A stretch of DNA of 64,000 bases from Fulvivirgaceae bacterium JP3-4 (GTDB lineage: Bacteria > Bacteroidota > Bacteroidia > Cytophagales > Cyclobacteriaceae), in contig JARKND010000004.1 in assembly GCA_029309925.1 (NCBI GenBank), positions 186,001 through 250,000 on the forward strand, in the 5' to 3' direction. Numbering within the stretch: position 1 is the stretch's first letter; every line of letters starts with the position of its first letter. The notes under the pieces were generated by a model, which made no database searches, was not told where the DNA came from, and saw only the letters and a list, made by a program, of their open reading frames with translations. The position numbers were made by a program, and so were the translations under genes. Shown here piece after piece: positions 1 through 64,000 of this stretch.

Positions 1-49
1 CAAAAACGGTTAACGTTAGACAAAACAGAATTTTTGCAGCGTGTCTCAT
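1..49 (-). CDS. Partial secreted protein, N-terminus only
   Basis: Only the first 16 codons are inside the window; the gene continues past the left edge. The reading starts at ATG (49 to 47) and gives MRHAAKILFCLTLTVF: a short basic N-region followed by a hydrophobic stretch, as in a Sec signal peptide. A GGAG lies just upstream of the ATG. Nothing can be said about the mature protein. The call rests only on the signal-peptide look and the open frame, so it could be chance. Confidence 0.4.
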   Translation of the reverse strand, partial: MRHAAKILFCLTLTVF

Positions 50-579
50 GCTCCATCAGGTTTAATCAGGTTGGTAAATAAAGGCGGGGCGATCTTCAGG
101 TCAATCGTTCCCGATCTGTAATTGCTTACACTACAAAAGTGCAGCAATAGAAATTTTTTTTTCTTTTACTCTGGGTAGTAAGGGCTCGTCTGTAAGAATT
201 TTTAAAATGTCGGAAGTTGATCGACTAGAATCAGAAAGCAACGGAGCGGCCATACGCGAATTGATGCGTCACGCTGATTTTCGACTGCCGGTTAAGTGAA
301 CGTTATCGGCCGATGAGTTACATGATCGTCCGGAGAGATCCGATTACTTTTGGATTGTCAAAAAGTATTAACATACGATACTGCCGCTTCATTGCCTTCC
401 GAACGTTCCCTTCTGTAGTGCCGTTTCCCCAGTCTCATGAAACCATGGATGTAATTTTTTAATACAGTTTTAAGAAACTTTATTTCTTCTTTTAAAATTT
501 ACGGCTGTTCCTTAGCTGAACTACACGGCTGTCGCTTCCTAAAGAATTGATATTTCGGCTGAATGTGTGAAAAGGAACT
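50..579. other. Intergenic stretch without recognisable gene
   Basis: About 530 bases between the left-edge gene and the AI-2E family gene, which both lie on the minus strand. I see no convincing gene, no T-tailed hairpin and no array of the kind found elsewhere in the window. It should hold the promoter of the left-edge gene, but no clear -7/-33 pair stands out. Confidence 0.5.
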
Positions 580-1719
580 TTACTCTCGGGATTTCGGTGA
601 TTTCTTTTTTGTGCCGATGTGAAGTTTCTCTTTCACCCAGAGGGTAATTTTTGAAGGCTTTTTTGCATCGGGATCGCCAATCACAAAGCCGATTGGCTTC
701 AATGGCTCGACATGATCACAGATAATTTTGATGATGCCCATCATTGGAAGGAACAGTATCATACCTGCCACGCCCCAGATCATACCGCCCGCGATGATGC
801 TTAGAATGGACGTCAGCGCGCTGAGGCTCACCTCTCCACCGACAATATTGGGTTCAATGAAATAATTGTCCATCGTTTGGATCACGAACATAACGAGCAC
901 CGCCATCAGGGCCGGCTGCATGGAGTCTTCCGTAACGAGAGCCATGAAGACTGGAAATAATCCTCCAAGCACAGTTCCTACATACGGTATGAGGGTAAGG
1001 AGTGCCGCAACGCCTGCCAGCAAAATGGCGTTTTTAATTCCAACGATGCTCAATCCTATAGAATAGAGAATCCAGATAATAGTAATGGACATTGCCCGAC
1101 CCGTGAGATACTTCTGGGAAACTGTGCTGATGTCGTTCACCACTTTCTTTACCTTTCCCTCGTCTTCATCCTTATAAAGTCGTAGAAAGAACGATTCGTA
1201 TTTCTCTTTGCTGAAGATAAACAGGAAAGTAAAAACCAACGTAAGGATAATTCCAGCGACAGCGGAAGTAATGCCGGACAGCACGCGCGTCACCATGCTG
1301 CCGCCTTTCTTCGACTGCGACTGCGACTCCTGTGCTTTCTTAGCCTGCTCTTTTACAACTTCCTCCTGACGCTTTTCGGAAACACCATATCGTTTCTCAA
1401 TGTAATCCTGCCCCTTTGCAATCATCTCGGTGCCCTTCTGCTTGATCTTGTCAATGTCTTTTCCAAAAGTTGCAATCTGCGCCCCGATGATAAGCACCAT
1501 TCCTACGACTACAGCCGCCAGGATCAGTACACAACTTAAAGTTGAAAGCGCTCGTGGGAATCCCCAAGAGTCCAGTTTCCTGCACAACGGGGCCATCAGC
1601 ATCGCAAGCATTGCTGCGAATACGATAGGTATGATAAAACTTCTTCCGAAGTACATCACTACCACAGCCAACACAAAAAAGAAAAGATACTGATTAACGC
1701 GTCCGAAAATTTCTTTCAT
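580..1719 (-). CDS. AI-2E family transporter (PerM/YdiK-like)
   Basis: This is a polytopic inner-membrane protein of the AI-2E exporter (PerM) superfamily. The start at ATG 1719 gives 379 aa; a GTG at 1758 would add 13 residues and is less likely. A hydrophobic N-terminal block is followed by a hydrophilic, strongly charged cytoplasmic or coiled region (residues ~95-140, rich in K, E and Q). The C-terminal half has the family's hydrophobic helices, including a GLFPVFMAL segment and a conserved NYFIEPNIVGG segment. Substrates of the family vary (AI-2, Na+/H+ exchange, small solutes) and cannot be read from the sequence. The gene stands alone, followed by cysM about 150 bases upstream on the same strand. 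Confidence 0.85.
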   Translation of the reverse strand: MKEIFGRVNQYLFFFVLAVVVMYFGRSFIIPIVFAAMLAMLMAPLCRKLDSWGFPRALSTLSCVLILAAVVVGMVLIIGAQIATFGKDIDKIKQKGTEMIAKGQDYIEKRYGVSEKRQEEVVKEQAKKAQESQSQSKKGGSMVTRVLSGITSAVAGIILTLVFTFLFIFSKEKYESFFLRLYKDEDEGKVKKVVNDISTVSQKYLTGRAMSITIIWILYSIGLSIVGIKNAILLAGVAALLTLIPYVGTVLGGLFPVFMALVTEDSMQPALMAVLVMFVIQTMDNYFIEPNIVGGEVSLSALTSILSIIAGGMIWGVAGMILFLPMMGIIKIICDHVEPLKPIGFVIGDPDAKKPSKITLWVKEKLHIGTKKKSPKSRE

Positions 1720-1875
1720 ACCGATGTAAAACTCATCAGTATGTTCATAAAAAGTCACTCCAACCGATCAGGCCCGAAAAAACAGTGCAACAAAATGCTG
1801 TGACACGAAAAAAAGCTGAATGACGCGAGGTCTGGCTTCGTCTTTTCTTAACTGGCGTAGATTTCTTTACCCACC

Positions 1876-2754
1876 TTAAGAAAACAGGTCCGAGCTGAGG
1901 TAGCGGTCTCCCCTGTCACATACGATGAAGACGATGACGCCCTGCTCGATTTCGGCTGCAATTTTCATCGCAGCGCTCAAAGCACCACCGCTACTCATAC
2001 CGGCAAGGATCCCTTCCTCTTTTGCCAGTCGCTTCGTAAAAGTCCGCGCATCCGCTTCCTTCACATCCACGGTACGATCGACACGCTGAGGTTCAAAAAT
2101 CTTCGGAAGGAATTCAGGAGACCATCTTCTGATACCGGGAATGCAAGAGCCTTCGGTGGGTTGCGTCCCAACAATCTGGATTTTAGGATTCTGTTCTTTC
2201 AGGTAACGCGAAACACCCATGATGGTTCCGGTCGTGCCCATGGCTGAAACAAAATGCGTAACGGTCCCCTGCGTGTCGCGCCAGATCTCAGGACCCGTAG
2301 TGCGATAATGCATTTTATAGTTGTCAGCGTTCGCAAACTGATTGAGCATGTGGTAACCTTCTTTGGCCGCCATCTCCTCAGCGAGTTGTCGCGAATACTC
2401 AATTGTTTTTGCCGAAGGCGTCAGAATTACTTTGGCACCGTACGCTTCCATGGCAAGCACGCGTTCGCGGGTAGAATTATCCGGCATGATGAGCGTCATA
2501 TGAACACCCATCAGTCGCGCAATCATCGCTAAAGCAATTCCGGTGTTGCCGCTTGTTGCTTCAACGAGCTTATCTCCTTTTTCGATTTCGCCACGATCGA
2601 GCGCGCCTTTGATCATGCCAAATGCAGCACGGTCTTTCACACTCCCACCCGGGTTATCACCTTCCAGCTTGCCAAGAATCTTGACGTTTTTATTTACCGG
2701 GATATGTTCGAGCTCAACAAGCCGTGTATTTCCAATGAGGTCAATAAGTTTCAT
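1876..2754 (-). CDS. cysM: Cysteine synthase B, O-acetylserine sulfhydrylase
   Basis: PLP-dependent enzyme that makes cysteine from O-acetylserine and sulfide (the B type can also use thiosulfate). The start at ATG 2754 gives 292 aa beginning MKLIDLIGNTRLVEL; the frame is open further upstream, but that part reads into cysE and is not family-like. PLP features are visible: GGSVKDRAA carries the Schiff-base lysine, EATSGNTG is the substrate loop, and GTTGT binds phosphate. The C-terminus VCDRGDRYLS is typical of CysM. The gene begins 16 bases after the cysE stop, so the two form a cysEM operon making cysteine from serine. Confidence 0.95.
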   Translation of the reverse strand: MKLIDLIGNTRLVELEHIPVNKNVKILGKLEGDNPGGSVKDRAAFGMIKGALDRGEIEKGDKLVEATSGNTGIALAMIARLMGVHMTLIMPDNSTRERVLAMEAYGAKVILTPSAKTIEYSRQLAEEMAAKEGYHMLNQFANADNYKMHYRTTGPEIWRDTQGTVTHFVSAMGTTGTIMGVSRYLKEQNPKIQIVGTQPTEGSCIPGIRRWSPEFLPKIFEPQRVDRTVDVKEADARTFTKRLAKEEGILAGMSSGGALSAAMKIAAEIEQGVIVFIVCDRGDRYLSSDLFS

Positions 2755-2770
2755 CTGTGCTGATCGCTTT

Positions 2771-3607
2771 TCAATTTTTGAATACCACCACATCGGTCTC
2801 GCCAGTCTGACCATTGAACATCTTCGACTGGTAGTAAATTTTTGAATTGGCCGGAACACTTCGCGTCAGCCAAACATTTCCACCGATGATGCTGTTGGCA
2901 CCGATCACCGTTTCTCCGCCAAGTATCGTTGCTCCGGCATAGACCACGACATTGTCCTCGAGTGTCGGGTGTCGTTTCTTTTCAGCATCTTCCTTACTTA
3001 CGCTGAGCGCCCCCAGGGTTACGCCCTGGTATAGTTTGACATGGTTTCCAATGACCGCAGTTTCTCCAATGACGATGCCAGTGCCGTGATCGATACAGAA
3101 ATGTTTTCCGATTCGTGCGGCAGGATGTATGTCAATTCCGGTTTTGCTGTGCGCGTGTTCAGTAATGATCCTCGGGACTTCAGCAACGCCATGCTGATGC
3201 AGAAAATGCGCGACACGATAGGCAGAGATCGCATAGAAACCCGGATAAGTCCGGATCACTTCGCTCCTGCTCTTTGCAGCGGGGTCCCCTTCAAACATTG
3301 CGTCCACGTCATCGTTGATCGTGGCGTAAATTTCAGGAAGGGAGTCAAAAAAAGCAGACGTGATCTCGTCAGATCCTGCCTTTCCGCGCTGCGGACTGTT
3401 TTTCAGAATGCGTTGAAGTTCCGTCTGGAGGCTTTCAAGGTGCTTTTTGAACTCTTCTTCTGTCTGAAAAGAAAGTTTTGCAAAATCGGCAAACAATGTT
3501 CCGAGTAAATCTGTAAAAAAAGCGCTAACTTCTGAGGGCGTTGGACACGAAGGACAGGACTTGTGCGTATGGAAAAGCTTGTGCAAAAATGTTGGATCCA
3601 TAGCCAT
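2771..3607 (-). CDS. cysE: Serine O-acetyltransferase
   Basis: Acetyl-CoA:serine acetyltransferase, the first step of cysteine synthesis. It has 278 aa: a helical N-terminal domain (residues 1-~150), then a left-handed beta-helix of hexapeptide repeats. The catalytic region shows DIHPAARIG and IDHGTGIVIGETAVIG. The start at ATG 3607 is followed two codons later by a second ATG (3601). The C-terminus is somewhat extended (SKMFNGQTGETDVVVFKN), so docking of the C-terminal peptide into CysM may differ from the enteric CysK case. The gene is first in the cysE-cysM operon and diverges from the small gene at 3825. Confidence 0.95.
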   Translation of the reverse strand: MAMDPTFLHKLFHTHKSCPSCPTPSEVSAFFTDLLGTLFADFAKLSFQTEEEFKKHLESLQTELQRILKNSPQRGKAGSDEITSAFFDSLPEIYATINDDVDAMFEGDPAAKSRSEVIRTYPGFYAISAYRVAHFLHQHGVAEVPRIITEHAHSKTGIDIHPAARIGKHFCIDHGTGIVIGETAVIGNHVKLYQGVTLGALSVSKEDAEKKRHPTLEDNVVVYAGATILGGETVIGANSIIGGNVWLTRSVPANSKIYYQSKMFNGQTGETDVVVFKN

Positions 3608-3824
3608 AGTTAGCGGTTTAAAACACGATCATCAAAAATTTAACAAAGTTTTAACAGTAGCTGGACGAATTGGGGTATTTGCAATCGTTACGGAATCAGG
3701 TACTTGTATAACACGAAAGGCAACCCGAAAAGTTTTTCCGAATGGAAACGCAGGGTGGCATAATTATATAACCGAAGGGTAGCAAGTGACAGTAGTTGTC
3801 AGACTTAATCCCCATTTTTACCCT

Positions 3825-4160
3825 ATGGAACTAAATACGGTTGGCACCCAATGGACAGACGAACGAATCATTGACCTCGTTCGGAAACTCCGCAACGACC
3901 TCATCAAAGATTTCCTTGACGAGCGCCACCTGAAAGAATATGCAGATCAGCAGTTCCGTGTGCGCGATCTTACGCCCGTGAAAATAGAGTTCATCAAGAA
4001 AGATCTTAAGGAATTGATGATTTCACCGGTAAACGTTAATCATTATGGTCCGCTCATGAACCAGATTCGTCTAACCGATAGTGCAGCACTTACAGAAGTA
4101 AATGAGCAGTTGTTTTACAAGGAAGTCGAGTCTGTCCTGAAACGATATCTGTACGAATAG
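3825..4160 (+). CDS. Hypothetical protein, 111 aa
   Basis: Small soluble protein of unknown function. ATG 3825 gives MELNTVGTQWTDERI; an in-frame GTG at 3786 would add 13 poorly polar residues and is less likely. The sequence is charged and probably mostly helical, with no signal peptide, membrane segment or cysteine motif. It diverges from cysE across about 215 bases and converges with the thioredoxin gene. I do not recognise the family. It could be a lineage-specific regulator or structural protein, but nothing in the sequence decides this. Confidence 0.65.
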   Translation: MELNTVGTQWTDERIIDLVRKLRNDLIKDFLDERHLKEYADQQFRVRDLTPVKIEFIKKDLKELMISPVNVNHYGPLMNQIRLTDSAALTEVNEQLFYKEVESVLKRYLYE

Positions 4161-4194
4161 CGGGTTAAGGAAATTGCCCCTGACATCCGGTCAC

Positions 4195-4515
4195 CTAATG
4201 GGCGGCCATCTCGTCAGAAAATTGTCCAATCAGATTTTTCAATTGCTGAAGCTGTTGCATGCCAGGCTGCATCCACTTCAGTTCACCGCTTTTAAAGATC
4301 GCGAACGTAGGAACGCCCGTGATCTGAAACATCTGAGCAAGCTTCTGATTTTTATCAACATCGATCTGGATGATCCTCACACGATCACCAAGGCTCGACT
4401 TGAGCTCCGCTAAGATTGGCTTCATCATCTTGCAGGGTCCGCACCATTCAGCATGAAAGTCCACCAGTGTTGGTGTTTCACTTTTGATCAAATCGGAAAA
4501 AGATGCATTCGCCAT
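4195..4515 (-). CDS. Thioredoxin family protein
   Basis: A 106-aa single-domain thioredoxin. The active site WCGPC lies at about residues 24-28 in FHAEWCGPCKMMKP, and the cis-proline loop appears as TGVPTFAIF. There is no signal peptide, so it should be a cytosolic disulfide reductase using thioredoxin reductase. The start at ATG 4515 is preferred because the nine upstream in-frame residues precede the normal thioredoxin N-terminus. The gene lies downstream of the alpha/beta hydrolase on the same strand with a 52-base gap. Whether it is the main thioredoxin cannot be told from one locus. Confidence 0.93.
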   Translation of the reverse strand: MANASFSDLIKSETPTLVDFHAEWCGPCKMMKPILAELKSSLGDRVRIIQIDVDKNQKLAQMFQITGVPTFAIFKSGELKWMQPGMQQLQQLKNLIGQFSDEMAAH

Positions 4516-4567
4516 AAACTTATATTTCACCTGACCTTGCAAAAACTATTCCGCGCCTTTGAACTCG

Positions 4568-5557
4568 CTACTTCAGCGCCATCAGCAATTCGTCAAAGAA
4601 TTCCTGGGGCCGCTCGATGTGAGGAATGTGCCCTGCATTGAACTCGATGAGCCTGCATCTTTTGATCTTACCGGCAGTCTGCTTTCCAAGCTTTGTGTAG
4701 TTGCCGTAGCTGGAACGCATTTCTTCGGGAAGTTTGTCTTTGCCCACAATAGTTTTGTCCTTTGTACCGATCATCAGCACCACGGGTACCTCGAGGTTCG
4801 AAAATTCGTACACAACAGGCTGTTCATAAATCATCTGATAGGTAAGCGCTGAAACTTTGGCATATCGTGGAAATTCCGAACTGTTTACCACGCCCGCACC
4901 GATATCAACAAGATACTCGTACTCATCTTTCCACTCGGGGAAGTACGAACTCTGATAATAGCGCCTCACACTTTCTGCTGTTGTCCGCAGTTCCTTTTCA
5001 TATTGTTCTTCCATACTGACATAGGGAACAAAAGCCTTGTAGTCTTCGAGGCCGATCGGGTTTTCGAGAACGAGTTTTTCAACTTTATGGGGATACATTA
5101 ATGCAAATCTTGTAGCAAGCATGCCTCCCATGGAATGCCCCACCACAATCACCTGCTCGAGGTCAAGCGAGTCCAGGAGCTTCCGCGTTTGCGAGGCAAG
5201 TACATGAAAGCTGTAGTGAATCACCGGCTTGCTCGACTTTCCGAAGCCGATCTGATCGGGAACAACAACACGGTAACCGCTTGCGGTGAGCGCAGTGATC
5301 ACGTCACGCCAGTAGTAACCAGCAAAATTTTTCCCATGCAGTAGCATCACCGTCTTGCCATTCGCCTGGGCCGGCTTCACATCCATGTAGGCCATGCGGA
5401 CGTCTTCGCAGCCCATCTCGAGAGAAATGAATTTTACATGATGAGGATAGCGGACATTTTCGAGGGTGATCGAAAGCGTGTCATAGTCGGGCGCATCTTT
5501 CTGTGCGAAGCTGGTAAATGAATAAAAAAGAATAAGGCTTAGTAGAATGTTGCGCAT
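4568..5557 (-). CDS. Secreted alpha/beta hydrolase
   Basis: Predicted exported serine hydrolase of the alpha/beta fold, 329 aa from ATG 5557. The N-terminal hydrophobic stretch ending FTSFAQ is a signal peptide. Catalytic features: oxyanion region LLHGKNFAG, nucleophile elbow GHSMGG (serine at about residue 138), acid in MIGTKDKT and histidine in NAGHIPHIE. The substrate is unknown; the family includes esterases, epoxide hydrolases and C-C bond hydrolases. A more upstream ATG (5590) is in frame but lies in a perfect 8-bp hairpin and would place charged residues before the signal peptide, so 5557 is preferred. The gene is 49 bases after the first FtsX-like gene. Confidence 0.88.
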   Translation of the reverse strand: MRNILLSLILFYSFTSFAQKDAPDYDTLSITLENVRYPHHVKFISLEMGCEDVRMAYMDVKPAQANGKTVMLLHGKNFAGYYWRDVITALTASGYRVVVPDQIGFGKSSKPVIHYSFHVLASQTRKLLDSLDLEQVIVVGHSMGGMLATRFALMYPHKVEKLVLENPIGLEDYKAFVPYVSMEEQYEKELRTTAESVRRYYQSSYFPEWKDEYEYLVDIGAGVVNSSEFPRYAKVSALTYQMIYEQPVVYEFSNLEVPVVLMIGTKDKTIVGKDKLPEEMRSSYGNYTKLGKQTAGKIKRCRLIEFNAGHIPHIERPQEFFDELLMALK

Positions 5558-5562
5558 GGCAA

Positions 5563-5587
5563 CACCGGCAAAAATCCTATGCCGGTG
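5563..5587 (-). promoter_or_regulatory. Hairpin directly upstream of hydrolase start
   Basis: CACCGGCA (5563-5570) and TGCCGGTG (5580-5587) form a perfect 8-bp stem with a 9-base loop. The stem ends five bases from the hydrolase ATG (5557) and begins about 20 bases after the stop of the upstream permease. No U-run follows, so it is not a classic terminator. It could be a weak terminator, an mRNA 3'-end barrier or a structure limiting translation of the hydrolase. Confidence 0.5.
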
Positions 5588-5606
5588 CATTCCATGTCAT
5601 TAATTC

Positions 5607-8015
5607 TTATTCGTAACGAAGCGACCTTGTCGGATTTGTCCTCGCGGCTTTAAGCGTGTGAATCGAGACAGTTGCCAGCGCTATGGAAACTACGACCAGG
5701 CTCGGCAATGCAAAAATCCACCACGACAGTAAGATCTTGTTTGCAAATGCATTGAGCCATCCGTCCATGATCCACCATGCGAGCGGAACGGAGACGAGAA
5801 TTGCCAGAAGCATAAGCACCAGGTAATCTTTGGTGACGAGACGCAAAATGCTTGACACGGACGCCCCCAGCACTTTTCTCACACCGATCTCCTTTGTCCG
5901 CTGTATGGCGGTGAGTGACGACAATCCGAACAACCCAAGACATGCGATGAAGATTGCGAGTGCCGAGAAAATTCCAAACACTTTCCCGAACTGCTGATCC
6001 GCTTGATATTGCTGGTTGTAGTGGTCGTCAAGGAAAAATGAAATAAAAGGATTGCCCGGAAACAATTCTTTCCACTGCTCTTCAAACCTGCTCATCGATT
6101 CTTTGACATCCGATGTTCTAAACTTGATCGAATAAAAGCCACCCGGTGCGGCCGAATAGCGGAATACCAATGGCTCGTGCTCCTTTTTCAAAGATTCCTG
6201 GTGGTAATTCTTCAGGACGCCTGCGATTGAAAAAGTATCTCCCCAGAAATAAATCTGGTCATTGATGGCATCTTCGATCTTCGCAAAGCCGAGTCGTTTT
6301 GCTGCTGCTTCGTTGATGAGTACGCGCGTCCATTCATTGCTTGTCTCACCTGAGAATCCACGACCCGCGAGCACCTTGAGGCCATACAAAGGAATGAAAT
6401 CGTGATCCATCATGATGACGCGGTACTGATTCGATTCATCCTCGCGCTGGCTCAGCCTCCGGATACCTCCCGCATTCCACCCGGGTTGTCGCCCCGGAAC
6501 AGACGAAGACGCACTAACATTGATGACTTCTGAAAATTGCTTGATCTGTTCTTTGAACACGGCAAACTTCTGCTCATAGGTGGAGTCAACAACATTTGGC
6601 GAGTTAAGGACCAGGGTCTGTTCCAGGTTGACTCCTAACTCCTGCTCCTGCATGTAGCTGATCTGACGATACACGGTGAATGTTCCGATGATCAGCGTAA
6701 TTGATGCAACGAATTGTGCGATGACCATCCCCTTTCGGAACAATACACCCTGTCCGGAATTTTTAAATCTTCCTTTCAGCACTTCAACCGGTTTATAAGC
6801 CGAAAGCACAAACGCAGGATAAATACCCGAGAGTAGCGCGCCACCAACGATCAGCCCTGCCATCCATAGCCAGAAGCTGTTCTCTTTAAACAACAAATAG
6901 TCAAGCTGGCGCCCGGTAAGTTCACTGAATGAAGGTGTAAGAACAATCACGAGTACAATCGCGATCAGCACCGCAATGGTATTCAGCAATACTGATTCGA
7001 ATAGAAATTGTTGTACTAGCTGCGCCCGGAAGCTACCCATCACCTTCCTCACGCCTACTTCCCTTGCGCGTTCGATAGACTTTGCGGTAGAAAGATTGAT
7101 GTAGTTGATCCAGGCGATCACAAGAATAAGAACGGCAACAATCGAGAGGAAGTAGGCCGACCTTCGGTTTCCGTTTGGTTTGAACTCGCCCATAAAGTCT
7201 GAGTCGAGGTGAATTGAAGTAATCGGCTGCAGATTGAAGATCATGTCTCCGTTCACGCGTTTCAGCACTTCACCCTCGCGCTTCTGGACGTAAGCTGGAA
7301 TCTTTGCTTCAAAAGTTTTGATATCAACGTTCTCCTTCAACAACAGGTACGTCAAAAATCCGTCCCATTGCCAGCTCGTCATCTGCTGCGGATTATTGAC
7401 AAGCGAAACAAAACTTTCAAACGAAAGCAGCGCATTCACTTTCATGTGCGTGTTCGCAGGGAAATCTTCGAATACGCCCGTTACCTCATAGTCGACTTTG
7501 CCGTTGTTGCGTATCGTTTTTCCGATCGGGTTCTCATCACCAAAATATTTCTTCGCCAGCGACTGCGACAACACCACCTTGAACGGTTCCTTCAGCACCG
7601 TTGAATCAACACCTTCAATAAGTTTGAATGAAAACACTTTAAAGAAATCTTCTGATGCGTAGTAGACACCCTCCTCCTTGAAGTATACATCGCCATAGGA
7701 AAAAACAGAATTGCTGTTCCGCATCCGCACAATCGTTTCGACTTCGGGAAAATTCGCCTTCAGGTCCGGGCCAATGCCGAGTGCGCCCGAAGCCCAGCGT
7801 GTGCTGATCTCACCTTTATTATACCGATCGAGTTGAAGCCGTACGATCCTGTCCTTTTTGGAATGAAAGTTATCATAGCTGAACTCGTGCAACACAAACT
7901 GCATGATCAGCATACACGCCATCATCCCGATGGCGAGTCCAAGGACGTTGATCGTTGAAAAAGCTTTGTTGCGGGAAACATACCGGAAAATCGAGGTCAG
8001 ATAATTCTTAAACAT
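5607..8015 (-). CDS. FtsX/MacB-like ABC transporter permease (copy 1 of 3)
   Basis: 802-aa membrane protein with the duplicated MacB layout: a TM helix near residue 20-45, a periplasmic core, three TM helices of a first FtsX domain (~285-420), another TM and periplasmic core, and a second FtsX domain (~680-800). Each FtsX domain carries the family motif, here AREVGVRKVMGS and KEIGVRKVLGAS. The C-terminus is NPTRSLRYE. Such proteins use ATP hydrolysis by a partner ATPase to move or release lipophilic or envelope substrates by mechanotransmission. No ATPase is in this window. It belongs to a run of three same-strand paralogues with short gaps (73 and 113 bases). Confidence 0.9.
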   Translation of the reverse strand: MFKNYLTSIFRYVSRNKAFSTINVLGLAIGMMACMLIMQFVLHEFSYDNFHSKKDRIVRLQLDRYNKGEISTRWASGALGIGPDLKANFPEVETIVRMRNSNSVFSYGDVYFKEEGVYYASEDFFKVFSFKLIEGVDSTVLKEPFKVVLSQSLAKKYFGDENPIGKTIRNNGKVDYEVTGVFEDFPANTHMKVNALLSFESFVSLVNNPQQMTSWQWDGFLTYLLLKENVDIKTFEAKIPAYVQKREGEVLKRVNGDMIFNLQPITSIHLDSDFMGEFKPNGNRRSAYFLSIVAVLILVIAWINYINLSTAKSIERAREVGVRKVMGSFRAQLVQQFLFESVLLNTIAVLIAIVLVIVLTPSFSELTGRQLDYLLFKENSFWLWMAGLIVGGALLSGIYPAFVLSAYKPVEVLKGRFKNSGQGVLFRKGMVIAQFVASITLIIGTFTVYRQISYMQEQELGVNLEQTLVLNSPNVVDSTYEQKFAVFKEQIKQFSEVINVSASSSVPGRQPGWNAGGIRRLSQREDESNQYRVIMMDHDFIPLYGLKVLAGRGFSGETSNEWTRVLINEAAAKRLGFAKIEDAINDQIYFWGDTFSIAGVLKNYHQESLKKEHEPLVFRYSAAPGGFYSIKFRTSDVKESMSRFEEQWKELFPGNPFISFFLDDHYNQQYQADQQFGKVFGIFSALAIFIACLGLFGLSSLTAIQRTKEIGVRKVLGASVSSILRLVTKDYLVLMLLAILVSVPLAWWIMDGWLNAFANKILLSWWIFALPSLVVVSIALATVSIHTLKAARTNPTRSLRYE

Positions 8016-8088
8016 AATATCAGGATATAGGGATAATACTTCCCGAATTCAAAAGGGTTACAGCTGAACAAGCTCTATTTAAGACCAG

Positions 8089-10497
8089 CTATTCGTAGCG
8101 TAATGATTTTACCGGATTCAACGATGCAGCCTTCCATGTCTGCGACCACACGGTCAGCAGACCGAGGATGCCAACTATTCCGAGTCCGATCGAAATCAGT
8201 CCAACCGAGATATCGATGCGGTAAGCATATGAAGAAAGGAAAAGGTCACCGAAAAAATAGCCCAATGGAATGCCGATCACAGCTGCCACTCCCAGAAGGA
8301 TCAGAAATGTCCTGCTCAACAGGAAGGCTACCTGCCGCGAACTTGCGCCCATCACCTTTCGCACGCCAATTTCCTTCAGGCGGGTTTGGGTTGCATACAT
8401 CGCCATGCCCAGCATACCAAGACAAGCAAGACTGATGGCGAGGAAGGAAATATATCCGACTATCGTGAGGATGTCCATAAAACCACCCTGCACATATGCG
8501 TTGTCGATTTCCTCTTCCATCATCGTCATATCTATCGCATGAACGGGATCGAGTTTTTTCCAAATCGCTTCAACCGAAGCGGTGATGACATCTTTTTGAG
8601 CAGGAACTATCTTTGCGCTTACAAGTTGAAGGTCAGCCTTTGAATACCGCAGCGCCACGGGGCCGATCTGGTAGCTGAGTGGCCTGAAGTGAAAGTCTTT
8701 TACCACACCGCTGACTGTGAGCATAGTCGAGTCGTTGGTGTAAACGGTCTGGCCGAGTGCAGAAACCGGATCGCTGAATCCAAACAGGGTCAGTGCCTGC
8801 TCATTCAGTATGACCTGCGATTCATTTGCTTTCCCCCTGGCAGCATCAAAATTTCCTCCACTCAGGAATACCACGTTAAGGTTGGCGAGATAGTTTTCGT
8901 CTACGACAAAATCGCGCATTACGAAAGATTCATCTTCAGGATTGCGTTTGTAATCACCTGCACGGTCGGCCCAGGTTCCGAGTCTGTGGGAGACACCTCC
9001 TACTGACACAACTCCTGGCAACGCCTTGACTTCGTTCGCCAGCTTATCAAAATCCATCCCCTGAAGCCGCACATTCAAAATATTCTTATCATTGATTCCG
9101 TAGTCTGTGGTCACCATGTAATTCACCTGCCTGTAAACCACAAGCACAACGATGATAAAGGCGATAGACAGTGAAAACTGAGTAACGATCAGCGCCTTTC
9201 GGAATGTGAGCCTGCTGTAAACTTTCACATTGCTGTCTTTCAGTACACTCGCGGGTTTAAAAGCAGAGAGATAACCGGCTGGCAGAAGTCCTGCCATGAT
9301 CCCGACAACCACGGCAAATACGAAGAAATAGAGATAGAGTGTATAGTCCTCATTCAATTGCGTTGCAAATTCTCGTGCGATGTTCAGCTGCATAAATCCG
9401 GGTTTCAGCAACTGCATGATGAGGTAAGACGATACAAGGCACATCAGCGAGAACACTACTGCCTCTCCAACGAACTGAAGAAACACCTGGAATCGCTGCG
9501 CACCGACAATCTTGCGCACCCCGATTTCGCGTGCACGTGTCAGCGATTTTGCAATCATCAGGTTCGTATAGTTGAAACACGCCATCAGCATAATGATACC
9601 GACAAGCGCACCCAGGAAATAAATCAATAGCTCAGGCATGCCCTGTCCCATCTGGTTCGACAGCAGTGGCCCTGGTGTGATTTCTGAAAGGTTCATCAGG
9701 AAGAACTCGTAACCTCTGTCGCGTGTCTCGAGGCGCAGTCCCTTATAGTTTTCATTTGCGATCGATGCGAGTGCTTTTTCCACATCGTCAGCATTCTTTC
9801 CTTCCTTGAGTTTGAAATACGTATACGTTGAGTAATAATCATTCCAGTTGTCTGTCGCTTTCCCCACAATTCCATCCTGTTCCATGGCCGACAGCGCATT
9901 CATTGACCCAAGCATTTCAAATTCAAAATGCGTTTTGCCTTCGAATTCTTTCAGCACACCTGTCACAGAAAACTCACCGTAACCTGAGACGGTGATCGTA
10001 CGCCCAAGTGCTTCAGCATTTCCAAAAAGTTTTTTCTTCGCACTCTGCGTCAGCACAATACTGCGCGCATCCTTTAACGCTGTCGCGGGATTTCCGTTCT
10101 CAAATGGAAAATTAAAAACCTGGAGGAAAGATTGATCTGCGAGCAAACCACGCATGGGCACATTCACACTTCCGTAGACCGCATCGCCATTGAAACGACT
10201 GTTAATACGAACCATGTCTTCCACTAATGTGTAGTTGGATCGCAGCGCCTCTGCTACCGGTAGTGGAGATGATGCATATTCTTCAGCACCGCCACTTACC
10301 CGAAGCGCCCGCGTGTTGATCCGATAGATCCTGTCGCTGTCGCGGTGAAACTGATCGAATGAGTATTGCTCACGGATGACGAGTATGATCAGCAGCGCGA
10401 GCGACATGCTGATACTCAACCCGATCAGGTTGATCAGTGAAAAAGACCGGTTTCGCAAAATGTTGCGCAGCGCGGTAGTGAGAATGCTTCTTAACAT
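8089..10497 (-). CDS. FtsX/MacB-like ABC transporter permease (copy 2 of 3)
   Basis: The second tandem paralogue, 802 aa, starts at ATG 10497 (MLRSILTTALRNILRNRSF). The open frame extends 89 codons further, but that part is unlike the family and overlaps the intergenic gap. It has the same two-FtsX-domain plan as copy 1, with motifs RAREIGVRKIVGA and LKEIGVRKVMGAS, and C-terminus NPVKSLRYE. The periplasmic core has the usual NGDAVYGSVNV and SAKKKLFG elements. Its sequence has clearly diverged from copies 1 and 3, so the triplication is old. Substrate and ATPase partner are not known. Confidence 0.9.
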   Translation of the reverse strand: MLRSILTTALRNILRNRSFSLINLIGLSISMSLALLIILVIREQYSFDQFHRDSDRIYRINTRALRVSGGAEEYASSPLPVAEALRSNYTLVEDMVRINSRFNGDAVYGSVNVPMRGLLADQSFLQVFNFPFENGNPATALKDARSIVLTQSAKKKLFGNAEALGRTITVSGYGEFSVTGVLKEFEGKTHFEFEMLGSMNALSAMEQDGIVGKATDNWNDYYSTYTYFKLKEGKNADDVEKALASIANENYKGLRLETRDRGYEFFLMNLSEITPGPLLSNQMGQGMPELLIYFLGALVGIIMLMACFNYTNLMIAKSLTRAREIGVRKIVGAQRFQVFLQFVGEAVVFSLMCLVSSYLIMQLLKPGFMQLNIAREFATQLNEDYTLYLYFFVFAVVVGIMAGLLPAGYLSAFKPASVLKDSNVKVYSRLTFRKALIVTQFSLSIAFIIVVLVVYRQVNYMVTTDYGINDKNILNVRLQGMDFDKLANEVKALPGVVSVGGVSHRLGTWADRAGDYKRNPEDESFVMRDFVVDENYLANLNVVFLSGGNFDAARGKANESQVILNEQALTLFGFSDPVSALGQTVYTNDSTMLTVSGVVKDFHFRPLSYQIGPVALRYSKADLQLVSAKIVPAQKDVITASVEAIWKKLDPVHAIDMTMMEEEIDNAYVQGGFMDILTIVGYISFLAISLACLGMLGMAMYATQTRLKEIGVRKVMGASSRQVAFLLSRTFLILLGVAAVIGIPLGYFFGDLFLSSYAYRIDISVGLISIGLGIVGILGLLTVWSQTWKAASLNPVKSLRYE

Positions 10498-10610
10498 ATC
10501 GCTGAAGTTTGATTGAAAAAAACTAACTCTCCGAGTAACAGACAACCCAACAGCGCTCACTTGACGGAATCCTGTCGCCAATTGCTGGAAATCCGTCCTG
10601 AACTCACTTG

Positions 10611-13031
10611 CTATTCGTAGCGCAAAGATTTTATCGGATCGGTCATGGCGGCTCTTACCGTTTGGAAACTGATCGTAACGAGCGTGATCACAAGGGCAAT
10701 ACTGATAGTGATTACAAACAAGACCGGATTTAATGGAGCGTGGTTTGCAAAAGTTGCCAGCCATTCGTTAGCAAAGTACCATGCAAGCGGGAAGGAGATC
10801 ACATTTGCAATTACGACCAGCACGATAAATTCCTTAGAAAGCAATGATGTTATGCTCATTACATCCGCGCCAAGCACCTTCCGGACACCAATTTCTTTTG
10901 TTCGTGCAGCTACCATGAACGATACGAGTCCGAGTAATCCGATCACCGCGATGGCAATCGTGATCACTGAAAATATTCCGAAGACAGTGGCGAGTCGCTG
11001 CTCACTCTGATATTGTCTTTCAAAATCCTGATCGAGGAAGAAATAATTGAAATCGTAGCCGGGAAATGTCTTCTGCCAGAGTGAGCTCACCGCAGCGATC
11101 AGTTCCTGTGTGCTGGCCGCCTTGTAACGGACTGCATACATATAGGAACTCCGTGGATTGTAGTCCATAGCCATCGGACCGATTTTCTGCTGCAATCCGA
11201 ACTGATGGTAATCTTTCACAACTCCGATCACTTCCCCTGCAGGATACCCGGAGGGTGACGTAATTTTCTTACCAACTGCTTCCTCAGGTGAATTCCATCC
11301 AAACATTTTCACCGCTGTCTCATTGAGGATCAACCCTTCTTCGATCTGACCTTCGCGATCGTGGGAGAAGTCGTTGCCTGCAATCATTTGAAGACCCATC
11401 GTTTTTACATAGCGGTCATCGATAGCCATGTACTCGACTGAAATTGCGTCCTCACCAGACTTTCCCTCCGGATAAGCAACCTGGCCTGTCCAGCCGGGAT
11501 TGCCAGGAAGCGAATTCGTGAACGTTACCTCGTTTACCATCGCAAGCGCCTTCAACTCATTCTGAAAAGTTCTGAAGCCGTCAGGATTTTCACTTCTCAC
11601 ACGCGCGGCATTGACAACAAAAATTTCATCTTTCGCGAAACCAAGCTCCTGCTTTTGCATATAGTCGAGCTGATTGATCACGATCAGCGTTCCCAGGACA
11701 AGCGATACTGAAATCACAAATTGAAAAACCACCAACGCTCTGCGCAATTGGACACCGCGTGAGCTGTTCTGCACTTTTCCCTTCAGCACTTCTGCGGGAC
11801 GCATCCCTGAAAGAACGAGTGCAGGATAATAACCTGACAAAAATGTGACGATGGCGATCAGCGCTGCAATTCCTGCGACCACCGGTGCGTTAAAGAGCGA
11901 TGAAATCGAATAAGTCTTTGCAAGGATTTGGTTGAACAGTGGCAGCATCAATCCTGCCAGTGCGATGCCTATAACCAGCGCAGTGAACGTCAGGACAAAC
12001 GACTCACTGAGGAACTGTCGAATAAGTCCCTGTCGGGTGGAGCCAACCACTTTGCGCAAGCCCACTTCCTTTGCACGATAAACTGAACGCGCTGTGGTGA
12101 GGTTTACGAAGTTGATACAGGCGAGTATGATAACGAAAATGGCAATGCCCGACATCAGGTAAAGTCTGTCAATGCTTCCCAGCGAGCCAAGGCTGTTCCC
12201 ATTGGTGGAGTACAGATACAACTTTTTCAGCGGCATGAATATGACGTTTGCATCAACGCCCCAGTCTTTGAGCATTTGCCCGGCACGCTCACGATAAATA
12301 CCTGCAGCCTTTGCTTTGAAGTTTTCAACATCAGCACCCTCTTTGAGCAATACATAGTTTTTCATGTTGATGTTCCCCCACCCACCTTCATAATCGAATG
12401 ACGGCTGCACCACGGTTGTAAAAGTGGAGAACGACATCAGCATGTCGAGCTGAATGTGTGAGTTGGATGGAATGTCTTTCATGATACCGGTGACCACAAA
12501 TTGCATGGTGTCCGCGAAAGTCATGGTTTTGTTCAACGCAGTTTCACCCTTAAAATATTTGCGTGCCATGGCTTCTGTTATCACCACAGCGTATGGACCG
12601 TCCAGGGCCTTTGCCGGATTGCCTTCAACGAGCGGGAACGTGAAGATTTCAAAAAACTCAGGTGTCGCAAAATGCACACGCTCGCGGATCCTTTTGCCTT
12701 CGTGATTCACAAGCAAAAAGGAAGCGCTCCTGGTATAAAGAACAGATTCAACTTCCGGGAACTGGCTACGCAACGTAGAGCCTACACCCCATCCGTTCGT
12801 CTCCATGCTTCCGCCACCGCCCCCGGCTTTTGCATCAACGAATTGTGTTTCGACACGATAAATCCGGTCGAGTTTGGTATGAAATCCGTCATAGGATAAC
12901 TCATCGAGCACGTAGAGCATGATCATCACACCAGCCATCAGCCCCAGCGCAAGACCGAGTAAGTTAATGGCGGTGTATCCTTTGAACTTCAGAAGAGAAC
13001 GGAGTGCAATTTTAAAATGGTTAAACAGCAT
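10611..13031 (-). CDS. FtsX/MacB-like ABC transporter permease (copy 3 of 3)
   Basis: The first gene of the tandem in transcription order, 806 aa from ATG 13031 (MLFNHFKIALRSLLKFKG). It has the MacB-type periplasmic core twice and two FtsX domains with RAKEVGLRKVVGST and RTKEIGVRKVLGAD. The C-terminus DPIKSLRYE ends with the same SLRYE as copies 1 and 2. A glycine-rich stretch (AGGGGGS) sits in the first periplasmic core near residue 65. It probably shares a transcript with copies 2 and 1. It could form hetero-oligomers with them, which is inference from their arrangement only. Confidence 0.9.
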   Translation of the reverse strand: MLFNHFKIALRSLLKFKGYTAINLLGLALGLMAGVMIMLYVLDELSYDGFHTKLDRIYRVETQFVDAKAGGGGGSMETNGWGVGSTLRSQFPEVESVLYTRSASFLLVNHEGKRIRERVHFATPEFFEIFTFPLVEGNPAKALDGPYAVVITEAMARKYFKGETALNKTMTFADTMQFVVTGIMKDIPSNSHIQLDMLMSFSTFTTVVQPSFDYEGGWGNINMKNYVLLKEGADVENFKAKAAGIYRERAGQMLKDWGVDANVIFMPLKKLYLYSTNGNSLGSLGSIDRLYLMSGIAIFVIILACINFVNLTTARSVYRAKEVGLRKVVGSTRQGLIRQFLSESFVLTFTALVIGIALAGLMLPLFNQILAKTYSISSLFNAPVVAGIAALIAIVTFLSGYYPALVLSGMRPAEVLKGKVQNSSRGVQLRRALVVFQFVISVSLVLGTLIVINQLDYMQKQELGFAKDEIFVVNAARVRSENPDGFRTFQNELKALAMVNEVTFTNSLPGNPGWTGQVAYPEGKSGEDAISVEYMAIDDRYVKTMGLQMIAGNDFSHDREGQIEEGLILNETAVKMFGWNSPEEAVGKKITSPSGYPAGEVIGVVKDYHQFGLQQKIGPMAMDYNPRSSYMYAVRYKAASTQELIAAVSSLWQKTFPGYDFNYFFLDQDFERQYQSEQRLATVFGIFSVITIAIAVIGLLGLVSFMVAARTKEIGVRKVLGADVMSITSLLSKEFIVLVVIANVISFPLAWYFANEWLATFANHAPLNPVLFVITISIALVITLVTISFQTVRAAMTDPIKSLRYE

Positions 13032-13180
13032 ACACAGGTCGGTTGATGAGAAACTCACCCGGCCAATTACAATGACCCTGCCATAAGCTCAAACCACCAA
13101 AAACGCTAAAAAAACGCAGAAAAATTCACTTTTTGCTGTGCCTCTGTGAACACAAATGTCCGGAAGTGGGCAGCGGGGGA

Positions 13181-13309
13181 TGTGTTAATGTGTTCGGGTG
13201 TTCATGTGCGCATGTTGAAGTGATTCAAATGATGCCTTCATAGCTCACGATGGAGTTCAATACATGAGCACATGAGCACATGAGCACATGACCACATGCA
13301 TACATGAGC
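13181..13309. repeat. Inverted-arm octamer array (locus A)
   Basis: The left arm is four drifting octamers of TGTGTTMA type at 13181-13212. The right arm is six octamers at 13262-13309 (ACATGAGC x3, ACATGACC, ACATGCAT, ACATGAGC). The right arm read on the minus strand is the same kind of word (GTGCTCAT), so the arms are inverted around a spacer of about 50 bases. The right arm ends five bases from the metF stop codon (13315). No gene lies between the arms. Confidence 0.8.
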
Positions 13310-13314
13310 ACCTC

Positions 13315-14271
13315 TCAAAACAACTCCTTGGCTATGCGATAAATCGGATCTGATTTACCCATGGAATAGAAGTGCAGCGTGGGCACGCCTTTCTTGACAA
13401 GCTCTTTCGACTGTTCGACAGCCCAGCGGATTCCTACTTCTTTTACTTCTTTGTTGTCTTTGCACTTTTCCACTTCATCTGCCAGGTCTTCCGGGATGTC
13501 GATGTGAAATGTGGTGGGCAGGATGTTGCACTGGGCCTTGGTCGTGATCGGCTTAATTCCTGGAATAATCGGAACGTTGATACCTGCCTCTTTGCACTTC
13601 TCGCAGAACTCGAAATATTTTTTGTTGTCGAAGAACATCTGCGTGACGATGTACTCGGCACCAAGGTCTACTTTCAGCTTGAGATACTTGAGGTCGGTCT
13701 TGATGTTCGGAGCCGCGAAATGTTTTTCGGGGTAGCCGGCAACACCGATGCAGAAATTTGTTGGTGAGCTGTTCTGCAATTCTTCATCGAGAAAGCGACC
13801 GTTGTTCATATTCACCACCTGTTGCAGCAGATCGGAGGCAAATTTGTGACCGTCAGGATCCGGTACAAAACGTCCTTCATTCTTGATTCCATCACCCTGT
13901 AACACCAGCACGTTATCAATGCCAAGGAAGTGCAGGTCAATTAAAGCATTCTCAGTTTCTTCTTTTGTAAAACCACCACAGATAATATGCGGCACCGTAT
14001 CAACATGGTAGTGGTTCTGTATCGCTGCGCAAATCCCGACAGTACCGGGACGCTTGCGCGTTGAACGCTTTTCAAGCAGTCCGTTTTCCTTCTTTTTATA
14101 CACGTACTCCTCGCGGTGATACGTCACATCGATAAACGGAGGTTTGAACTCCATCAGCGGATCGATGTTATCAAAAAGATTCTTGATGTTCTCGCCTTTC
14201 AGTGGCGGAAGAATCTCGATGGTAAAAAGTGTTTTGCCCTTCGCGTTCTTTATATGTTCAGTGACTTTCAT
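13315..14271 (-). CDS. metF: 5,10-methylenetetrahydrofolate reductase
   Basis: 318-aa FAD-dependent enzyme that makes 5-methyltetrahydrofolate, the methyl donor for MetH. The TIM-barrel protein begins MKVTEHIKNAKGKTLF, followed by EILPPLKGEN, the counterpart of the FEFFPP region. PHIICGGFTKEETE and LVLQGDG form the folate/FAD side, and QMFFDNKKYFEF and PGIKPITT are conserved late motifs. The start at ATG 14271 is clear. It lies downstream of the two metH genes with the four-helix-bundle gene in between, and completes the methionine-regeneration cluster. Confidence 0.96.
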   Translation of the reverse strand: MKVTEHIKNAKGKTLFTIEILPPLKGENIKNLFDNIDPLMEFKPPFIDVTYHREEYVYKKKENGLLEKRSTRKRPGTVGICAAIQNHYHVDTVPHIICGGFTKEETENALIDLHFLGIDNVLVLQGDGIKNEGRFVPDPDGHKFASDLLQQVVNMNNGRFLDEELQNSSPTNFCIGVAGYPEKHFAAPNIKTDLKYLKLKVDLGAEYIVTQMFFDNKKYFEFCEKCKEAGINVPIIPGIKPITTKAQCNILPTTFHIDIPEDLADEVEKCKDNKEVKEVGIRWAVEQSKELVKKGVPTLHFYSMGKSDPIYRIAKELF

Positions 14272-14277
14272 GTAAAA

Positions 14278-14358
14278 ATGTGTTCAGGGTGTTAATGTGT
14301 TAAGGTGCTCATGTGTTCAGGTGTTAATGTGTTAATGTGTTAATGTGTTAATGTGCTA
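14278..14358. repeat. Octamer array, left arm of locus B
   Basis: Ten consecutive units of the word ATGTGTTA and close variants (one unit is 9 nt) run from 14278 to 14358. The last unit is ATGTGCTA, and its CTA (14356-14358) is the complement of the TAG stop codon of the four-helix-bundle gene. The other edge is 6 bases from the metF ATG. With the inverted arm at 14794-14833 it frames the four-helix-bundle gene. Confidence 0.9.
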
Positions 14359-14721
14359 GTGTTTGTTGATGTATCTAACTAGACCTAGCGTAAGATTTTT
14401 TGCCTCCTCTGCTTTTGCTCGTAAACTTGCCTCTTCGTCCTTTGAAATATATCCTACGTCAGCGAGCGTGTAAAGCATACTTAACAATTCAAGCGCAGAG
14501 CTTTGCGAAAAATCATAGAAACGCAGCGAGTCTTTTTTATGAAATCTACCGAAACCCTCCGCGATGTTATTCATGGTACCCAACGCAGCCTTCTTAAATT
14601 GCGCACGCGTCTCGAAGTCCTTGGCAAGTTTGCCGTTCTCGGAAACCAAAAAAGCCTCCTTCACAAGTTGCCTCGCGGCCTGCCAACATTTTAAGTCTTC
14701 AAATCGATTAATCTTACTCAT
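14356..14721 (-). CDS. Four helix bundle protein (S23/IVP family)
   Basis: 121-aa protein of the four-helix-bundle family first seen in intervening sequences of 23S rRNA genes and structurally related to Avd of diversity-generating retroelements. Family marks are RFEDLKCWQAARQLV near the N-terminus, NNIAEGFGRFH in the middle and FYDFSQSSALELLSML. The biochemical role is unknown, and relatives are basic and thought to bind nucleic acid. Here the gene is not in an rRNA gene but inserted between metH and metF, framed by inverted arrays of an 8-bp word. Its stop codon belongs to the last octamer. It is probably a passenger element and not part of methionine metabolism. Confidence 0.93.
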   Translation of the reverse strand: MSKINRFEDLKCWQAARQLVKEAFLVSENGKLAKDFETRAQFKKAALGTMNNIAEGFGRFHKKDSLRFYDFSQSSALELLSMLYTLADVGYISKDEEASLRAKAEEAKNLTLGLVRYINKH

Positions 14722-14793
14722 AAAAATTGGATTTAAGTCAAACCATTCTTACAAGCATCTTTGTTTCAATAATTAAAATACGGCCAGCATCAA

Positions 14794-14833
14794 CACCTTA
14801 ACACATTAACACATTAACACATCAGCACATTTT
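14794..14833. repeat. Octamer array, right arm of locus B
   Basis: Five octamers: CACCTTAA, CACATTAA, CACATTAA, CACATCAG, CACATTTT. On the minus strand they read TTAATGTG, the word of the left arm, so the arms are inverted. The last unit reaches the first base of the stop codon of the metH C-terminal gene (14833-14835). The gap to the four-helix-bundle start is about 70 bases. Confidence 0.88.
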
Positions 14834-17502
14834 TAGTACCCCAGCACCGGAGCCAGCCAACGTTCTACATCTTCAACACTCATTCCCTTCCGCTTCGCGT
14901 AGTCTGCCACCTGGTCTTTATCGATTTTTCCAAGTCCAAAATATTTTGAGTCGGGATGTGAGAAATAGTAACCACTGACGGCAGCGCCCGGCCACATCGC
15001 ATACGATTCTGTCAAGGTGATCCCGACCTTCTCGGCTTCAAGCAATTCAAAAATCAATTTCTTCTCCGTATGATCCGGGCATGCAGGATATCCTGGCGCA
15101 GGTCGGATTCCTTTGTACGCTTCATCGATCAATTCTTCGTTGGTGAGGTGCTCATCCTTTGCATAGCCCCACAGTTCCTTTCGCACTTTTTCATGCAGCG
15201 CTTCTGCAAATGCTTCTGCAAGACGGTCTGCAAGTGCTTTCGCCATGATGTCTGAATAGTCATCGTGATTGGCTTTGAATTTCGCGAGGAGTTTCTCGAT
15301 ACCCAGGCCGGCTGTTACAGCAAACATTCCGAAATAATCCTTGCCTTTCTCAGGCGACACGAAATCTGATAGGCAGAAATTCGGAAGGTTCTGCGCTTTT
15401 TTATTTTGCTGCCGCAGGAAATGTACGGTAGCAAACTCCTGGTCATCGCCCTGCTGTTTGAAAAGTTTTACATCATCGACTGCGCTTTGTGCGGCATAAA
15501 ACGCCACAACACCGTTTGCCTGAAGACTTTTATCCTTAATGATGTCGTCCAGCATTTTGTTCGCATCGTCAAAAAGCTTTTTCGCTTCAGCACCCACTAC
15601 CGAATCCTTCAAAATGCCAGGATAACGTCCGGCAAGCATCCACGTTTGGAAGAAAGGCGTCCAGTCGATGTACTTGCGCAATTCATCCAGCGGGTAGCTG
15701 ATGAACTCCCTTCGACCGATGAAAACAGGTTTTGTATGCTGCGTGGCATTCCAGTCAATCTTTACTTTGTTATCACGAGCTTCCTGCAGGGGAATGTAAT
15801 TCTTCGCCTGTTGCCGGCTGGCGTGCTCGGTACGCATCTTTACGTATTCGTCCTTAACTTTGGCCTTAAATGCTCCGCGTGTTTCCGGACTGATCAACTC
15901 ACTGGCTACAGGCACAGAACGCGATGCGTCAAGCACGTGAACCACCGGACCGTCATACACAGGATCGATTTTCACAGCCGTGTGAATACGTGATGTCGTT
16001 GCACCACCAATGAGCAATGGCAGAGAAAGTTTTTCGCGTTGCATCTCTTTTGCTACATGTACCATTTCATCGAGTGACGGAGTGATCAGACCGCTCAGAC
16101 CAATCACATCCACTTTTTCGCGCTTTGCTGCCTCGATGATTTTTTCTGTCGGCACCATTACACCAAGGTCAACGATATCGTAATTATTGCAGGCAAGCAC
16201 TACGCCTACGATGTTTTTCCCAATGTCGTGAACGTCTCCTTTAACGGTTGCGAGCAATATTTTGGCAGCGGGTTTCGAAGTTGTACCGCTCCTTCTTTTT
16301 TCTTCTTCGAGGAATGGCGTGAGATACGCAACAGACTTCTTCATCACACGCGCACTCTTCACTACCTGAGGCAGGAACATTTTACCCGCGCCAAATAGGT
16401 CGCCCACCACATTCATACCAGCCATCAGCGGTCCTTCGATCACATTCAAAGGTTTTCCATACTTTACGCGAGCCTCTTCGGTATCCTGGTCAATAAAATC
16501 GATAATGCCTTTCACCAACGCGTGCGTTATACGCTCCTCAACGGGGCCCTTGCGCCATTCGTCATCGACTTCCTTCTTCTTCGCTGAACCCTTTACCGTC
16601 TCAGCGTATTCAAGGAGACGCTCCGTGGCATCATCTCTCCGGTTGAGAAGAACATCTTCAACACGCTCCAACAATTCCTTTTCAATTTCATCGTATACTT
16701 CCAGCATTGTTGGGTTAACGATACCCATGTCCATACCGTTTTGTATCGCATGATACAGGAATGCAGCATGCATTGCTTCGCGTACTTTTTGATTTCCGCG
16801 GAAGCTGAATGAAACGTTGCTCACCCCGCCACTGACGTGGGCATGCGGAAGATTGGTTCGAATCCATTTCGCAGCACGGAAAAAATCCAACGCATAATTT
16901 CTATGCTCTTCAATACCGGTGGCTACAGGGAAAATGTTCGGATCGAAAATGATATCCTGCGGAGGCAATTTTACCTCGTTGACCAGAATGTCATAGGCAC
17001 GTTTGCAGATCGAGATCCTGCGTTCATAAGTATCTGCCTGTCCGTCTTCGTCAAACGCCATCACGACCACTGCCGCACCGTAGCGCTTTACCAGTTTCGC
17101 CTGGCGTATAAATTCCTCCTCACCTGCTTTTAAACTGATTGAGTTGACGATGCCTTTGCCCTGCAGGCACTTGAGACCCGCTTCAATCACTTCCCACTTG
17201 GAAGAATCGACCATCACAGGCACTATTGCGATCTCAGGTTCAGCCGCCATCAGGTTCAGGAACTTAACCATGGCAGCTTTTGAGTCAAGCATACCTTCAT
17301 CCATATTGACGTCAATGACCTGCGCCCCGCCACGGACCTGGTCGAGCGCAACTTCAAGCGCCTCCTCAAACTTATCTTCTTTGATAAGCTTGAGAAATTT
17401 AGCCGAGCCGGTTACGTTCGTGCGTTCACCAACGTTGACAAAATTCGAATTGGGAGTAATGGTAACGGCTTCGAGACCGCTTAACTGTAGATACTTAGAC
17501 AT
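14833..17502 (-). CDS. metH: Methionine synthase, pterin/B12/activation part
   Basis: 889-aa protein corresponding to the C-terminal three quarters of MetH. In order: a methyltetrahydrofolate-binding barrel ([13 protein letters not shown] at ~20-33), the helical cap, the cobalamin domain with the DxHxxG motif ([12 protein letters not shown], His ligand at about residue 425) and the AdoMet reactivation domain with [15 protein letters not shown] near residue 825. It transfers the methyl group to homocysteine together with the separate homocysteine module encoded just upstream. Its ATG lies inside the end of that gene, an 8-base overlap (ATGTCTAA) that suggests translational coupling. The sum of both proteins (~1220 aa) equals a normal single-chain MetH. 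Confidence 0.96.
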
Positions 17503-18496
17503 TTTCCAGAACCACCTCTCTTGGTTTATATTTCTTAGCTACTTCTGCAATCTTTCTGATATGGTCAGGCGTTGATCCGCAACACCCCCCGACAATATTT
17601 ACGAGACCTTCTTTTAAATACTCCTCAACTTCAGCGGCCATCTGATCTGGCGTTTGATCATAATGACCAAATTCGTTAGGAAGTCCTGCATTGGGATATG
17701 CACTGACAAAGAATGGCGCGCGTTCATTCAAGACCTGAAGATACGGCCTCAAGGCAGCGGCACCCATCGCGCAATTCAGCCCGATGCTCAGCAGCGGAAC
17801 ATGAGACACCGAAATTAAGAAAGCCTCAGCTGTCTGCCCGGAGAGAATGCGTCCGCTCGCATCGGTGATGGTACCGGAGACCATCACCGGAAGCGTTTTC
17901 CCGGTTTCTTCAAATAACTCCTGTATTGCAAAGAGCGCAGCTTTAACATTAAGTGTGTCGGTGATTGTCTCGAGTAAAAGCGTATCAACTCCGCCATCAA
18001 TCAATCCCTTTGCCTGCTGTTTGAACGCGACTACGAGTTCATCAAACGTGATGGCACGATAGCCCGGATTGTTTACATCAGGTGACATAGAAGAAAGCTT
18101 TGTTGTCGGACCCATGGAGCCAGCTACGAACCGCGGCCTGGCTGGATCTTTTGCCGTTACTTCATCAGCAACCTCTCTGGCAATTTTTGCCGCCTGATAA
18201 TTGATCTCATACACCAGGTGCTCGAGGTGGTAATCGGCCTGTGCTACAGTGGTACTGCCGAATGTATTGGTTTCGACCATATCTGCACCAGCTTCAAAAT
18301 ATTGACGATGAATATCCTTGATGATATCAGGACGTGTGATGCTTAACAGGTCGTTATTTCCCTTCAGCGGGTGCGGGTGATCTTTCAGGATCTCTCCACG
18401 AAAATCTTTTTCCTCCAGCTTGTGACGTTGGATCATGGTTCCCATCGCTCCATCGAGGATGAGAATGCGTTGTTTCAGAATGTCTTCAATTTTCAT
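17495..18496 (-). CDS. metH: Methionine synthase, homocysteine-binding part
   Basis: 333-aa homocysteine S-methyltransferase domain, starting at ATG 18496 ([19 protein letters not shown]). The frame is open ten codons further upstream, but that runs into a leader hairpin. Zinc ligands are visible as the cysteine of GLNCAMG and the pair in [12 protein letters not shown]. It has no cobalamin domain and so must work with the product of the overlapping downstream gene. This split of MetH is known from other Bacteroidota, so it is not read as a frameshift. An unusual, highly structured leader precedes it. Confidence 0.95.
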
Positions 18497-18518
18497 GTGT
18501 GTACTTGCCTCTTTTTTG

Positions 18519-18601
18519 AGGAACACATGAAATATCCTTTACAGCCATCCGGCATGTGTCTAATGTTCCTAACGGATATTTCATAGGTCTCCCTGACAAA
18601 G
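18519..18601 (-). promoter_or_regulatory. Structured metH leader with interleaved complementary segments
   Basis: In the minus-strand transcript, segment A (18584-18574) is complementary over 11 bases to A' (18537-18527), and B (18570-18564) over 7 bases to B' (18525-18519). The order is A-B-A'-B', so the two stems interleave. Only one base separates A' from B', which makes simultaneous pairing sterically difficult and mutually exclusive folds more likely. A small GCC-GGAT-GGC hairpin lies between. GTCAGGGAGACCT precedes A and partly resembles a B12 box, but the other cobalamin riboswitch parts are absent. The element ends about 20 bases before the ATG. Confidence 0.55.
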
Positions 18602-18917
18602 ATTATTTCGTAAACTATCCAGAGAGCCCCGGTTAAGATGGGATACTTATCTTTTCACAACTGAAAATTTCAGAAGCGTGGGATTTAGCACAACATTTCT
18701 GCTTTGCAGAAGAATAGGATGCTAAGACGTCAAAGGGCCCATTCCCTCGGTCTTTCTGGATAAGCATCGCAAAGAAAACAGATAGGGAGTCAAAAAGCAA
18801 ATTATCAGAAGAGCAAAGACAACATTGGGACAACCCTGGGAACAACCTTGCGTGACTATGAACACATCGAACGACAGCAGCGCATTGCCCGCCTGTGGTG
18901 CAAACACGAAACACAGA
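18602..18917. other. Intergenic region upstream of metH leader
   Basis: About 315 bases between the metH leader and the array at 18918. Open frames here are cysteine- and serine-rich and resemble no protein, so I treat it as non-coding. The metH promoter is expected in this stretch. I see no terminator for the minus-strand genes. Confidence 0.5.
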
Positions 18918-18973
18918 ACCGTGAACCTTAAACCTTAAACCTTAAACCTTGAACCTTGAACCTTGAGCCTTGA
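18918..18973. repeat. Heptamer array, single arm (locus C)
   Basis: Eight consecutive heptamers: ACCGTGA, ACCTTAA three times, ACCTTGA three times, GCCTTGA. The array ends eight bases from the stop codon of the gene at 18982. No inverted partner arm was found on the metH side. Confidence 0.9.
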
Positions 18974-18981
18974 ATTTGATT

Positions 18982-19662
18982 TCACCTCAACCTATACCCT
19001 ATGCGCGCTCCGAGGTTTGGCGCGAGAATAATTCTGTCATCTTCGTTGGGGATTTCCCAGAATGCCCAGCCTGTATTCTGCTCAAGCTGGAAGTCTGATA
19101 GCTCGAAATAGCGAATGTCGCGGATGGTCCAGCCGGAACTGATGTCAAAGAAAAATCGTCCGTAGTACTTCATGAGACCTGCCTTCACCGTGATCCCTTT
19201 TTCGCGATAAGCCATGGTGCCAGTGGCGTAACGAATAAACGGATGCTCGCAGCTCATATCGAAGCATTCCTGAATTGAAGTAGTGCGGTCAAAGTTTATG
19301 ATGTTGGCGTAGATCTCGCCTGCGAGGTAATAAAGTTTGCGTTTGTCCGTCCTTCCGAAAAAATAATTACGTCCTTCGAGTTTCAGTTTTACACCGCGTT
19401 TATCCAGAAAATCCTCATCCCAATTATTGAAATTCAGCACATAGCCGGCTTCAAGCTGAACCGTCACCCGTGGTGCGATTCTCTGCTCAAACGAAAATTC
19501 AAGTGTCGGATAAAAATTGAGAAGATGTAAAGGACTGAACTTCACTGCCTGCTGCGGCACAAGCATGGCCATGGTAAGCGAATCCCTCCCGCCCTGCGCT
19601 GCGCAGTTGAGAGAAATGGCTGCAAGGACAACAACGAGAAGTCTGAACCTACAATGCTTCAC
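18982..19662 (-). CDS. Secreted barrel-like hypothetical protein
   Basis: 226-aa exported protein of unknown function. It starts with GTG at 19662, inside the end of the upstream gene (14-base overlap, GTGAAGCATTGTAG). The N-terminus has a signal peptide ending LNCAAQ. The rest alternates hydrophobic and polar residues with many aromatic residues (LHLLNFYPTLEFSFEQRIAPR, RIGYRLR at the end), which fits a small outer-membrane beta barrel. The overlap with the two LVIVD-like genes suggests a three-gene operon with a shared envelope role. A soluble periplasmic protein remains possible. Confidence 0.7.
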   Translation of the reverse strand: MKHCRFRLLVVVLAAISLNCAAQGGRDSLTMAMLVPQQAVKFSPLHLLNFYPTLEFSFEQRIAPRVTVQLEAGYVLNFNNWDEDFLDKRGVKLKLEGRNYFFGRTDKRKLYYLAGEIYANIINFDRTTSIQECFDMSCEHPFIRYATGTMAYREKGITVKAGLMKYYGRFFFDISSGWTIRDIRYFELSDFQLEQNTGWAFWEIPNEDDRIILAPNLGARIGYRLR

Positions 19663-20410
19663 GGTCGACAGGAATTTTACTCAGCAAATCCATTCCCGTT
19701 TGCGCGCCATAGGTGTATTGAAAAATACCGTCTTCTCCGGTTACTGTAGCAACGCCAGACCGTGCAATAATGTCATATGCAAAATACTCCTCGATGTGTT
19801 CAATTTCCCTGATGTTACGTTCATTGGCAATGTCAAACATTCTGACACCGTACTCTCCTTCGCAGATAAAAAGTATCTGACCGTCAACGGCCAGGCCATG
19901 CGGTGAAGCCATGCGGTAGTTCGCTATCAGCTGCGGATTGTAAGGATCTTTAATGTCAATTATCTCCAAAGCATTATCACCGGAATTGCATTGCGTTCCG
20001 CCTCTCATGGTTACATAAGCGCGATCGCCCTGAACGACAACAGGATCACAGGAGACAATGTGTGCGTATCGGAAAATAAACGCGGGCTGATCGGGATTGC
20101 TGATCGAATAAATATACATAGCATCATTGGAGCCGAGGTACAGATATTCACCCTTCGCAAAGATTGTTTCAAGCCCGAAACCTACCTTCGTTTCAGTCAA
20201 TTGCGCGAAGTTATCTTCGGTGATATCAAAAACCTTGATTGAGGACTGGTCAGCGACATACATCCGGTTCCCCTGAATCGCGAATCGTGTCATTGAGCCG
20301 CCCTGCCCTGTTCCGCTACTGCTATCGGCACTTGAAAACGTCCCATCTGACTCGCACCCCAAAAGCAACACAAATAATCCGATGTATAAAGTCAGTCTAT
20401 CGTAACGCAT
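19649..20410 (-). CDS. LVIVD-repeat-like lipoprotein
   Basis: 253-aa lipoprotein: the signal peptide ends in LLLGCESDG, so the cysteine would be acylated. The mature part begins with a serine/glycine-rich linker and then has beta-propeller-like repeats with the pattern YVADQSSIKVFDI, YLGSNDAMYIYSI and LEIIDIKDPYNPQLIA, i.e. the LVIVD family. LVIVD proteins are found on bacterial surfaces, with no defined activity. The start at ATG 20410 overlaps the preceding gene by 14 bases (ATGCGTTACGATAG), and the 3' end overlaps the following gene by 14 bases. Short for a full propeller, it may pair with its neighbour. Confidence 0.8.
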   Translation of the reverse strand: MRYDRLTLYIGLFVLLLGCESDGTFSSADSSSGTGQGGSMTRFAIQGNRMYVADQSSIKVFDITEDNFAQLTETKVGFGLETIFAKGEYLYLGSNDAMYIYSISNPDQPAFIFRYAHIVSCDPVVVQGDRAYVTMRGGTQCNSGDNALEIIDIKDPYNPQLIANYRMASPHGLAVDGQILFICEGEYGVRMFDIANERNIREIEHIEEYFAYDIIARSGVATVTGEDGIFQYTYGAQTGMDLLSKIPVDREAL

Positions 20411-20939
20411 AACATTTCAGGTTTTGTTTTTCAGTTGCTTTCCATCCCACTACAAATCCTTTGGAGGCATCAACGCATTCAAAGTAATAGCCGCCAGGCG
20501 GAGGCACACCACGGTTCCAGTTTGCAAGTTCTAATCGACCTTTTTCCTGGACAGAAGCAAAATCGTTAACCGTAAGCGCCACGAGGTTACCCATGTGGTC
20601 TGCATACAGCACGTTGTCTTTGATGGCCATGTCGGTGTTGCCGAGGATGTTCAGGAATCCAAGCGCAATGGGAAACTGCGGATTGGAATTATCATAGACG
20701 TGGATACCCTCTTTCAACTCGTTCACCAGCAGGTATTTTCCATACACATAGATCTTTCCGGGATTGGTGATCTGTTTCGGTTCAGCCCAGGAGACTTCGC
20801 TGAACTCAGGTTCACCATACACCGGTCTGTAACCGATGTTGGTAGCAGGCGTTCTGTCATCGATCACAGGATCGGGTTCAGTGTCACACGCGAGCAAAGC
20901 AAGCAATATGACGAGGGAGAGGTATTTTTTTTGATTCAT
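20397..20939 (-). CDS. LVIVD-like lipoprotein
   Basis: 180-aa lipoprotein with signal peptide MNQKKYLSLVILLALLAC and acidic mature N-terminus DTEPDPVIDD. It has two or three LVIVD-like blades (IYVYGKYLLVNELKEGIHVY, followed by a NPQFPIALGFL segment). It ends with a cysteine-containing segment, where the downstream LVIVD gene begins. Together the two LVIVD proteins could make one propeller or could derive from one split ancestor. This is the first gene of the overlapping operon and diverges from the Ppx/GppA gene across about 108 bases. Confidence 0.75.
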   Translation of the reverse strand: MNQKKYLSLVILLALLACDTEPDPVIDDRTPATNIGYRPVYGEPEFSEVSWAEPKQITNPGKIYVYGKYLLVNELKEGIHVYDNSNPQFPIALGFLNILGNTDMAIKDNVLYADHMGNLVALTVNDFASVQEKGRLELANWNRGVPPPGGYYFECVDASKGFVVGWKATEKQNLKCYALR

Positions 20940-21047
20940 AGGATGGTAATTCCTTCGTTGCCGAAAGTTTAATATTTTTACGACCCGATAGTATAGACAC
21001 AGCTTTTGTGTGTGAGGTTGTAAAAGTTGAAATTAAATCCGTATTGA

Positions 21048-21941
21048 CTGAAACTTGCAGCGATTGACATAGGCTCCAACGCCATCCGATTCCAGGTCTC
21101 CACCGTTCTCGACAACAGTCCGGTTCTGCTATTTAAGAAACTGGAATACGTTCGCTTCCCGCTTCGTCTAGGTCATGACGTATTTTCCACAGGAAGCATC
21201 AGCGCAAAAAGTATTGAAAAGTTCAAGAAGCTGATGCGTGCATTCAAACTTCTGGTTGAACTATATGAAGTGACAGACTACATGTTCTGCGCAACGTCAG
21301 CGATGCGCGAATCGGAGAACGGATCGCAACTGGCACAGGAAGTTCAGGAAGAGTTAGGGATTACCATCAACATCATCGATGGCAATCGCGAAGCGGAACT
21401 TATCAACAAAGCGATCAGCTCGTTTCTGACAGAGAAAACTTACCTGCACATTGATGTGGGTGGTGGCAGCACTGAACTTAACCTTTACGTTGGGGGAAAA
21501 AAAATCAAGACCCGTTCATTCAAGATCGGTTCTGTTCGTGTGCTCGAGCATCATGACTCACCGGTGATGTGGGAAGACATGGAGAAGTGGGTGAAAGAGA
21601 ATGTGCGTAAGGAATATGGTAAAGTTACAGCCGTAGGAACTGGTGGAAACATCAGCAAGATCTTCGAACTCGCACGACAGCGACCGGGCAAGACGCTTTC
21701 AATAAAAAAAGTAAAAGAGATCCGGGCAATGATCGAAGGGTATTCAATCGAGCAGCGTATTTATCAGTTACAAATGAATCCGGACCGCGCAGACGTAATT
21801 GTTCCTGCAGCCGATATTTACACGAAAGTAATGGAGTGGGGCAACGCCACCAGTATACTCGTCCCTGAAGTCGGTTTGAAAGATGGCATCATGCTGCACC
21901 TGTACGAAAAAAACACACAGCAGGGAAAGATCCAGTTCTGA
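21048..21941 (+). CDS. Ppx/GppA family phosphatase, apparent CTG start
   Basis: Exopolyphosphatase/guanosine-pentaphosphate phosphatase family, 297 aa. The ASKHA-fold phosphate-1 motif AAIDIGSNAIRFQV lies at residues 4-17 and the second motif DVGGGSTEL near residue 140. The conserved N-terminus is encoded from about 21048, but that frame has no ATG, GTG or TTG before 21234. A TGA stop at 21045-21047 is followed at once by CTG AAA CTT GCA, which reads (M)KLAAIDIGSNA if CTG starts. The next ATG would delete about 60 residues including the nucleotide/phosphate motif. Either CTG is used or a base differs from the true genome. It may act with ppk1 on polyphosphate. Confidence 0.85.
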   Translation: MKLAAIDIGSNAIRFQVSTVLDNSPVLLFKKLEYVRFPLRLGHDVFSTGSISAKSIEKFKKLMRAFKLLVELYEVTDYMFCATSAMRESENGSQLAQEVQEELGITINIIDGNREAELINKAISSFLTEKTYLHIDVGGGSTELNLYVGGKKIKTRSFKIGSVRVLEHHDSPVMWEDMEKWVKENVRKEYGKVTAVGTGGNISKIFELARQRPGKTLSIKKVKEIRAMIEGYSIEQRIYQLQMNPDRADVIVPAADIYTKVMEWGNATSILVPEVGLKDGIMLHLYEKNTQQGKIQF

Positions 21942-22751
21942 TTATCTGCTCTTGCGCAGTTTCTTATTGAGCGTACTCTTTCCTTTCCGCGACTCCTTCA
22001 CATCAACTTCCCACAAGTATGTAAAGACGAGGTTCAGCGATTTCAGGTTGGTAAATTGTGTGTCTTCAAATCCAAGTATTTCAATATACGAGCTGTTGCG
22101 TTTGCCGAGGAACGTGTGTCCTGAAACAAATCGCAGATCGGTACTGATTGCGCTATTCTTTCTCAACGGAGCCTTGAATCCAACGCCCAACACGAGACCA
22201 AAGAGCCATCGGTTCATGTCGTTGTAATACATCTTGTTGAAATCTGAAGTAGGCGTTTCATCAAAAACAACATCATACTTCGCCCCTGGTCTGTTTCGAT
22301 TGACAACAATCGCTCCGTTACTATTGAGCCAATAGTTGATATCCGGACCAATACTGAAGAAAAACTCAGAAGGTACGTTCTTCTCAAGATAGAACTTGAA
22401 TTTGCGCTGGAGAAGCATCTGCGCTTCCAGGAAATTGTATCGCGTACGATTATCCCACACCTTGTCGTTAAACAAAATCCTCCTTCCCTCGCGCGAATAA
22501 CCACCCTCAAGCTTAAGCTGAAAGTCGTTTTTCAGCGGGAAACCTATCTGAAATCCAGCGCTGAAATTGGTGACCGGTTTGGTCGAGAAGGTGTCTTTCT
22601 GGTCTTTGTCGCCAAATCCAGCCCAACCGATGCCTCCCCCTGCCTTAAAGCCGAAACTGTACTTCTGCGAAACCGCCACCTCAGTGCGTAAAATGCACAA
22701 GGCGAAAAAAACGATCGGAAAAATGCAAAAAAGTGTCTTTTGTTGACGCAT
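21942..22751 (-). CDS. Outer-membrane beta-barrel protein (PorT-like)
   Basis: 269-aa exported protein with a signal peptide ending VAVSQ. The mature part has alternating strands and aromatic girdles (YSFGFKAGGGIGWAGFG, FQIGFPLKNDFQLKLEGGYS, LVLGVGFKAPLR), as in outer-membrane barrels of the PorT/OmpW kind in Bacteroidota. The C-terminus is basic (ESRKGKSTLNKKLRKSR), which is unusual for a barrel end. It converges with the Ppx/GppA gene with no base between the stop codons (TGA 21939-21941, TTA 21942-21944). The specific function is unknown. Confidence 0.75.
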   Translation of the reverse strand: MRQQKTLFCIFPIVFFALCILRTEVAVSQKYSFGFKAGGGIGWAGFGDKDQKDTFSTKPVTNFSAGFQIGFPLKNDFQLKLEGGYSREGRRILFNDKVWDNRTRYNFLEAQMLLQRKFKFYLEKNVPSEFFFSIGPDINYWLNSNGAIVVNRNRPGAKYDVVFDETPTSDFNKMYYNDMNRWLFGLVLGVGFKAPLRKNSAISTDLRFVSGHTFLGKRNSSYIEILGFEDTQFTNLKSLNLVFTYLWEVDVKESRKGKSTLNKKLRKSR

Positions 22752-22824
22752 AATTTGGCAGACTTAAACATCGTTCTGTCGCGACAAAGAACAACGGTTC
22801 AAAAAATAATGGTAAATTAAAGGT

Positions 22825-22832
22825 TAAATTTG
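22825..22832 (+). promoter_or_regulatory. Possible -7 box upstream of T9SS cluster
   Basis: TAAATTTG matches the Bacteroidota TAnnTTTG -7 consensus exactly and lies 68 bases before the chosen ATG (22900). No clear -33 TTG is at the ideal distance, so this is a weak prediction. Confidence 0.3.
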
Positions 22833-22899
22833 ATTGCAGGCTTGGAAAAGTTTGATGACATCAAATATTTGTCGTTTTATTGCTAGAATTTACTTTTTA

Positions 22900-24618
22900 A
22901 TGAAGCACATTTTTTGGTTGTCTTGTCTGCTTTATGTCACCTCTGTTTCGGGTTTAAGGGCACAAGATCAGGCTAATTTCACTCAGTTTTACCTCAATCC
23001 ATACCTGATCAACCCTTCATATGCCGGAATCGATGGACAATCCGCCCTTTCTCTAATATACAGAAAGCAATGGATGAATATTGATGGTGGCCCTTCAATA
23101 GCAAACTTTTCGTTGCAGGCCCCCATCAGCGCAAGAACTGCCTTCGGCCTTAGCGTGACAAATGATAAAAAAGGCCTCCTAACAAACTCCGGATTGCGGA
23201 TTTCTTTTGGCTACAACGCCCCGATCGGAGATCATTCTTCGATTCGTTTTGGGATCTCAGGCGGTGGAAGCTGGAATTCAATCGATCTGGACGGCATCAA
23301 CCCCAACGATCCTGCATTTGCTAACGTACTCGATAACAACGCTTCCCTTACCGGAAACGCTGGAATATCATTTCACCACAGAACCTTTCACCTGGGCGCA
23401 TCCATGCCTACGATCTTCTCTCCTTCTTATGTAAGCACCGATGCGTTTACGATAACAGAAGTAAAACCATTTCAATCCATCATTATCAACGCGAGCAATC
23501 GCTTCTATTTCAACGACAACAAAAATGTCTTTGAACCTTATGCGATCTATCGGATGAATACCGATCTGCCTTCGCAGTTTGAGGTTGCCGGAGTAGTGCA
23601 TCTCAACCATGTTATATGGGCGGGAGCTTCGTATAAACAGGATTTTGGAATCTCAGCACTGGGCGGCATCAAGCTGCAAAATATGTTTGCGATCGGTGCA
23701 TCCTACAGTCTGGCAAATGCGGGAATCAATGAACTGAATAGCCCGACTTTCGAGATCAGCCTTAACCTTCTGTTCGGAGCCCATAAAAAGGGAACGCATG
23801 CCTACTCTTTTGTAAATACTGTGAAAGAGAAAGAGAAGAAGCCTACAGGAAAATCAGCCAGCGAAGCAATTGCTGAAAAGCGAAGACAGGAAGAAGCCGA
23901 ACGGAAGAAACAGTTGGAGGCACAGGCAAAAGCACGCGATGAAGAAGCCAAACGCAAACAACAGGAACAGGCGAAGGCACAGGCCGACCGACAAGCCAAA
24001 TTAGAGGCTGACCGAAAGGCTCAGGCACAAGCAGAAGCTGACCGCAAAGCAAAAGCTGAAGCCGATCGCCAGGCCGCGCTTGCAACGCAAAAGCAGCCTG
24101 AAAAAACGCCAACGGTCACGCAACACACTCCACCCGTGCAGACGCAACCGCCTACCGCGAAAAATGACAGCGTGCCACGCAAGCACAATCCACGTTTAAG
24201 ACAGGAGATGGTTGAAACCATCATTGCGACCGAGGAATTGCCACATGACGAAAATGAAACACTGAAGCGGTTGGAAGTACACGCAGAAAATCCGACTGAG
24301 CAACATACAGACCACCCGGCCGCACATCCGAATGCTGAACGTCACGAATTCGTGAAGCGCGGAAATCACAAGGAAGAACTTGATGTGGCAGACTATGTCA
24401 TTGGCGGTGTATTCAAGTCCGATGCAAATGCCAAGCATTTTGCGGATGGACTGATCAAATTAGGCTTTAAGGCCGATTATGGCCATTTGACGGAAAAGAA
24501 CCTCTGGTACGTTTACTTATACCAGACAACAGATATCAATCAGGCAAGGACTGAACGTGACCGGGTGAGAAAGATGCTGATTCTGAGAGATGCATGGCTT
24601 TTGACCGTTCATCATTGA
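22900..24618 (+). CDS. PorP/SprF family protein fused to SPOR domain
   Basis: 572-aa envelope protein from ATG 22900; signal peptide ends SGLRAQ. Residues ~25-300 are a PorP/SprF-type outer-membrane barrel (ANFTQFYLNPYLINPSYAG, LNLLFGAHKKG), a family that partners T9SS substrates. Residues ~308-400 are a long charged helix or coiled coil made of K/A/E/Q/R repeats (QADRQAKLEADRKAQAQAEA). A Pro/Thr-rich linker follows, and the C-terminal ~75 residues (DYVIGGVFKSDANAKHF to the end) look like a SPOR peptidoglycan-binding domain. The fusion would anchor a T9SS partner to the cell wall through a periplasmic arm. Downstream, 79 bases away, is a T9SS substrate gene, suggesting a pair. Confidence 0.88.
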   Translation: MKHIFWLSCLLYVTSVSGLRAQDQANFTQFYLNPYLINPSYAGIDGQSALSLIYRKQWMNIDGGPSIANFSLQAPISARTAFGLSVTNDKKGLLTNSGLRISFGYNAPIGDHSSIRFGISGGGSWNSIDLDGINPNDPAFANVLDNNASLTGNAGISFHHRTFHLGASMPTIFSPSYVSTDAFTITEVKPFQSIIINASNRFYFNDNKNVFEPYAIYRMNTDLPSQFEVAGVVHLNHVIWAGASYKQDFGISALGGIKLQNMFAIGASYSLANAGINELNSPTFEISLNLLFGAHKKGTHAYSFVNTVKEKEKKPTGKSASEAIAEKRRQEEAERKKQLEAQAKARDEEAKRKQQEQAKAQADRQAKLEADRKAQAQAEADRKAKAEADRQAALATQKQPEKTPTVTQHTPPVQTQPPTAKNDSVPRKHNPRLRQEMVETIIATEELPHDENETLKRLEVHAENPTEQHTDHPAAHPNAERHEFVKRGNHKEELDVADYVIGGVFKSDANAKHFADGLIKLGFKADYGHLTEKNLWYVYLYQTTDINQARTERDRVRKMLILRDAWLLTVHH

Positions 24619-24697
24619 TAATTTGAGTTTAAATTACGTTAGCAGCGTTCACCGGAGGTTCATTCATTCAGGTGAACAATACTATAGAATAGAAAAC

Positions 24698-27600
24698 ATG
24701 AGACTATACCTAATTGCATTGTTGACTTGTGGTGTTAACCTTCTGGCGTTTTCACAGGTTCCTGTGATCCAGAATGTCGCTCCGCTTAACACGTACAATA
24801 ATGACACAATTGTTGTCACCGGTTCCGGTTTCAGTGCAACGGCAGCAAACCTCGATGTCTGGTTTGGTCCGGTGAAAGGTACGATCGTTTCTTCTACAGA
24901 GTTTGCAATCGAAGTGAAGGTACCGCCTCAGGCAACACTCACAAACATCCGAGTTACAAACAAAACCTCATTTACATCGGCCACTTCAGACCTGAAGTTT
25001 ATGCCTTCATTAAAAACGGAAGCCTTTGATCCGACAAAATTTGCGGCACCACTTTCATTCACTGCGCAGCAGGAACTCTGGGACCTCTGCCTGTGCGATC
25101 TGAACATCGATGGCAAACCCGATATCGCGTCAACAAAGTTTGCACGCCCAACATCACCTTACCTCGCGTCACAGGACATCATGATCCTGCAGAATAACTC
25201 CACGCCTGGAACGATGGCTTTTTCAAAAATCGACAGGACCAACCTTGCCGCCCTCAACCTCGGTTATGCAACGGATAATATCATCTGCGGTGACCTGAAT
25301 GGCGATGGAAAACCAGAGCTTATTGCGAGCCGGGGCAGTGATCCGCGAAACAGTATTATTATCTTCCGGAACACAACAACTGGCGGAGCAGGATCTGCCA
25401 TTACATTCGCTGCACCGTCTGGCGCGGGTGCCAATCCTACAATTCTTTTTCTTGATGTCAACCACGCGGCAACACGTATGGCGCTCCGCGATCTCAACAG
25501 GGATGGAAAACCGGAAATTGTTGTGACTGCCTCAACCACCGACTTCATTTACATTTTCACAAACACAAGCAGCGGAGGAACGATCTCGTTTGCCACCACT
25601 CCTGTCAAAGTTGATATCGATCCGACCACTACAAATCTTAGGACTTACGAAGCTGAGGTGCAGGATTTCGATGGCGATGGACTCGCTGATATTGTAGTGA
25701 ACCGCTTCCAGGATAACAACTTTTACATCCTCAGGAACACCAGCACGTCAGCCATTACCTTTGCAACACCGACAGAATTAACAACCCCGGCTGAACGCGA
25801 CTTCAACAGGATCAATAGTGCCGACTTCAACAAAGACGGAAAACTCGATCTTGTTTTTACAAACAGTGTCGTCATCAGCCAGGTTTCGGCTGTGTACCTG
25901 AACACGAGCACACCGGGATCCATTTCGTTCACACCCGATGCCAGTGCGATCCAGTTTACGACTTCCGTTGGCGCATGGGGAATTGATGTTTCTGATATTG
26001 ATGGAGACAAAGACCCCGACCTCGTGATTGCAGCTAAGGACGTAAATGAACTCAACATCTTCCTGCACAATGGTAATAATGCATCTCCGAACTTTACAAA
26101 AGTCAATATCCCAACCACAACGCCAACGATCTGGAACACCAGAAATATTAAAGCTGGTGACCTGGATGGGGATGGAAAAACTGATCTTGCATATACTGCT
26201 TTCCGCGATGCCACAGGAACCTCGTCAGTGGAAATTCTTCGCAACACCCACTGTCATCAGCCGGAAATTCAAAACCTAGAACCGTTGACCATCTGTAACG
26301 GGCAGACGATCATCCTTGAGACAATCCAGGCAAACAACGTTACTTATGAATGGCGCAAAGATGGTGTGGTAACGGGAACGAACAGTCCTTTTCTCACGAT
26401 CACTACCGGTGGAACCTATCGCGTTACGGCAACGAACGGAAGCTGTTCACTTTTCGATGAGATTGTGGTCACTACGAACGCAAGCGCCACACCGAACGAT
26501 CCCGTAATTACCACCAATTCCCCTATCTGCGTGGGTGGAACACTCACCTTTAGCACACCACAAGTCGGAGCCGAAACATATACATGGACAAAACCTGACG
26601 GCTCTACACTGACAGGCGCGAGCCAAAGCCTCGTGGCCACACTGGATGACGCAGGATTCTACAAGGTTCAGGCGACCCTTGGTCCCTGCAAAAGTGAAAT
26701 TGTATCAAAACGCGTAGACGTTGCAAACCTCGCCAACTTCGCGATTGCATCTAACCCTACAACAAACCTTGTCTGCCAGGGCGGAACAGTGGCGCTGAGC
26801 GTAAGCAACCTCGCGAATCACACTTATCAATGGGAAAGAAATGGTGTCGATGTCAGCGGAAGCACAACGAACACTTTTTCTGCCACAACGGAAGGTTCTT
26901 ATTCGGTACGCGTGAGAAATACCACATTGAATTGCGAAACGGAAACATCACCTGTAACGGTGACTATTCTTTCAACACCCGTGGCAAATTTTACTGCCAA
27001 GGCAACGGCATGTATTGGAGAGCAACTCACATTCACGAATACTTCAACCGTAGACTCCCGCGCAACGGTCAACTACAGCTGGAACTTCGGGGATGCTTCA
27101 GGTTCCACGCAGACGAGCCCGACAAAGACTTATAACACTGCGCAAAACTTCACCGTTAATTTAAACATCAGTTACAACGGGGTGACCGGATGTACGGCAA
27201 CCATTGGAAAGCAAGTGCTTGTCGGCAATGCGATACTGCCAACGATCACCGCTGAAGATGCGAGTGTCTGCCCTGAAGAAACCACAACGCTATCAATCTC
27301 AGGTACATTCTCTACGATCCAGTGGAGCAATTCCGGAACAACAAGCAGCATCACCGTTACCGGCCCGGGCACTTACAGTGTTCAGACTACCGATGCGAAC
27401 GGATGCCCGGGAGATGACAACATCACTATCGGGGAGAAACCAGTTCCTACGCTTACGCTGACGGCAACACCGCAGACAATCCCGGCAGGGGCCACATCAC
27501 AATTGCTTGCTGATGTTCCGGAAAGCGGAACAAAGACTTTCTTATGGACTCCCGCAGAAACGCTTAGCAGCGCGACTGTTGCGGACCCTGTCGCGTCACC

Positions 27601-27937
27601 TAACATTACAACCTTGTACACGGTCACCGCCACGATCGAGGGTGGCTGTTCTGCAACAGGAGAAATCGAAGTGGTTGTCTCCGGAACACAAGGCTTCCCT
27701 GCAGCATTCTCTCCAAATGGCGATGGCGTCTCCGATGTGTGGGATATCCGCGCACAGGACAAGCCTGATTGTGTGCTCAGCGTTTTCGATGCCAGAGGAC
27801 GTAGGGTTTTCGAAGGAAAAGGAGAAAACTGGGACGGGACTTATCAGGGAAAAATTGTCCCCACTGGCACTTATTATTACGTCTTCGGCTGCCCGTCTGA
27901 AAAGGCGATAACCGGTAGTGTTTTGATCATGAAATAA
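24698..27937 (+). CDS. T9SS substrate: FG-GAP, Ig and PKD domains, type B CTD
   Basis: 1079-aa secreted protein from ATG 24698. In order: signal peptide (~1-20), IPT/TIG-like domain (~21-110), FG-GAP/VCBS repeats (~120-510) with calcium-type loops such as DLNGDGKPEL, DFDGDGLADI and DLDGDGKTDLAY, several Ig-like modules, a PKD domain near 765-850 (NYSWNFGDASG), and a type B T9SS sorting domain (~998-1079) with FSPNGDGVSDVWDI. It should be exported by T9SS and held at the surface with help from a PorP/SprF protein. FG-GAP propellers often bind ligands or sugars; the target is unknown. It sits between the PorP-SPOR gene and the giant adhesin. Confidence 0.92.
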   Translation: MRLYLIALLTCGVNLLAFSQVPVIQNVAPLNTYNNDTIVVTGSGFSATAANLDVWFGPVKGTIVSSTEFAIEVKVPPQATLTNIRVTNKTSFTSATSDLKFMPSLKTEAFDPTKFAAPLSFTAQQELWDLCLCDLNIDGKPDIASTKFARPTSPYLASQDIMILQNNSTPGTMAFSKIDRTNLAALNLGYATDNIICGDLNGDGKPELIASRGSDPRNSIIIFRNTTTGGAGSAITFAAPSGAGANPTILFLDVNHAATRMALRDLNRDGKPEIVVTASTTDFIYIFTNTSSGGTISFATTPVKVDIDPTTTNLRTYEAEVQDFDGDGLADIVVNRFQDNNFYILRNTSTSAITFATPTELTTPAERDFNRINSADFNKDGKLDLVFTNSVVISQVSAVYLNTSTPGSISFTPDASAIQFTTSVGAWGIDVSDIDGDKDPDLVIAAKDVNELNIFLHNGNNASPNFTKVNIPTTTPTIWNTRNIKAGDLDGDGKTDLAYTAFRDATGTSSVEILRNTHCHQPEIQNLEPLTICNGQTIILETIQANNVTYEWRKDGVVTGTNSPFLTITTGGTYRVTATNGSCSLFDEIVVTTNASATPNDPVITTNSPICVGGTLTFSTPQVGAETYTWTKPDGSTLTGASQSLVATLDDAGFYKVQATLGPCKSEIVSKRVDVANLANFAIASNPTTNLVCQGGTVALSVSNLANHTYQWERNGVDVSGSTTNTFSATTEGSYSVRVRNTTLNCETETSPVTVTILSTPVANFTAKATACIGEQLTFTNTSTVDSRATVNYSWNFGDASGSTQTSPTKTYNTAQNFTVNLNISYNGVTGCTATIGKQVLVGNAILPTITAEDASVCPEETTTLSISGTFSTIQWSNSGTTSSITVTGPGTYSVQTTDANGCPGDDNITIGEKPVPTLTLTATPQTIPAGATSQLLADVPESGTKTFLWTPAETLSSATVADPVASPNITTLYTVTATIEGGCSATGEIEVVVSGTQGFPAAFSPNGDGVSDVWDIRAQDKPDCVLSVFDARGRRVFEGKGENWDGTYQGKIVPTGTYYYVFGCPSEKAITGSVLIMK

Positions 27938-27940
27938 CAG

Positions 27941-27971
27941 TGACTGGTAGTTACCAGTCGCTTACTTTTTG
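27941..27971 (+). terminator. Possible terminator or attenuator before giant adhesin
   Basis: GACTGGTA (27942-27949) and TACCAGTC (27952-27959) form a perfect palindromic stem just after the stop of the 1079-aa gene, followed after a few bases by a short T-rich run. It lies 44 bases before the ATG of the giant gene, so it may lower read-through from the smaller substrate gene into the 14-kb gene. Confidence 0.4.
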
Positions 27972-28002
27972 AATCCATCTTTCGTATACCTGAATCGTTA
28001 CT

Positions 28003-31000
28003 ATGACACATTGTTTTATTGCAAAACAACGTACCCTTCTCGCTCTCAGCCTTTTGGCTGTCTGTTCACTTTTTTCGCTCGTAGCAAACGCCCAGACAAC
28101 CGTTGATTGCAGCATTGCAGCCAACTGTAGTAATGCAGCATGTAATTTTGCTGCCAATATTGAGCGCGGATGCCGATGCTTCGATGGACTGGACAACGAT
28201 GGCGATGGCAAAATCGACAAGGCCGACTCGAACTGCGCAGCTTACTACGGATTGACGTTCGTGGGTGAAGGCTCCAACTGTTCGATCGTCCCTCCGGGCA
28301 CTCCCGATCCATTTGACCTGGTCAACGCGCCAATTACCTCGGCCCAGAATACTGCAGATACACAATCAAAAGTAAGTGTAGGTGATATCGATGGTGATGG
28401 CATTCCCGATGCAGTCATTACATCAAAATGGAATTCTGAATTGAGGGTCATTGCGACCCGCTCTCCGCAGGCCGATGGTACTCAGGCAGGAAAAGTAAAA
28501 TCCGATTTTAACCTCTCAGGTGCGGTAGCCAACCAGATGTTCTCGGATGCTCCAAGTAGCGGACCATGTAAACCCAACCGCCTCTTGTTCGAGCACGAAA
28601 ACCTCATTGCTGATATCGATAAAGACGGCAAAGCCGAATTGTATGGTGTCGTAAGTAACCGTGGTGGTAACCCGGAAACACCTCCGACCTGTTTTTACCT
28701 CGTTGGTTTTAAATATGCCCCGGACGATCTCGTCCCGCTCTTCAAGGCTGTCTCCGTTGGCACCGATCGCCCGGGAACATTTGGCATCGCTGATATGGAT
28801 GGCGATGGCAAGGCTGAAATTTATCTGCGTGACCGGATATACGCTGCGGAAACCGGAGCGCTGCTTGCCTCCGCGGGTGGAGACTGGGACCTGGATGTGA
28901 CTTCTGCACCAGTGGCCGTTAACATTTCCGGAGACACAAAAATGGAATTGGTATGTGGTACCAAAATCTACAGCATTCCTTCGCTGGCCAATAGAAACCC
29001 TGCAACTCCGGCAGCCCTCACCCTGCTTCACGACATGAACACCATAGGCACAAACGATGCCTATGTCAAGCTGATGAATGACCCAGTAGAGTATGGAATT
29101 GATACGCACAGCTCATGCAGTGTTGCCGACATCGACCGCGATGGCAATGTTGATGTTGTAATCTCAGGAGCTTTGAATAGCGTGACAGGCCCAACGACTG
29201 TCTTTTACTGGAACGTTGTCAAGAATACCGTTTCAATCTTCTCTCCGCCAGACCCGACATATGCCAATGGATGGATCTGGGGAACCGGACGCGTTAACCT
29301 CGGTGATGCCAATGGAGATGGCAGAACTGATTTCTCATTCATCGCGGGAAGCAGACTCTGGTGTCTCACCACAGATGCAGCCGGAAATCTTGTTCCGCTT
29401 TGGGCCAATCCGCGTACGATCAACGATACGCGCTCTGGCGTCTTAACGGTTACCATTTACGACTTCAACAATGACGGTCACCCTGAAATGGTCTATCGCG
29501 ATTCGCAGATCCTTGCCGTGATTGACGGTGCTACAGGAACACAACTAAAGTGGTCATCGGTATGTCAGTCGCACACCTATACAGAAGGACCAATTATCGC
29601 TGACGTGAACGGTGATGGTGGCACAGATATCTGCGTGACCTGTAACACGAGTAACTCGTTTGATATCAATGACGGCTTGCAGCAACAGGCACTCGGGCAG
29701 TTCCGCCTTTACTATTCTGCTGCCAACGACTGGTTGCCAACGCGCAGAGTCTGGAATCAGCCTGGCTATTTTGTCGTGAATATCAAAGACAACCTTCAGC
29801 TTCCTTTCCCGCAGCTGGATCAGAACCTCATCTATTCAAATGCACCATGTCCTAACGGACTTCCTGGCCCGCAGATGCCAATGAACGTGTTCCTTAACCA
29901 GGTTCCTTATCTTAGTGCCAACGGATGTCCGGTCTTCCCGGCTCCTGACTTGTCATTTACCGGAGACGACCCGGCAAACCTTCCCTTCCCTCCGGGTGAC
30001 CCTCGAAATCAGCCAGCGGTTGAAGTGATCCCGCCTGTCTGCGGTAACCTTGGCATACAGGTAAGATTCCGGATCATCAACGATGGTGATCTTCCCTTGA
30101 CGCTGAACGTGCCGGTAAGTTTCTGGAAAGCGGATCCGACACTGGCATCGACAACGCAGGCGGATAAACTTTTCACAACCAATATTAACATCAGTAATCT
30201 TGCTGTCGATGGAACACTATTGACAGGATTCCAGTCATTCAATGGTACTGGAGGTACTTTCAGGCTTTATATTGTTTTGAACAACAGCGGTGCCACGTTG
30301 CCAATCAATCCGAACGCTTCATCAACCACCGAATGTCGTCTTGACAACAACATTTATAGCGTCAACATTGTGCCGGATCCTTTCGTAACAAAAATTGTAA
30401 AGATCCAGGACAACTTTAAGTGCGTTAACACTGCACCAAACACAGGCGAGTTGCGCGTTAGAATTTTCAAAGGTGGCGTTGAAGAAACCGACTACTCCCA
30501 ATACGGATTCCAGTGGTATACCGGAAACGCTTCCAACCCGGTTGCAATTCCTGGCGCTACAAATTATAATATTACAGGACTTGCCGAAGGCGACTACACT
30601 GCACTTGTCCGCAACGTTGTTAAAAATTGTACAGGTGTACTCGTTGACACTACCATTGTCAGAACCGGTGTCGATCCGGATGTGGTCATTACAGCAACGA
30701 ATCAAACATTGTGTAACCCGGCCAACGGTTCACTTACTGCAACAGTTCAGGGAGTCGGTGGAAATACCGGTTACACATTCCGCTGGTATGATCAAACGCT
30801 CCAGGATCTCGGGATCACTGGCTCTGTTGCAGCGAACATGGTTGCCGGTAACTACAAACTTATTGTAACAAAAGACGGATGCTCGAAGCAGTTTGACGCG
30901 CCACCAATTCTGCCTCCGAACAAACCTGACGCCCAGGCATCTGTGCTTCAGCATGTGGTTGATTGTATTAATCCAAACAGCGGATCGGTAACAGCAGACG

Positions 31001-34000
31001 CAGTATTTAACGCGGTTGTGCAGAATCCTGCTAATTACACTTTCACATGGTATTTCTATAACAACGCCACCGCTACCCGCGGAAGTGTTCTTCCGGCAGC
31101 CAATGGCACCGGACAAACCCGCACAGGCCTTGCCGCAGGTTTCTACCAGGTAACAATCCGTGACAACGCAACCCAGTGCGATGCGAACCAGGCTCCGATT
31201 GTCGAAGTAACCTCTCAAACGGTTCTTCCGACAGCCCTGATCACGAGAACACTCGATCAGACATCCTGTGATCCGACCAAACCCAATGGATCGCTCACTG
31301 CTTCCGCCACGGGTGGAACGCTCGTAAGCCCGAACGACTTCACTTTCGAATGGTTCAGAGGAGACAATACGCTTGCCGCGAATAAGATTCCAATCGCTGG
31401 AGGACCGGAAACTGTCTCCGGTGCAAAGGGAGAAATTCTGAACAACGCAAAAGGTGGTGGTATTGTGTACACTGTACGCGTGACTACGCCAAACAACTGT
31501 TCCGCTACGGAAAAGCTTACCGTGAATGAAGCGATTAACGTTCCGGTCCTGACGCTCACCGAACTTACACCGAATACAGTGTGTGATGTGACGAAGGCTA
31601 CCAACCCTTACAACGGTTCTATTCAGGCTACTGTAACCTTCGCAGGCAATAATGTTACACTGCCGGATCCGAACTACAGGTTCACATGGTATGATGGAAC
31701 TACGACAACAACATTACACAACCCGGCTCCTGCCAACCTTCAGAATCCGGTATTGAGCGGACTTCAGGACGGTAACTACGCAGCTACTGTTGAACGCACA
31801 GATCTCTTCTGCTTGTCAACACCGAAGACTGTTCCGGTGACGAGAGCAACGGTGCTCCCTATTTTGAGCGCAACCTCGACCGGATCAAACAATTGCGATC
31901 CTGCATTGACGCCTGACGGAACTGTTACGGTCTCTGTAACCAATACGGCAGCTGCTCCCGGACCATTCACGTATCAGTGGTATGCGGGCAACGCAGTTGG
32001 AGTGAATCCATTGGGCGCAGCCAATAACGGAACATCTGCGACCGCCATTAAAGTTGGCGGACCTGTTGGTGCTCCGAATCAATACACAGTTGAAGTACTT
32101 AACACGGCAACGGGCTGTGTCAATAATACCACGCAGTTTGTTGCCGATGTCAGTGTGGTTCCGGTGTTGTCATTTGCCAGCATCGTCCCGAACTCGATGT
32201 GTGATCCTACAAAGTTCAACGGAAGCCTCACTGCCCAGGTGGACAATATTCCCGCAGGCTACACGATCGGAGATTACGCGTTCCGCTGGTTTGATGGACA
32301 AACAACGGTTACGCTGCACGCACCTCCATCGGTTACAGCAACGCTTGCTCAACTTGATGCCGGCTTCTACACGGTTGATGCACGAAATACAAAGACAGGC
32401 TGTCAGTCAGCACCGATCTCGAACCAGGTTCCCAACGCGAAGATCTTTCCAGCGTTGCAGCCTGCGTCTACCGGATCTAACAACTGTGATCCATCGCTTA
32501 CTCCAGACGGAACAGTCAGCTACACGGTAACAAACATTCAGCCGGGCGATGTATTCATACAACAATGGTATGATGGTAACGCGGTTACTCCAGGTAATGA
32601 GTTGCCTGGCGGGAACAACGGAACTGCAGTCACCGCAATTAAACTTGGGGGCCCAGTAGGTGCTCCGAAACCATATACTGTTCTTGTAACAAATACGACA
32701 ACGGGTTGTACAAACTTCACAACCGCTGCGGTACCTGACATCAGCATCGTTCCGATCCTTTCCACGTCAGTAGTTGCGAACTCGATCTGTTCGCCAGCCT
32801 CTGCATTCAATGGAAGTTTTACTGCGAATGTCACGAACATCCCTGCGCTGTACACCATCGCAGATTACGACTTCACTTTCAGGAATGCTGCCAACGTAAT
32901 CATTCAGGCATCGAGCCCCGACAACTCACTCAGCAATGTGGATGCAGGAGCTTACAGTGTAATCGGAAGAAACAGACTAACCGGATGTACTTCAGCACCT
33001 GCAAGCAACAACGTGCCAAATGCAAAAGTTTTCCCTGACCTCACACCGAGCTCAACGGGCTCAACAAACTGTGTTAACGATCCGGGTAACGGAATCAATC
33101 CTGACGGAACGGCAACAGTTACAGTCGCGGTTACGCCAGGCCCTCACTCGTTCCAGTGGTATCTCGGAAGCGGTGATCCGATCGCCAATGCACTCACTCC
33201 AATCGCAGGCGCAACCAGCGCGACACGCGGTGGTCTTGGTGGACCAGTAGGTGCTCCAAATGCCTACACGGTTCTTGTAACGGATGTTCCTTCAGGATGT
33301 ACTTCATTCACCACAGCTTTCGTTGCTGACGCAAGTGTGATTCCTGTCCTGTCGTTCGGCCCGATCACACCGAATACGATCTGTAGCCCTGCAACTTCAT
33401 TTGATGGTTCGATGACCGTTCAGGTCGATAATATCGGTTCATTCGCGCTGACTGACTTTGCCTTCACATGGTTTGACGGAGATCAGGTTACTGATCCACA
33501 GCACGCGCCACAACCCGCTGCCGCAGTTGATCACTTATTGCCATTACTCGATGCAGCACAATACACGGTAAGAGCACGGAATACACTCACTGGTTGTATC
33601 TCCGCACCGATCACCGGTCAGGTTCCCGATGGAAAGATCAATCCGATTGTCGCTGTTACTACGACAGGTTCAACGAATTGTACGAACGGCCCCGGTATTA
33701 CACCTGACGGGACGGCAACTGCCACCATCACCAACAATGCGCTGGGCGATCCGATGTCGTTCGCATGGACAGCTGTGGCTCCTGCAACTGCATTAACACC
33801 AGCAAACAATCCTTCTGCTGCTACAGCGATTTTCCTCGGTGGACCAACCAATGCGCCTAACGCATACGATGTTGTTGTGACTAACACCCGCACCGGTTGC
33901 GTAGGAAACGGACAGGGTCTCGTTGCAGATCTGAGCTCGAAGCCAGTTCCGGTACTTGCGGCTTTCGATAACCATGTGTGTGATCCATTGTTGATAACAC

Positions 34001-37000
34001 AAGGTCCTCAGAACCACGATGGCCATGTTGATATTACTGCAGTCAATCACAATGGCGGACCAATCGGTCCTGCAGGCCTTACTTACGAGTGGCGCAGTGT
34101 GAACGCAGCGAATGTTATAGGAGCAGCTATTGGCGGACAAACTTCCGCAGTTCTCCCTAACAGGCCAGCTGGCAAATATGCTGCTATCGTGTCAATCACC
34201 GCACTTGGATGTACCTCAGATCCAGTGATCGAGGAAGTTCTTGACGACTTAACGCCTCCGGATATTACGCCTGCAGTGACACCAAATACAAACTGCCCAG
34301 GTGGTGGAATTAATGCCAATGGTAGCGCTGCAGTTACATTAGTAGATGCAGTTGCATTGCCTTCTGTAAACTACACGATTCAGTGGCATACAGGTGCGAT
34401 TGTAGGAGCACCGATCGGTGGGGCAACGAATCCAGTCCTCAGTAACCAGATTACTGGAACAGAGACTTTCACTGCTGAAGTAACAAACCGCGTGACCGGA
34501 TGCGTTAGCGCAGAACCGATGACCGTAACGGATGCGCGTGTGATTCCTTCTGTTGCAGTGACTGTTGTACAAAACAATCTGAACTGTACCGGAACTGCTA
34601 ATGGTCAGCTCCTGGCCACACCAGCGAATGCGGGAGTAAACTTTACTGTAACCTGGGCTCCAGCGATTACTGTAACAGGTGCTGGCAATATCAACAACAC
34701 CCAGCTCCCCGCAGGTGCGTATAGCGCAACGGTGAGAAACAATGATACTGGTTGCGTGTCGCCTGCAGATGGACAGAATATCATTGATCAGTTTACTTAT
34801 CCCGGTATTGCCGTTACTATTACGGATCAGACATCTTGTAGCGCAACACCCAACGGGGCTCTTGCAGTTACTGTTGCAGGCGGTGTTACTTATGAATGGT
34901 TTGACGGAGCGGGAACAGCTTTGGATCCAACTCCAACAGTCGCCACAACGATCACTGGCCTTGCATCGGGCGATTACACAGTACGTGCAACCATTGATGC
35001 AACTGGTTGTGCGGCCACAAAGACTGAGTTCGTTCCAAATACTATCACATACCCGGTGCTCACATTGACACCTTCTGGTGCTACAAATTGCACAAATCCT
35101 AATGGTCAGATTGCTTTTAGCCAGACAGGTTTGCAAAGTGTAACTTCCTACACGCTGTGGGTTTTGGATGAAGTCGGTAATGCAACGACTACGAACGCAG
35201 CTGCAATTCAGATTCCCGGAAACATTCGCGCCACGAATACTGATCCAATTCCTAACCTGGCAAACCTTGCACCGGGCTACTTCACCGCGATGATCAGAGA
35301 TGAGAACACAAAATGTAATTCTCAGCCTGTTTCAACTTTCATTGCGAGGCCGAATTTCCCGACAATTACGATCAACTCAATTGCTGCGGGATCGTCCTGC
35401 GGTGTTGGATCAACCGGAGGAATTGACGCCACTGTCGCAGGAGGAGCTGCACCATACACATTCCGCTGGTACAATGCAGCGCCTTCCAACAATAATATCA
35501 CTTTCATAGCGGACCCTCCGACTCCGGCCAATCCACCGAACATGGGCGTGAATCCAGTAATCCAGTCAACAGAGGATTTGGTTAACGTTGCCACGGGTGT
35601 ATACACGCTCGTTGTCGTTGACAATGCAGGGTGTGGAAATTATGATGTGAAGAGCGTTCCTGCGTTGAATGCGCCAAACATCACGGTTACAAAGACGGAT
35701 AACACCCAGTGTTCACCCGGCCAGAATGGAACGATCACTGTCACGGTGGCCGGTACGCCTGCGACTCCTTATGGGATTACGCTATTTGATGGAAACGATC
35801 CGCTTACGGCTGTGCTGGAAAGTGGACCTGTCAATGGTATTCAAAATGTAAACACTGTATTCAATGGATTACTTCACGATGAATATCTGGTCAAGATTGA
35901 TGATGGTGGTTCCCCTGCATGTCCGATCTATCGATCAGTACAACTTGCTCAAGTAGCGTTCAATCCGGTTGTACAAACACAGGTTTTGTCACCAAATACT
36001 TCATGCGATCCAAATCTTGCTGCTGACGGAGAGGTCAGGATTACAGTATCCTCTAACCCTGACCCGACAAACGCAGCCAATGCAGCAAGTGCAGATTTTG
36101 AAATCACATCGATTAATCCACTGCCTCTTGGAGCCTTCGTCCCGGGTATGAATCTTGGAACGGGAGGAAGTGCAGACATCACAGGATTCAAGCCACTTGC
36201 TTATGCAATTGTTGTGACAGACCTGTACACAGGTTGCCAGACAAACGCAGCGGTAAATGTACCTGATGTCCAGGATGTGCCAGATGCAATTGCAGCCACA
36301 CCTACTCCGGAAACAATGTGCGCGATTGGATCTAACGGTTCGGCTCTCGCATCCGTAGCGAACGTTGTCACAGCAGATCTTGATCAGTTTGACTTCACGT
36401 GGGCACGGAACAACGACCTGACTCTTCCAGTTTATACAGCTGCAGGTGATGGTGCAAACACACAAGGTGAGCTATTAAATCAGGCGCACGCAACCGCGAA
36501 CACCCCTGGCAACTTCTGGCCAATGGGGGCCGCTGGTCAGGGATCAGGTGCTCGTACATTTTTTGTTCAGGGTGTCAAGAATGCCACAGCACCTTCTGGT
36601 GTGGGTTGTAAAACAGGTATCGTGCAGGTTGTAATACCTGATCAACATGTTACCCCGGACATTACGCTGACACCATTCTTCGACTCATTCTGTATTGCCA
36701 ATGCAGGAAATAATCTGATCGGAGATGGAAAGATCACCGTTGTGCCGGATGCCGATGCTGCGACTCCAGGTCAACAGGGCGGTAATTTCAATTACAGCTG
36801 GACACCTGTTCCGCTTGCTTCTGCAGCGCCACCTGTGAATAGCAACGCTGCGTCATTCGATATCATTCAATTGCATGACGGGACGTATACCGTTACCGTA
36901 ACGAACAACGCAAACTTGTGTTCCGTCCAGAACACGACTACCATCTCCCCTGCACCATACGTGCTAACCATTGACAACGCACTGGTTACGGATCAGCGTG

Positions 37001-40000
37001 TTTGTAACAATGACGGCCGGATCGAAGTGACACAGATCAGACTCACCGACAATAGTGTTGGCTCGCCAGCGTCTGCAACAGACAATACGGCTGCGTTGAT
37101 TGACGCGCGTTACAGCTTCCAGTGGTACAACAACGCAGCCCTGACTGCAGGAACAGAACTGGAAGACGCTATCGCTCCGGACGATATCACACTTAAAGTT
37201 CTTGGTCACGATGCTGATGGAGACTTTGCTCCCGAAGAAGACGACTACGGCCTGATGCAGGCCGGCACATACTACGTGGTGGCTACGCGCACTAACAATA
37301 CGCTGCCGGGCTTCGGCTGCCCTACCCTTCCGTTCAGAGTGGATGTGCAGGATGTTCACAACAATCCGGTACCTAACCTGACGGTGTTGAGCAATACTTC
37401 ATGCTTGCCTGCCGGACCTGGCGAAGGTGAGATTCATATCAACGTAACTGATGCTACTGGCGGACCATTCCTTCCTGGTGGCGGATTTACTTACACCTAC
37501 ACATGGAACGGGCCGACCCAGCCAGGCGCACCGAATGCGGTTCCCGGTAACGGAAATGGAAATGGCAACAGCGCTGATGGTGATGATGATGAATATGTTC
37601 AGCTCCTCGACAGCACAACGCCTTATGACGTTCGCATCACGAATGATCAGACAGGTTGTTTCACCAACGCCATTGCAACCATCGTGAAAAACGCAACACC
37701 AGTCTTCGTGCAGAACGTAACGGTAGCTGACGAGATTCTTTGTTCACCAACAGGTGACGGAAGCATTACCGTGACGCGTGTTACATTGAATGACCGCACT
37801 GGCGCATCGCAGGATTTCGTTCCTGCGCCTGCCGGCCCACAAGGAAATATCAGCGACTTTAACTTCGAATGGCAGAGAGTGGGTAATCCGTTCACACAGC
37901 TCACTGCAGGTACAACACTCAATAACGCAAACTATGATACCGATCCGGCTCCGGGCGGGTTCGGAAACGTGATTGGCGCAGGTACCTACCGCGTTACTGC
38001 CAGACGTGCTACGGGCGCACCTGGTGCAGGCTGTCCTTCAGCTCCGTTTGAAGTCGTCATCAAAGATCTGCGTGTTAACCCTGTGGTTTCACTTACGCCA
38101 TTTGCCAACACTTCATGTGCAACACTCCCGGGCGATATGGAAGGTGAGATCGAAGTGCGTGTCGCTGATGCTACAACAGCATTAGGTGCAACAGGCTTCA
38201 CTTACAACTGGACCACCACACCGCTGCTCACACCGATTGCCGCAGGTGCCGGAGACGGTGATGGCGATGGACTCGATGGTGATGACGATCATCCGACAAG
38301 TCTTGCAGATGGTGGTTATACCGTATCCGTGCGCAGTGATAAGTCAGGTTGTACAGGTATTGGCACAACTACAATTCTGAAAAACACTACACCGATCTTT
38401 ATTCAGGATGTGGCAGTGTTGAACCAGATTTTGTGCGGCCCTGACGGACAGCTCACAATTGCTTCGATAACGCTTAACGACCGAAACGGCAACACGCAAA
38501 CATTTAACACGGGCTCTACTCCAAACATCAGTGATTTTGAGTTCACATGGACAAGGCCGGGCATTGCCGGATCACAACTTACTGCGGGCACGGTGTTAAA
38601 CGCTGGCAACTATAATGCGGCAAACTTCGCAGGAACAGCGTTTGGTTTTGGAAGCTATACCGTTACGGCTACACGCAACTCGGGTGGCCCTGGCAACGGA
38701 TGTTCTTCTGCACCTTACAATGTGCAGATCCTTGACCGCAGAGTTTTCCCTGTGGTTACACTCACACCGTTTGCCAATACCTCGTGCTCAATTATTCCGG
38801 CTCAGTTTGAAGGCGAGATCGAGATTCGCGTAACGGATGCATCCCCAGCAGTAGGTCCTGCGGGATTCGACTACACATGGAATGCCGGAACCGGTACAGC
38901 ACTCGTATCAAACAACCCGGCTAACGATGGTGATGGCAGTGGCCTCGATGGTGATGATGATCATCCAACGGGGCTGCGTGAAGGGACGTACAACCTCTCC
39001 GTTGTAAGTAATAAGTCGGGTTGCCCTGCAACAGCACAAACGGAGATCTTCAAGAACTCGACTCCCGTGTTTACACAACTCGTTACACCGACAGACCAGG
39101 TACTTTGCGCTGCCGATGGACGTCTTATTGTCAACGAAGTGCGCGTAATCGACCGCGATCAGAACGTGCAGTCGAGCAATACGGATTTCCCGATCACTGA
39201 TTTCGAATTTACATACTCACGCACAACAGTCGCAAACACAATCCCTGGTGTCACCGGCACACAGCTGAATGTGACCAACTTCCCGACTATTGGTGCGGAT
39301 ACTTACTTCGTGGTTCCCAGACGAATTGCCGGAGGCCCGGGACGCGACTGCGTGTCTCCTCCATACAAAGTTGACATCCAGAACAAAGCGTTGTTCCCTG
39401 TCGTGTCACTCACTCCATTCGCTAACACTTCATGCGATCCTAACTTCTTTGAAGGTGAGATCGAAGTGCGTGTGACGGACAATTCAGTCAACCTGCCGGC
39501 ACCGCTGACAGGAGCGCCTTTCAACTACGCTTACAACTGGACCACTTCTGCAACTCCGGGTGTTATCAATGGTCCGGTTGCCGGAACCCATGACGGAGAC
39601 GGAAGCTCTGCCGATGGCGATGGCGATCATCCGCTTGCACTCGAAGACGGTGCCTATACCATCCAGGTTCGCAATACACAGACAAACTGTATTTCAACCG
39701 GATCTACAACCATCTTCAGAAACTCAACGCCTGTATTTACGCAACTGGTAACACCTGTTCATCAGGTGCTGTGTAATCCAGATGGTTCACTGACAGTAAA
39801 CGAAGTGAAAGTGATCGATCGCGATGGCAACATTGAAAGCAATGTCAACGGTGACTTCCCGCTCGCTGATTTCACATTCAGCTATGACCGCACGACCATC
39901 GGAAACACAATTCCTGGTGTCACTGCGTCAACGTTGAACAATACAAACTACGCAGCGATAGGTTTCGATACATACTATGTGGTAGCGACACGTGTGGCTG

Positions 40001-42429
40001 GTGGTCCAGGACTCGGTTGTTCTTCGGCTCCATATAAAGTTGACATCGAAGACAGACGCCTCTTCCCTACTGTGAGCTTCGCATCACTTGCGAACTCCAG
40101 CTGTAATGTGGCGATGCCAAACGGTGCAGTAATTGCAACCGCTGCCGAGGCGAACGGAACAAACACCGGACCATACACATTTGCATGGACGTTGAATGGC
40201 GGTGCGCTTTCACCTGCCTCAACGGTTGTCACGCTCGGGGCGAACCAAAGCCGCGTCAATGATGCCCTGGATGGAAACTATGTCGTAACTGCTACGAACA
40301 CAGTAACAGGTTGTCCTTTCGATGCAAGCTTTGCGCTGAAGCTCGATCAGACCATGAGCACGCCAAACATCATCGAAGTGATCACAACAGATCCGTTGGA
40401 TTGTAATCCTTCCGCAAGCGCAGAGGTTACAAAGATTACGTTGGGTAGTACTTCGAATTCAGTATTGTTCCCTCCTAACATTCCGCCTAACAACGAAGTG
40501 ACAGGAGCAGCCCTGCTGAATTTTACATACAATTGGTACCAGGGCGGAACTGCTCCTGCAAATCAGTTACCGATGACGACTCCATGTATCGGTCCGAACT
40601 GTGCCACTCCGGTAGCGGGTGTTACTGCGGGCACGTACTTCGTCACGGTGCTTGACCCTCGCACGGATTGCGTATCCGGTCCGAAGCAAGTTGTAATCAA
40701 CGATGACGACATCATCTATCCGGACCTCGTGATCACGCAAACGAGACTTCAGGTGAGCTGTATCGGAGGCGTTGGAAGCGCAGAACTGCAGGCAACTGCT
40801 GACGGCTTCAACGACACGAACGCAAACTACGTGTTCAACTGGTTCCGAAACCTGGATGCAACACCGCCAAGCGCACAGACTGGCAGCACATTCTCGAATC
40901 TTGTTGCGGGCGATTATTCCGCAGAAGTTCTCGATCAGACTACAGGCTGTACCTCAGAAGCGCTGTACATCGTGCCGGATGATACGCCAAGGTTCCTGCC
41001 GCAAATCTCGTTGTCAACAGACCCACGCGTGAACTGTCTGGTGAATGATGGTGTGTTGCTGGCGCGTGAGATCGGGTTCAACCCAAACAGCGGTTATCCG
41101 TTCCCTTCAAATTACAGTGCTGAGCTGTACCCTGGCGCTAATCCGAACGTAGCGGTTCCAGGTGTTGCCATGCCAAACGAACCTGGCTTCCCGCGCAACT
41201 GGAGAACAACAGGTCTTGACATCGGAACGTATACAGTTAAGATCATCGACAACAATACGGGTTGTACAACCACCGATAACATTGACGTTGCCGATGGAAG
41301 AACTGCACCGGTTGTAGTGATCGTCCAGGAAAATCCGTTGATCAATTGCGATCCGCTGAGGCCAAATGGTCAGCTTGCAGCTACTGCAGATCAGGGACAG
41401 GTTGGTGGATATACCTTCGACTGGTTCCGCGGCCAGACCGTAAGCGGATCTTCAATCGAATCACAGAATATTCTGGTAGGTGAAACGATCGGGTCTTATA
41501 CCGTTCGCGTGACGAATAACATAACGGGATGTTTCAAGGACCAGGTTGGTCAGATCACCGATGGCCGTGTCGTTGCGCCAACTCCTACTCCTGAAGTCGT
41601 GATGCACCGCACACACTGCGTGATTCCTGATGGATGGGTAAAAGCTACGGTCGGAGGTATCACATTGAATTACTCCTTTGACTGGTGGGATGGTGAAACG
41701 GATGCCGGCTCACCTGACTTCAACGGAGTTGATTACCCAGGTCGCCCTGAAGGATTCTATACGGTGAAAGTAATGGACATTACTACTGGTTGTTACTCAC
41801 TTCCTGCAAGCATCGAAGTACTCGACCAGACCGAAATTCCTGAGCTCATCTTCACAACAACGGCTTCGTTCTGCGAAGATCTTCCTGACGGATTCACGAA
41901 GGGTAATGGTTCTGTACAAGTTGACATGAATCCTGCGTACCTGTTCACAGACTCAATCGCATGGACGAAAGTTGAGCCACCTGCAAGGCAGCGTCCTGAG
42001 CTGCAGGAATCGGAGCTGGTGCCCATCGAGCTTGCCGGAACAGGTGCATACGTAACGGATCTTTTCCCTGGCTTCTATAAGAGTGAAGTTACCACAGTGA
42101 AGGGTTGCAGGAACTGGGGTGTTACAGAAGTGAAGACAGAAATCCGAGCGTACAACCTGGTAACAAGAAACAGTGACGGAAAGAACGATGCGTTTGTGAT
42201 CGACTGTATCAGCAGATTCCCTAACAACAACGTGAAGATCTTCAACCGCGCTGGTGTGAAGGTTTATGAAGCCGATGGCTATGACAACAATGAAAAGGTA
42301 TTCCGCGGTCTAGGTGAGCGCGGAGTTTATACTACCGGTAACGACTTGCCAGTAGGTACTTACTTCTACATTATCGACAAACGTGACGGTTCTAAACCAA
42401 GAACTGGTTACCTTGAACTTGTGAAATGA
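28003..42429 (+). CDS. Giant SprB-like T9SS surface adhesin, 4808 aa
   Basis: One uninterrupted 14.4-kb frame. Signal peptide (~1-31, ending LVANAQ); a calcium-type loop CFDGLDNDGDGKIDKAD; FG-GAP/VCBS repeats (~125-550, seven DxDxDG loops); a CARDB-like region (~645-785); then about 38 SprB/Ig-like modules of ~100 residues (~806-4690). Each module starts with a Cys-x-x-x-NG or DG motif and ends in a GxYxVxVxxxxTGC pattern. The C-terminal ~95 residues (NSDGKNDAFVIDC onward) are a type B T9SS sorting domain. Relatives such as SprB of Flavobacterium move on the cell surface in gliding or act as adhesins. The PorP/SprF gene overlapping its stop is the expected secretion partner. Ligand unknown. 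Confidence 0.95.
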   Translation: MTHCFIAKQRTLLALSLLAVCSLFSLVANAQTTVDCSIAANCSNAACNFAANIERGCRCFDGLDNDGDGKIDKADSNCAAYYGLTFVGEGSNCSIVPPGTPDPFDLVNAPITSAQNTADTQSKVSVGDIDGDGIPDAVITSKWNSELRVIATRSPQADGTQAGKVKSDFNLSGAVANQMFSDAPSSGPCKPNRLLFEHENLIADIDKDGKAELYGVVSNRGGNPETPPTCFYLVGFKYAPDDLVPLFKAVSVGTDRPGTFGIADMDGDGKAEIYLRDRIYAAETGALLASAGGDWDLDVTSAPVAVNISGDTKMELVCGTKIYSIPSLANRNPATPAALTLLHDMNTIGTNDAYVKLMNDPVEYGIDTHSSCSVADIDRDGNVDVVISGALNSVTGPTTVFYWNVVKNTVSIFSPPDPTYANGWIWGTGRVNLGDANGDGRTDFSFIAGSRLWCLTTDAAGNLVPLWANPRTINDTRSGVLTVTIYDFNNDGHPEMVYRDSQILAVIDGATGTQLKWSSVCQSHTYTEGPIIADVNGDGGTDICVTCNTSNSFDINDGLQQQALGQFRLYYSAANDWLPTRRVWNQPGYFVVNIKDNLQLPFPQLDQNLIYSNAPCPNGLPGPQMPMNVFLNQVPYLSANGCPVFPAPDLSFTGDDPANLPFPPGDPRNQPAVEVIPPVCGNLGIQVRFRIINDGDLPLTLNVPVSFWKADPTLASTTQADKLFTTNINISNLAVDGTLLTGFQSFNGTGGTFRLYIVLNNSGATLPINPNASSTTECRLDNNIYSVNIVPDPFVTKIVKIQDNFKCVNTAPNTGELRVRIFKGGVEETDYSQYGFQWYTGNASNPVAIPGATNYNITGLAEGDYTALVRNVVKNCTGVLVDTTIVRTGVDPDVVITATNQTLCNPANGSLTATVQGVGGNTGYTFRWYDQTLQDLGITGSVAANMVAGNYKLIVTKDGCSKQFDAPPILPPNKPDAQASVLQHVVDCINPNSGSVTADAVFNAVVQNPANYTFTWYFYNNATATRGSVLPAANGTGQTRTGLAAGFYQVTIRDNATQCDANQAPIVEVTSQTVLPTALITRTLDQTSCDPTKPNGSLTASATGGTLVSPNDFTFEWFRGDNTLAANKIPIAGGPETVSGAKGEILNNAKGGGIVYTVRVTTPNNCSATEKLTVNEAINVPVLTLTELTPNTVCDVTKATNPYNGSIQATVTFAGNNVTLPDPNYRFTWYDGTTTTTLHNPAPANLQNPVLSGLQDGNYAATVERTDLFCLSTPKTVPVTRATVLPILSATSTGSNNCDPALTPDGTVTVSVTNTAAAPGPFTYQWYAGNAVGVNPLGAANNGTSATAIKVGGPVGAPNQYTVEVLNTATGCVNNTTQFVADVSVVPVLSFASIVPNSMCDPTKFNGSLTAQVDNIPAGYTIGDYAFRWFDGQTTVTLHAPPSVTATLAQLDAGFYTVDARNTKTGCQSAPISNQVPNAKIFPALQPASTGSNNCDPSLTPDGTVSYTVTNIQPGDVFIQQWYDGNAVTPGNELPGGNNGTAVTAIKLGGPVGAPKPYTVLVTNTTTGCTNFTTAAVPDISIVPILSTSVVANSICSPASAFNGSFTANVTNIPALYTIADYDFTFRNAANVIIQASSPDNSLSNVDAGAYSVIGRNRLTGCTSAPASNNVPNAKVFPDLTPSSTGSTNCVNDPGNGINPDGTATVTVAVTPGPHSFQWYLGSGDPIANALTPIAGATSATRGGLGGPVGAPNAYTVLVTDVPSGCTSFTTAFVADASVIPVLSFGPITPNTICSPATSFDGSMTVQVDNIGSFALTDFAFTWFDGDQVTDPQHAPQPAAAVDHLLPLLDAAQYTVRARNTLTGCISAPITGQVPDGKINPIVAVTTTGSTNCTNGPGITPDGTATATITNNALGDPMSFAWTAVAPATALTPANNPSAATAIFLGGPTNAPNAYDVVVTNTRTGCVGNGQGLVADLSSKPVPVLAAFDNHVCDPLLITQGPQNHDGHVDITAVNHNGGPIGPAGLTYEWRSVNAANVIGAAIGGQTSAVLPNRPAGKYAAIVSITALGCTSDPVIEEVLDDLTPPDITPAVTPNTNCPGGGINANGSAAVTLVDAVALPSVNYTIQWHTGAIVGAPIGGATNPVLSNQITGTETFTAEVTNRVTGCVSAEPMTVTDARVIPSVAVTVVQNNLNCTGTANGQLLATPANAGVNFTVTWAPAITVTGAGNINNTQLPAGAYSATVRNNDTGCVSPADGQNIIDQFTYPGIAVTITDQTSCSATPNGALAVTVAGGVTYEWFDGAGTALDPTPTVATTITGLASGDYTVRATIDATGCAATKTEFVPNTITYPVLTLTPSGATNCTNPNGQIAFSQTGLQSVTSYTLWVLDEVGNATTTNAAAIQIPGNIRATNTDPIPNLANLAPGYFTAMIRDENTKCNSQPVSTFIARPNFPTITINSIAAGSSCGVGSTGGIDATVAGGAAPYTFRWYNAAPSNNNITFIADPPTPANPPNMGVNPVIQSTEDLVNVATGVYTLVVVDNAGCGNYDVKSVPALNAPNITVTKTDNTQCSPGQNGTITVTVAGTPATPYGITLFDGNDPLTAVLESGPVNGIQNVNTVFNGLLHDEYLVKIDDGGSPACPIYRSVQLAQVAFNPVVQTQVLSPNTSCDPNLAADGEVRITVSSNPDPTNAANAASADFEITSINPLPLGAFVPGMNLGTGGSADITGFKPLAYAIVVTDLYTGCQTNAAVNVPDVQDVPDAIAATPTPETMCAIGSNGSALASVANVVTADLDQFDFTWARNNDLTLPVYTAAGDGANTQGELLNQAHATANTPGNFWPMGAAGQGSGARTFFVQGVKNATAPSGVGCKTGIVQVVIPDQHVTPDITLTPFFDSFCIANAGNNLIGDGKITVVPDADAATPGQQGGNFNYSWTPVPLASAAPPVNSNAASFDIIQLHDGTYTVTVTNNANLCSVQNTTTISPAPYVLTIDNALVTDQRVCNNDGRIEVTQIRLTDNSVGSPASATDNTAALIDARYSFQWYNNAALTAGTELEDAIAPDDITLKVLGHDADGDFAPEEDDYGLMQAGTYYVVATRTNNTLPGFGCPTLPFRVDVQDVHNNPVPNLTVLSNTSCLPAGPGEGEIHINVTDATGGPFLPGGGFTYTYTWNGPTQPGAPNAVPGNGNGNGNSADGDDDEYVQLLDSTTPYDVRITNDQTGCFTNAIATIVKNATPVFVQNVTVADEILCSPTGDGSITVTRVTLNDRTGASQDFVPAPAGPQGNISDFNFEWQRVGNPFTQLTAGTTLNNANYDTDPAPGGFGNVIGAGTYRVTARRATGAPGAGCPSAPFEVVIKDLRVNPVVSLTPFANTSCATLPGDMEGEIEVRVADATTALGATGFTYNWTTTPLLTPIAAGAGDGDGDGLDGDDDHPTSLADGGYTVSVRSDKSGCTGIGTTTILKNTTPIFIQDVAVLNQILCGPDGQLTIASITLNDRNGNTQTFNTGSTPNISDFEFTWTRPGIAGSQLTAGTVLNAGNYNAANFAGTAFGFGSYTVTATRNSGGPGNGCSSAPYNVQILDRRVFPVVTLTPFANTSCSIIPAQFEGEIEIRVTDASPAVGPAGFDYTWNAGTGTALVSNNPANDGDGSGLDGDDDHPTGLREGTYNLSVVSNKSGCPATAQTEIFKNSTPVFTQLVTPTDQVLCAADGRLIVNEVRVIDRDQNVQSSNTDFPITDFEFTYSRTTVANTIPGVTGTQLNVTNFPTIGADTYFVVPRRIAGGPGRDCVSPPYKVDIQNKALFPVVSLTPFANTSCDPNFFEGEIEVRVTDNSVNLPAPLTGAPFNYAYNWTTSATPGVINGPVAGTHDGDGSSADGDGDHPLALEDGAYTIQVRNTQTNCISTGSTTIFRNSTPVFTQLVTPVHQVLCNPDGSLTVNEVKVIDRDGNIESNVNGDFPLADFTFSYDRTTIGNTIPGVTASTLNNTNYAAIGFDTYYVVATRVAGGPGLGCSSAPYKVDIEDRRLFPTVSFASLANSSCNVAMPNGAVIATAAEANGTNTGPYTFAWTLNGGALSPASTVVTLGANQSRVNDALDGNYVVTATNTVTGCPFDASFALKLDQTMSTPNIIEVITTDPLDCNPSASAEVTKITLGSTSNSVLFPPNIPPNNEVTGAALLNFTYNWYQGGTAPANQLPMTTPCIGPNCATPVAGVTAGTYFVTVLDPRTDCVSGPKQVVINDDDIIYPDLVITQTRLQVSCIGGVGSAELQATADGFNDTNANYVFNWFRNLDATPPSAQTGSTFSNLVAGDYSAEVLDQTTGCTSEALYIVPDDTPRFLPQISLSTDPRVNCLVNDGVLLAREIGFNPNSGYPFPSNYSAELYPGANPNVAVPGVAMPNEPGFPRNWRTTGLDIGTYTVKIIDNNTGCTTTDNIDVADGRTAPVVVIVQENPLINCDPLRPNGQLAATADQGQVGGYTFDWFRGQTVSGSSIESQNILVGETIGSYTVRVTNNITGCFKDQVGQITDGRVVAPTPTPEVVMHRTHCVIPDGWVKATVGGITLNYSFDWWDGETDAGSPDFNGVDYPGRPEGFYTVKVMDITTGCYSLPASIEVLDQTEIPELIFTTTASFCEDLPDGFTKGNGSVQVDMNPAYLFTDSIAWTKVEPPARQRPELQESELVPIELAGTGAYVTDLFPGFYKSEVTTVKGCRNWGVTEVKTEIRAYNLVTRNSDGKNDAFVIDCISRFPNNNVKIFNRAGVKVYEADGYDNNEKVFRGLGERGVYTTGNDLPVGTYFYIIDKRDGSKPRTGYLELVK
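31890..34260 (+). repeat. Two-module superrepeat, ~590 bp period, in giant adhesin
   Basis: Within the adhesin, modules beginning NCDPALTPDG (~31.89 kb), NCDPSLTPDG (~32.48 kb), NCVNDPGNGINPDG (~33.07 kb) and NCTNGPGITPDG (~33.67 kb) recur every ~590 bases. Each carries a GGPVGAPN-type segment and alternates with a CDPTKFNGS- or CSPATSFDG-type module. About four copies are seen. Confidence 0.75.
37380..40080 (+). repeat. Two-module superrepeat, ~670 bp period, in giant adhesin
   Basis: The segment SLTPFANTSC and its variants recur at about 37.38, 38.09, 38.76, 39.41 and 40.08 kb, so the period is about 650-710 bases. One module of each pair carries an acidic DGDG...DGDDDHP insert; the other has VTLNDRxGNxQ and GGPGxGCxSAPY features. 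Four copies plus an end unit are visible, more alike than the rest of the protein. Confidence 0.78.
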
Positions 42430-43364
42430 TGAAAAGAGCTGGAATTATTTTTGGATTGCTTTTGGTGTTGGGTGTTGCCCAGGCGCAGCAACGTCCGCTG
42501 CAATCGCTTTACATGTTTGATCCACTGCTCATTAATCCCGCTTACGCGGGAACTCACGTGCAGCTGAGTGGAACTGCGATATATCGCAACCAGTGGGTGA
42601 ACTTCGATGGCGCTCCGAAAACGATGACCGGAACAATTCACTCCGGTTTCAGGAAGGCACGTGTTGGTCTGGGATTAATTTTTGGCAACGACCAGATCGG
42701 GGTGCACAGCGATAACAGCGCATACTTTGTCTACTCTTATAAACTCCCCTTGTCAAAGCGTAAGGATTCAGGTGTTCTCTCCTTCGGCCTTCAGGGTGGA
42801 TTCAATCAGCTTACGTCCGACTTTTTCAAAACAAATCCACGCGATGGTTCGGAGATCGGTGTTATCAATAAGTTCAATCCGAACTTCGGTGCCGGAATGT
42901 TCCTCCGTACCAAGAGTGCCTACGCAGGGCTTTCCGTTCCTTACATTCTGCAGAACCAAACCATTGATGTCATCACACCTGAAGCAGACACCGTTAATGC
43001 CCGTGGTCGTCAGCAACGGTACTACTACCTGACGGGAGGATTCTCAAAGACAGTCGGCCCAAATGTAAAATGGATGCCTTCAGCACTGATCCGCGTGCAG
43101 CAAAACGCGCCACTGAGCTTTGACATCAACAACATGTTCGTTTTGTACGATGTGGTTGGACTGGGTTTCAGTTACCGCCTGAATGATTCAATGGTGGGAT
43201 TGTTCGAACTCCAGATCAATGAAAACTTCCACGTAGGCTATGCATACGATATCACAACCTCGGAAATTCGCCTGTACTCCAATGGCTCGCACGAGATCAT
43301 GATCAACTATCGCATCAAGTTGCCTGGAATACATCGCGGGCTGCCATGCCCATCGTACTGGTAA
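42426..43364 (+). CDS. PorP/SprF family T9SS partner protein
   Basis: 312-aa outer-membrane barrel of the PorP/SprF family. The signal peptide ends VAQAQ and is followed by the family's LYMFDPLLINPAYAGTH and YRNQWVNFDGAPKT; FGLQGGFNQLTSDFF and IMINYRIKLP mark later strands. The ATG at 42426 overlaps the adhesin stop as ATGA; a second ATG three bases on is possible. In gliding bacteria SprF is needed for export or attachment of SprB, and this gene order matches that pair, so this protein is probably the dedicated partner of the 4808-aa adhesin. A strong terminator follows the gene. Confidence 0.93.
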   Translation: MMKRAGIIFGLLLVLGVAQAQQRPLQSLYMFDPLLINPAYAGTHVQLSGTAIYRNQWVNFDGAPKTMTGTIHSGFRKARVGLGLIFGNDQIGVHSDNSAYFVYSYKLPLSKRKDSGVLSFGLQGGFNQLTSDFFKTNPRDGSEIGVINKFNPNFGAGMFLRTKSAYAGLSVPYILQNQTIDVITPEADTVNARGRQQRYYYLTGGFSKTVGPNVKWMPSALIRVQQNAPLSFDINNMFVLYDVVGLGFSYRLNDSMVGLFELQINENFHVGYAYDITTSEIRLYSNGSHEIMINYRIKLPGIHRGLPCPSYW

Positions 43365-43390
43365 GAATATCACGAATCAGAAAAAATAAT

Positions 43391-43416
43391 AAAGGCACTC
43401 AACAGTGCCTTTTTTC
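43391..43416 (+). terminator. Rho-independent terminator after PorP/SprF gene
   Basis: AAAGGCACT (43391-43399) pairs with AGTGCCTTT (43404-43412) around a four-base loop and runs into a T-tract. It lies 27 bases after the PorP/SprF stop and ends the T9SS cluster. Confidence 0.85.
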
Positions 43417-43473
43417 TTTGCAGGGCAGAATTGTATCAGGCGGTGAAAATTGTAACTTCACAAAAACCTTCTT

Positions 43474-43710
43474 ATGTCTGCAATCATATTTGCGTTTATC
43501 GGTGGCGTTGGGTTCCAGGAACTCATCGTACTGCTTGTTCTGTTCCTGCTTCCAGCGATACTGTGGATCTGGGCAATAATCGATTTGCTTCGCAGCACCT
43601 TCGCAAGTGACACCAACAAGCTGATATGGGCATTGGTGATTATTTTTATTCCTTTCATCGGGTCGCTTCTCTACCTGGTAATTGGAAGAAGACAGAAGGT
43701 AGTGAGTTGA
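43474..43710 (+). CDS. Small PLDc_N-type membrane protein
   Basis: 78-aa protein with two hydrophobic segments (FQELIVLLVLFLLPAILWIW and LIWALVIIFIPFIGSLLYLV) separated by a short polar turn containing DLLRSTFASDTNK. The WxxxxxxDLxxS...W...I...PxxGxxxY pattern is that of the phospholipase D N-terminal (PLDc_N) domain, found before cardiolipin synthase catalytic domains and also as stand-alone proteins. No catalytic domain follows, so it is the stand-alone form, probably in the inner membrane. The start is ATG 43474. It is separated from the T9SS cluster by a terminator. Confidence 0.85.
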   Translation: MSAIIFAFIGGVGFQELIVLLVLFLLPAILWIWAIIDLLRSTFASDTNKLIWALVIIFIPFIGSLLYLVIGRRQKVVS

Positions 43711-44192
43711 TTCTGACGAGTATTGAATCGAGTCACTTCACCCCACGCTTTCTTCTTAAGGACCTGCGTTTAAAAGACGATTTTCTCATGTTTTTGGGCG
43801 TCCCCCTGCCGCCACACTTGCCTTCATTACGGGTCGCGTTTTCCGCTCCAACAATCCACCGCACGCAGTGTCTGTGCGCTTAGTGTCACCCTGAGCGTAC
43901 TGCGCCATCTATGAAATGCATCACCTATTGCGAAGAGTCCATTTCGGTTTCCGCTGCAACCGCTGACGCAACAACGTTCGTTGCAATTAGCATCACACGA
44001 TGTCTTGTCGGGGTCTCTGCTTCAGGACCCCGACACGTGAACAACACTTAAGCGTCAGAGACAGCGAGGTCCCGAAGCGGAGACCCGCTGGGACACTCAG
44101 TCCTTTTCTCCTTCAGGAGAAGGGTTAGGAATGAGGTGAAGCATGCAACACTTAAGAACGTGTGTAAGTCTTACGACACTGCCTTTGGCACA
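43711..44192. other. Gene-free region with repeat remnants
   Basis: About 480 bases with no credible gene between convergent genes. It holds a GGGCGTCCCC ... TTTTCCGCTCCAA segment (43796-43851), a TGTCACCCTGAGC segment (~43883), a 10-bp-stem hairpin at 44006-44035 and an inverted copy of its core at 44068-44086. These look like remnants of dispersed repeats. Confidence 0.5.
44006..44086. repeat. Inverted repeat pair, REP-like
   Basis: TGTCGGGGTC (44006-44015) and GACCCCGACA (44026-44035) form a 10-bp stem. In addition, the 19-base segment at 44011-44029 is the reverse complement of 44068-44086 with two mismatches. No U-run follows, so it resembles a palindromic dispersed repeat more than a terminator. 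Confidence 0.6.
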
Positions 44193-44232
44193 AATCAACG
44201 TATCAACCAATCAACGTATCAACGATTCAACG
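44193..44232. repeat. Octamer array, single arm (locus D)
   Basis: Five consecutive octamers: AATCAACG, TATCAACC, AATCAACG, TATCAACG, ATTCAACG. The array ends three bases before the stop codon of ppk1 (44236). No inverted partner was found near the PLDc_N gene. Confidence 0.9.
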
Positions 44233-44235
44233 TCC

Positions 44236-46362
44236 CTAGAACAGCTTCGCTTCCATCACGATCTCCTTCGTGACATGATAAAATTCCTTGTGGATATTAA
44301 AGGCGGGCTCGCCATTGGCTTCCCTGATCACATAGGTTCCGTCTTCCTGCATAATGTAGGCATTGACGTTATCCTTTAAGTTGTAGCGGAGATTATTCAT
44401 CGCCTGCTTGCGAAGGATCTCCTCCTCCAGCAGGAACAGCGATTCGATCCTGCGGTCAAAGCTTCTCACCATGGCATCTGCGCTGCCGATGTAGACTTTG
44501 GGATTTCCTGCGTTGTGGAAATAATAAATGCGCGAGTGCTCGAGATACTCGCCTACGATAGAAATTACTTCAATATTTTCACTCAACCCTTTCCTTCCCG
44601 GGCGAAGACAGCACATGCCCCGCACGATAAGTTTGATCGGAACTCCCGCTTGTGATGCTGCATAAAGGTCATCGATCAGTTCTTTGTCCTGGAACGAATT
44701 CAGTTTGATGACGATTCCGGAAGGAATTCCGTTGCGTGCATTCTCCGCTTCACGCTGAACAAGATTGCTCAGCTGAATGCGCATGTCCCGGGGCGAGGTG
44801 ATAAGATTTCTATAAGTTGCTGGCTGTGAATGTCCCGTGATTACGTTGAAGAAATCAGACACGTCATGAGCGTAGTCTTCCCGCGTTGTGAGCAAGCCGA
44901 TGTCAACGTAAAGGCGTGATGTCGATTCATTGTAGTTTCCGCTCGAGAGGTGCACATAGCGGTAAACCTTTTCGTCACCTTCCTTGCGCACGATGAGCAG
45001 AAGTTTGGTATGGGTCTTCAGGCTGCTCACACCATAGATCACAAAACATCCCGCCTTTTGAAGCCGTTGTGCCTCGCGAAGGTTGTTCTCCTCGTCAAAG
45101 CGTGCTTTTACTTCAAACAATACCGACACGTGCTTGCCGTTCTCGGCAGCCTTCAGCAACGCAGCGGTTACACGCGACTCCTTCGCCACCCGATAGATTG
45201 TAATCTTGATCGACAGTACGTAAGGATCATCCGCTGCCTTCTCAAGCAGTTCAAGAACCGGCTCCATCGAATTGTAAGGATGGTGCAGGAGGATGTCACG
45301 TTCTTTCAGCACATCAAAAAGATCGCGCGAGCCCTGCTCCGGAAAATTCAGAGGCTTGATGGGGTCTGGCTGATGAGCTCTTTTCCCTTTGAATTCCTTA
45401 TGATTTACAATCTGAAGCAACCCTGTGAAATCGATCAGACTCTGCTTCGACACCGTGAACACATTGTAGTCGTCAAGGTCCCACTGGATCTTCAGCAAAC
45501 GCATCATCCACGGATCCGGATTCTCCTCAACCTCGAGCCGAACAACACGTCCGCTTCTGCGCGTCTTGATTTTGCGTTTCAGGTCCTCCAAAAAGTTAGA
45601 CTCGATATCTTCACTTTCTTCCAGCGTAAAATCTCCGTTGCGGTTGATCCTGAAAAGGTTGATACTGGCAATTTCTACGTTCCTGAAAAGATGATGAATG
45701 TTGTGTGATATGATGTCCTCAACGGGAATAAATTGTATCCCCTCATCGGTCACCACCTCGTAAAAGCGTGGAAGGTTATGCGGAACCTGGATGAACGATA
45801 TCTTCAACTGGTTCTGCTGATCACTTGGATTTTTTGTCACCACTCCGAACGACAGGCGGTTGTGTATCAGTACAGGGAAAGTGTGGTAGCTGTCGAACAC
45901 CATTGGTGTCAGCATTGGAAATATCGTGTGGTAGAAGTACTCGTTCACACGATGGATTGTCTCAACAGAAAGATCGTTGAAGTCTGCGATGATGAATCCG
46001 TTTTGCGCAAAAAGAGGCTTGAGCTTTCTGACGTAGTAATCGTTCTGGTCCTGGCAGAACTTCTGCGTCTCGGTCAGCAACAGCTTGCGGAACGGCTCTT
46101 CACGAAGACCGCTGTAATCGAAACGCTCTTTTCCGTAGTCGAGGTAATTGTACAAACTGCCGAGGCGGATGGTACAAAACTCATCCATGTTAGAGGAGGT
46201 AATTGACAGGAACTTCAACCGGTCGAAAATGCTCCGGTCGATATGCTTTGCCTGATCGAGAACACGATAATTGAACTGCAGCCAGCTAAGATCGCGGCTG
46301 ATGTAATTGCTCTCCGCTACCTGATGAGCAATTTTCTCCATCGAAAGGACTGCCTCATTCAT
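44236..46362 (-). CDS. ppk1: Polyphosphate kinase 1
   Basis: 708-aa enzyme that reversibly makes inorganic polyphosphate from ATP. The start at ATG 46362 places it 16 bases after the gyrB stop; the longer open frame would overlap gyrB. N-terminal domain: NYISRDLSWLQFNYRVLDQA and SNMDEF; central phospholipase-D-like domains with HHPYNSMEPV, KITIYRVAKES and HTKLLLIVRK (autophosphorylated His region), then YVHLSSGNYNE and YIGSADAMVRSFDRRIE. Close spacing suggests cotranscription with gyrB. A Ppx/GppA phosphatase lies 22 kb away in the window, giving both synthesis and possible breakdown of polyphosphate. Confidence 0.96.
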   Translation of the reverse strand: MNEAVLSMEKIAHQVAESNYISRDLSWLQFNYRVLDQAKHIDRSIFDRLKFLSITSSNMDEFCTIRLGSLYNYLDYGKERFDYSGLREEPFRKLLLTETQKFCQDQNDYYVRKLKPLFAQNGFIIADFNDLSVETIHRVNEYFYHTIFPMLTPMVFDSYHTFPVLIHNRLSFGVVTKNPSDQQNQLKISFIQVPHNLPRFYEVVTDEGIQFIPVEDIISHNIHHLFRNVEIASINLFRINRNGDFTLEESEDIESNFLEDLKRKIKTRRSGRVVRLEVEENPDPWMMRLLKIQWDLDDYNVFTVSKQSLIDFTGLLQIVNHKEFKGKRAHQPDPIKPLNFPEQGSRDLFDVLKERDILLHHPYNSMEPVLELLEKAADDPYVLSIKITIYRVAKESRVTAALLKAAENGKHVSVLFEVKARFDEENNLREAQRLQKAGCFVIYGVSSLKTHTKLLLIVRKEGDEKVYRYVHLSSGNYNESTSRLYVDIGLLTTREDYAHDVSDFFNVITGHSQPATYRNLITSPRDMRIQLSNLVQREAENARNGIPSGIVIKLNSFQDKELIDDLYAASQAGVPIKLIVRGMCCLRPGRKGLSENIEVISIVGEYLEHSRIYYFHNAGNPKVYIGSADAMVRSFDRRIESLFLLEEEILRKQAMNNLRYNLKDNVNAYIMQEDGTYVIREANGEPAFNIHKEFYHVTKEIVMEAKLF

Positions 46363-46378
46363 GACATGTGCGTTAGCC

Positions 46379-48343
<1,965 letters not shown>

Positions 48344-48353
48344 TTAAAACCGT

Positions 48354-48361
48354 CAAAAATA
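48354..48361 (-). promoter_or_regulatory. Predicted gyrB -7 promoter box
   Basis: On the minus strand this reads TATTTTTG, a perfect TAnnTTTG box, 19 bases before the gyrB ATG. A second identical box lies at 48395-48402. Spacing to a TTG -33 element is not ideal (22 bases) for the proximal box. Confidence 0.4.
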
Positions 48362-48455
48362 AAGCTTTTTAGCGCCTTTACCGCAACTTTTCATCAAAAA
48401 TACCAACATATTTTTCCTTAATTCTGGAGCCAAATTTCGAACCTTGTTTTACATC

Positions 48456-48471
48456 AACTAAATATTTAGTT
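48456..48471. promoter_or_regulatory. 16-bp perfect palindrome between gyrB and LRR gene
   Basis: AACTAAATATTTAGTT is a perfect palindrome in the divergent promoter region, 14 bases before the LRR gene start. It may be an operator for a dimeric regulator of the LRR gene. It is AT-rich, so chance is possible. Confidence 0.45.
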
Positions 48472-48484
48472 TTAACGCGATTTG

Positions 48485-49879
48485 ATGGCTATGCTCCGAT
48501 CCGTAACTACAATTTTTTTACTCCTCATCATCGGCTCAGCCATATGCTTTGCACAGCCCCGCATGAGGGCTTTCGGTGGCCGGCAGGTGATGCGTTATAA
48601 AACGAAAGACGACTCCCTTCAGCTCCTCACCGTGCAGCAAAAGATTGACGAACTCATTTCAAAGAAGAAATTCCGCCAGCGCACACTCGACAGCCTGATG
48701 GAAATACAAAAGCAGTTGTATGAACGCACATACTTTGTAATGGTTTACGAGCCGCGCAGAGATCTCGTACTGTCTGACAGTCTTGTGAAGTTCGAAAACC
48801 TGGACGAAGTGTACGGTGTCTCCGTCTACAAAAAGAAAGAAATTCCCGCCATTGTCTTCCAATGCAAAAATCTTATCGAGCTGGAGATTATAGGCTGTCA
48901 GCTGAACGAACTTCCTGCACAACTCAGCGAGCTCCCAAACCTGACGCGGCTTTATCTGTTTAATAATTCAGGGACAAAAAGTTTGCGCCTCCCGAAAAAC
49001 AATACGATCCGAATTCTTGATATCAAGACACGACAACCTGCATTGCTTCCCCGATCATACAAAAATTTTTCAGCGCTTGATCTTCTGGATCTTTCCGAGA
49101 ACAAGCTCACCCGCTTTCCAAAAGGTGCCCGACATAACAAAAACCTGAAAGAGCTGAACCTGCAACGGAACGAACTCACACTTCAACAAAGGCTGAAAAA
49201 GCACAAGTCACTCGAACGACTGGCACTGCACAGCAATAAGATTTCGGAAGTACCACCTTCGATCAAAAATTTTCCGAACCTCAGAAAACTGAATTTCAAC
49301 CTCAATCAGGTTTCCAGGGTTCACAAGAACATCGGCAGACTGAAAAACCTCGAGCAGCTTTCCTTTTACACGAATCGGCTCACGGCAATTCCCGATGGCG
49401 TATACGACCTTCCTCGTCTGACTGAAATCGACCTTTTTTACAATGAGATTGAAGAAATCGGGCCACGCTTTGTGAACTGGAAAAATCTCACAACACTGTA
49501 CCTCTCCCACAACAAGCTCACAACTCTCCCGGAAAATATCGACACACTGAAAATGCTCACCGGGATTTACGTATGGGAAAACAGGATCGGAAAAATTCCT
49601 GATGCGATAGGGAACATGCGCCAGCTAAGATTTCTTCGGATCAATCACAACTACCTCAAGACAATCCCCCAATCATTCTTCAGGCTTCCAAACATTGAAG
49701 AAATAGATTTCTCCCACAACTACATCACCGAAGTTCCAGAGTCGATTTTTAACTATCCCAAGCTGAAGATCATTGCGATCGTGAACAATCCCTGGACAAA
49801 AGAAACATGGGAGATGATCCGAAGAAAAACGGAAGAGCTGCGGAAAAGAGAAGTGTATGTGCATATTTCGGAAGAATAA
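48485..49879 (+). CDS. Secreted leucine-rich-repeat protein
   Basis: 464-aa exported protein. ATG 48485 is chosen; ATG 48491 is an alternative. The signal peptide ends GSAICFAQ. A charged helical region follows (~30-80), then about a dozen LRRs of ~23 residues from ~110 to 440, with the bacterial pattern LxxLxLxxNxLxxLPxxI, e.g. LTTLYLSHNKLTTLPENI and FLRINHNYLKTIPQSFF. The C-terminus NPWTKETWEMIRRK is a cap. There is no T9SS CTD and no lipobox, so it is likely periplasmic or loosely outer-membrane attached. LRR arcs bind proteins or ligands; the partner is unknown. The gene diverges from gyrB. Confidence 0.88.
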   Translation: MAMLRSVTTIFLLLIIGSAICFAQPRMRAFGGRQVMRYKTKDDSLQLLTVQQKIDELISKKKFRQRTLDSLMEIQKQLYERTYFVMVYEPRRDLVLSDSLVKFENLDEVYGVSVYKKKEIPAIVFQCKNLIELEIIGCQLNELPAQLSELPNLTRLYLFNNSGTKSLRLPKNNTIRILDIKTRQPALLPRSYKNFSALDLLDLSENKLTRFPKGARHNKNLKELNLQRNELTLQQRLKKHKSLERLALHSNKISEVPPSIKNFPNLRKLNFNLNQVSRVHKNIGRLKNLEQLSFYTNRLTAIPDGVYDLPRLTEIDLFYNEIEEIGPRFVNWKNLTTLYLSHNKLTTLPENIDTLKMLTGIYVWENRIGKIPDAIGNMRQLRFLRINHNYLKTIPQSFFRLPNIEEIDFSHNYITEVPESIFNYPKLKIIAIVNNPWTKETWEMIRRKTEELRKREVYVHISEE

Positions 49880-49903
49880 GGGAGCTGACGAGAGGAAAAA
49901 TTC

Positions 49904-50215
49904 CAATGATCAATGATCAAATAACAAAGAATACCAGATTAGCCCTACGGACAGACTGATCACGATAGGACTTTCATGTCCTCTACGTGAGAGAAAATTT
50001 CAATGATCAATGATCAAAAAACAAAGAATACAAGATTAGCCCTACGGACAGACTGATCACGATAGGACTTTCATGTCCTCTACTTGAGAGAAAATTCCAA
50101 TGATCAATGATCAAAAAACAAAGAATACAAGATTAGCCCTACGAACAGACTGATCACGACTTTCATGTCCTCTACATCAGAGAAAATTTCAATGATCAAT
50201 GATCAAAAAACAAAT
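49904..50215. repeat. Tandem ~97-bp direct repeat, 3 units plus partial (locus E, left)
   Basis: CAATGATCAATGATCAA recurs at 49904, 50001, 50098 and 50190, giving units of 97, 97 and 92 bases (a 5-base deletion in the third) and a truncated fourth. Each full unit also has a hairpin AGGAC-tttcat-GTCCT. The core word is a 7-mer (CAATGAT). The array follows the LRR stop by 24 bases. Confidence 0.92.
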
Positions 50216-50265
50216 GAGTGCAAAAGGCGAATTTGTCTTCGGACTACGCGACTCCATTTGGAATT

Positions 50266-50401
50266 TGATCATTGATTATAGGTTATTTCAGCACGCTCTT
50301 CCACGTACACGCCTCCCTTTGTGATTTGATCATTGATTATTGATTATTTTAACCCGCTCTACCTGTTATCCTACCCTATCTGATAATTGATTATTCATGA
50401 A
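50266..50401. repeat. Heptamer arms inverted to the 97-bp repeats (locus E, right)
   Basis: Heptamer runs TGATCAT-TGATTAT (50266-50279), TGATCAT-TGATTAT-TGATTAT (50327-50347) and TGATAAT-TGATTAT-TCATGAA (50381-50401). On the minus strand they read ATAATCA/ATGATCA, matching the CAATGAT word of the left side, so they are inverted arms. The stretch 49880-50462 contains no gene. Confidence 0.8.
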
Positions 50402-50462
50402 TTTCTTTAGCCATTCCCGTCTTATTTCCCTATATTACTCTTAGCTGCTAAGAGCGAATGCC

Positions 50463-50960
50463 ATGAAAAATACACCCGTTATTTTCATCATTTTCCTGAT
50501 GTTGGCGCTACAGGTAAATGCCCAGACGCAGAGCCAGAAGACCGGCAAGGAGTCCAAAGCCGGTAAACCAAACGATGTCGAGTCAATCAAAAAACTGATC
50601 GAACTCGAAACAAGAGCATACTTCAATGTCGACTACAAAACCTGGATGGAAAGCTGGATTCATTCACCGAATGCGTACTGGTCATTCGCAGACACTTCGG
50701 GCATAACATCTTTTGAAGGATGGAAAGCAATTGAAATCGGATTCACCGATTACTTCGTCACAAGTAAACCGTCTGACATCCGTGTCGAACGTGAGTGGGG
50801 CGAAGTGAAGGTTTACGGTAACGGAGCCTATGCGCGTTTTAAGCAGCGCGTGGTGACTAATGGAATACCAGGCCCGGTGCAGGAAGAAATCCGTGTGCTT
50901 GAAAAAGATAAAGACAAGTGGAAGATTTTGCTTGTGGGTGTGTTGAAGAAGGCAACGTGA
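50463..50960 (+). CDS. Secreted NTF2/SnoaL-like protein
   Basis: 165-aa exported protein; signal peptide ends LQVNAQ, followed by a lysine/serine-rich linker. The mature domain (~40-165) starts VESIKKLIELETRAYFNVD and has KTWMESWIHSPNAYWSFADTSG and the final strand WKILLVGVLKK, as in SnoaL-like/DUF4440 members of the NTF2 superfamily. These form a cone-shaped pocket and include enzymes and ligand-binding proteins. No catalytic residue set can be assigned here. It converges with the CoA-binding gene, and the gap holds inverted heptamer arms. Confidence 0.82.
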   Translation: MKNTPVIFIIFLMLALQVNAQTQSQKTGKESKAGKPNDVESIKKLIELETRAYFNVDYKTWMESWIHSPNAYWSFADTSGITSFEGWKAIEIGFTDYFVTSKPSDIRVEREWGEVKVYGNGAYARFKQRVVTNGIPGPVQEEIRVLEKDKDKWKILLVGVLKKAT

Positions 50961-50963
50961 AGG

Positions 50964-51096
50964 AGCTAGAAGCTGCAAGGTTCAAGCTGCAAGTCCGCGC
51001 GTGCAGCCTATCTTTCTGAGCCACGGACATAATCTTCGAACAGAATAATGCATCGCAGAATCATGTATGACGGTCACAGGCTTGCAGCTTGAAGCC
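50964..51096. repeat. Inverted heptamer arms (locus F)
   Basis: The left arm 50964-50998 is five heptamers (AGCTAGA, AGCTGCA, AGGTTCA, AGCTGCA, AGTCCGC). The right arm 51079-51096 is GGCTTGC, AGCTTGA, AGCC. TTCAAGCTGCAAG (50981-50993) is perfectly inverted at 51081-51093. The left arm starts 3 bases after the stop of the NTF2-like gene, and the right arm ends 2 bases before the stop of the CoA-binding gene. Confidence 0.9.
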
Positions 51097-51098
51097 AT

Positions 51099-51464
51099 TC
51101 AATATTGTCCGCTTCGCAGCAAGACAAGCGTGCATGCTTCCATCGCCTCGATACCTTTCGCTTCTGCCATTTTTTCAAACGTATCATTCTCCGTCCCCGG
51201 GTTAAAAATGATACGCTTAGGCTTCATGTTTATGATATAGTCGTAGTAGTCAGGTTGCTTTTGCGGGCCGATATACAGCGTTACTGTATCAACATCCGAC
51301 ACTGGGGGTTTCTCAAAAATGTCGAGGATCTCCTTGCCAAAGACCTCACCCTCTTTAATCCCAATCGGCACAATTTCATGCCTATAATCTGTTAGCATCC
51401 GCGCTGCGAGATAAGCGTATCTGCCGGGGTTCGTTGTAGCTCCGATGATTACTGTTTTCTTCAC
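51099..51464 (-). CDS. CoA-binding domain protein (YccU-like)
   Basis: 121-aa Rossmann-fold protein of the CoA-binding family. The start is probably GTG 51464 (then KKTVIIGATTNPGRYA, the normal family N-terminus); ATG 51494 would add ten residues. Nucleotide-binding features: VIIGATTNPGRYA at the N-terminus, VPIGIKEGEVFG in the middle and RIIFNPGTENDTFE near the end. The family resembles the CoA-ligation domain of succinyl-CoA synthetase. Its physiological role is unknown. It diverges from the M61 peptidase gene. Confidence 0.88.
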   Translation of the reverse strand: MKKTVIIGATTNPGRYAYLAARMLTDYRHEIVPIGIKEGEVFGKEILDIFEKPPVSDVDTVTLYIGPQKQPDYYDYIINMKPKRIIFNPGTENDTFEKMAEAKGIEAMEACTLVLLRSGQY

Positions 51465-51552
51465 GTATTTTTCAGTATTTATACCATTCAACAAATTAAA
51501 TACTAGTCAACCAACAAAATAAACCTAACTTTCGTTTTCAAAACTAAAAACT

Positions 51553-53466
51553 ATGCGTCTTCACTCATTCTTAGCTGTGTGCCTCTTTTTCGTCACGGCT
51601 ATTGTTTTTGGACAACCGAAAAAGGACAACGGCTATGTATACACTGTAGATCTTACGAAGGTAGTCAACGACAGGGTTTATGTTGAACTGTCGCCTCCCG
51701 CCATCAATAAGTCTGAAGTTACATTTTACCTTCCGAAAATTGTGCCAGGCACCTATGCTATTGCAGACTATGGACGCTACGTACAGGAGTTCGCTGCCTA
51801 CGACAAAAAAGGAAACAAACTCCCGGTTGAGAAAGTCGATGAGAACACGTGGAAAATCAAAGATGCAACCAAGCTTAAGAAAATTTCCTATTGGGTGGAT
51901 GACACCTTCGATACGTCTGTAACGGGTCCTGAAATTTTCTGGCCAGCGGGGACCAACATCGAAGAGAAGAAGAACTTTGTAATAAACACAAGCGGATTTT
52001 TCGGATACTTCGATGGTTTCAAAGAAGTCCCCTTCCAGTTTAATGTCGTGCGTTCAAAAGATCTTTACGGTTCAACGGGTCTGATCCCAGCGCAGACAGC
52101 AAGTCCGCTCAGCGCGCTGAAACTCGAGAAAGGCAATAACGACAAAGATCGCGTAGTGGACGTTTACAAAGCAGTAGACTACGATCAGCTGGTCGACTCT
52201 CCGCTGATGTATGCAAAGCCGGACACTGCCGTGATTAAAGTAGCTAACACAGAAGTGCTGATTGGCTCATATTCACCCAACAATAAAGTGACTGCGAAGG
52301 AAATCGCGGAAAGCATTAAAGAAGTGCTGATGGCACAGAAAGAATACCTCGGGGGTAAACTTCCTGTCGACAAGTATGCCTTCATTTTCTATTTCACAGA
52401 CAAGCCCGTACTCAGCTATGGAGCGTTGGAGCACTCCTACTCTTCCATGTACTATATGCCAGAGATGACAATTGAGCAGATGAATCAGCAGCTGCGCGAC
52501 TTCGCTGCACACGAATTCTTCCACATTGTTACACCGCTGACTGTTCATTCCGAAGAAATTGAAAATTTTGATTTCAATAATCCAAAAATGTCGCAACACC
52601 TCTGGATGTATGAGGGTGTTACCGAATACTTCGCAGGAAACGTCCAGGTGAAATATGGATTGATTGAGCCAGAACAATACCTCGAGGTGCTTCAGGAAAA
52701 AATGATCACGAGCGATCAGTTCATTGACGATGTGCCATTCACCGAAATTTCAAAGTTCACACTGGATAAATATCACGACCAGTACTACAATGTGTACCAG
52801 AAAGGTGCTTTGATCGGTCTTTGTCTCGACATCAAGCTGCGACAACTGTCAAAGGGCAAGTATGGATTACAGAATTTGCTGATGGATCTTTCAAACAAAT
52901 TCGGAAAGAACAAGGCTTTCAAAGACGATGAACTCTTTGCTGAGATCACAAAGATGACGTATCCGGAAATAGGTGAGTTTTTCAACCGGTATGTCAAAGG
53001 CAGCGAACCTCTTCCACTGGAAGAAGTTTTTACCGCAGTTGGCGTTCGCTATAAAGAAGAAGAGAAATTCAAGGATTACACGCTTGGCATCGGAAACGAG
53101 AACATCGGTGTTACGCAGATCGATAACAAACCGCGACTCCAGATTGCCAAAACAGACAACATGAATGAAATGGGTCAGGCGCTTGGCTTCAAAGAGGGCG
53201 ATGTGCTGGTAAAGATGAACGGGGAAACATTGCCCGACCTCGGTCCGGAGTTCCCGAAATTCATCCAGCAGCAGATGATGTCTCTTCCAAGCCGCAAGAC
53301 GATGAGCTATACAGTATTGAGAACCGACTCGACTGGCCAGGCGAAGGAAGTTGAACTCTCTGCGCCTGTAACACAAGTTGAACTGTCGCGCAAGCACATT
53401 GTAGAATTCAACCCAACGGCAAGCGCAGAACAGCTCGCACTGCGTGATGCGTGGCTGAAACCGTAG
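51553..53466 (+). CDS. M61 family metallopeptidase with PDZ domain
   Basis: 637-aa exported aminopeptidase-like enzyme (glycyl aminopeptidase family M61). The signal peptide ends VFGQ. An N-terminal beta domain (~25-200) precedes the catalytic domain with the zinc motif HEFFH in FAAHEFFHIVTPLTV (~residues 318-325) and the downstream glutamate region WMYEGVTEYFAG. The C-terminal ~120 residues form a PDZ-like domain (ALGFKEGDVLVKMNGE). It probably acts in the periplasm on peptides. The start at ATG 51553 is clear. It converges with the FAD oxidoreductase, with inverted heptamer arms between. Confidence 0.93.
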   Translation: MRLHSFLAVCLFFVTAIVFGQPKKDNGYVYTVDLTKVVNDRVYVELSPPAINKSEVTFYLPKIVPGTYAIADYGRYVQEFAAYDKKGNKLPVEKVDENTWKIKDATKLKKISYWVDDTFDTSVTGPEIFWPAGTNIEEKKNFVINTSGFFGYFDGFKEVPFQFNVVRSKDLYGSTGLIPAQTASPLSALKLEKGNNDKDRVVDVYKAVDYDQLVDSPLMYAKPDTAVIKVANTEVLIGSYSPNNKVTAKEIAESIKEVLMAQKEYLGGKLPVDKYAFIFYFTDKPVLSYGALEHSYSSMYYMPEMTIEQMNQQLRDFAAHEFFHIVTPLTVHSEEIENFDFNNPKMSQHLWMYEGVTEYFAGNVQVKYGLIEPEQYLEVLQEKMITSDQFIDDVPFTEISKFTLDKYHDQYYNVYQKGALIGLCLDIKLRQLSKGKYGLQNLLMDLSNKFGKNKAFKDDELFAEITKMTYPEIGEFFNRYVKGSEPLPLEEVFTAVGVRYKEEEKFKDYTLGIGNENIGVTQIDNKPRLQIAKTDNMNEMGQALGFKEGDVLVKMNGETLPDLGPEFPKFIQQQMMSLPSRKTMSYTVLRTDSTGQAKEVELSAPVTQVELSRKHIVEFNPTASAEQLALRDAWLKP

Positions 53467-53470
53467 GGAA

Positions 53471-53613
53471 GCAGTAGGCAGTTGGCAATTGGCAATAGGC
53501 AATTGGTTACGTGGTATTTTACTATTCATCCGAAGCTGTTGAAAACCTCAAACGTGGAGAATAATTGTAACACCAAACTAATTGCCTACTGCATTTCGCC
53601 TACTGCCTACTTT
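53471..53613. repeat. Inverted heptamer arms (locus G)
   Basis: The left arm 53471-53505 is five heptamers: GCAGTAG, GCAGTTG, GCAATTG, GCAATAG, GCAATTG. The right arm 53579-53613 is TAATTGC, CTACTGC, ATTTCGC, CTACTGC, CTACTTT, i.e. the reverse complement words. The left arm starts 4 bases after the M61 peptidase stop, and the right arm contains the stop codon and last codons of the FAD oxidoreductase. Confidence 0.92.
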
Positions 53614-55170
53614 TCTACTAAGCGCTTCTGCACAACGCTCGCCATCCATTGCTGCAGAAACAATTCCACCCGCATAGCCTGCGCCTTCTCCGCAAGGGAA
53701 TAATTTTTTAATCTGCACATGTTCAAGCGTTTCTTTGTCGCGCGGAATTTTAACAGGCGATGATGTCCGGCTCTCCACTCCTATGATCTGCGCTTCGTTT
53801 GACAAATAACCTTTCATCTTTTTTCCGAAATCGCGAAACCCCTGCTGGAGTGCGGTGATGAGAAATGCCGGGAGCACCTCCCGCATGTGAACCGAAGTGA
53901 GGCCTGGTTGATATGATGTCTCCAGCAGAGAAGAAGAAACTTTATTATTGACAAAATCCATCAGGCGCTGTGCGGGAGCATGCTGTGTTCCTCCTGCTAC
54001 GATACACGCAGCCTTTTCAACCTCTGACTGGAACATCATCCCGGCCAGCGGTCCGAATTTGTTAAACGATTTGAAATCATTTTCATCAACTGCTACCACA
54101 ATGCCCGAGTTGGCAAATTTCGAATCGCGCCTTGAGGGACTCATGCCATTCACCACAACTTCTCCGGGTGCTGTTGCAGCGGGAACGATAAAACCCCCGG
54201 GGCACATGCAGAAAGAAAATACTCCGCGGTCTTTTCCGTTGACAGACGCCTGGTGAACGAGCGAATATGCAGAGGCCGGGAGATACGGACCGCGGTCAGA
54301 TTCGCAGTGATATTGAATCCGGTCAATCAGGTTCTGATCGTGCTCAACCCGGACTCCCAACGCAAATGGCTTTGCCTCAATGGCAATTTTCCGATCGTTG
54401 AGAAGGTGAAAAATATCGCGCGCTGAATGTCCTGTGGCGAGAATGACTCCTTCACCCACGAGCTTTTCACCCGTGTGCGTGACGACACCTTTCATCTCAC
54501 CTGACTCCACTATAAAGTCGATAACCTTTGTGTCGAAGTGAACAGCACCTCCGGCATTGATAATGCTCTGGCGAAGCTCTGCTACCAGCTTAGGAAGTTT
54601 GTTAGTGCCGATATGTGGATGTGCATCAAATAGGATCTCATCCTTGGCTCCATGGGCAACGAGGATCTCGAGCACTCTTCGTATGTCTCCCCGTTTCTTC
54701 GAACGCGTGTATAGTTTGCCGTCTGAGTATGTTCCCGCGCCACCTTCTCCAAAGCAATAATTTGATTCAGGATTAACAATCTGATCCTTGTTGATTGCTG
54801 CCAGGGCCCGCCTGCGCGTCTGCACGTCCTTTCCACGTTCAAGCACAATCGGTTTGTAACCCAGTTCAATCAAACGCAGCGCAGCAAACAAACCTGCCGG
54901 GCCTGCTCCTACGATGATAGCAGGTGTTGCATTTCTTACATCCGGATAATCGCGCGACCTTGTTACCGAAGGAACGTCTTCCCCCTTTCGGTAAATTTCG
55001 CATTGAAGCCGTACGAGCACTTTACGGCCGCGCGCATCAATGGAACGTTTAACCGGCACGATATGCGCAGAGCCGTCATTGGCGACACCGGCTTTCGTAT
55101 AAAGAATCGAAGGAAAGATTTGATCGTCAAACGCCTCTTCGGGCGCCAATATGATTTCAGTAAGCTGCAT
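53578..55170 (-). CDS. NAD(P)/FAD-dependent oxidoreductase
   Basis: 530-aa flavoprotein of the uncharacterised FAD-dependent dehydrogenase group (COG2509-like). The N-terminal ~80 residues form a small separate domain (MQLTEIILAPEEAFDD). The dinucleotide motif IIVGAGPAGLFAALRL lies at ~85-100, followed by YCFGEGGAGTYSDGKLYTR, and late FAD-binding residues GAGYAGGIVSAAMDGE lie near the C-terminus. The reaction is unknown. The last ten residues (VGSRRNAVGN) and the stop are encoded by the heptamer arm at 53579-53613, so the native C-terminus was probably altered by the repeat. Confidence 0.9.
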   Translation of the reverse strand: MQLTEIILAPEEAFDDQIFPSILYTKAGVANDGSAHIVPVKRSIDARGRKVLVRLQCEIYRKGEDVPSVTRSRDYPDVRNATPAIIVGAGPAGLFAALRLIELGYKPIVLERGKDVQTRRRALAAINKDQIVNPESNYCFGEGGAGTYSDGKLYTRSKKRGDIRRVLEILVAHGAKDEILFDAHPHIGTNKLPKLVAELRQSIINAGGAVHFDTKVIDFIVESGEMKGVVTHTGEKLVGEGVILATGHSARDIFHLLNDRKIAIEAKPFALGVRVEHDQNLIDRIQYHCESDRGPYLPASAYSLVHQASVNGKDRGVFSFCMCPGGFIVPAATAPGEVVVNGMSPSRRDSKFANSGIVVAVDENDFKSFNKFGPLAGMMFQSEVEKAACIVAGGTQHAPAQRLMDFVNNKVSSSLLETSYQPGLTSVHMREVLPAFLITALQQGFRDFGKKMKGYLSNEAQIIGVESRTSSPVKIPRDKETLEHVQIKKLFPCGEGAGYAGGIVSAAMDGERCAEALSRKVGSRRNAVGN

Positions 55171-55239
55171 AATCGAAAGGTGGTTATCCTTTAAGATTCA
55201 GTTGCGATCAGGAGATCGCCTGGCAAAGATAGCGGAAGA

Positions 55240-57045
55240 CTAACGGAAAGAAAACACCTTGCCGAAATTGAGGCCAAAGTGGATGCTCGTGCAGATCTTG
55301 GACGTTTTAAGATCCTTGAAGTAGGTTTCAAACTTCGGATCGATGTCGAGCCCGCGGTAACCTGCATCACCTGTTACAAAGGCATCGATCGTAAAGCCCT
55401 TCGCATTGTTGCGCTGCATGATACGATAGCCCACAAGCCAGCCATACTCAATGCGTTGCTCGACAGCCGCTGCTGTAAATGTAACACCTGACTGTGTCAT
55501 CTGGTTGACGAAATGTCCCTGGTTTGTGAAGCGAAGCTCCTGTCCGAAGTACCACATGCCGGCTTTCACCTGGTTGTAAAGCTTCTGACGGATAGTGATG
55601 GAGTATCCGCGTTCGAATTGTTTGGCAACAGGGATATCCGCATCTGCTTTAAAGAACGGATCACGTATACCAACGAACTCGAATTCATGCCCGAGCCGCT
55701 CCTGTAAATAGAATTCAAATCCAACGGGAAGCCTACCCGCAAACATCATGACCGGGTTACCTGCGATGATGACACCCCTGAACTCATTGAACCTCGCATC
55801 AAAATGCGTAAGCTTGCGCGCACTCGACCCGGACTTCACTGCCTTTCCCGAGTAAACGAGGTTTGCGATCTCCTTGCTGATCTTGCGGTCATCGTAAAAA
55901 GGCCTGTAGTAGCCTGAGAGTTTTCCGTCATTTTCGTAAAGCTCCCACGTTCCGGTTTTCTGATCGTCTTCCAACGTTCCTTTCGTTCTCAGATTGCCGT
56001 TCGGGAAATAACCAAAGTACGTACCCTTGCCTTCAACGAAATCGCATTCGCCTTCCTTCGTGCCATCTTCGTAAAAATATTCCCACTTCCCTTCTTTCGT
56101 GCCGTTTACAATTTTTCCTTTTACTTTCAGCTTACCGCCTTCATAATATTCGCGGTATTCACCTGTGCCTTTCGTGTAGGTTGCCTCGCTCCTGACACTT
56201 CCTTTCTTGTCGAAAGTCTGCCAGCTTCCCGATTTCACACCTCCGAGGAATTCGCCTGATGAACTCAGCTTTCCGTCTTCGAAGTAGTATTCCCATTTTC
56301 CAACAGGCTGATCATTCTCGTATTTACCCTTCGATGCTGTTTTTCCGCTTGGGTAATAGTTGAACCACTCACCTGATTTTTTTCCGTTAACATAATCACC
56401 CTCACTTTGCAGACTTCCATCTTCTGCAAAAAAACGCCAGTGCCCCACGTTGCGATTGCCGGCACGCGGTCCTTCCGAATACACCTTGCCTGAGTGATAG
56501 TACTCGGTGAATGTTCCGAAGTCATCTACATAATCGATATCGCCACGGATCACACCATCTTCAAAGTAAGTGGTCCATAACCCGGTGCGCTTGTTGTTAA
56601 TGTATTCTCCCGACTCTTTTACCTGGCCATTTTCATAAAAGATCTTCCACTCCCCTTCACGATTCTTCCCATTGATCATGCCCTCCATACTTTTCTGACC
56701 ACTTTCGTAAAAGTATTCCCACAATCCATAGTTGGCGTTCTGGCGAAGGATTCCGCGCATACGAAGGTTGCCGGTCTCATAAAAGAATTCCCAAACACCG
56801 GTTGTTTCGTTGTTGGTGAACTGACCCTTCGATTCCACGTTGCCGTTGACAAAGTATGACACGTATCGTCCGTGAAGAATATTCCTGACGGTGTCTTTTA
56901 CCTGATAGACTTCTTTGAGATTTTTTTTCTCCTTATCGTGAAACGTTTGACGTGTGACCGTCTGAGCGGAGGCATGCGACCAAACGGCAACTGCAAGGAA
57001 CAAACTTGTTGCAACATTCGGGTGTGTGATCCTCCAGGCTGGCAT
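55240..57045 (-). CDS. MORN-repeat protein with C-terminal barrel-like domain
   Basis: 601-aa exported protein. The signal peptide ends HASA. Residues ~55-385 hold 14 MORN_2-type repeats with the pattern GxWxxYYxxGxxxxxGxY, e.g. GEWFNYYPSGKTASKGKYEN. Annotation pipelines often label such proteins 'YwqK-family antitoxin', which is not supported here. Residues ~400-601 lack repeats and have alternating aromatic strands (FAGRLPVGFEFYLQERLG, TSIHFGLNFGKVFSFR at the end), like a small outer-membrane barrel. The likely form is a surface or periplasmic repeat arm on a barrel anchor. No partner is obvious in the neighbourhood. Confidence 0.82.
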   Translation of the reverse strand: MPAWRITHPNVATSLFLAVAVWSHASAQTVTRQTFHDKEKKNLKEVYQVKDTVRNILHGRYVSYFVNGNVESKGQFTNNETTGVWEFFYETGNLRMRGILRQNANYGLWEYFYESGQKSMEGMINGKNREGEWKIFYENGQVKESGEYINNKRTGLWTTYFEDGVIRGDIDYVDDFGTFTEYYHSGKVYSEGPRAGNRNVGHWRFFAEDGSLQSEGDYVNGKKSGEWFNYYPSGKTASKGKYENDQPVGKWEYYFEDGKLSSSGEFLGGVKSGSWQTFDKKGSVRSEATYTKGTGEYREYYEGGKLKVKGKIVNGTKEGKWEYFYEDGTKEGECDFVEGKGTYFGYFPNGNLRTKGTLEDDQKTGTWELYENDGKLSGYYRPFYDDRKISKEIANLVYSGKAVKSGSSARKLTHFDARFNEFRGVIIAGNPVMMFAGRLPVGFEFYLQERLGHEFEFVGIRDPFFKADADIPVAKQFERGYSITIRQKLYNQVKAGMWYFGQELRFTNQGHFVNQMTQSGVTFTAAAVEQRIEYGWLVGYRIMQRNNAKGFTIDAFVTGDAGYRGLDIDPKFETYFKDLKTSKICTSIHFGLNFGKVFSFR

Positions 57046-57087
57046 ACACCAAAATTACAGAATCGGAACGAAATAGAGCAGGGAGCG

Positions 57088-58053
57088 TTAGTTTGCCTCC
57101 ATTATTGCTTTTTTTATAGCGGCAATTCCCCATTCCTGTTTTTCTTTTTCCGTCCACAGTTCCGGGAAGAACATTCTGCGCTGGAATCGCGGTGGAAGGT
57201 ATTTTTGCCAGTTCGTACCGCCAGTAGCTTTGATGTCCTCAGGATCTTTTTTCAAATATGTTCCGGCAGATTTCATGTGAGCGAGTGGCCAAAAGACATT
57301 TACGAGCGTGTCATATTCCTTTAGCTTCTCAACAATTTCATTTTTCCGCGGACTGTTCGAGAAGTGCTTGACAAAAATCTGACGAAGATTATTGTCTTTA
57401 TATTTTATTGCCGCTTCGCGGAACGACTTCATATACTTTGATTCAAACTGCAGCAGGGTAAGCGTCTTCTTACCCGTGGCAAGATCCGTGGCACCATACT
57501 TCCAGTAGATCTGCTCGAGCATGGCATCAACATCGGCATTCTTCAATCGCTCGCGTTCCTCCATGGAAACAAGATTGATCAGATCGGTAGATGCGAATTC
57601 AATGAAACGATATTGTGCCGACTGAAAACCACTGGCGGGAAGAAGTGCCATACGGAATTTGAGAAACTGTTCTTTCTCCATTCCTTTCGCCATGATATCA
57701 AACGAGTTTTCAAGATTCTGAAAGTAACGGATGATACGATCGAGCCGCTCAATAAAAAACTTTTCATCGATGTCGGCTTTCGTGGTCATCTGCTCGATCT
57801 CAAGAAGCACAAGCTTGAAGTAAAGTTCGGTGATCTGGTGATAGATGATGAAAACCTTTTCGTCCGGAAAACTTGTCTCGGGGTTCTGCAGGCTCAGCAG
57901 CGTATCCACGTGGATGTAATCCCAATATGTTATGTAGTCGGAGTACAACAGCCCGTCCAGGTATGACGAAAGATCCTGGCCCATGTAATCGTACTTGGCC
58001 TGGAGCTTCTTAAGCTGATTTAGAAGATTTTCGTCTACCGGACTGTCCGCCAT
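57088..58053 (-). CDS. kynA: Tryptophan 2,3-dioxygenase
   Basis: 321-aa haem dioxygenase that opens the indole ring of tryptophan to N-formylkynurenine. The start at ATG 58053 (MADSPVDENLLNQL); the longer frame runs into the divergent promoter. Family motifs: FIIYHQITELYFKLVLLEIEQ (distal His region), FRMALLPASGFQSAQYRFIE (substrate-binding Arg and loop) and HMKSAGTYLKKDPEDIKATGGTNWQKYLP toward the C-terminus, with the proximal His and GTGG-like loop. It diverges from glutaryl-CoA dehydrogenase, which acts further along tryptophan degradation. No other kynurenine-pathway gene is in the window. Confidence 0.92.
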   Translation of the reverse strand: MADSPVDENLLNQLKKLQAKYDYMGQDLSSYLDGLLYSDYITYWDYIHVDTLLSLQNPETSFPDEKVFIIYHQITELYFKLVLLEIEQMTTKADIDEKFFIERLDRIIRYFQNLENSFDIMAKGMEKEQFLKFRMALLPASGFQSAQYRFIEFASTDLINLVSMEERERLKNADVDAMLEQIYWKYGATDLATGKKTLTLLQFESKYMKSFREAAIKYKDNNLRQIFVKHFSNSPRKNEIVEKLKEYDTLVNVFWPLAHMKSAGTYLKKDPEDIKATGGTNWQKYLPPRFQRRMFFPELWTEKEKQEWGIAAIKKAIMEAN

Positions 58054-58073
58054 CGTTTGAAATGATTTATTTG

Positions 58074-58081
58074 TAAATTTG
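58074..58081 (+). promoter_or_regulatory. Predicted -7 box for acyl-CoA dehydrogenase
   Basis: TAAATTTG is a perfect TAnnTTTG box 29 bases before ATG 58111. TTTG at 58056-58059 could be the -33 element, but the spacing (14) is short. The 57-base gap must also hold the promoter of the divergent tryptophan dioxygenase gene. Confidence 0.42.
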
Positions 58082-58110
58082 CCCGAAGATAATTGAATAA
58101 TCAAAATACT

Positions 58111-59331
58111 ATGCCGAATCACAACGGAAGTGCCGAAACTGTAAAAAAGTCGATGAAACAAGATCGCTTCGAACACCCTGATTTCTACGCGATTGACGAC
58201 CTTCTGACTGAGGAGCACAAGCTCATCCGCAGCAGTATCCGTGATTTTGTGAAACGCGAAATTTCACCCAACATTGAAGACTGGGCTCAGCGCGCGCACT
58301 TTCCGTTTGAAATAGTAAAAAAGTTCGGTGATATCGGAGCATTCGGTCCCACCATTCCCACCGAATATGGCGGTGGCGGCCTCGACTATATTTCCTACGG
58401 ACTGATCATGCAGGAAATCGAACGTGGCGATTCCGGCATGCGGTCAACAGCATCCGTACAAGGTTCGCTTGTCATGTACCCGATCTACAAATTCGGAAGT
58501 GAGGAACAGCGCAAGAAATACCTTCCCAAACTTGCCTCAGGTGAGTGGCTGGGATGTTTTGGTCTGACCGAGCCCGATCACGGATCGAATCCCGGTGGCA
58601 TGGTGACCAACTTCAAAGATATGGGCGATCACTACCTGCTGAATGGCGCGAAGATGTGGATCTCTAATTCTCCAAAGGCTCAGGTGGCAGTGGTGTGGGC
58701 TAAGCACGAACAGGGACGGATTCACGGGCTGATCGTTGAACGTGGCATGGCAGGTTTCTCAACACCAGAAACGCATGGCAAGTGGTCGCTGCGTGCGAGC
58801 ACAACAGGCGAACTTGTTTTTGATAATGTAAAAGTTCCGAAAGAAAATCTCCTGCCGGGAAAGAATGGACTCGGTGCTCCACTGATGTGCCTCGACTCTG
58901 CACGCTATGGAATCGCGTGGGGAGCAATTGGCGCAGCTATGGATTGCTATGACTCGGCAAGACGCTATGCCATGGAACGTATTCAATTCGACAAACCAAT
59001 CGGCTCCTTTCAGCTTGTGCAAAAGAAACTAGCCGAAATGCTGACAGAGATCACAAAAGCACAACTGGTAAACTGGCGCCTGGGTGTTCTGATGAACGAG
59101 GGCAAAGGGACCACGCAACAAATCTCAATGGCAAAAAGAAATAGTGTGCAGGTAGCCCTTGAGATCGCGAGAGAAGCCCGGCAGATCCATGGCGGCATGG
59201 GCATCACAGGTGAATACCCGATCATGCGCCACATGATGAACCTCGAGTCAGTGGTGACGTACGAGGGAACACATGACATCCATTTGCTGATCCTCGGAAA
59301 TCACATCACAGGAATTCCTGCGTTTATCTGA
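58111..59331 (+). CDS. Acyl-CoA dehydrogenase, glutaryl-CoA type
   Basis: 406-aa flavoenzyme of the acyl-CoA dehydrogenase family, closest in motifs to glutaryl-CoA dehydrogenase, which makes crotonyl-CoA and CO2. FAD and substrate motifs: CFGLTEPDHGSNPGGM, WISNSPKAQVAVVWA and RIQFDKPIGSFQLVQKKLAEM. The catalytic glutamate lies in VVTYEGTHDIHLLILGNHITG near the C-terminus, a form typical of the glutaryl-CoA subgroup. The start at ATG 58111 is preferred over an upstream non-ATG codon. It is transcribed divergently from tryptophan dioxygenase and ends at a strong bidirectional terminator. Confidence 0.9.
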   Translation: MPNHNGSAETVKKSMKQDRFEHPDFYAIDDLLTEEHKLIRSSIRDFVKREISPNIEDWAQRAHFPFEIVKKFGDIGAFGPTIPTEYGGGGLDYISYGLIMQEIERGDSGMRSTASVQGSLVMYPIYKFGSEEQRKKYLPKLASGEWLGCFGLTEPDHGSNPGGMVTNFKDMGDHYLLNGAKMWISNSPKAQVAVVWAKHEQGRIHGLIVERGMAGFSTPETHGKWSLRASTTGELVFDNVKVPKENLLPGKNGLGAPLMCLDSARYGIAWGAIGAAMDCYDSARRYAMERIQFDKPIGSFQLVQKKLAEMLTEITKAQLVNWRLGVLMNEGKGTTQQISMAKRNSVQVALEIAREARQIHGGMGITGEYPIMRHMMNLESVVTYEGTHDIHLLILGNHITGIPAFI

Positions 59332-59352
59332 TCCCAGCGATCAAGCTTGTCG

Positions 59353-59391
59353 AAATAAAAAATCCCACTTCTACAGCGGGATTCTTTATTT
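59353..59391. terminator. Bidirectional rho-independent terminator
   Basis: AAATAAA-A-AATCCC (59353-59366) pairs with GGGATT-C-TTTATTT (59378-59391): 13 of 14 positions pair, with T-runs on both strands. It lies 22 bases after the acyl-CoA dehydrogenase stop and can also serve the convergent DUF1573 gene. Confidence 0.88.
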
Positions 59392-59426
59392 CCTAATTCT
59401 TTTTCCTTCTTCCCTTTTCCTCCCAA

Positions 59427-59447
59427 TGCCTAATGACTAGTGACTAG
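59427..59447. repeat. Short heptamer array (locus I)
   Basis: Three heptamers TGCCTAA, TGACTAG, TGACTAG end eight bases before the stop codon of the DUF1573 gene (59456). Its minus-strand continuation (GACTAATTGAGGAACTAG) suggests more degenerate units reaching into the stop. The weakest member of the set. Confidence 0.6.
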
Positions 59448-59455
59448 TTCCTCAA

Positions 59456-60532
59456 TTAGTCAACATACGCAGTAAATGTCACCCGCTGCACCGGATTCTT
59501 CGGATCATCAGAATAGATTGTCACAGCCTTTGTATGCGTGCCACTTCTGTCGGGGGCAGCAAAAGCTATCTTAACCGTTGTGTTGTCACCTGGCTTAAGT
59601 TTCGTCTTCGCTGCACTTGCAGTAATACATGTACAATTTCCCTGGATCGACTTCAGGTGAAGCTCTTTCTTTCCGGTGTTGGTGATCGTTACATCTTTCA
59701 CAACTGTGGCATTTGATTTCAGTTTTCCAAAATCAAAAGAGTAATCGGCTAAACGCATTTGTGGAGCTTTGGCAAGCTCTTCGGCAGACATGTCGCCAAA
59801 GTAGTCCTCCAACGTGGCATATACCGAGAATGACTTTACAGCATTGGTCTCATCGTCCGTGTGCAGCTCCACGTTGTCTGACTGGAAACCATACTGGTTT
59901 TTCAATTTACCGTTGTAGCTGATCCGGACTTTTCCCTTTCCTCCTGCCGGAATCACCTTCGGCTCGGTTTCAACCTTGATGTATTTCGGAGAGACGTATG
60001 TACCTGTGAATGTCAGTGGCTTTGAGCCTGCATTCATGATGGCGAAATCGCGAACAACATATTCATCCTTAATGAGCACTTTGCCCATGTTGAAAGATGA
60101 ACTCTTCAGGCGCAGGTTTCCATTGGCAACTGAAAAATCCGACTCATTAGGTTTTGCATCAGTGGTCACCTGTCCTTTGATCTGGAGCATGATTGGATTC
60201 GGCTCAAAGTCGGTGGTGACTGTTAGCGACTTGTTAAAATATCCCGGGCGTCCCTTAGGGTTATAGCTCGCCTGTATAAACCCGGTTTTTCCGGGCTGAA
60301 CGATTTCCTTTGTCCAGTCAGGTGTTGTGCAGCCACAGGAAGCCTGAACGGTGAGTATCTTAACAGGCCGGTTGCTGTTGTTTGTGAAGACAAACTCGTG
60401 CGTTACGGGCCCTCCATCTTCGGCAATCATTCCAAAATCAAAAACCTCCTCTTTGAACTGCAGCGTTTTGGCCTGCTGCGCGAATACTGTAGATGAAAGG
60501 ATGAGAAACAATAAAGAAAAAGCCTTGTTCAT
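59456..60532 (-). CDS. DUF1573 domain protein, exported
   Basis: 358-aa exported protein from ATG 60532 (MNKAFSLLFLILSSTVFAQ signal peptide). It has three Ig-like/MSP-like beta domains. The first and last carry cysteine motifs typical of DUF1573 (ASCGCTTPDW near residue 65 and GNCTCITASA near 305), each followed by PGKTGFI- or PGDNTTV-type strands. The middle domain lacks the cysteines. DUF1573 proteins are common in the Bacteroidota periplasm, with no defined activity. It diverges from trpS and converges with the acyl-CoA dehydrogenase gene. Confidence 0.88.
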   Translation of the reverse strand: MNKAFSLLFLILSSTVFAQQAKTLQFKEEVFDFGMIAEDGGPVTHEFVFTNNSNRPVKILTVQASCGCTTPDWTKEIVQPGKTGFIQASYNPKGRPGYFNKSLTVTTDFEPNPIMLQIKGQVTTDAKPNESDFSVANGNLRLKSSSFNMGKVLIKDEYVVRDFAIMNAGSKPLTFTGTYVSPKYIKVETEPKVIPAGGKGKVRISYNGKLKNQYGFQSDNVELHTDDETNAVKSFSVYATLEDYFGDMSAEELAKAPQMRLADYSFDFGKLKSNATVVKDVTITNTGKKELHLKSIQGNCTCITASAAKTKLKPGDNTTVKIAFAAPDRSGTHTKAVTIYSDDPKNPVQRVTFTAYVD

Positions 60533-60633
60533 GATTTCGAGAAATAATTTGGAACACAAAATTAACGAAAACTTGCTTCAATTAATTTCCGTCTGGCTGC
60601 CAAATCGCTTCAATTTCTTTTCTTTGTATCCTT

Positions 60634-61605
60634 ATGGCGAGAATTTTAACCGGAATCCAGAGTAGCGGGAAGCCTCATTTGGGAAACCTCCTGGGTGCGA
60701 TCATTCCAGCAATCGAGCTGTCAAAACAACCTGGCAACGATTCATTCTTTTTCATTGCTGATCTGCATTCGCTCACAACAATCAAGGATGCAAAGCTGAG
60801 AACCGACAACGTGCGCGCGGTCGCAGCTGCCTGGCTGGCCTTCGGGTTCGATATTGAAAAAAATTATCTCTACCGTCAGTCGCGCATTCCTGAAGTTTGC
60901 GAGCTTACCTGGTATCTCAACTGTTTCACACCTTTCCCGATGCTCGCAAACGCTCACTCGTTTAAAGACAAGTCGGAAAAACTTTCGGATGTGAATGCCG
61001 GTCTGTTCACCTACCCGGTTTTGATGACAGCCGATATCATCCTCTATGATGCGAATTTTGTTCCCGTAGGAAAGGACCAGCGGCAGCACCTTGAAATAGC
61101 ACGCGACATTGCAACCGCATTCAATAATCAGTACGGAGAGACGTTTGTCGTACCGGAGGCCAAGATATCCGAAGAGGTGATGACTATCCCGGGCACTGAC
61201 GGGCAAAAGATGAGCAAGTCGTACGGCAACATCATCGATATTTTCCTTCCCGAAAAAGAGCTGCGCAAGCAGGTGATGTCAATCGTCACCGACAGCACAC
61301 CGATGGAAGCACCGAAAGATCCGGACAAAGACAACGTCTACGCGATCTACAGCTTACTCGGCAGTCAGGAAGAGAACAATCAATTACGCGCTAAATATCT
61401 TGCAGGAAATTTCGGCTACGGTCATGCAAAGCAGGAGCTATACGAACTGATCCTAAGAAAATTCAAAACGCAGCGCGAAGCATTTGCATTCTATTACGGC
61501 AATCCGGCCGAACTTGACAAAAAACTCGAGCAAGGCGAAGCGAAAGCAAGGGTGATTGCGAATGAAGTGTTGGGGAGAGTGCGGCAGAAAATCGGCTACC
61601 GGTAA
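60634..61605 (+). CDS. trpS: Tryptophanyl-tRNA synthetase
   Basis: 323-aa class I aminoacyl-tRNA synthetase charging tRNA-Trp. The HIGH-type motif is PHLGN in SSGKPHLGNLLGAI (~residues 10-20). The KMSKS loop is GQKMSKSYGN near residue 190. Tryptophan-pocket features include FTYPVLMTADIILYDANFVPVGKDQRQH. Length and motifs fit the short bacterial TrpRS. The start at ATG 60634 is clear. It is close to the tryptophan dioxygenase and HPPD genes, but on its own transcription unit. Inverted heptamer arms follow its stop by 2 bases. Confidence 0.97.
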   Translation: MARILTGIQSSGKPHLGNLLGAIIPAIELSKQPGNDSFFFIADLHSLTTIKDAKLRTDNVRAVAAAWLAFGFDIEKNYLYRQSRIPEVCELTWYLNCFTPFPMLANAHSFKDKSEKLSDVNAGLFTYPVLMTADIILYDANFVPVGKDQRQHLEIARDIATAFNNQYGETFVVPEAKISEEVMTIPGTDGQKMSKSYGNIIDIFLPEKELRKQVMSIVTDSTPMEAPKDPDKDNVYAIYSLLGSQEENNQLRAKYLAGNFGYGHAKQELYELILRKFKTQREAFAFYYGNPAELDKKLEQGEAKARVIANEVLGRVRQKIGYR

Positions 61606-61607
61606 AA

Positions 61608-61721
61608 AGGCTTAAAGCTGCACGCTACAAGCTGCAAGTCTGGGTATCAAATATTCAAATGTACTCCACAGAATTCCAGTGCAAAAGGCTTGAAGCTTGT
61701 AGCCTGAAACTTGCAGCCCGG
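61608..61721. repeat. Inverted heptamer arms (locus H)
   Basis: The left arm 61608-61642 is AGGCTTA, AAGCTGC, ACGCTAC, AAGCTGC, AAGTCTG. The right arm 61687-61721 is GGCTTGA, AGCTTGT, AGCCTGA, AACTTGC, AGCCCGG. GCTACAAGCTGCAAG (61624-61638) is inverted at 61689-61703 with one mismatch. The left arm starts 2 bases after the trpS stop; the right arm ends 13 bases before the stop of the next gene. The words are close to those of locus F, so F and H may be one family. Confidence 0.9.
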
Positions 61722-61734
61722 CCCGCGCGCAAGG

Positions 61735-62094
61735 CTACTTCGCTGTCCACATCACTTCCTGCTTGTCCTTGCCAACCGCCAGAACAATTCGTGTCGGTGT
61801 GGGTGCAATGATGAGCTTGGTATCCTTTCCTGCAAATTTGTCGACCTCTACCGGCACGCCTTTTCCCAGATAAGCGATCGGCATCAACACATCGTTTTCG
61901 GGACAGACACTGTCGTGCACGCCTTGCAAAGCTTCTTCGAGATACTCGCCATATTGCTCCTGAAAGTCGTCTTCGAGGTCGTGCAGTGCTTCTTCAAGGT
62001 CATCGTACTTGGGATTATTGTAGTCGATCTTGCTTAATTCTTCACGTTTTTTAAGGATTTCCAAAAGGGCCTTATCAAGTGCTTTGAGGTCCAT
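61735..62094 (-). CDS. Hypothetical protein, 119 aa
   Basis: Small soluble acidic protein of unknown function. Residues 1-~60 are strongly charged and predicted helical or coiled coil (LEILKKREELSKI, EEALHDLEDDFQEQYGEYLEEAL). Residues ~65-119 look beta-rich (DVLMPIAYLGKGVPVEVDKF, KLIIAPTPTRIVLAVGKD). It has no signal peptide. The start at ATG 62094 is clear. I do not recognise a characterised family. It converges with trpS and diverges from HPPD. Confidence 0.75.
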   Translation of the reverse strand: MDLKALDKALLEILKKREELSKIDYNNPKYDDLEEALHDLEDDFQEQYGEYLEEALQGVHDSVCPENDVLMPIAYLGKGVPVEVDKFAGKDTKLIIAPTPTRIVLAVGKDKQEVMWTAK

Positions 62095-62341
62095 ACTTGC
62101 ATTTTTTTGTAAATATTACAGAATTCAATGAATTACAAAACTGAAGTTTTTGCAGTTCCGTAAAAAAATAGCCTGAATTAAAGTTCAAATGGCCTAACGG
62201 CTGGTATAAAATTCCGTTCCAGCCTGAAAAATCCCGACTTCAAAAAATATAAATTCACGACAATGTGAATCGCAGAACTTCCTTTCTATTGTTTCAAACA
62301 TTCCAGCGCAAACGTTACTTTTACCACATAATCGCTGATTT

Positions 62342-63436
62342 ATGAATGAAGATTTTTTGCCTATCAATGGCACCGATCATATCGAATTTTATGTGGGCAA
62401 TGCAAAGCAGTCAGCGTTGTTCTACCAGCACTGCATGGGCTTCGAACTCGTAGCCTATGCCGGACCGGAAACAGGCGTGCGTGACCGTGCATCCTATGTG
62501 CTGAAGCAGGACAAGATCCGATTTGTCCTCACCACGTCAATCGCAAAAGATGGTCCGATCGCTTCCCATGTGGCGAAGCACGGTGACGGTGTAAAAGTGC
62601 TCGCGCTTTGGGTCGATGATGCCCGCAAATCATTTTTTGAAACTACTTCGCGGGGTGCAGAGCCCGCAGCGGAGCCGAAAGTATTAAAGGATGAATTCGG
62701 TGAAGTCGTGGTTGCATCAATCAAAACCTATGGCGATACGATCCACACATTTGTAGAGAGAAAGAATTACAAGGGCGTTTTTCTTCCAGGCTATCAGCCA
62801 AGAAAGAACGGTCTAAAAGTTGAGCCGATCGGTCTCAAATATGTAGACCATTGTGTGGGAAATGTGGAGCTGGGCAAAATGAACGATTGGGTTAAGTTCT
62901 ACGAAAAAGTGATGGGCTTCAAACTCCTCATCACATTTGATGACAGTGACATTTCCACAGAGTACAGCGCACTGATGTCGAAGGTGGTGTCGAACGGAAA
63001 CGGATACATCAAATTCCCCATCAATGAGCCCGCAGAAGGAAAGAAAAAATCGCAGATCGAAGAGTACCTGGATTTTTATCACGGACCTGGCGTTCAGCAC
63101 ATCGCCATTGCGACCGATGACATCGTTCATACGGTGAGCGAACTGCGCAGGCGTGGCATGGAATTTTTATACGTACCAGACACTTATTATGAAGATGTTC
63201 TGCAGCGTGTTGGTAAGATCGAAGAGGATATTAAAGAATTACAAAAACAAAATATCCTGATCGATCGTGACGAGGAAGGTTATCTTCTGCAGATCTTCAC
63301 AAAGCCTGTGCAGGACAGGCCAACATTATTCTTCGAAATTATCGAGCGCAATGGTGCCAAATCATTCGGAAAAGGAAATTTCAAAGCGTTATTCGAATCC
63401 ATCGAGCGCGAGCAAGCGCTTCGTGGCAATTTGTAA
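62342..63436 (+). CDS. hppD: 4-hydroxyphenylpyruvate dioxygenase
   Basis: 364-aa Fe(II) enzyme of the vicinal-oxygen-chelate fold that converts 4-hydroxyphenylpyruvate to homogentisate in tyrosine breakdown. The N-terminal half (~10-150) is the non-catalytic VOC module; the C-terminal half carries the metal site: His in YVDHCVGNVELG, His in GVQHIAIATDDI and Glu in LFFEIIERNGA. The start at ATG 62342 fits the family N-terminus (MNEDFLPINGTDHIEFYV). A rho-independent terminator follows the stop. With tryptophan dioxygenase nearby it shows aromatic amino-acid catabolism. Confidence 0.96.
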   Translation: MNEDFLPINGTDHIEFYVGNAKQSALFYQHCMGFELVAYAGPETGVRDRASYVLKQDKIRFVLTTSIAKDGPIASHVAKHGDGVKVLALWVDDARKSFFETTSRGAEPAAEPKVLKDEFGEVVVASIKTYGDTIHTFVERKNYKGVFLPGYQPRKNGLKVEPIGLKYVDHCVGNVELGKMNDWVKFYEKVMGFKLLITFDDSDISTEYSALMSKVVSNGNGYIKFPINEPAEGKKKSQIEEYLDFYHGPGVQHIAIATDDIVHTVSELRRRGMEFLYVPDTYYEDVLQRVGKIEEDIKELQKQNILIDRDEEGYLLQIFTKPVQDRPTLFFEIIERNGAKSFGKGNFKALFESIEREQALRGNL

Positions 63437-63457
63437 CGGCATTTAACTTTTTTGACA

Positions 63458-63489
63458 GGCCGGGTCGGGTTGATCCGGCTTTTTTTATT
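63458..63489 (+). terminator. Rho-independent terminator after HPPD
   Basis: GCCGG (63458-63462) pairs with CCGGC (63474-63478), then a long T-run to about 63489. It lies 21 bases after the HPPD stop and immediately before the next gene's promoter region, where TATTTTTG (63486-63493) overlaps the T-run. Confidence 0.78.
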
Positions 63490-63515
63490 TTTGCAATCTA
63501 CTAATTACTAAAGCA

Positions 63516-64000
63516 ATGGCTGAACTACTGGAACAGGTGCAAACCAAGGCAAAATCATGGATGAGCAGTCCTGTTATTGACGAAAAAACCAAACAACTGG
63601 TGAAATCACTTCTCGAAAAGCAAGATTCGAAGGAACTGATCGACAGCTTCTATAAGGATCTTGAGTTTGGAACAGGTGGACTTCGTGGGGTGATGGGTGC
63701 AGGGTCGAACTGCATGAATCAGTACACCGTTGGCGTTGCCACGCAAGGAATGGCCAATTACCTGTTGAAAACTTATCCGGGCAAAAAAATTCAGGTAGCC
63801 ATCGCGCACGACAGCAGAAATAACAGCAGATTTTTTGCCGAGATCACTGCGAACGTATTTTCAGCCAACGGCATTCACGTTCATCTGTTCGCAGAGTTAA
63901 GGCCCACTCCACTCCTTTCGTTTGCCATCCGCTATCTGAAGTGCGAGTCTGGCGTTGTGATCACTGCGTCTCATAATCCAAAAGAATACAATGGATACAA
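63516..64000 (+). CDS. Phosphoglucomutase/phosphomannomutase family, N-terminal part
   Basis: Partial gene running off the right edge: 161 codons from ATG 63516 (MAELLEQVQTKAKSWM). The protein is an alpha-D-phosphohexomutase of the long bacterial type, with substrate-entry motif FGTGGLRGVMGAGSN near residue 50 and the active phosphoserine loop TASHNPKEYNGY at the window edge. The family interconverts hexose 1- and 6-phosphates (or pentose phosphates). Specificity cannot be told without the sugar-binding loops, which lie outside the window. A TATTTTTG -7-like box at 63486-63493 lies 22 bases upstream of the ATG. Confidence 0.93.
   Translation, partial: MAELLEQVQTKAKSWMSSPVIDEKTKQLVKSLLEKQDSKELIDSFYKDLEFGTGGLRGVMGAGSNCMNQYTVGVATQGMANYLLKTYPGKKIQVAIAHDSRNNSRFFAEITANVFSANGIHVHLFAELRPTPLLSFAIRYLKCESGVVITASHNPKEYNGY

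Follow-up and report, generated by a model that had tools for sequence, protein, structure and literature searches.

Heptamer and octamer arrays at gene ends appear to be the arms of little-noticed selfish elements, each with its own version of a ring-forming protein

The STRRs of cyanobacteria are dispersed intergenic tandem heptamers, and REPs with a RAYT (Y1) transposase are short repeats scattered between genes, frequently arranged as inverted pairs and associated with one protein-coding copy. TAACTGA heptamer direct repeats have been described in Beggiatoaceae, cyanobacteria and Bacteroidetes (PMC4679880), in a paper whose main text does not contain the terms '23S rRNA', 'four helix' or 'intervening'. 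According to PMC4990558, the inverted repeats of 23S rRNA intervening sequences (IVSs) pair into a stem, the Coxiella 23S IVS carries tandem heptamers of variable copy number ahead of a start codon, and IVSs are judged to be selfish or to be remnants of transposition. As in the elements reported here, an S23p (PF05635) ORF lies between the inverted repeats of the Coxiella and Leptospira IVSs (PMC4990558). The S23p proteins, familiar until now chiefly from insertions in rRNA genes, are 'four helix bundle' proteins without a known role, of which the Xanthomonas member is described as a homopentamer (PMC4990558), and the Avd protein of diversity-generating retroelements has a related four-helix fold (PMC10053308; structures 4dwl and 8ub7).

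The window that we analysed is a 64,000-nucleotide stretch of contig JARKND010000004.1 from Fulvivirgaceae bacterium JP3-4. A sequence-only reading had claimed period-7/8 runs at nine loci (A to I), and we saw such runs at all nine. The inverted arrays of locus B flank a PF05635 gene, encoding a 23S rRNA intervening-sequence protein (S23p/IVP), that was overlooked in that first reading and that explains the array class; the element lies between metF and metH and not inside a 23S rRNA gene. The features are listed below by window coordinates, with the strand where one was assigned.

13180–13215, plus strand: locus A, left arm, ATGTGTTA-type octamers without an IVP gene; inverted score 18.5, shuffled 95% level 10.5
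13262–13311, minus strand: locus A, right arm, adjoining the metF stop at 13315
14277–14362, plus strand: locus B, arm on the metF side, ATGTGTTA octamers, overlapping the IVP stop codon (read as 14277–14355 or 14289–14362 in two analyses)
14356–14721, minus strand: locus B, IVP/S23p gene of the full element, 121 aa, four-helix bundle
14788–14830, minus strand: locus B, arm on the metH side, inverted ATGTGTTA, 2 bp from the metH stop
18902–18973: locus C, single array of AACCTTA/AACCTTG without an inverted partner; period-7 score 42.5; stop 8 bp away
44194–44232: locus D, single array of ATCAACGT, 8/16; the stop of the polyphosphate kinase gene is 3 bp away
49904–50214: locus E, left arm, CAATGAT inside 97-bp tandem units
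50317–50348: locus E, right arm; inverted score 21.0, shuffled 95% level 11.0
50970–50993: locus F, left arm, AGCTGCA; inverted score 13.0, shuffled 95% level 8.5
51081–51093: locus F, right arm; the stop at 51099 is 5 bp away
53471–53516: locus G, left arm, GGCAATT; inverted score 19.0, shuffled 95% level 7.5
53568–53611: locus G, right arm, coding for the final residues and the stop of an FAD-dependent gene
59422–59448: locus H, single array of TGACTAG without an inverted partner, 7 bp from the stop of a DUF1573 gene; period-7 score 12.5
61609–61641: locus I, left arm, AGCTGCA-type, 3 bp past the stop at 61605; inverted score 15.5, shuffled 95% level 9.0
61686–61718: locus I, right arm

Inverted pairs scored above the 95% level of shuffled sequence at six of the nine loci (A, B, E, F, G and I; at B, 30.5 against 11.0), and the single arms of C, D and H gave inverted scores of 5.0, 5.0 and 6.0 against shuffled values of 6.5, 7.5 and 8.0. 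Because the score of H falls below its shuffled value, the two inverted arms claimed there are unconfirmed, whereas those claimed at F and G stood. Array edges were near stop codons at most loci, as had been proposed: within 2–8 bp at A (3–8 bp), B, C, D, G (4 bp, with the right arm overlapping the stop of the next gene), H and I, at 9 and 5 bp for F, and at 24 bp for E. The words of loci C (matched by eye), E, F, G and H are also those of the IVP loci L012, L018, L010, L011 and L013, respectively; no IVP with the locus D word was recognised.

We then turned to a sample of the 5.81-Mb genome, made up of 60 stretches that are each 20 kb long (1.2 Mb in total), in which intergenic DNA held 98 period-7 and 10 period-8 arrays against a mean of 0.0 in five shuffles, a comparison set beforehand, and coding sequence held none at either period. 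The array observation is thus confirmed, far beyond chance. Periods 4–6 and 9–13 otherwise yielded 0–2 arrays each, and the remaining signal fell on multiples of 7 and 8 (59, 34, 4 and 8 arrays at periods 14, 21, 16 and 24) and on their sums (6 and 3 arrays at periods 15 and 22). When array blocks were positioned randomly within the same gaps, 25.4 stop-side edges were expected within 10 bp of the codon and 50 of 109 were found, a value reached in 0 of 5000 simulations, so that the proposed enrichment at stop codons holds; on the start side, 10 of 77 edges against an expected 10.4 gave no enrichment. Because the genes were called by a simple, purpose-written caller, start sites in the sample are rough and stops are exact. 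Arrays occupied 93 of 698 gaps (24 of 98 convergent, 61 of 484 tandem and 8 of 116 divergent), and neighbouring arrays formed 17 direct and 30 inverted pairs. The TAACTGA repeats, as described in PMC4679880, share with these arrays their dispersed intergenic tandem 7-mers, 7-nt length changes and patchy occurrence; they consist of one word, mostly direct and ahead of start codons, whereas the arrays here have many words, are often inverted, sit at stop codons and are tied to IVPs.

The window IVP matched PF05635 with an E-value of 5.6 × 10−24 (84.8 bits, cut-off 33.8) and TIGR02436 with 71.5 bits (cut-off 24), and its model (pLDDT 96.5) matched the S23p structures 2gsc (E 8.9 × 10−6) and 2rld (E 6.5 × 10−4) as well as the Avd structures 4dwl and 8ub7 (E 0.03–0.06). 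S23p is abundant in Bacteroidota (116 of 148 sampled genomes), and the IVPs are under purifying selection (median dN/dS 0.07 for 26 usable of 42 pairs), in contrast to the decaying Coxiella ORF described in PMC4990558. Each of the 12 PF05635 genes in the genome has inverted arms above the shuffled 95% level, and most of these genes have a word of their own. Across phyla, such arms flanked 143 of 186 IVP ORFs (shuffled 8), a set that includes repeat fetches of the same locus, and 134 of the 172 distinct proteins (shuffled 11); the 43 of 186 without arms at the threshold count against the explanation that we prefer. Confident arm periods among the 172 were 8 in 65, 7 in 60, 9 in 5 and 6 in 2, compared with 3 of 186 after shuffling. 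A full element consists of a word array, an IVP gene and the same word array inverted, with arms that extend as far as the gene ends. An IVP stands beside metH in six genomes, judged by coordinates plus reading of the loci, and the 13 readable of 30 metH loci included three with an IVP, one with decayed arms and one with a GxxExxY gene.

Word and protein are linked. In five genomes, word likeness tracked IVP identity (r = 0.57; reached in 0 of 1000 within-genome permutations), with a separate word, 7, 8 or 9 bp long, for every IVP subfamily. Many other gene ends of the same genome carry that word too, as ORF-less single arrays or as inverted pairs that enclose unrelated DNA: of the 148 ORF-less arrays, 91 shared a 10-mer with the IVP arms of their own genome, compared with a mean of 16.5 and a maximum of 42 for foreign sets of 12 IVPs (500 draws). 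The remaining 57, without a 10-mer common to a resident IVP, count against our explanation, as does locus D, for which no IVP was recognised. Word matching by k-mer cosine was dropped in favour of this exact 10-mer comparison with foreign sets, as shuffled arrays matched in 89 of 154 cases. Among 60 related genomes, the GTGTT word occurred in exactly the six that have the matching IVP (alignment A1 was made from four of these). The 34 spacers of ORF-less pairs were unrelated DNA with a single 12-bp match between spacers; a profile search of them found no IVP remnants, and comparison with IVP interiors gave five weak matches of 12–21 bp, the strongest of which lay in a spacer containing array words. 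The IVP link backs the unity of the class, which had been put forward as an inference.

Comparison of close species showed whole elements coming or going and both arms changing together. At two junctions among genomes G064, G092 and G137, an IVP element was present in one species and absent at the same junction in another, which favours gain or loss as a unit; because both IVPs are present in the outgroup G103, loss is as likely as gain. At one junction an IVP was swapped for another with another word, and both arms changed in matched fashion between species. Over all 29 independent pairs, the likeness between the two arms of an element did not exceed that between corresponding arms of two species (p = 0.70), a result that counts against our explanation; greater arm-to-arm likeness was found only in pairs below 0.8 identity. 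For ORF-less arrays, the three-species comparison covered 4, 5 and 5 array-bearing gaps, which serve as examples and not as rates; at one gap, the arrays of G064 and G137 differed in length by three whole units (21 bp).

Taken together, the arrays are probably the arms of a class of small selfish elements that centre on the S23p/IVP protein (PF05635), together with ORF-less arrays spread in trans, with copying inferred. By fold, the IVP would be an Avd-like pentamer subunit without another Pfam domain. It may bind the array of its own word in the form of DNA and not of an RNA stem, and may help host replication or repair enzymes to copy arrays into gene ends by template switching or strand invasion, after which selection would spare mainly the copies that adjoin stop codons. 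The proposal of a replicating repeat aimed at gene ends is well supported, and the sequence-only reading as a whole is partly so. The strand arrangement of inverted neighbour pairs runs against this explanation, as they break the rule seen at IVP genes (G strand inward in 12, C strand inward in 10).

An unlikely alternative is that replication undergoes fold-back template switching at palindromes, which both makes the arms and keeps them alike, the IVP gene being a passenger that profits. The order of units is mirrored between arms (48 elements, p = 5.6 × 10−4; 10 of 48 singly at 0.05), and this order, the matched arm changes and the unrelated spacer DNA of ORF-less pairs all suit fold-back switching, which leaves unexplained both the tie of the word to the IVP subfamily and the tracking of resident IVPs in trans by ORF-less words. 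Within the selfish-element explanation, too, the IVP could be a passenger.

We consider it improbable that the arrays are a 3′-end device, as the sequence-only reading had suggested, by which the host would terminate transcripts or make them stable, and prevent read-through, with the help of hairpins or stop suppliers. The arrays hug the stop side only, convergent gaps are richer in them, and arms stop all three frames inward in 150 of 415 segments (one arm may count twice), compared with 85 outward and 69 after shuffling. The enclosed IVP genes, the lack of the GTGTT word in 54 of the 60 family genomes, arms without G.U bias and elements that lie within operons such as metH-metF and cas10-cmr3 speak against such a device, which is a side effect at most: arms can provide a stop codon, and the purpose is unsupported.

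Very doubtful is a reading at the RNA level, in which the element, like the rRNA IVS, would be maintained because of its stem and would spread through a reverse transcriptase. The fold match to Avd would agree with this, as would the excision of the Coxiella IVS by RNase III (PMC4990558), yet the arms hold 129 G.U and 130 A.C wobbles and thus no excess of G.U, which argues against selection for an RNA stem. The search for RVT_1 took in G000, G017, G018 and G019, to the exclusion of G194 and G205: RVT_1 was unmatched in G017, G018 and G019 despite 26, 107 and 9 GTGTT matches, and the single match in G000 was weak and fell short of the cut-off. The Avd systems also differ in that neither a reverse transcriptase nor a template/variable repeat pair was seen with the elements here.

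The dispersed inverted pairs also recall repeats of the REP/RAYT or MITE type, which a transposase mobilises, a reading to which we assign very little weight. Y1_Tnp occurs in 31 of 39 relatives and in five copies in G000, one with an array at its stop codon; it is missing in the other eight, five of which have IVPs, and the 34 spacers hold no IVP remnant and have no sequence in common beyond the 12-bp match, whereas MITE copies would share their interior. Unlike REP/RAYT systems, the elements contain no HUH transposase, the IVP being their sole coding content, and consist of tandem 7–9 bp words that change with the protein subfamily. Neutral tandem-repeat slippage, which could account for the 21-bp length difference, is contradicted as sole cause by the excess at only periods 7, 8 and multiples and by recurrence of the same words in inverted pairs and with IVP genes, and its probability is negligible.

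Known IVSs lie in 23S rRNA, whereas the elements here lie between protein genes, many per genome; their periods are 7, 8 or 9, their words are specific to the IVP subfamily, and ORF-less arrays accompany them in trans. The IVP of Azospirillum lipoferum 4B (L338) lies within 23S rRNA and has period-7 inverted arms. The 23S rRNA IVSs look like members of the class located in rDNA, and they may have landed there and be trimmed by RNase III. Distinctness from cyanobacterial STRRs, as had been suggested, is unsupported: the seven cyanobacterial plasmid S23p genes that were read adjoin heptamer or octamer runs of this very kind, and STRRs may therefore be the same phenomenon. More tentatively, and with rather less than even confidence, we suggest an enzyme-less gene-end element in which each IVP ring would read one 7–9 bp word, arrays would be written in trans genome-wide, also as inverted pairs around unrelated host DNA, and arms would be rewritten into genome dialects, with STRRs, TAACTGA repeats and rRNA IVSs belonging to the same system.

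These results join three puzzles that were treated apart in the literature searched, namely intergenic heptamers, the role of S23p and the origin of 23S rRNA IVSs; no link of intergenic heptamer arrays to S23p was found in that search, outside which lay most subscription papers and bioRxiv preprints. The question of S23p function becomes testable as binding of each protein to its own word. Paired DNA arms are rewritten jointly beside slowly changing genes, which calls for a copying process, and none has been described for such elements in the literature searched.

A comparable architecture was seen at GxxExxY (PDDEXK_3) genes, where a small gene is likewise flanked by inverted repeat-rich arms (14 of the 22 loci readable among 30; shuffled 2), although the protein belongs to a different fold family and the repeats are less regular and have other periods.

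We scanned 60 spaced 20-kb stretches of the window's source genome (5.81 Mb), in which a simple gene caller delimited 835 genes and 698 gaps, and found 98 intergenic arrays of period 7 and 10 of period 8, with 0.0 of each on shuffled sequence. Periods 4-6 and 9-13 gave 0-2 arrays, the remaining arrays had periods formed by multiplying or adding 7 and 8, with at most one array at any other period, and the coding sequence of the sample held no array of period 7 or 8. The excess over shuffled sequence, on which the class proposed in the sequence-only reading depended, was therefore present. Arrays with a score of at least 10 occurred in 93/698 gaps, and convergent gaps were the richest (24/98).

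Within the window, which spans positions 186001-250000 of contig C4 in genome G000, arrays were recovered at all nine period-7/8 loci (A to I), both by Tandem Repeats Finder and by direct scanning. Two inverted arms rose above the shuffled level at six of them (A, B, E, F, G and I), and loci C, D and H had a single arm; the earlier claim of two inverted arms at F, G and H was borne out for F and G, and the inverted-arm scan left H with one. The claimed enrichment near stop codons was confirmed in the sample, where 50/109 stop-side array edges lay within 10 bp of the stop (25.4 expected), and start-side edges did so in 10/77 cases (10.4 expected). Thirteen arms overlapped a stop-side gene end and three a start side, and arm segments closed all reading frames inward in 150/415 cases, outward in 85 and in 69 when shuffled. 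Because DNA upstream of start codons carries signals, this placement may reflect tolerance, aided by the stop codons that arms supply. At locus G an arm encodes the last residues of an FAD-dependent protein; such residues were found in 0/15 readable gene ends of relatives (30 loci taken), and in genome G194 the stop is followed by an AGCTNCA-type run.

The two arrays of locus B flank a gene of 121 aa that lies between metF and metH and belongs to PF05635, the S23p or 23S rRNA intervening-sequence protein (IVP), and also matches TIGR02436 ('four helix bundle protein'); a comparison with PADLOC gave no match. The predicted structure (pLDDT 96.5) most resembled the S23p structures 2gsc and 2rld, followed by Avd (E 0.03-0.06), and the closest named relatives of the protein were Cyclobacteriaceae, Flammeovirgaceae and Chryseolinea records. 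By these relatives and by a PorP/SprF gene at 42.4 kb of the window, the host appears to belong to the Bacteroidota. The genome contains 12 PF05635 matches, 10 of them above the cut-off, and all 12 are flanked by inverted arms above the shuffled 95% level (weakest at locus L012, 12.5 vs 10.5). By eye, the IVPs carry differing words, six of which are identical to words of window loci, and for locus D no IVP with a matching word was recognised among the 12.

IVP words of the genome that recur at window loci
ATGTGTTA, loci A and B
AGCTGCA, loci F and I
AACCTTG, locus C
GGCAATT, locus G
TGACTAG, locus H
CAATGAT, locus E

The association of IVP genes with arms extends far beyond this genome. PF05635 was present in 32/39 relatives and in 116/148 sampled Bacteroidota genomes, and tandem runs (score at least 10) occurred on 76/136 IVP flanks compared with 6/134 shuffled (68 scored of 71 loci). 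At named loci, such runs were found on 109/156 flanks compared with 7 when shuffled (78 scored of 80). Chloroflexi, Planctomycetes, Verrucomicrobia, Deltaproteobacteria, Elusimicrobia and Acidobacteria (Holophagales) are represented there, with 7, 8 or 9 as the best period. A profile search yielded 186 IVP ORFs in 176/178 loci, representing 172 distinct proteins; inverted arms flanked 143 of the 186 ORFs (shuffled 8) and 134 of the 172 proteins (shuffled 11). Confident arm periods among the 172 were 8 (65), 7 (60), 9 (5) and 6 (2), and the shuffled control gave one each at 7, 8 and 10 among 186. Among 25 IVP-bearing plasmid records, nine were read, seven of them cyanobacterial; without shuffle control, a run scoring at least 10 lay upstream in 9/9 and downstream in 6/9. 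Two cyanobacterial plasmid S23p genes with arms sit between cas genes, within CRISPR gene clusters:
L337, Picosynechococcus plasmid, cas10-S23p-cmr3
L334, Pseudanabaena plasmid, cas6-S23p-cas4

The word is tied to the protein. Between genomes, word cosine rose with IVP identity from 0.04 (<0.4) through 0.24 (0.5-0.6) to 0.62 (>0.8), and within one genome 0/146 IVP pairs below 0.6 identity had a common word at the 0.3 level. The word-IVP correlation of 0.57 was reached in 0/1000 within-genome word permutations (five genomes, 39 IVPs). Arrays lacking an IVP gene follow the resident proteins: 91/148 in the sample (two IVP gaps excluded) had a 10-mer in common with the arms of the genome's own 12 IVPs, compared with a mean of 16.5 and a maximum of 42 of 148 for sets of 12 foreign IVPs (500 draws), and 57/148 had none in common with resident arms.

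The pattern GTGTTNANGTGTTNANGTGTT occurred in 6/60 family genomes, the other 54 having none, with 52 matches in the window's genome (G000), 26 in G017, 107 in G018, 9 in G019, 6 in G194 and 69 in G205; the reversed control gave 3 matches in the 60 genomes, all in G010. An alignment of the window's IVP subfamily, built from four of these six genomes with G018 and G019 left out, scored 170-228 bits in exactly the six; the next best match (G184, 136 bits) came from a genome without the array. Among the matches listed, the prevailing spelling was GTGTT(A/C)A(T/G) in G000, GTGTTTA(A/G) in G017 and GTGTT(A/G)A(A/G) in G018, and matches away from metH amounted to one site each in G019 and G194. An IVP adjoins metH in 6/60 genomes (G000, G194, G205, G019, G017 and G018), with GTGTT-type arms of varying spelling where read; G185 and such close relatives have a 47-bp metH-metF gap without an IVP. 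In G007 (locus L147), degraded GTGTT-like arms at both ends of this gap enclose no IVP ORF, which looks like a decayed element.

Neighbouring array pairs in the sample were inverted in 30 cases (one being the IVP element L015) and direct in 17, with spacers of 11 to 550 bp. One 12-bp match linked two spacers among the 34 compared. Matches of 12-21 bp to IVP interiors were few, the strongest falling in a spacer with array words of its own, and a profile search detected no IVP remnant. The dispersed units are thus arrays, not whole elements. At selected ATGTGTT loci, the word read inward on both sides in 10/10 close pairs, a strand rule not kept over all sample words (12 vs 10).

Three close species (G064, G092, G137) and the more distant G103 were compared. 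At one junction an IVP with both arms is present in G064 and G092 and missing in G137; a second IVP lies in a 489-bp gap in G092, where G064 has a gap of 46 bp and G137 has a short array with a different word. Because G103 has both of these IVPs, loss is as likely as gain. At a third junction (group V), G137 carries another IVP (57% identity) with another word. Group VI, with IVPs of 97-98% identity, shows two matched changes: GTGATTTAG or GAGATTAAG in the left arm and CTAAATCAC or CTTAATCTC in the right. In one gap whose flanks are 93-95% identical, the three species differ in the word of their arms, each with its own inverted partner. In 17 independent pairs below 0.8 IVP identity, an element's own two arms were closer than the same arm across species (15.6 vs 11.1, 14/17, p 0.005). 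This did not hold for the full set of 29 independent pairs (14.8 vs 17.2, p 0.70), since arms are still shared among close relatives. Unit order in the arms was mirrored beyond permutation (48 elements, p 5.6e-4). One compared gap in G137 (L362-L363 join, L376 region) has a spacer with a hairpin-like sequence, GTCATTTCGA...TCGAAATGAC, that looks like another dispersed repeat.

The arrays form a real class that is dispersed, specific in its words and linked to the IVP, and its standing as a selfish element is well supported. The IVP is a conserved protein (median dN/dS 0.07, all <0.5; 26 usable of 42 pairs). The Y1 transposase does not track IVPs, as 5/8 relatives without it still have them, and RVT_1 was absent from G017, G018 and G019. 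Because arm-arm duplexes, when read as IVP-sense RNA, contain 129 G.U and 130 A.C mismatches, there is no sign of selection on RNA pairing. The simplest remaining reading, in which we infer both binding and copying, is that an IVP ring would read its own word and help host enzymes copy the arrays as DNA. Its bold part, in which an IVP would cause its word to be written in trans, is favoured because the words of ORF-less arrays track resident IVPs, as judged by the 10-mers, and because GTGTTNANGTGTTNANGTGTT coincides with the matching IVP in the 60 genomes. Trans-writing, if true, would be categorically new; an rRNA intervening sequence (IVS) with S23p is already known.

The published account of the Coxiella 23S rRNA IVS presents a selfish element of 428 nt that combines an S23p ORF with an inverted-repeat stem and has tandem heptamers upstream of the start codon, which differ in number among strains (PMC4990558). 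In Azospirillum lipoferum 4B, a plasmid locus (L338, 1201-1518) has an IVP within a 23S rRNA gene (Rfam LSU match), where the source record has no feature; its inverted arms have period 7. The passages of MacGregor 2015 that describe TAACTGA heptamers do not name S23p (PMC4679880), and the literature searched yielded no paper joining Coxiella-type IVS, TAACTGA-type heptamers and intergenic S23p.

PDDEXK_3 (GxxExxY) genes (L200-L229) had inverted arms in 14 of the 22 readable among 30 loci (shuffled 2), so word-like arms may not be confined to IVPs; these repeats are different and less regular. Such loci may represent a sister element that encodes a predicted nuclease, and in G016 a GxxExxY gene flanked by repeat-rich arms occupies the metH-metF gap. 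Contig G015:C1 carries more than 20 near-identical Y1_Tnp copies. Window positions 49897-50214 form an array-bearing minisatellite (a unit of 97 bp repeated 3.3 times in tandem, with a CAATGAT arm in every copy), and seven AGCTNCA arrays in one orientation recur at ~120-150 bp spacing in the own-genome sample (L090, ~7600-8450). A single open frame of 4808 aa at window positions 28003-42429, followed by a PorP/SprF gene (42.4 kb), probably encodes a very large secreted protein.
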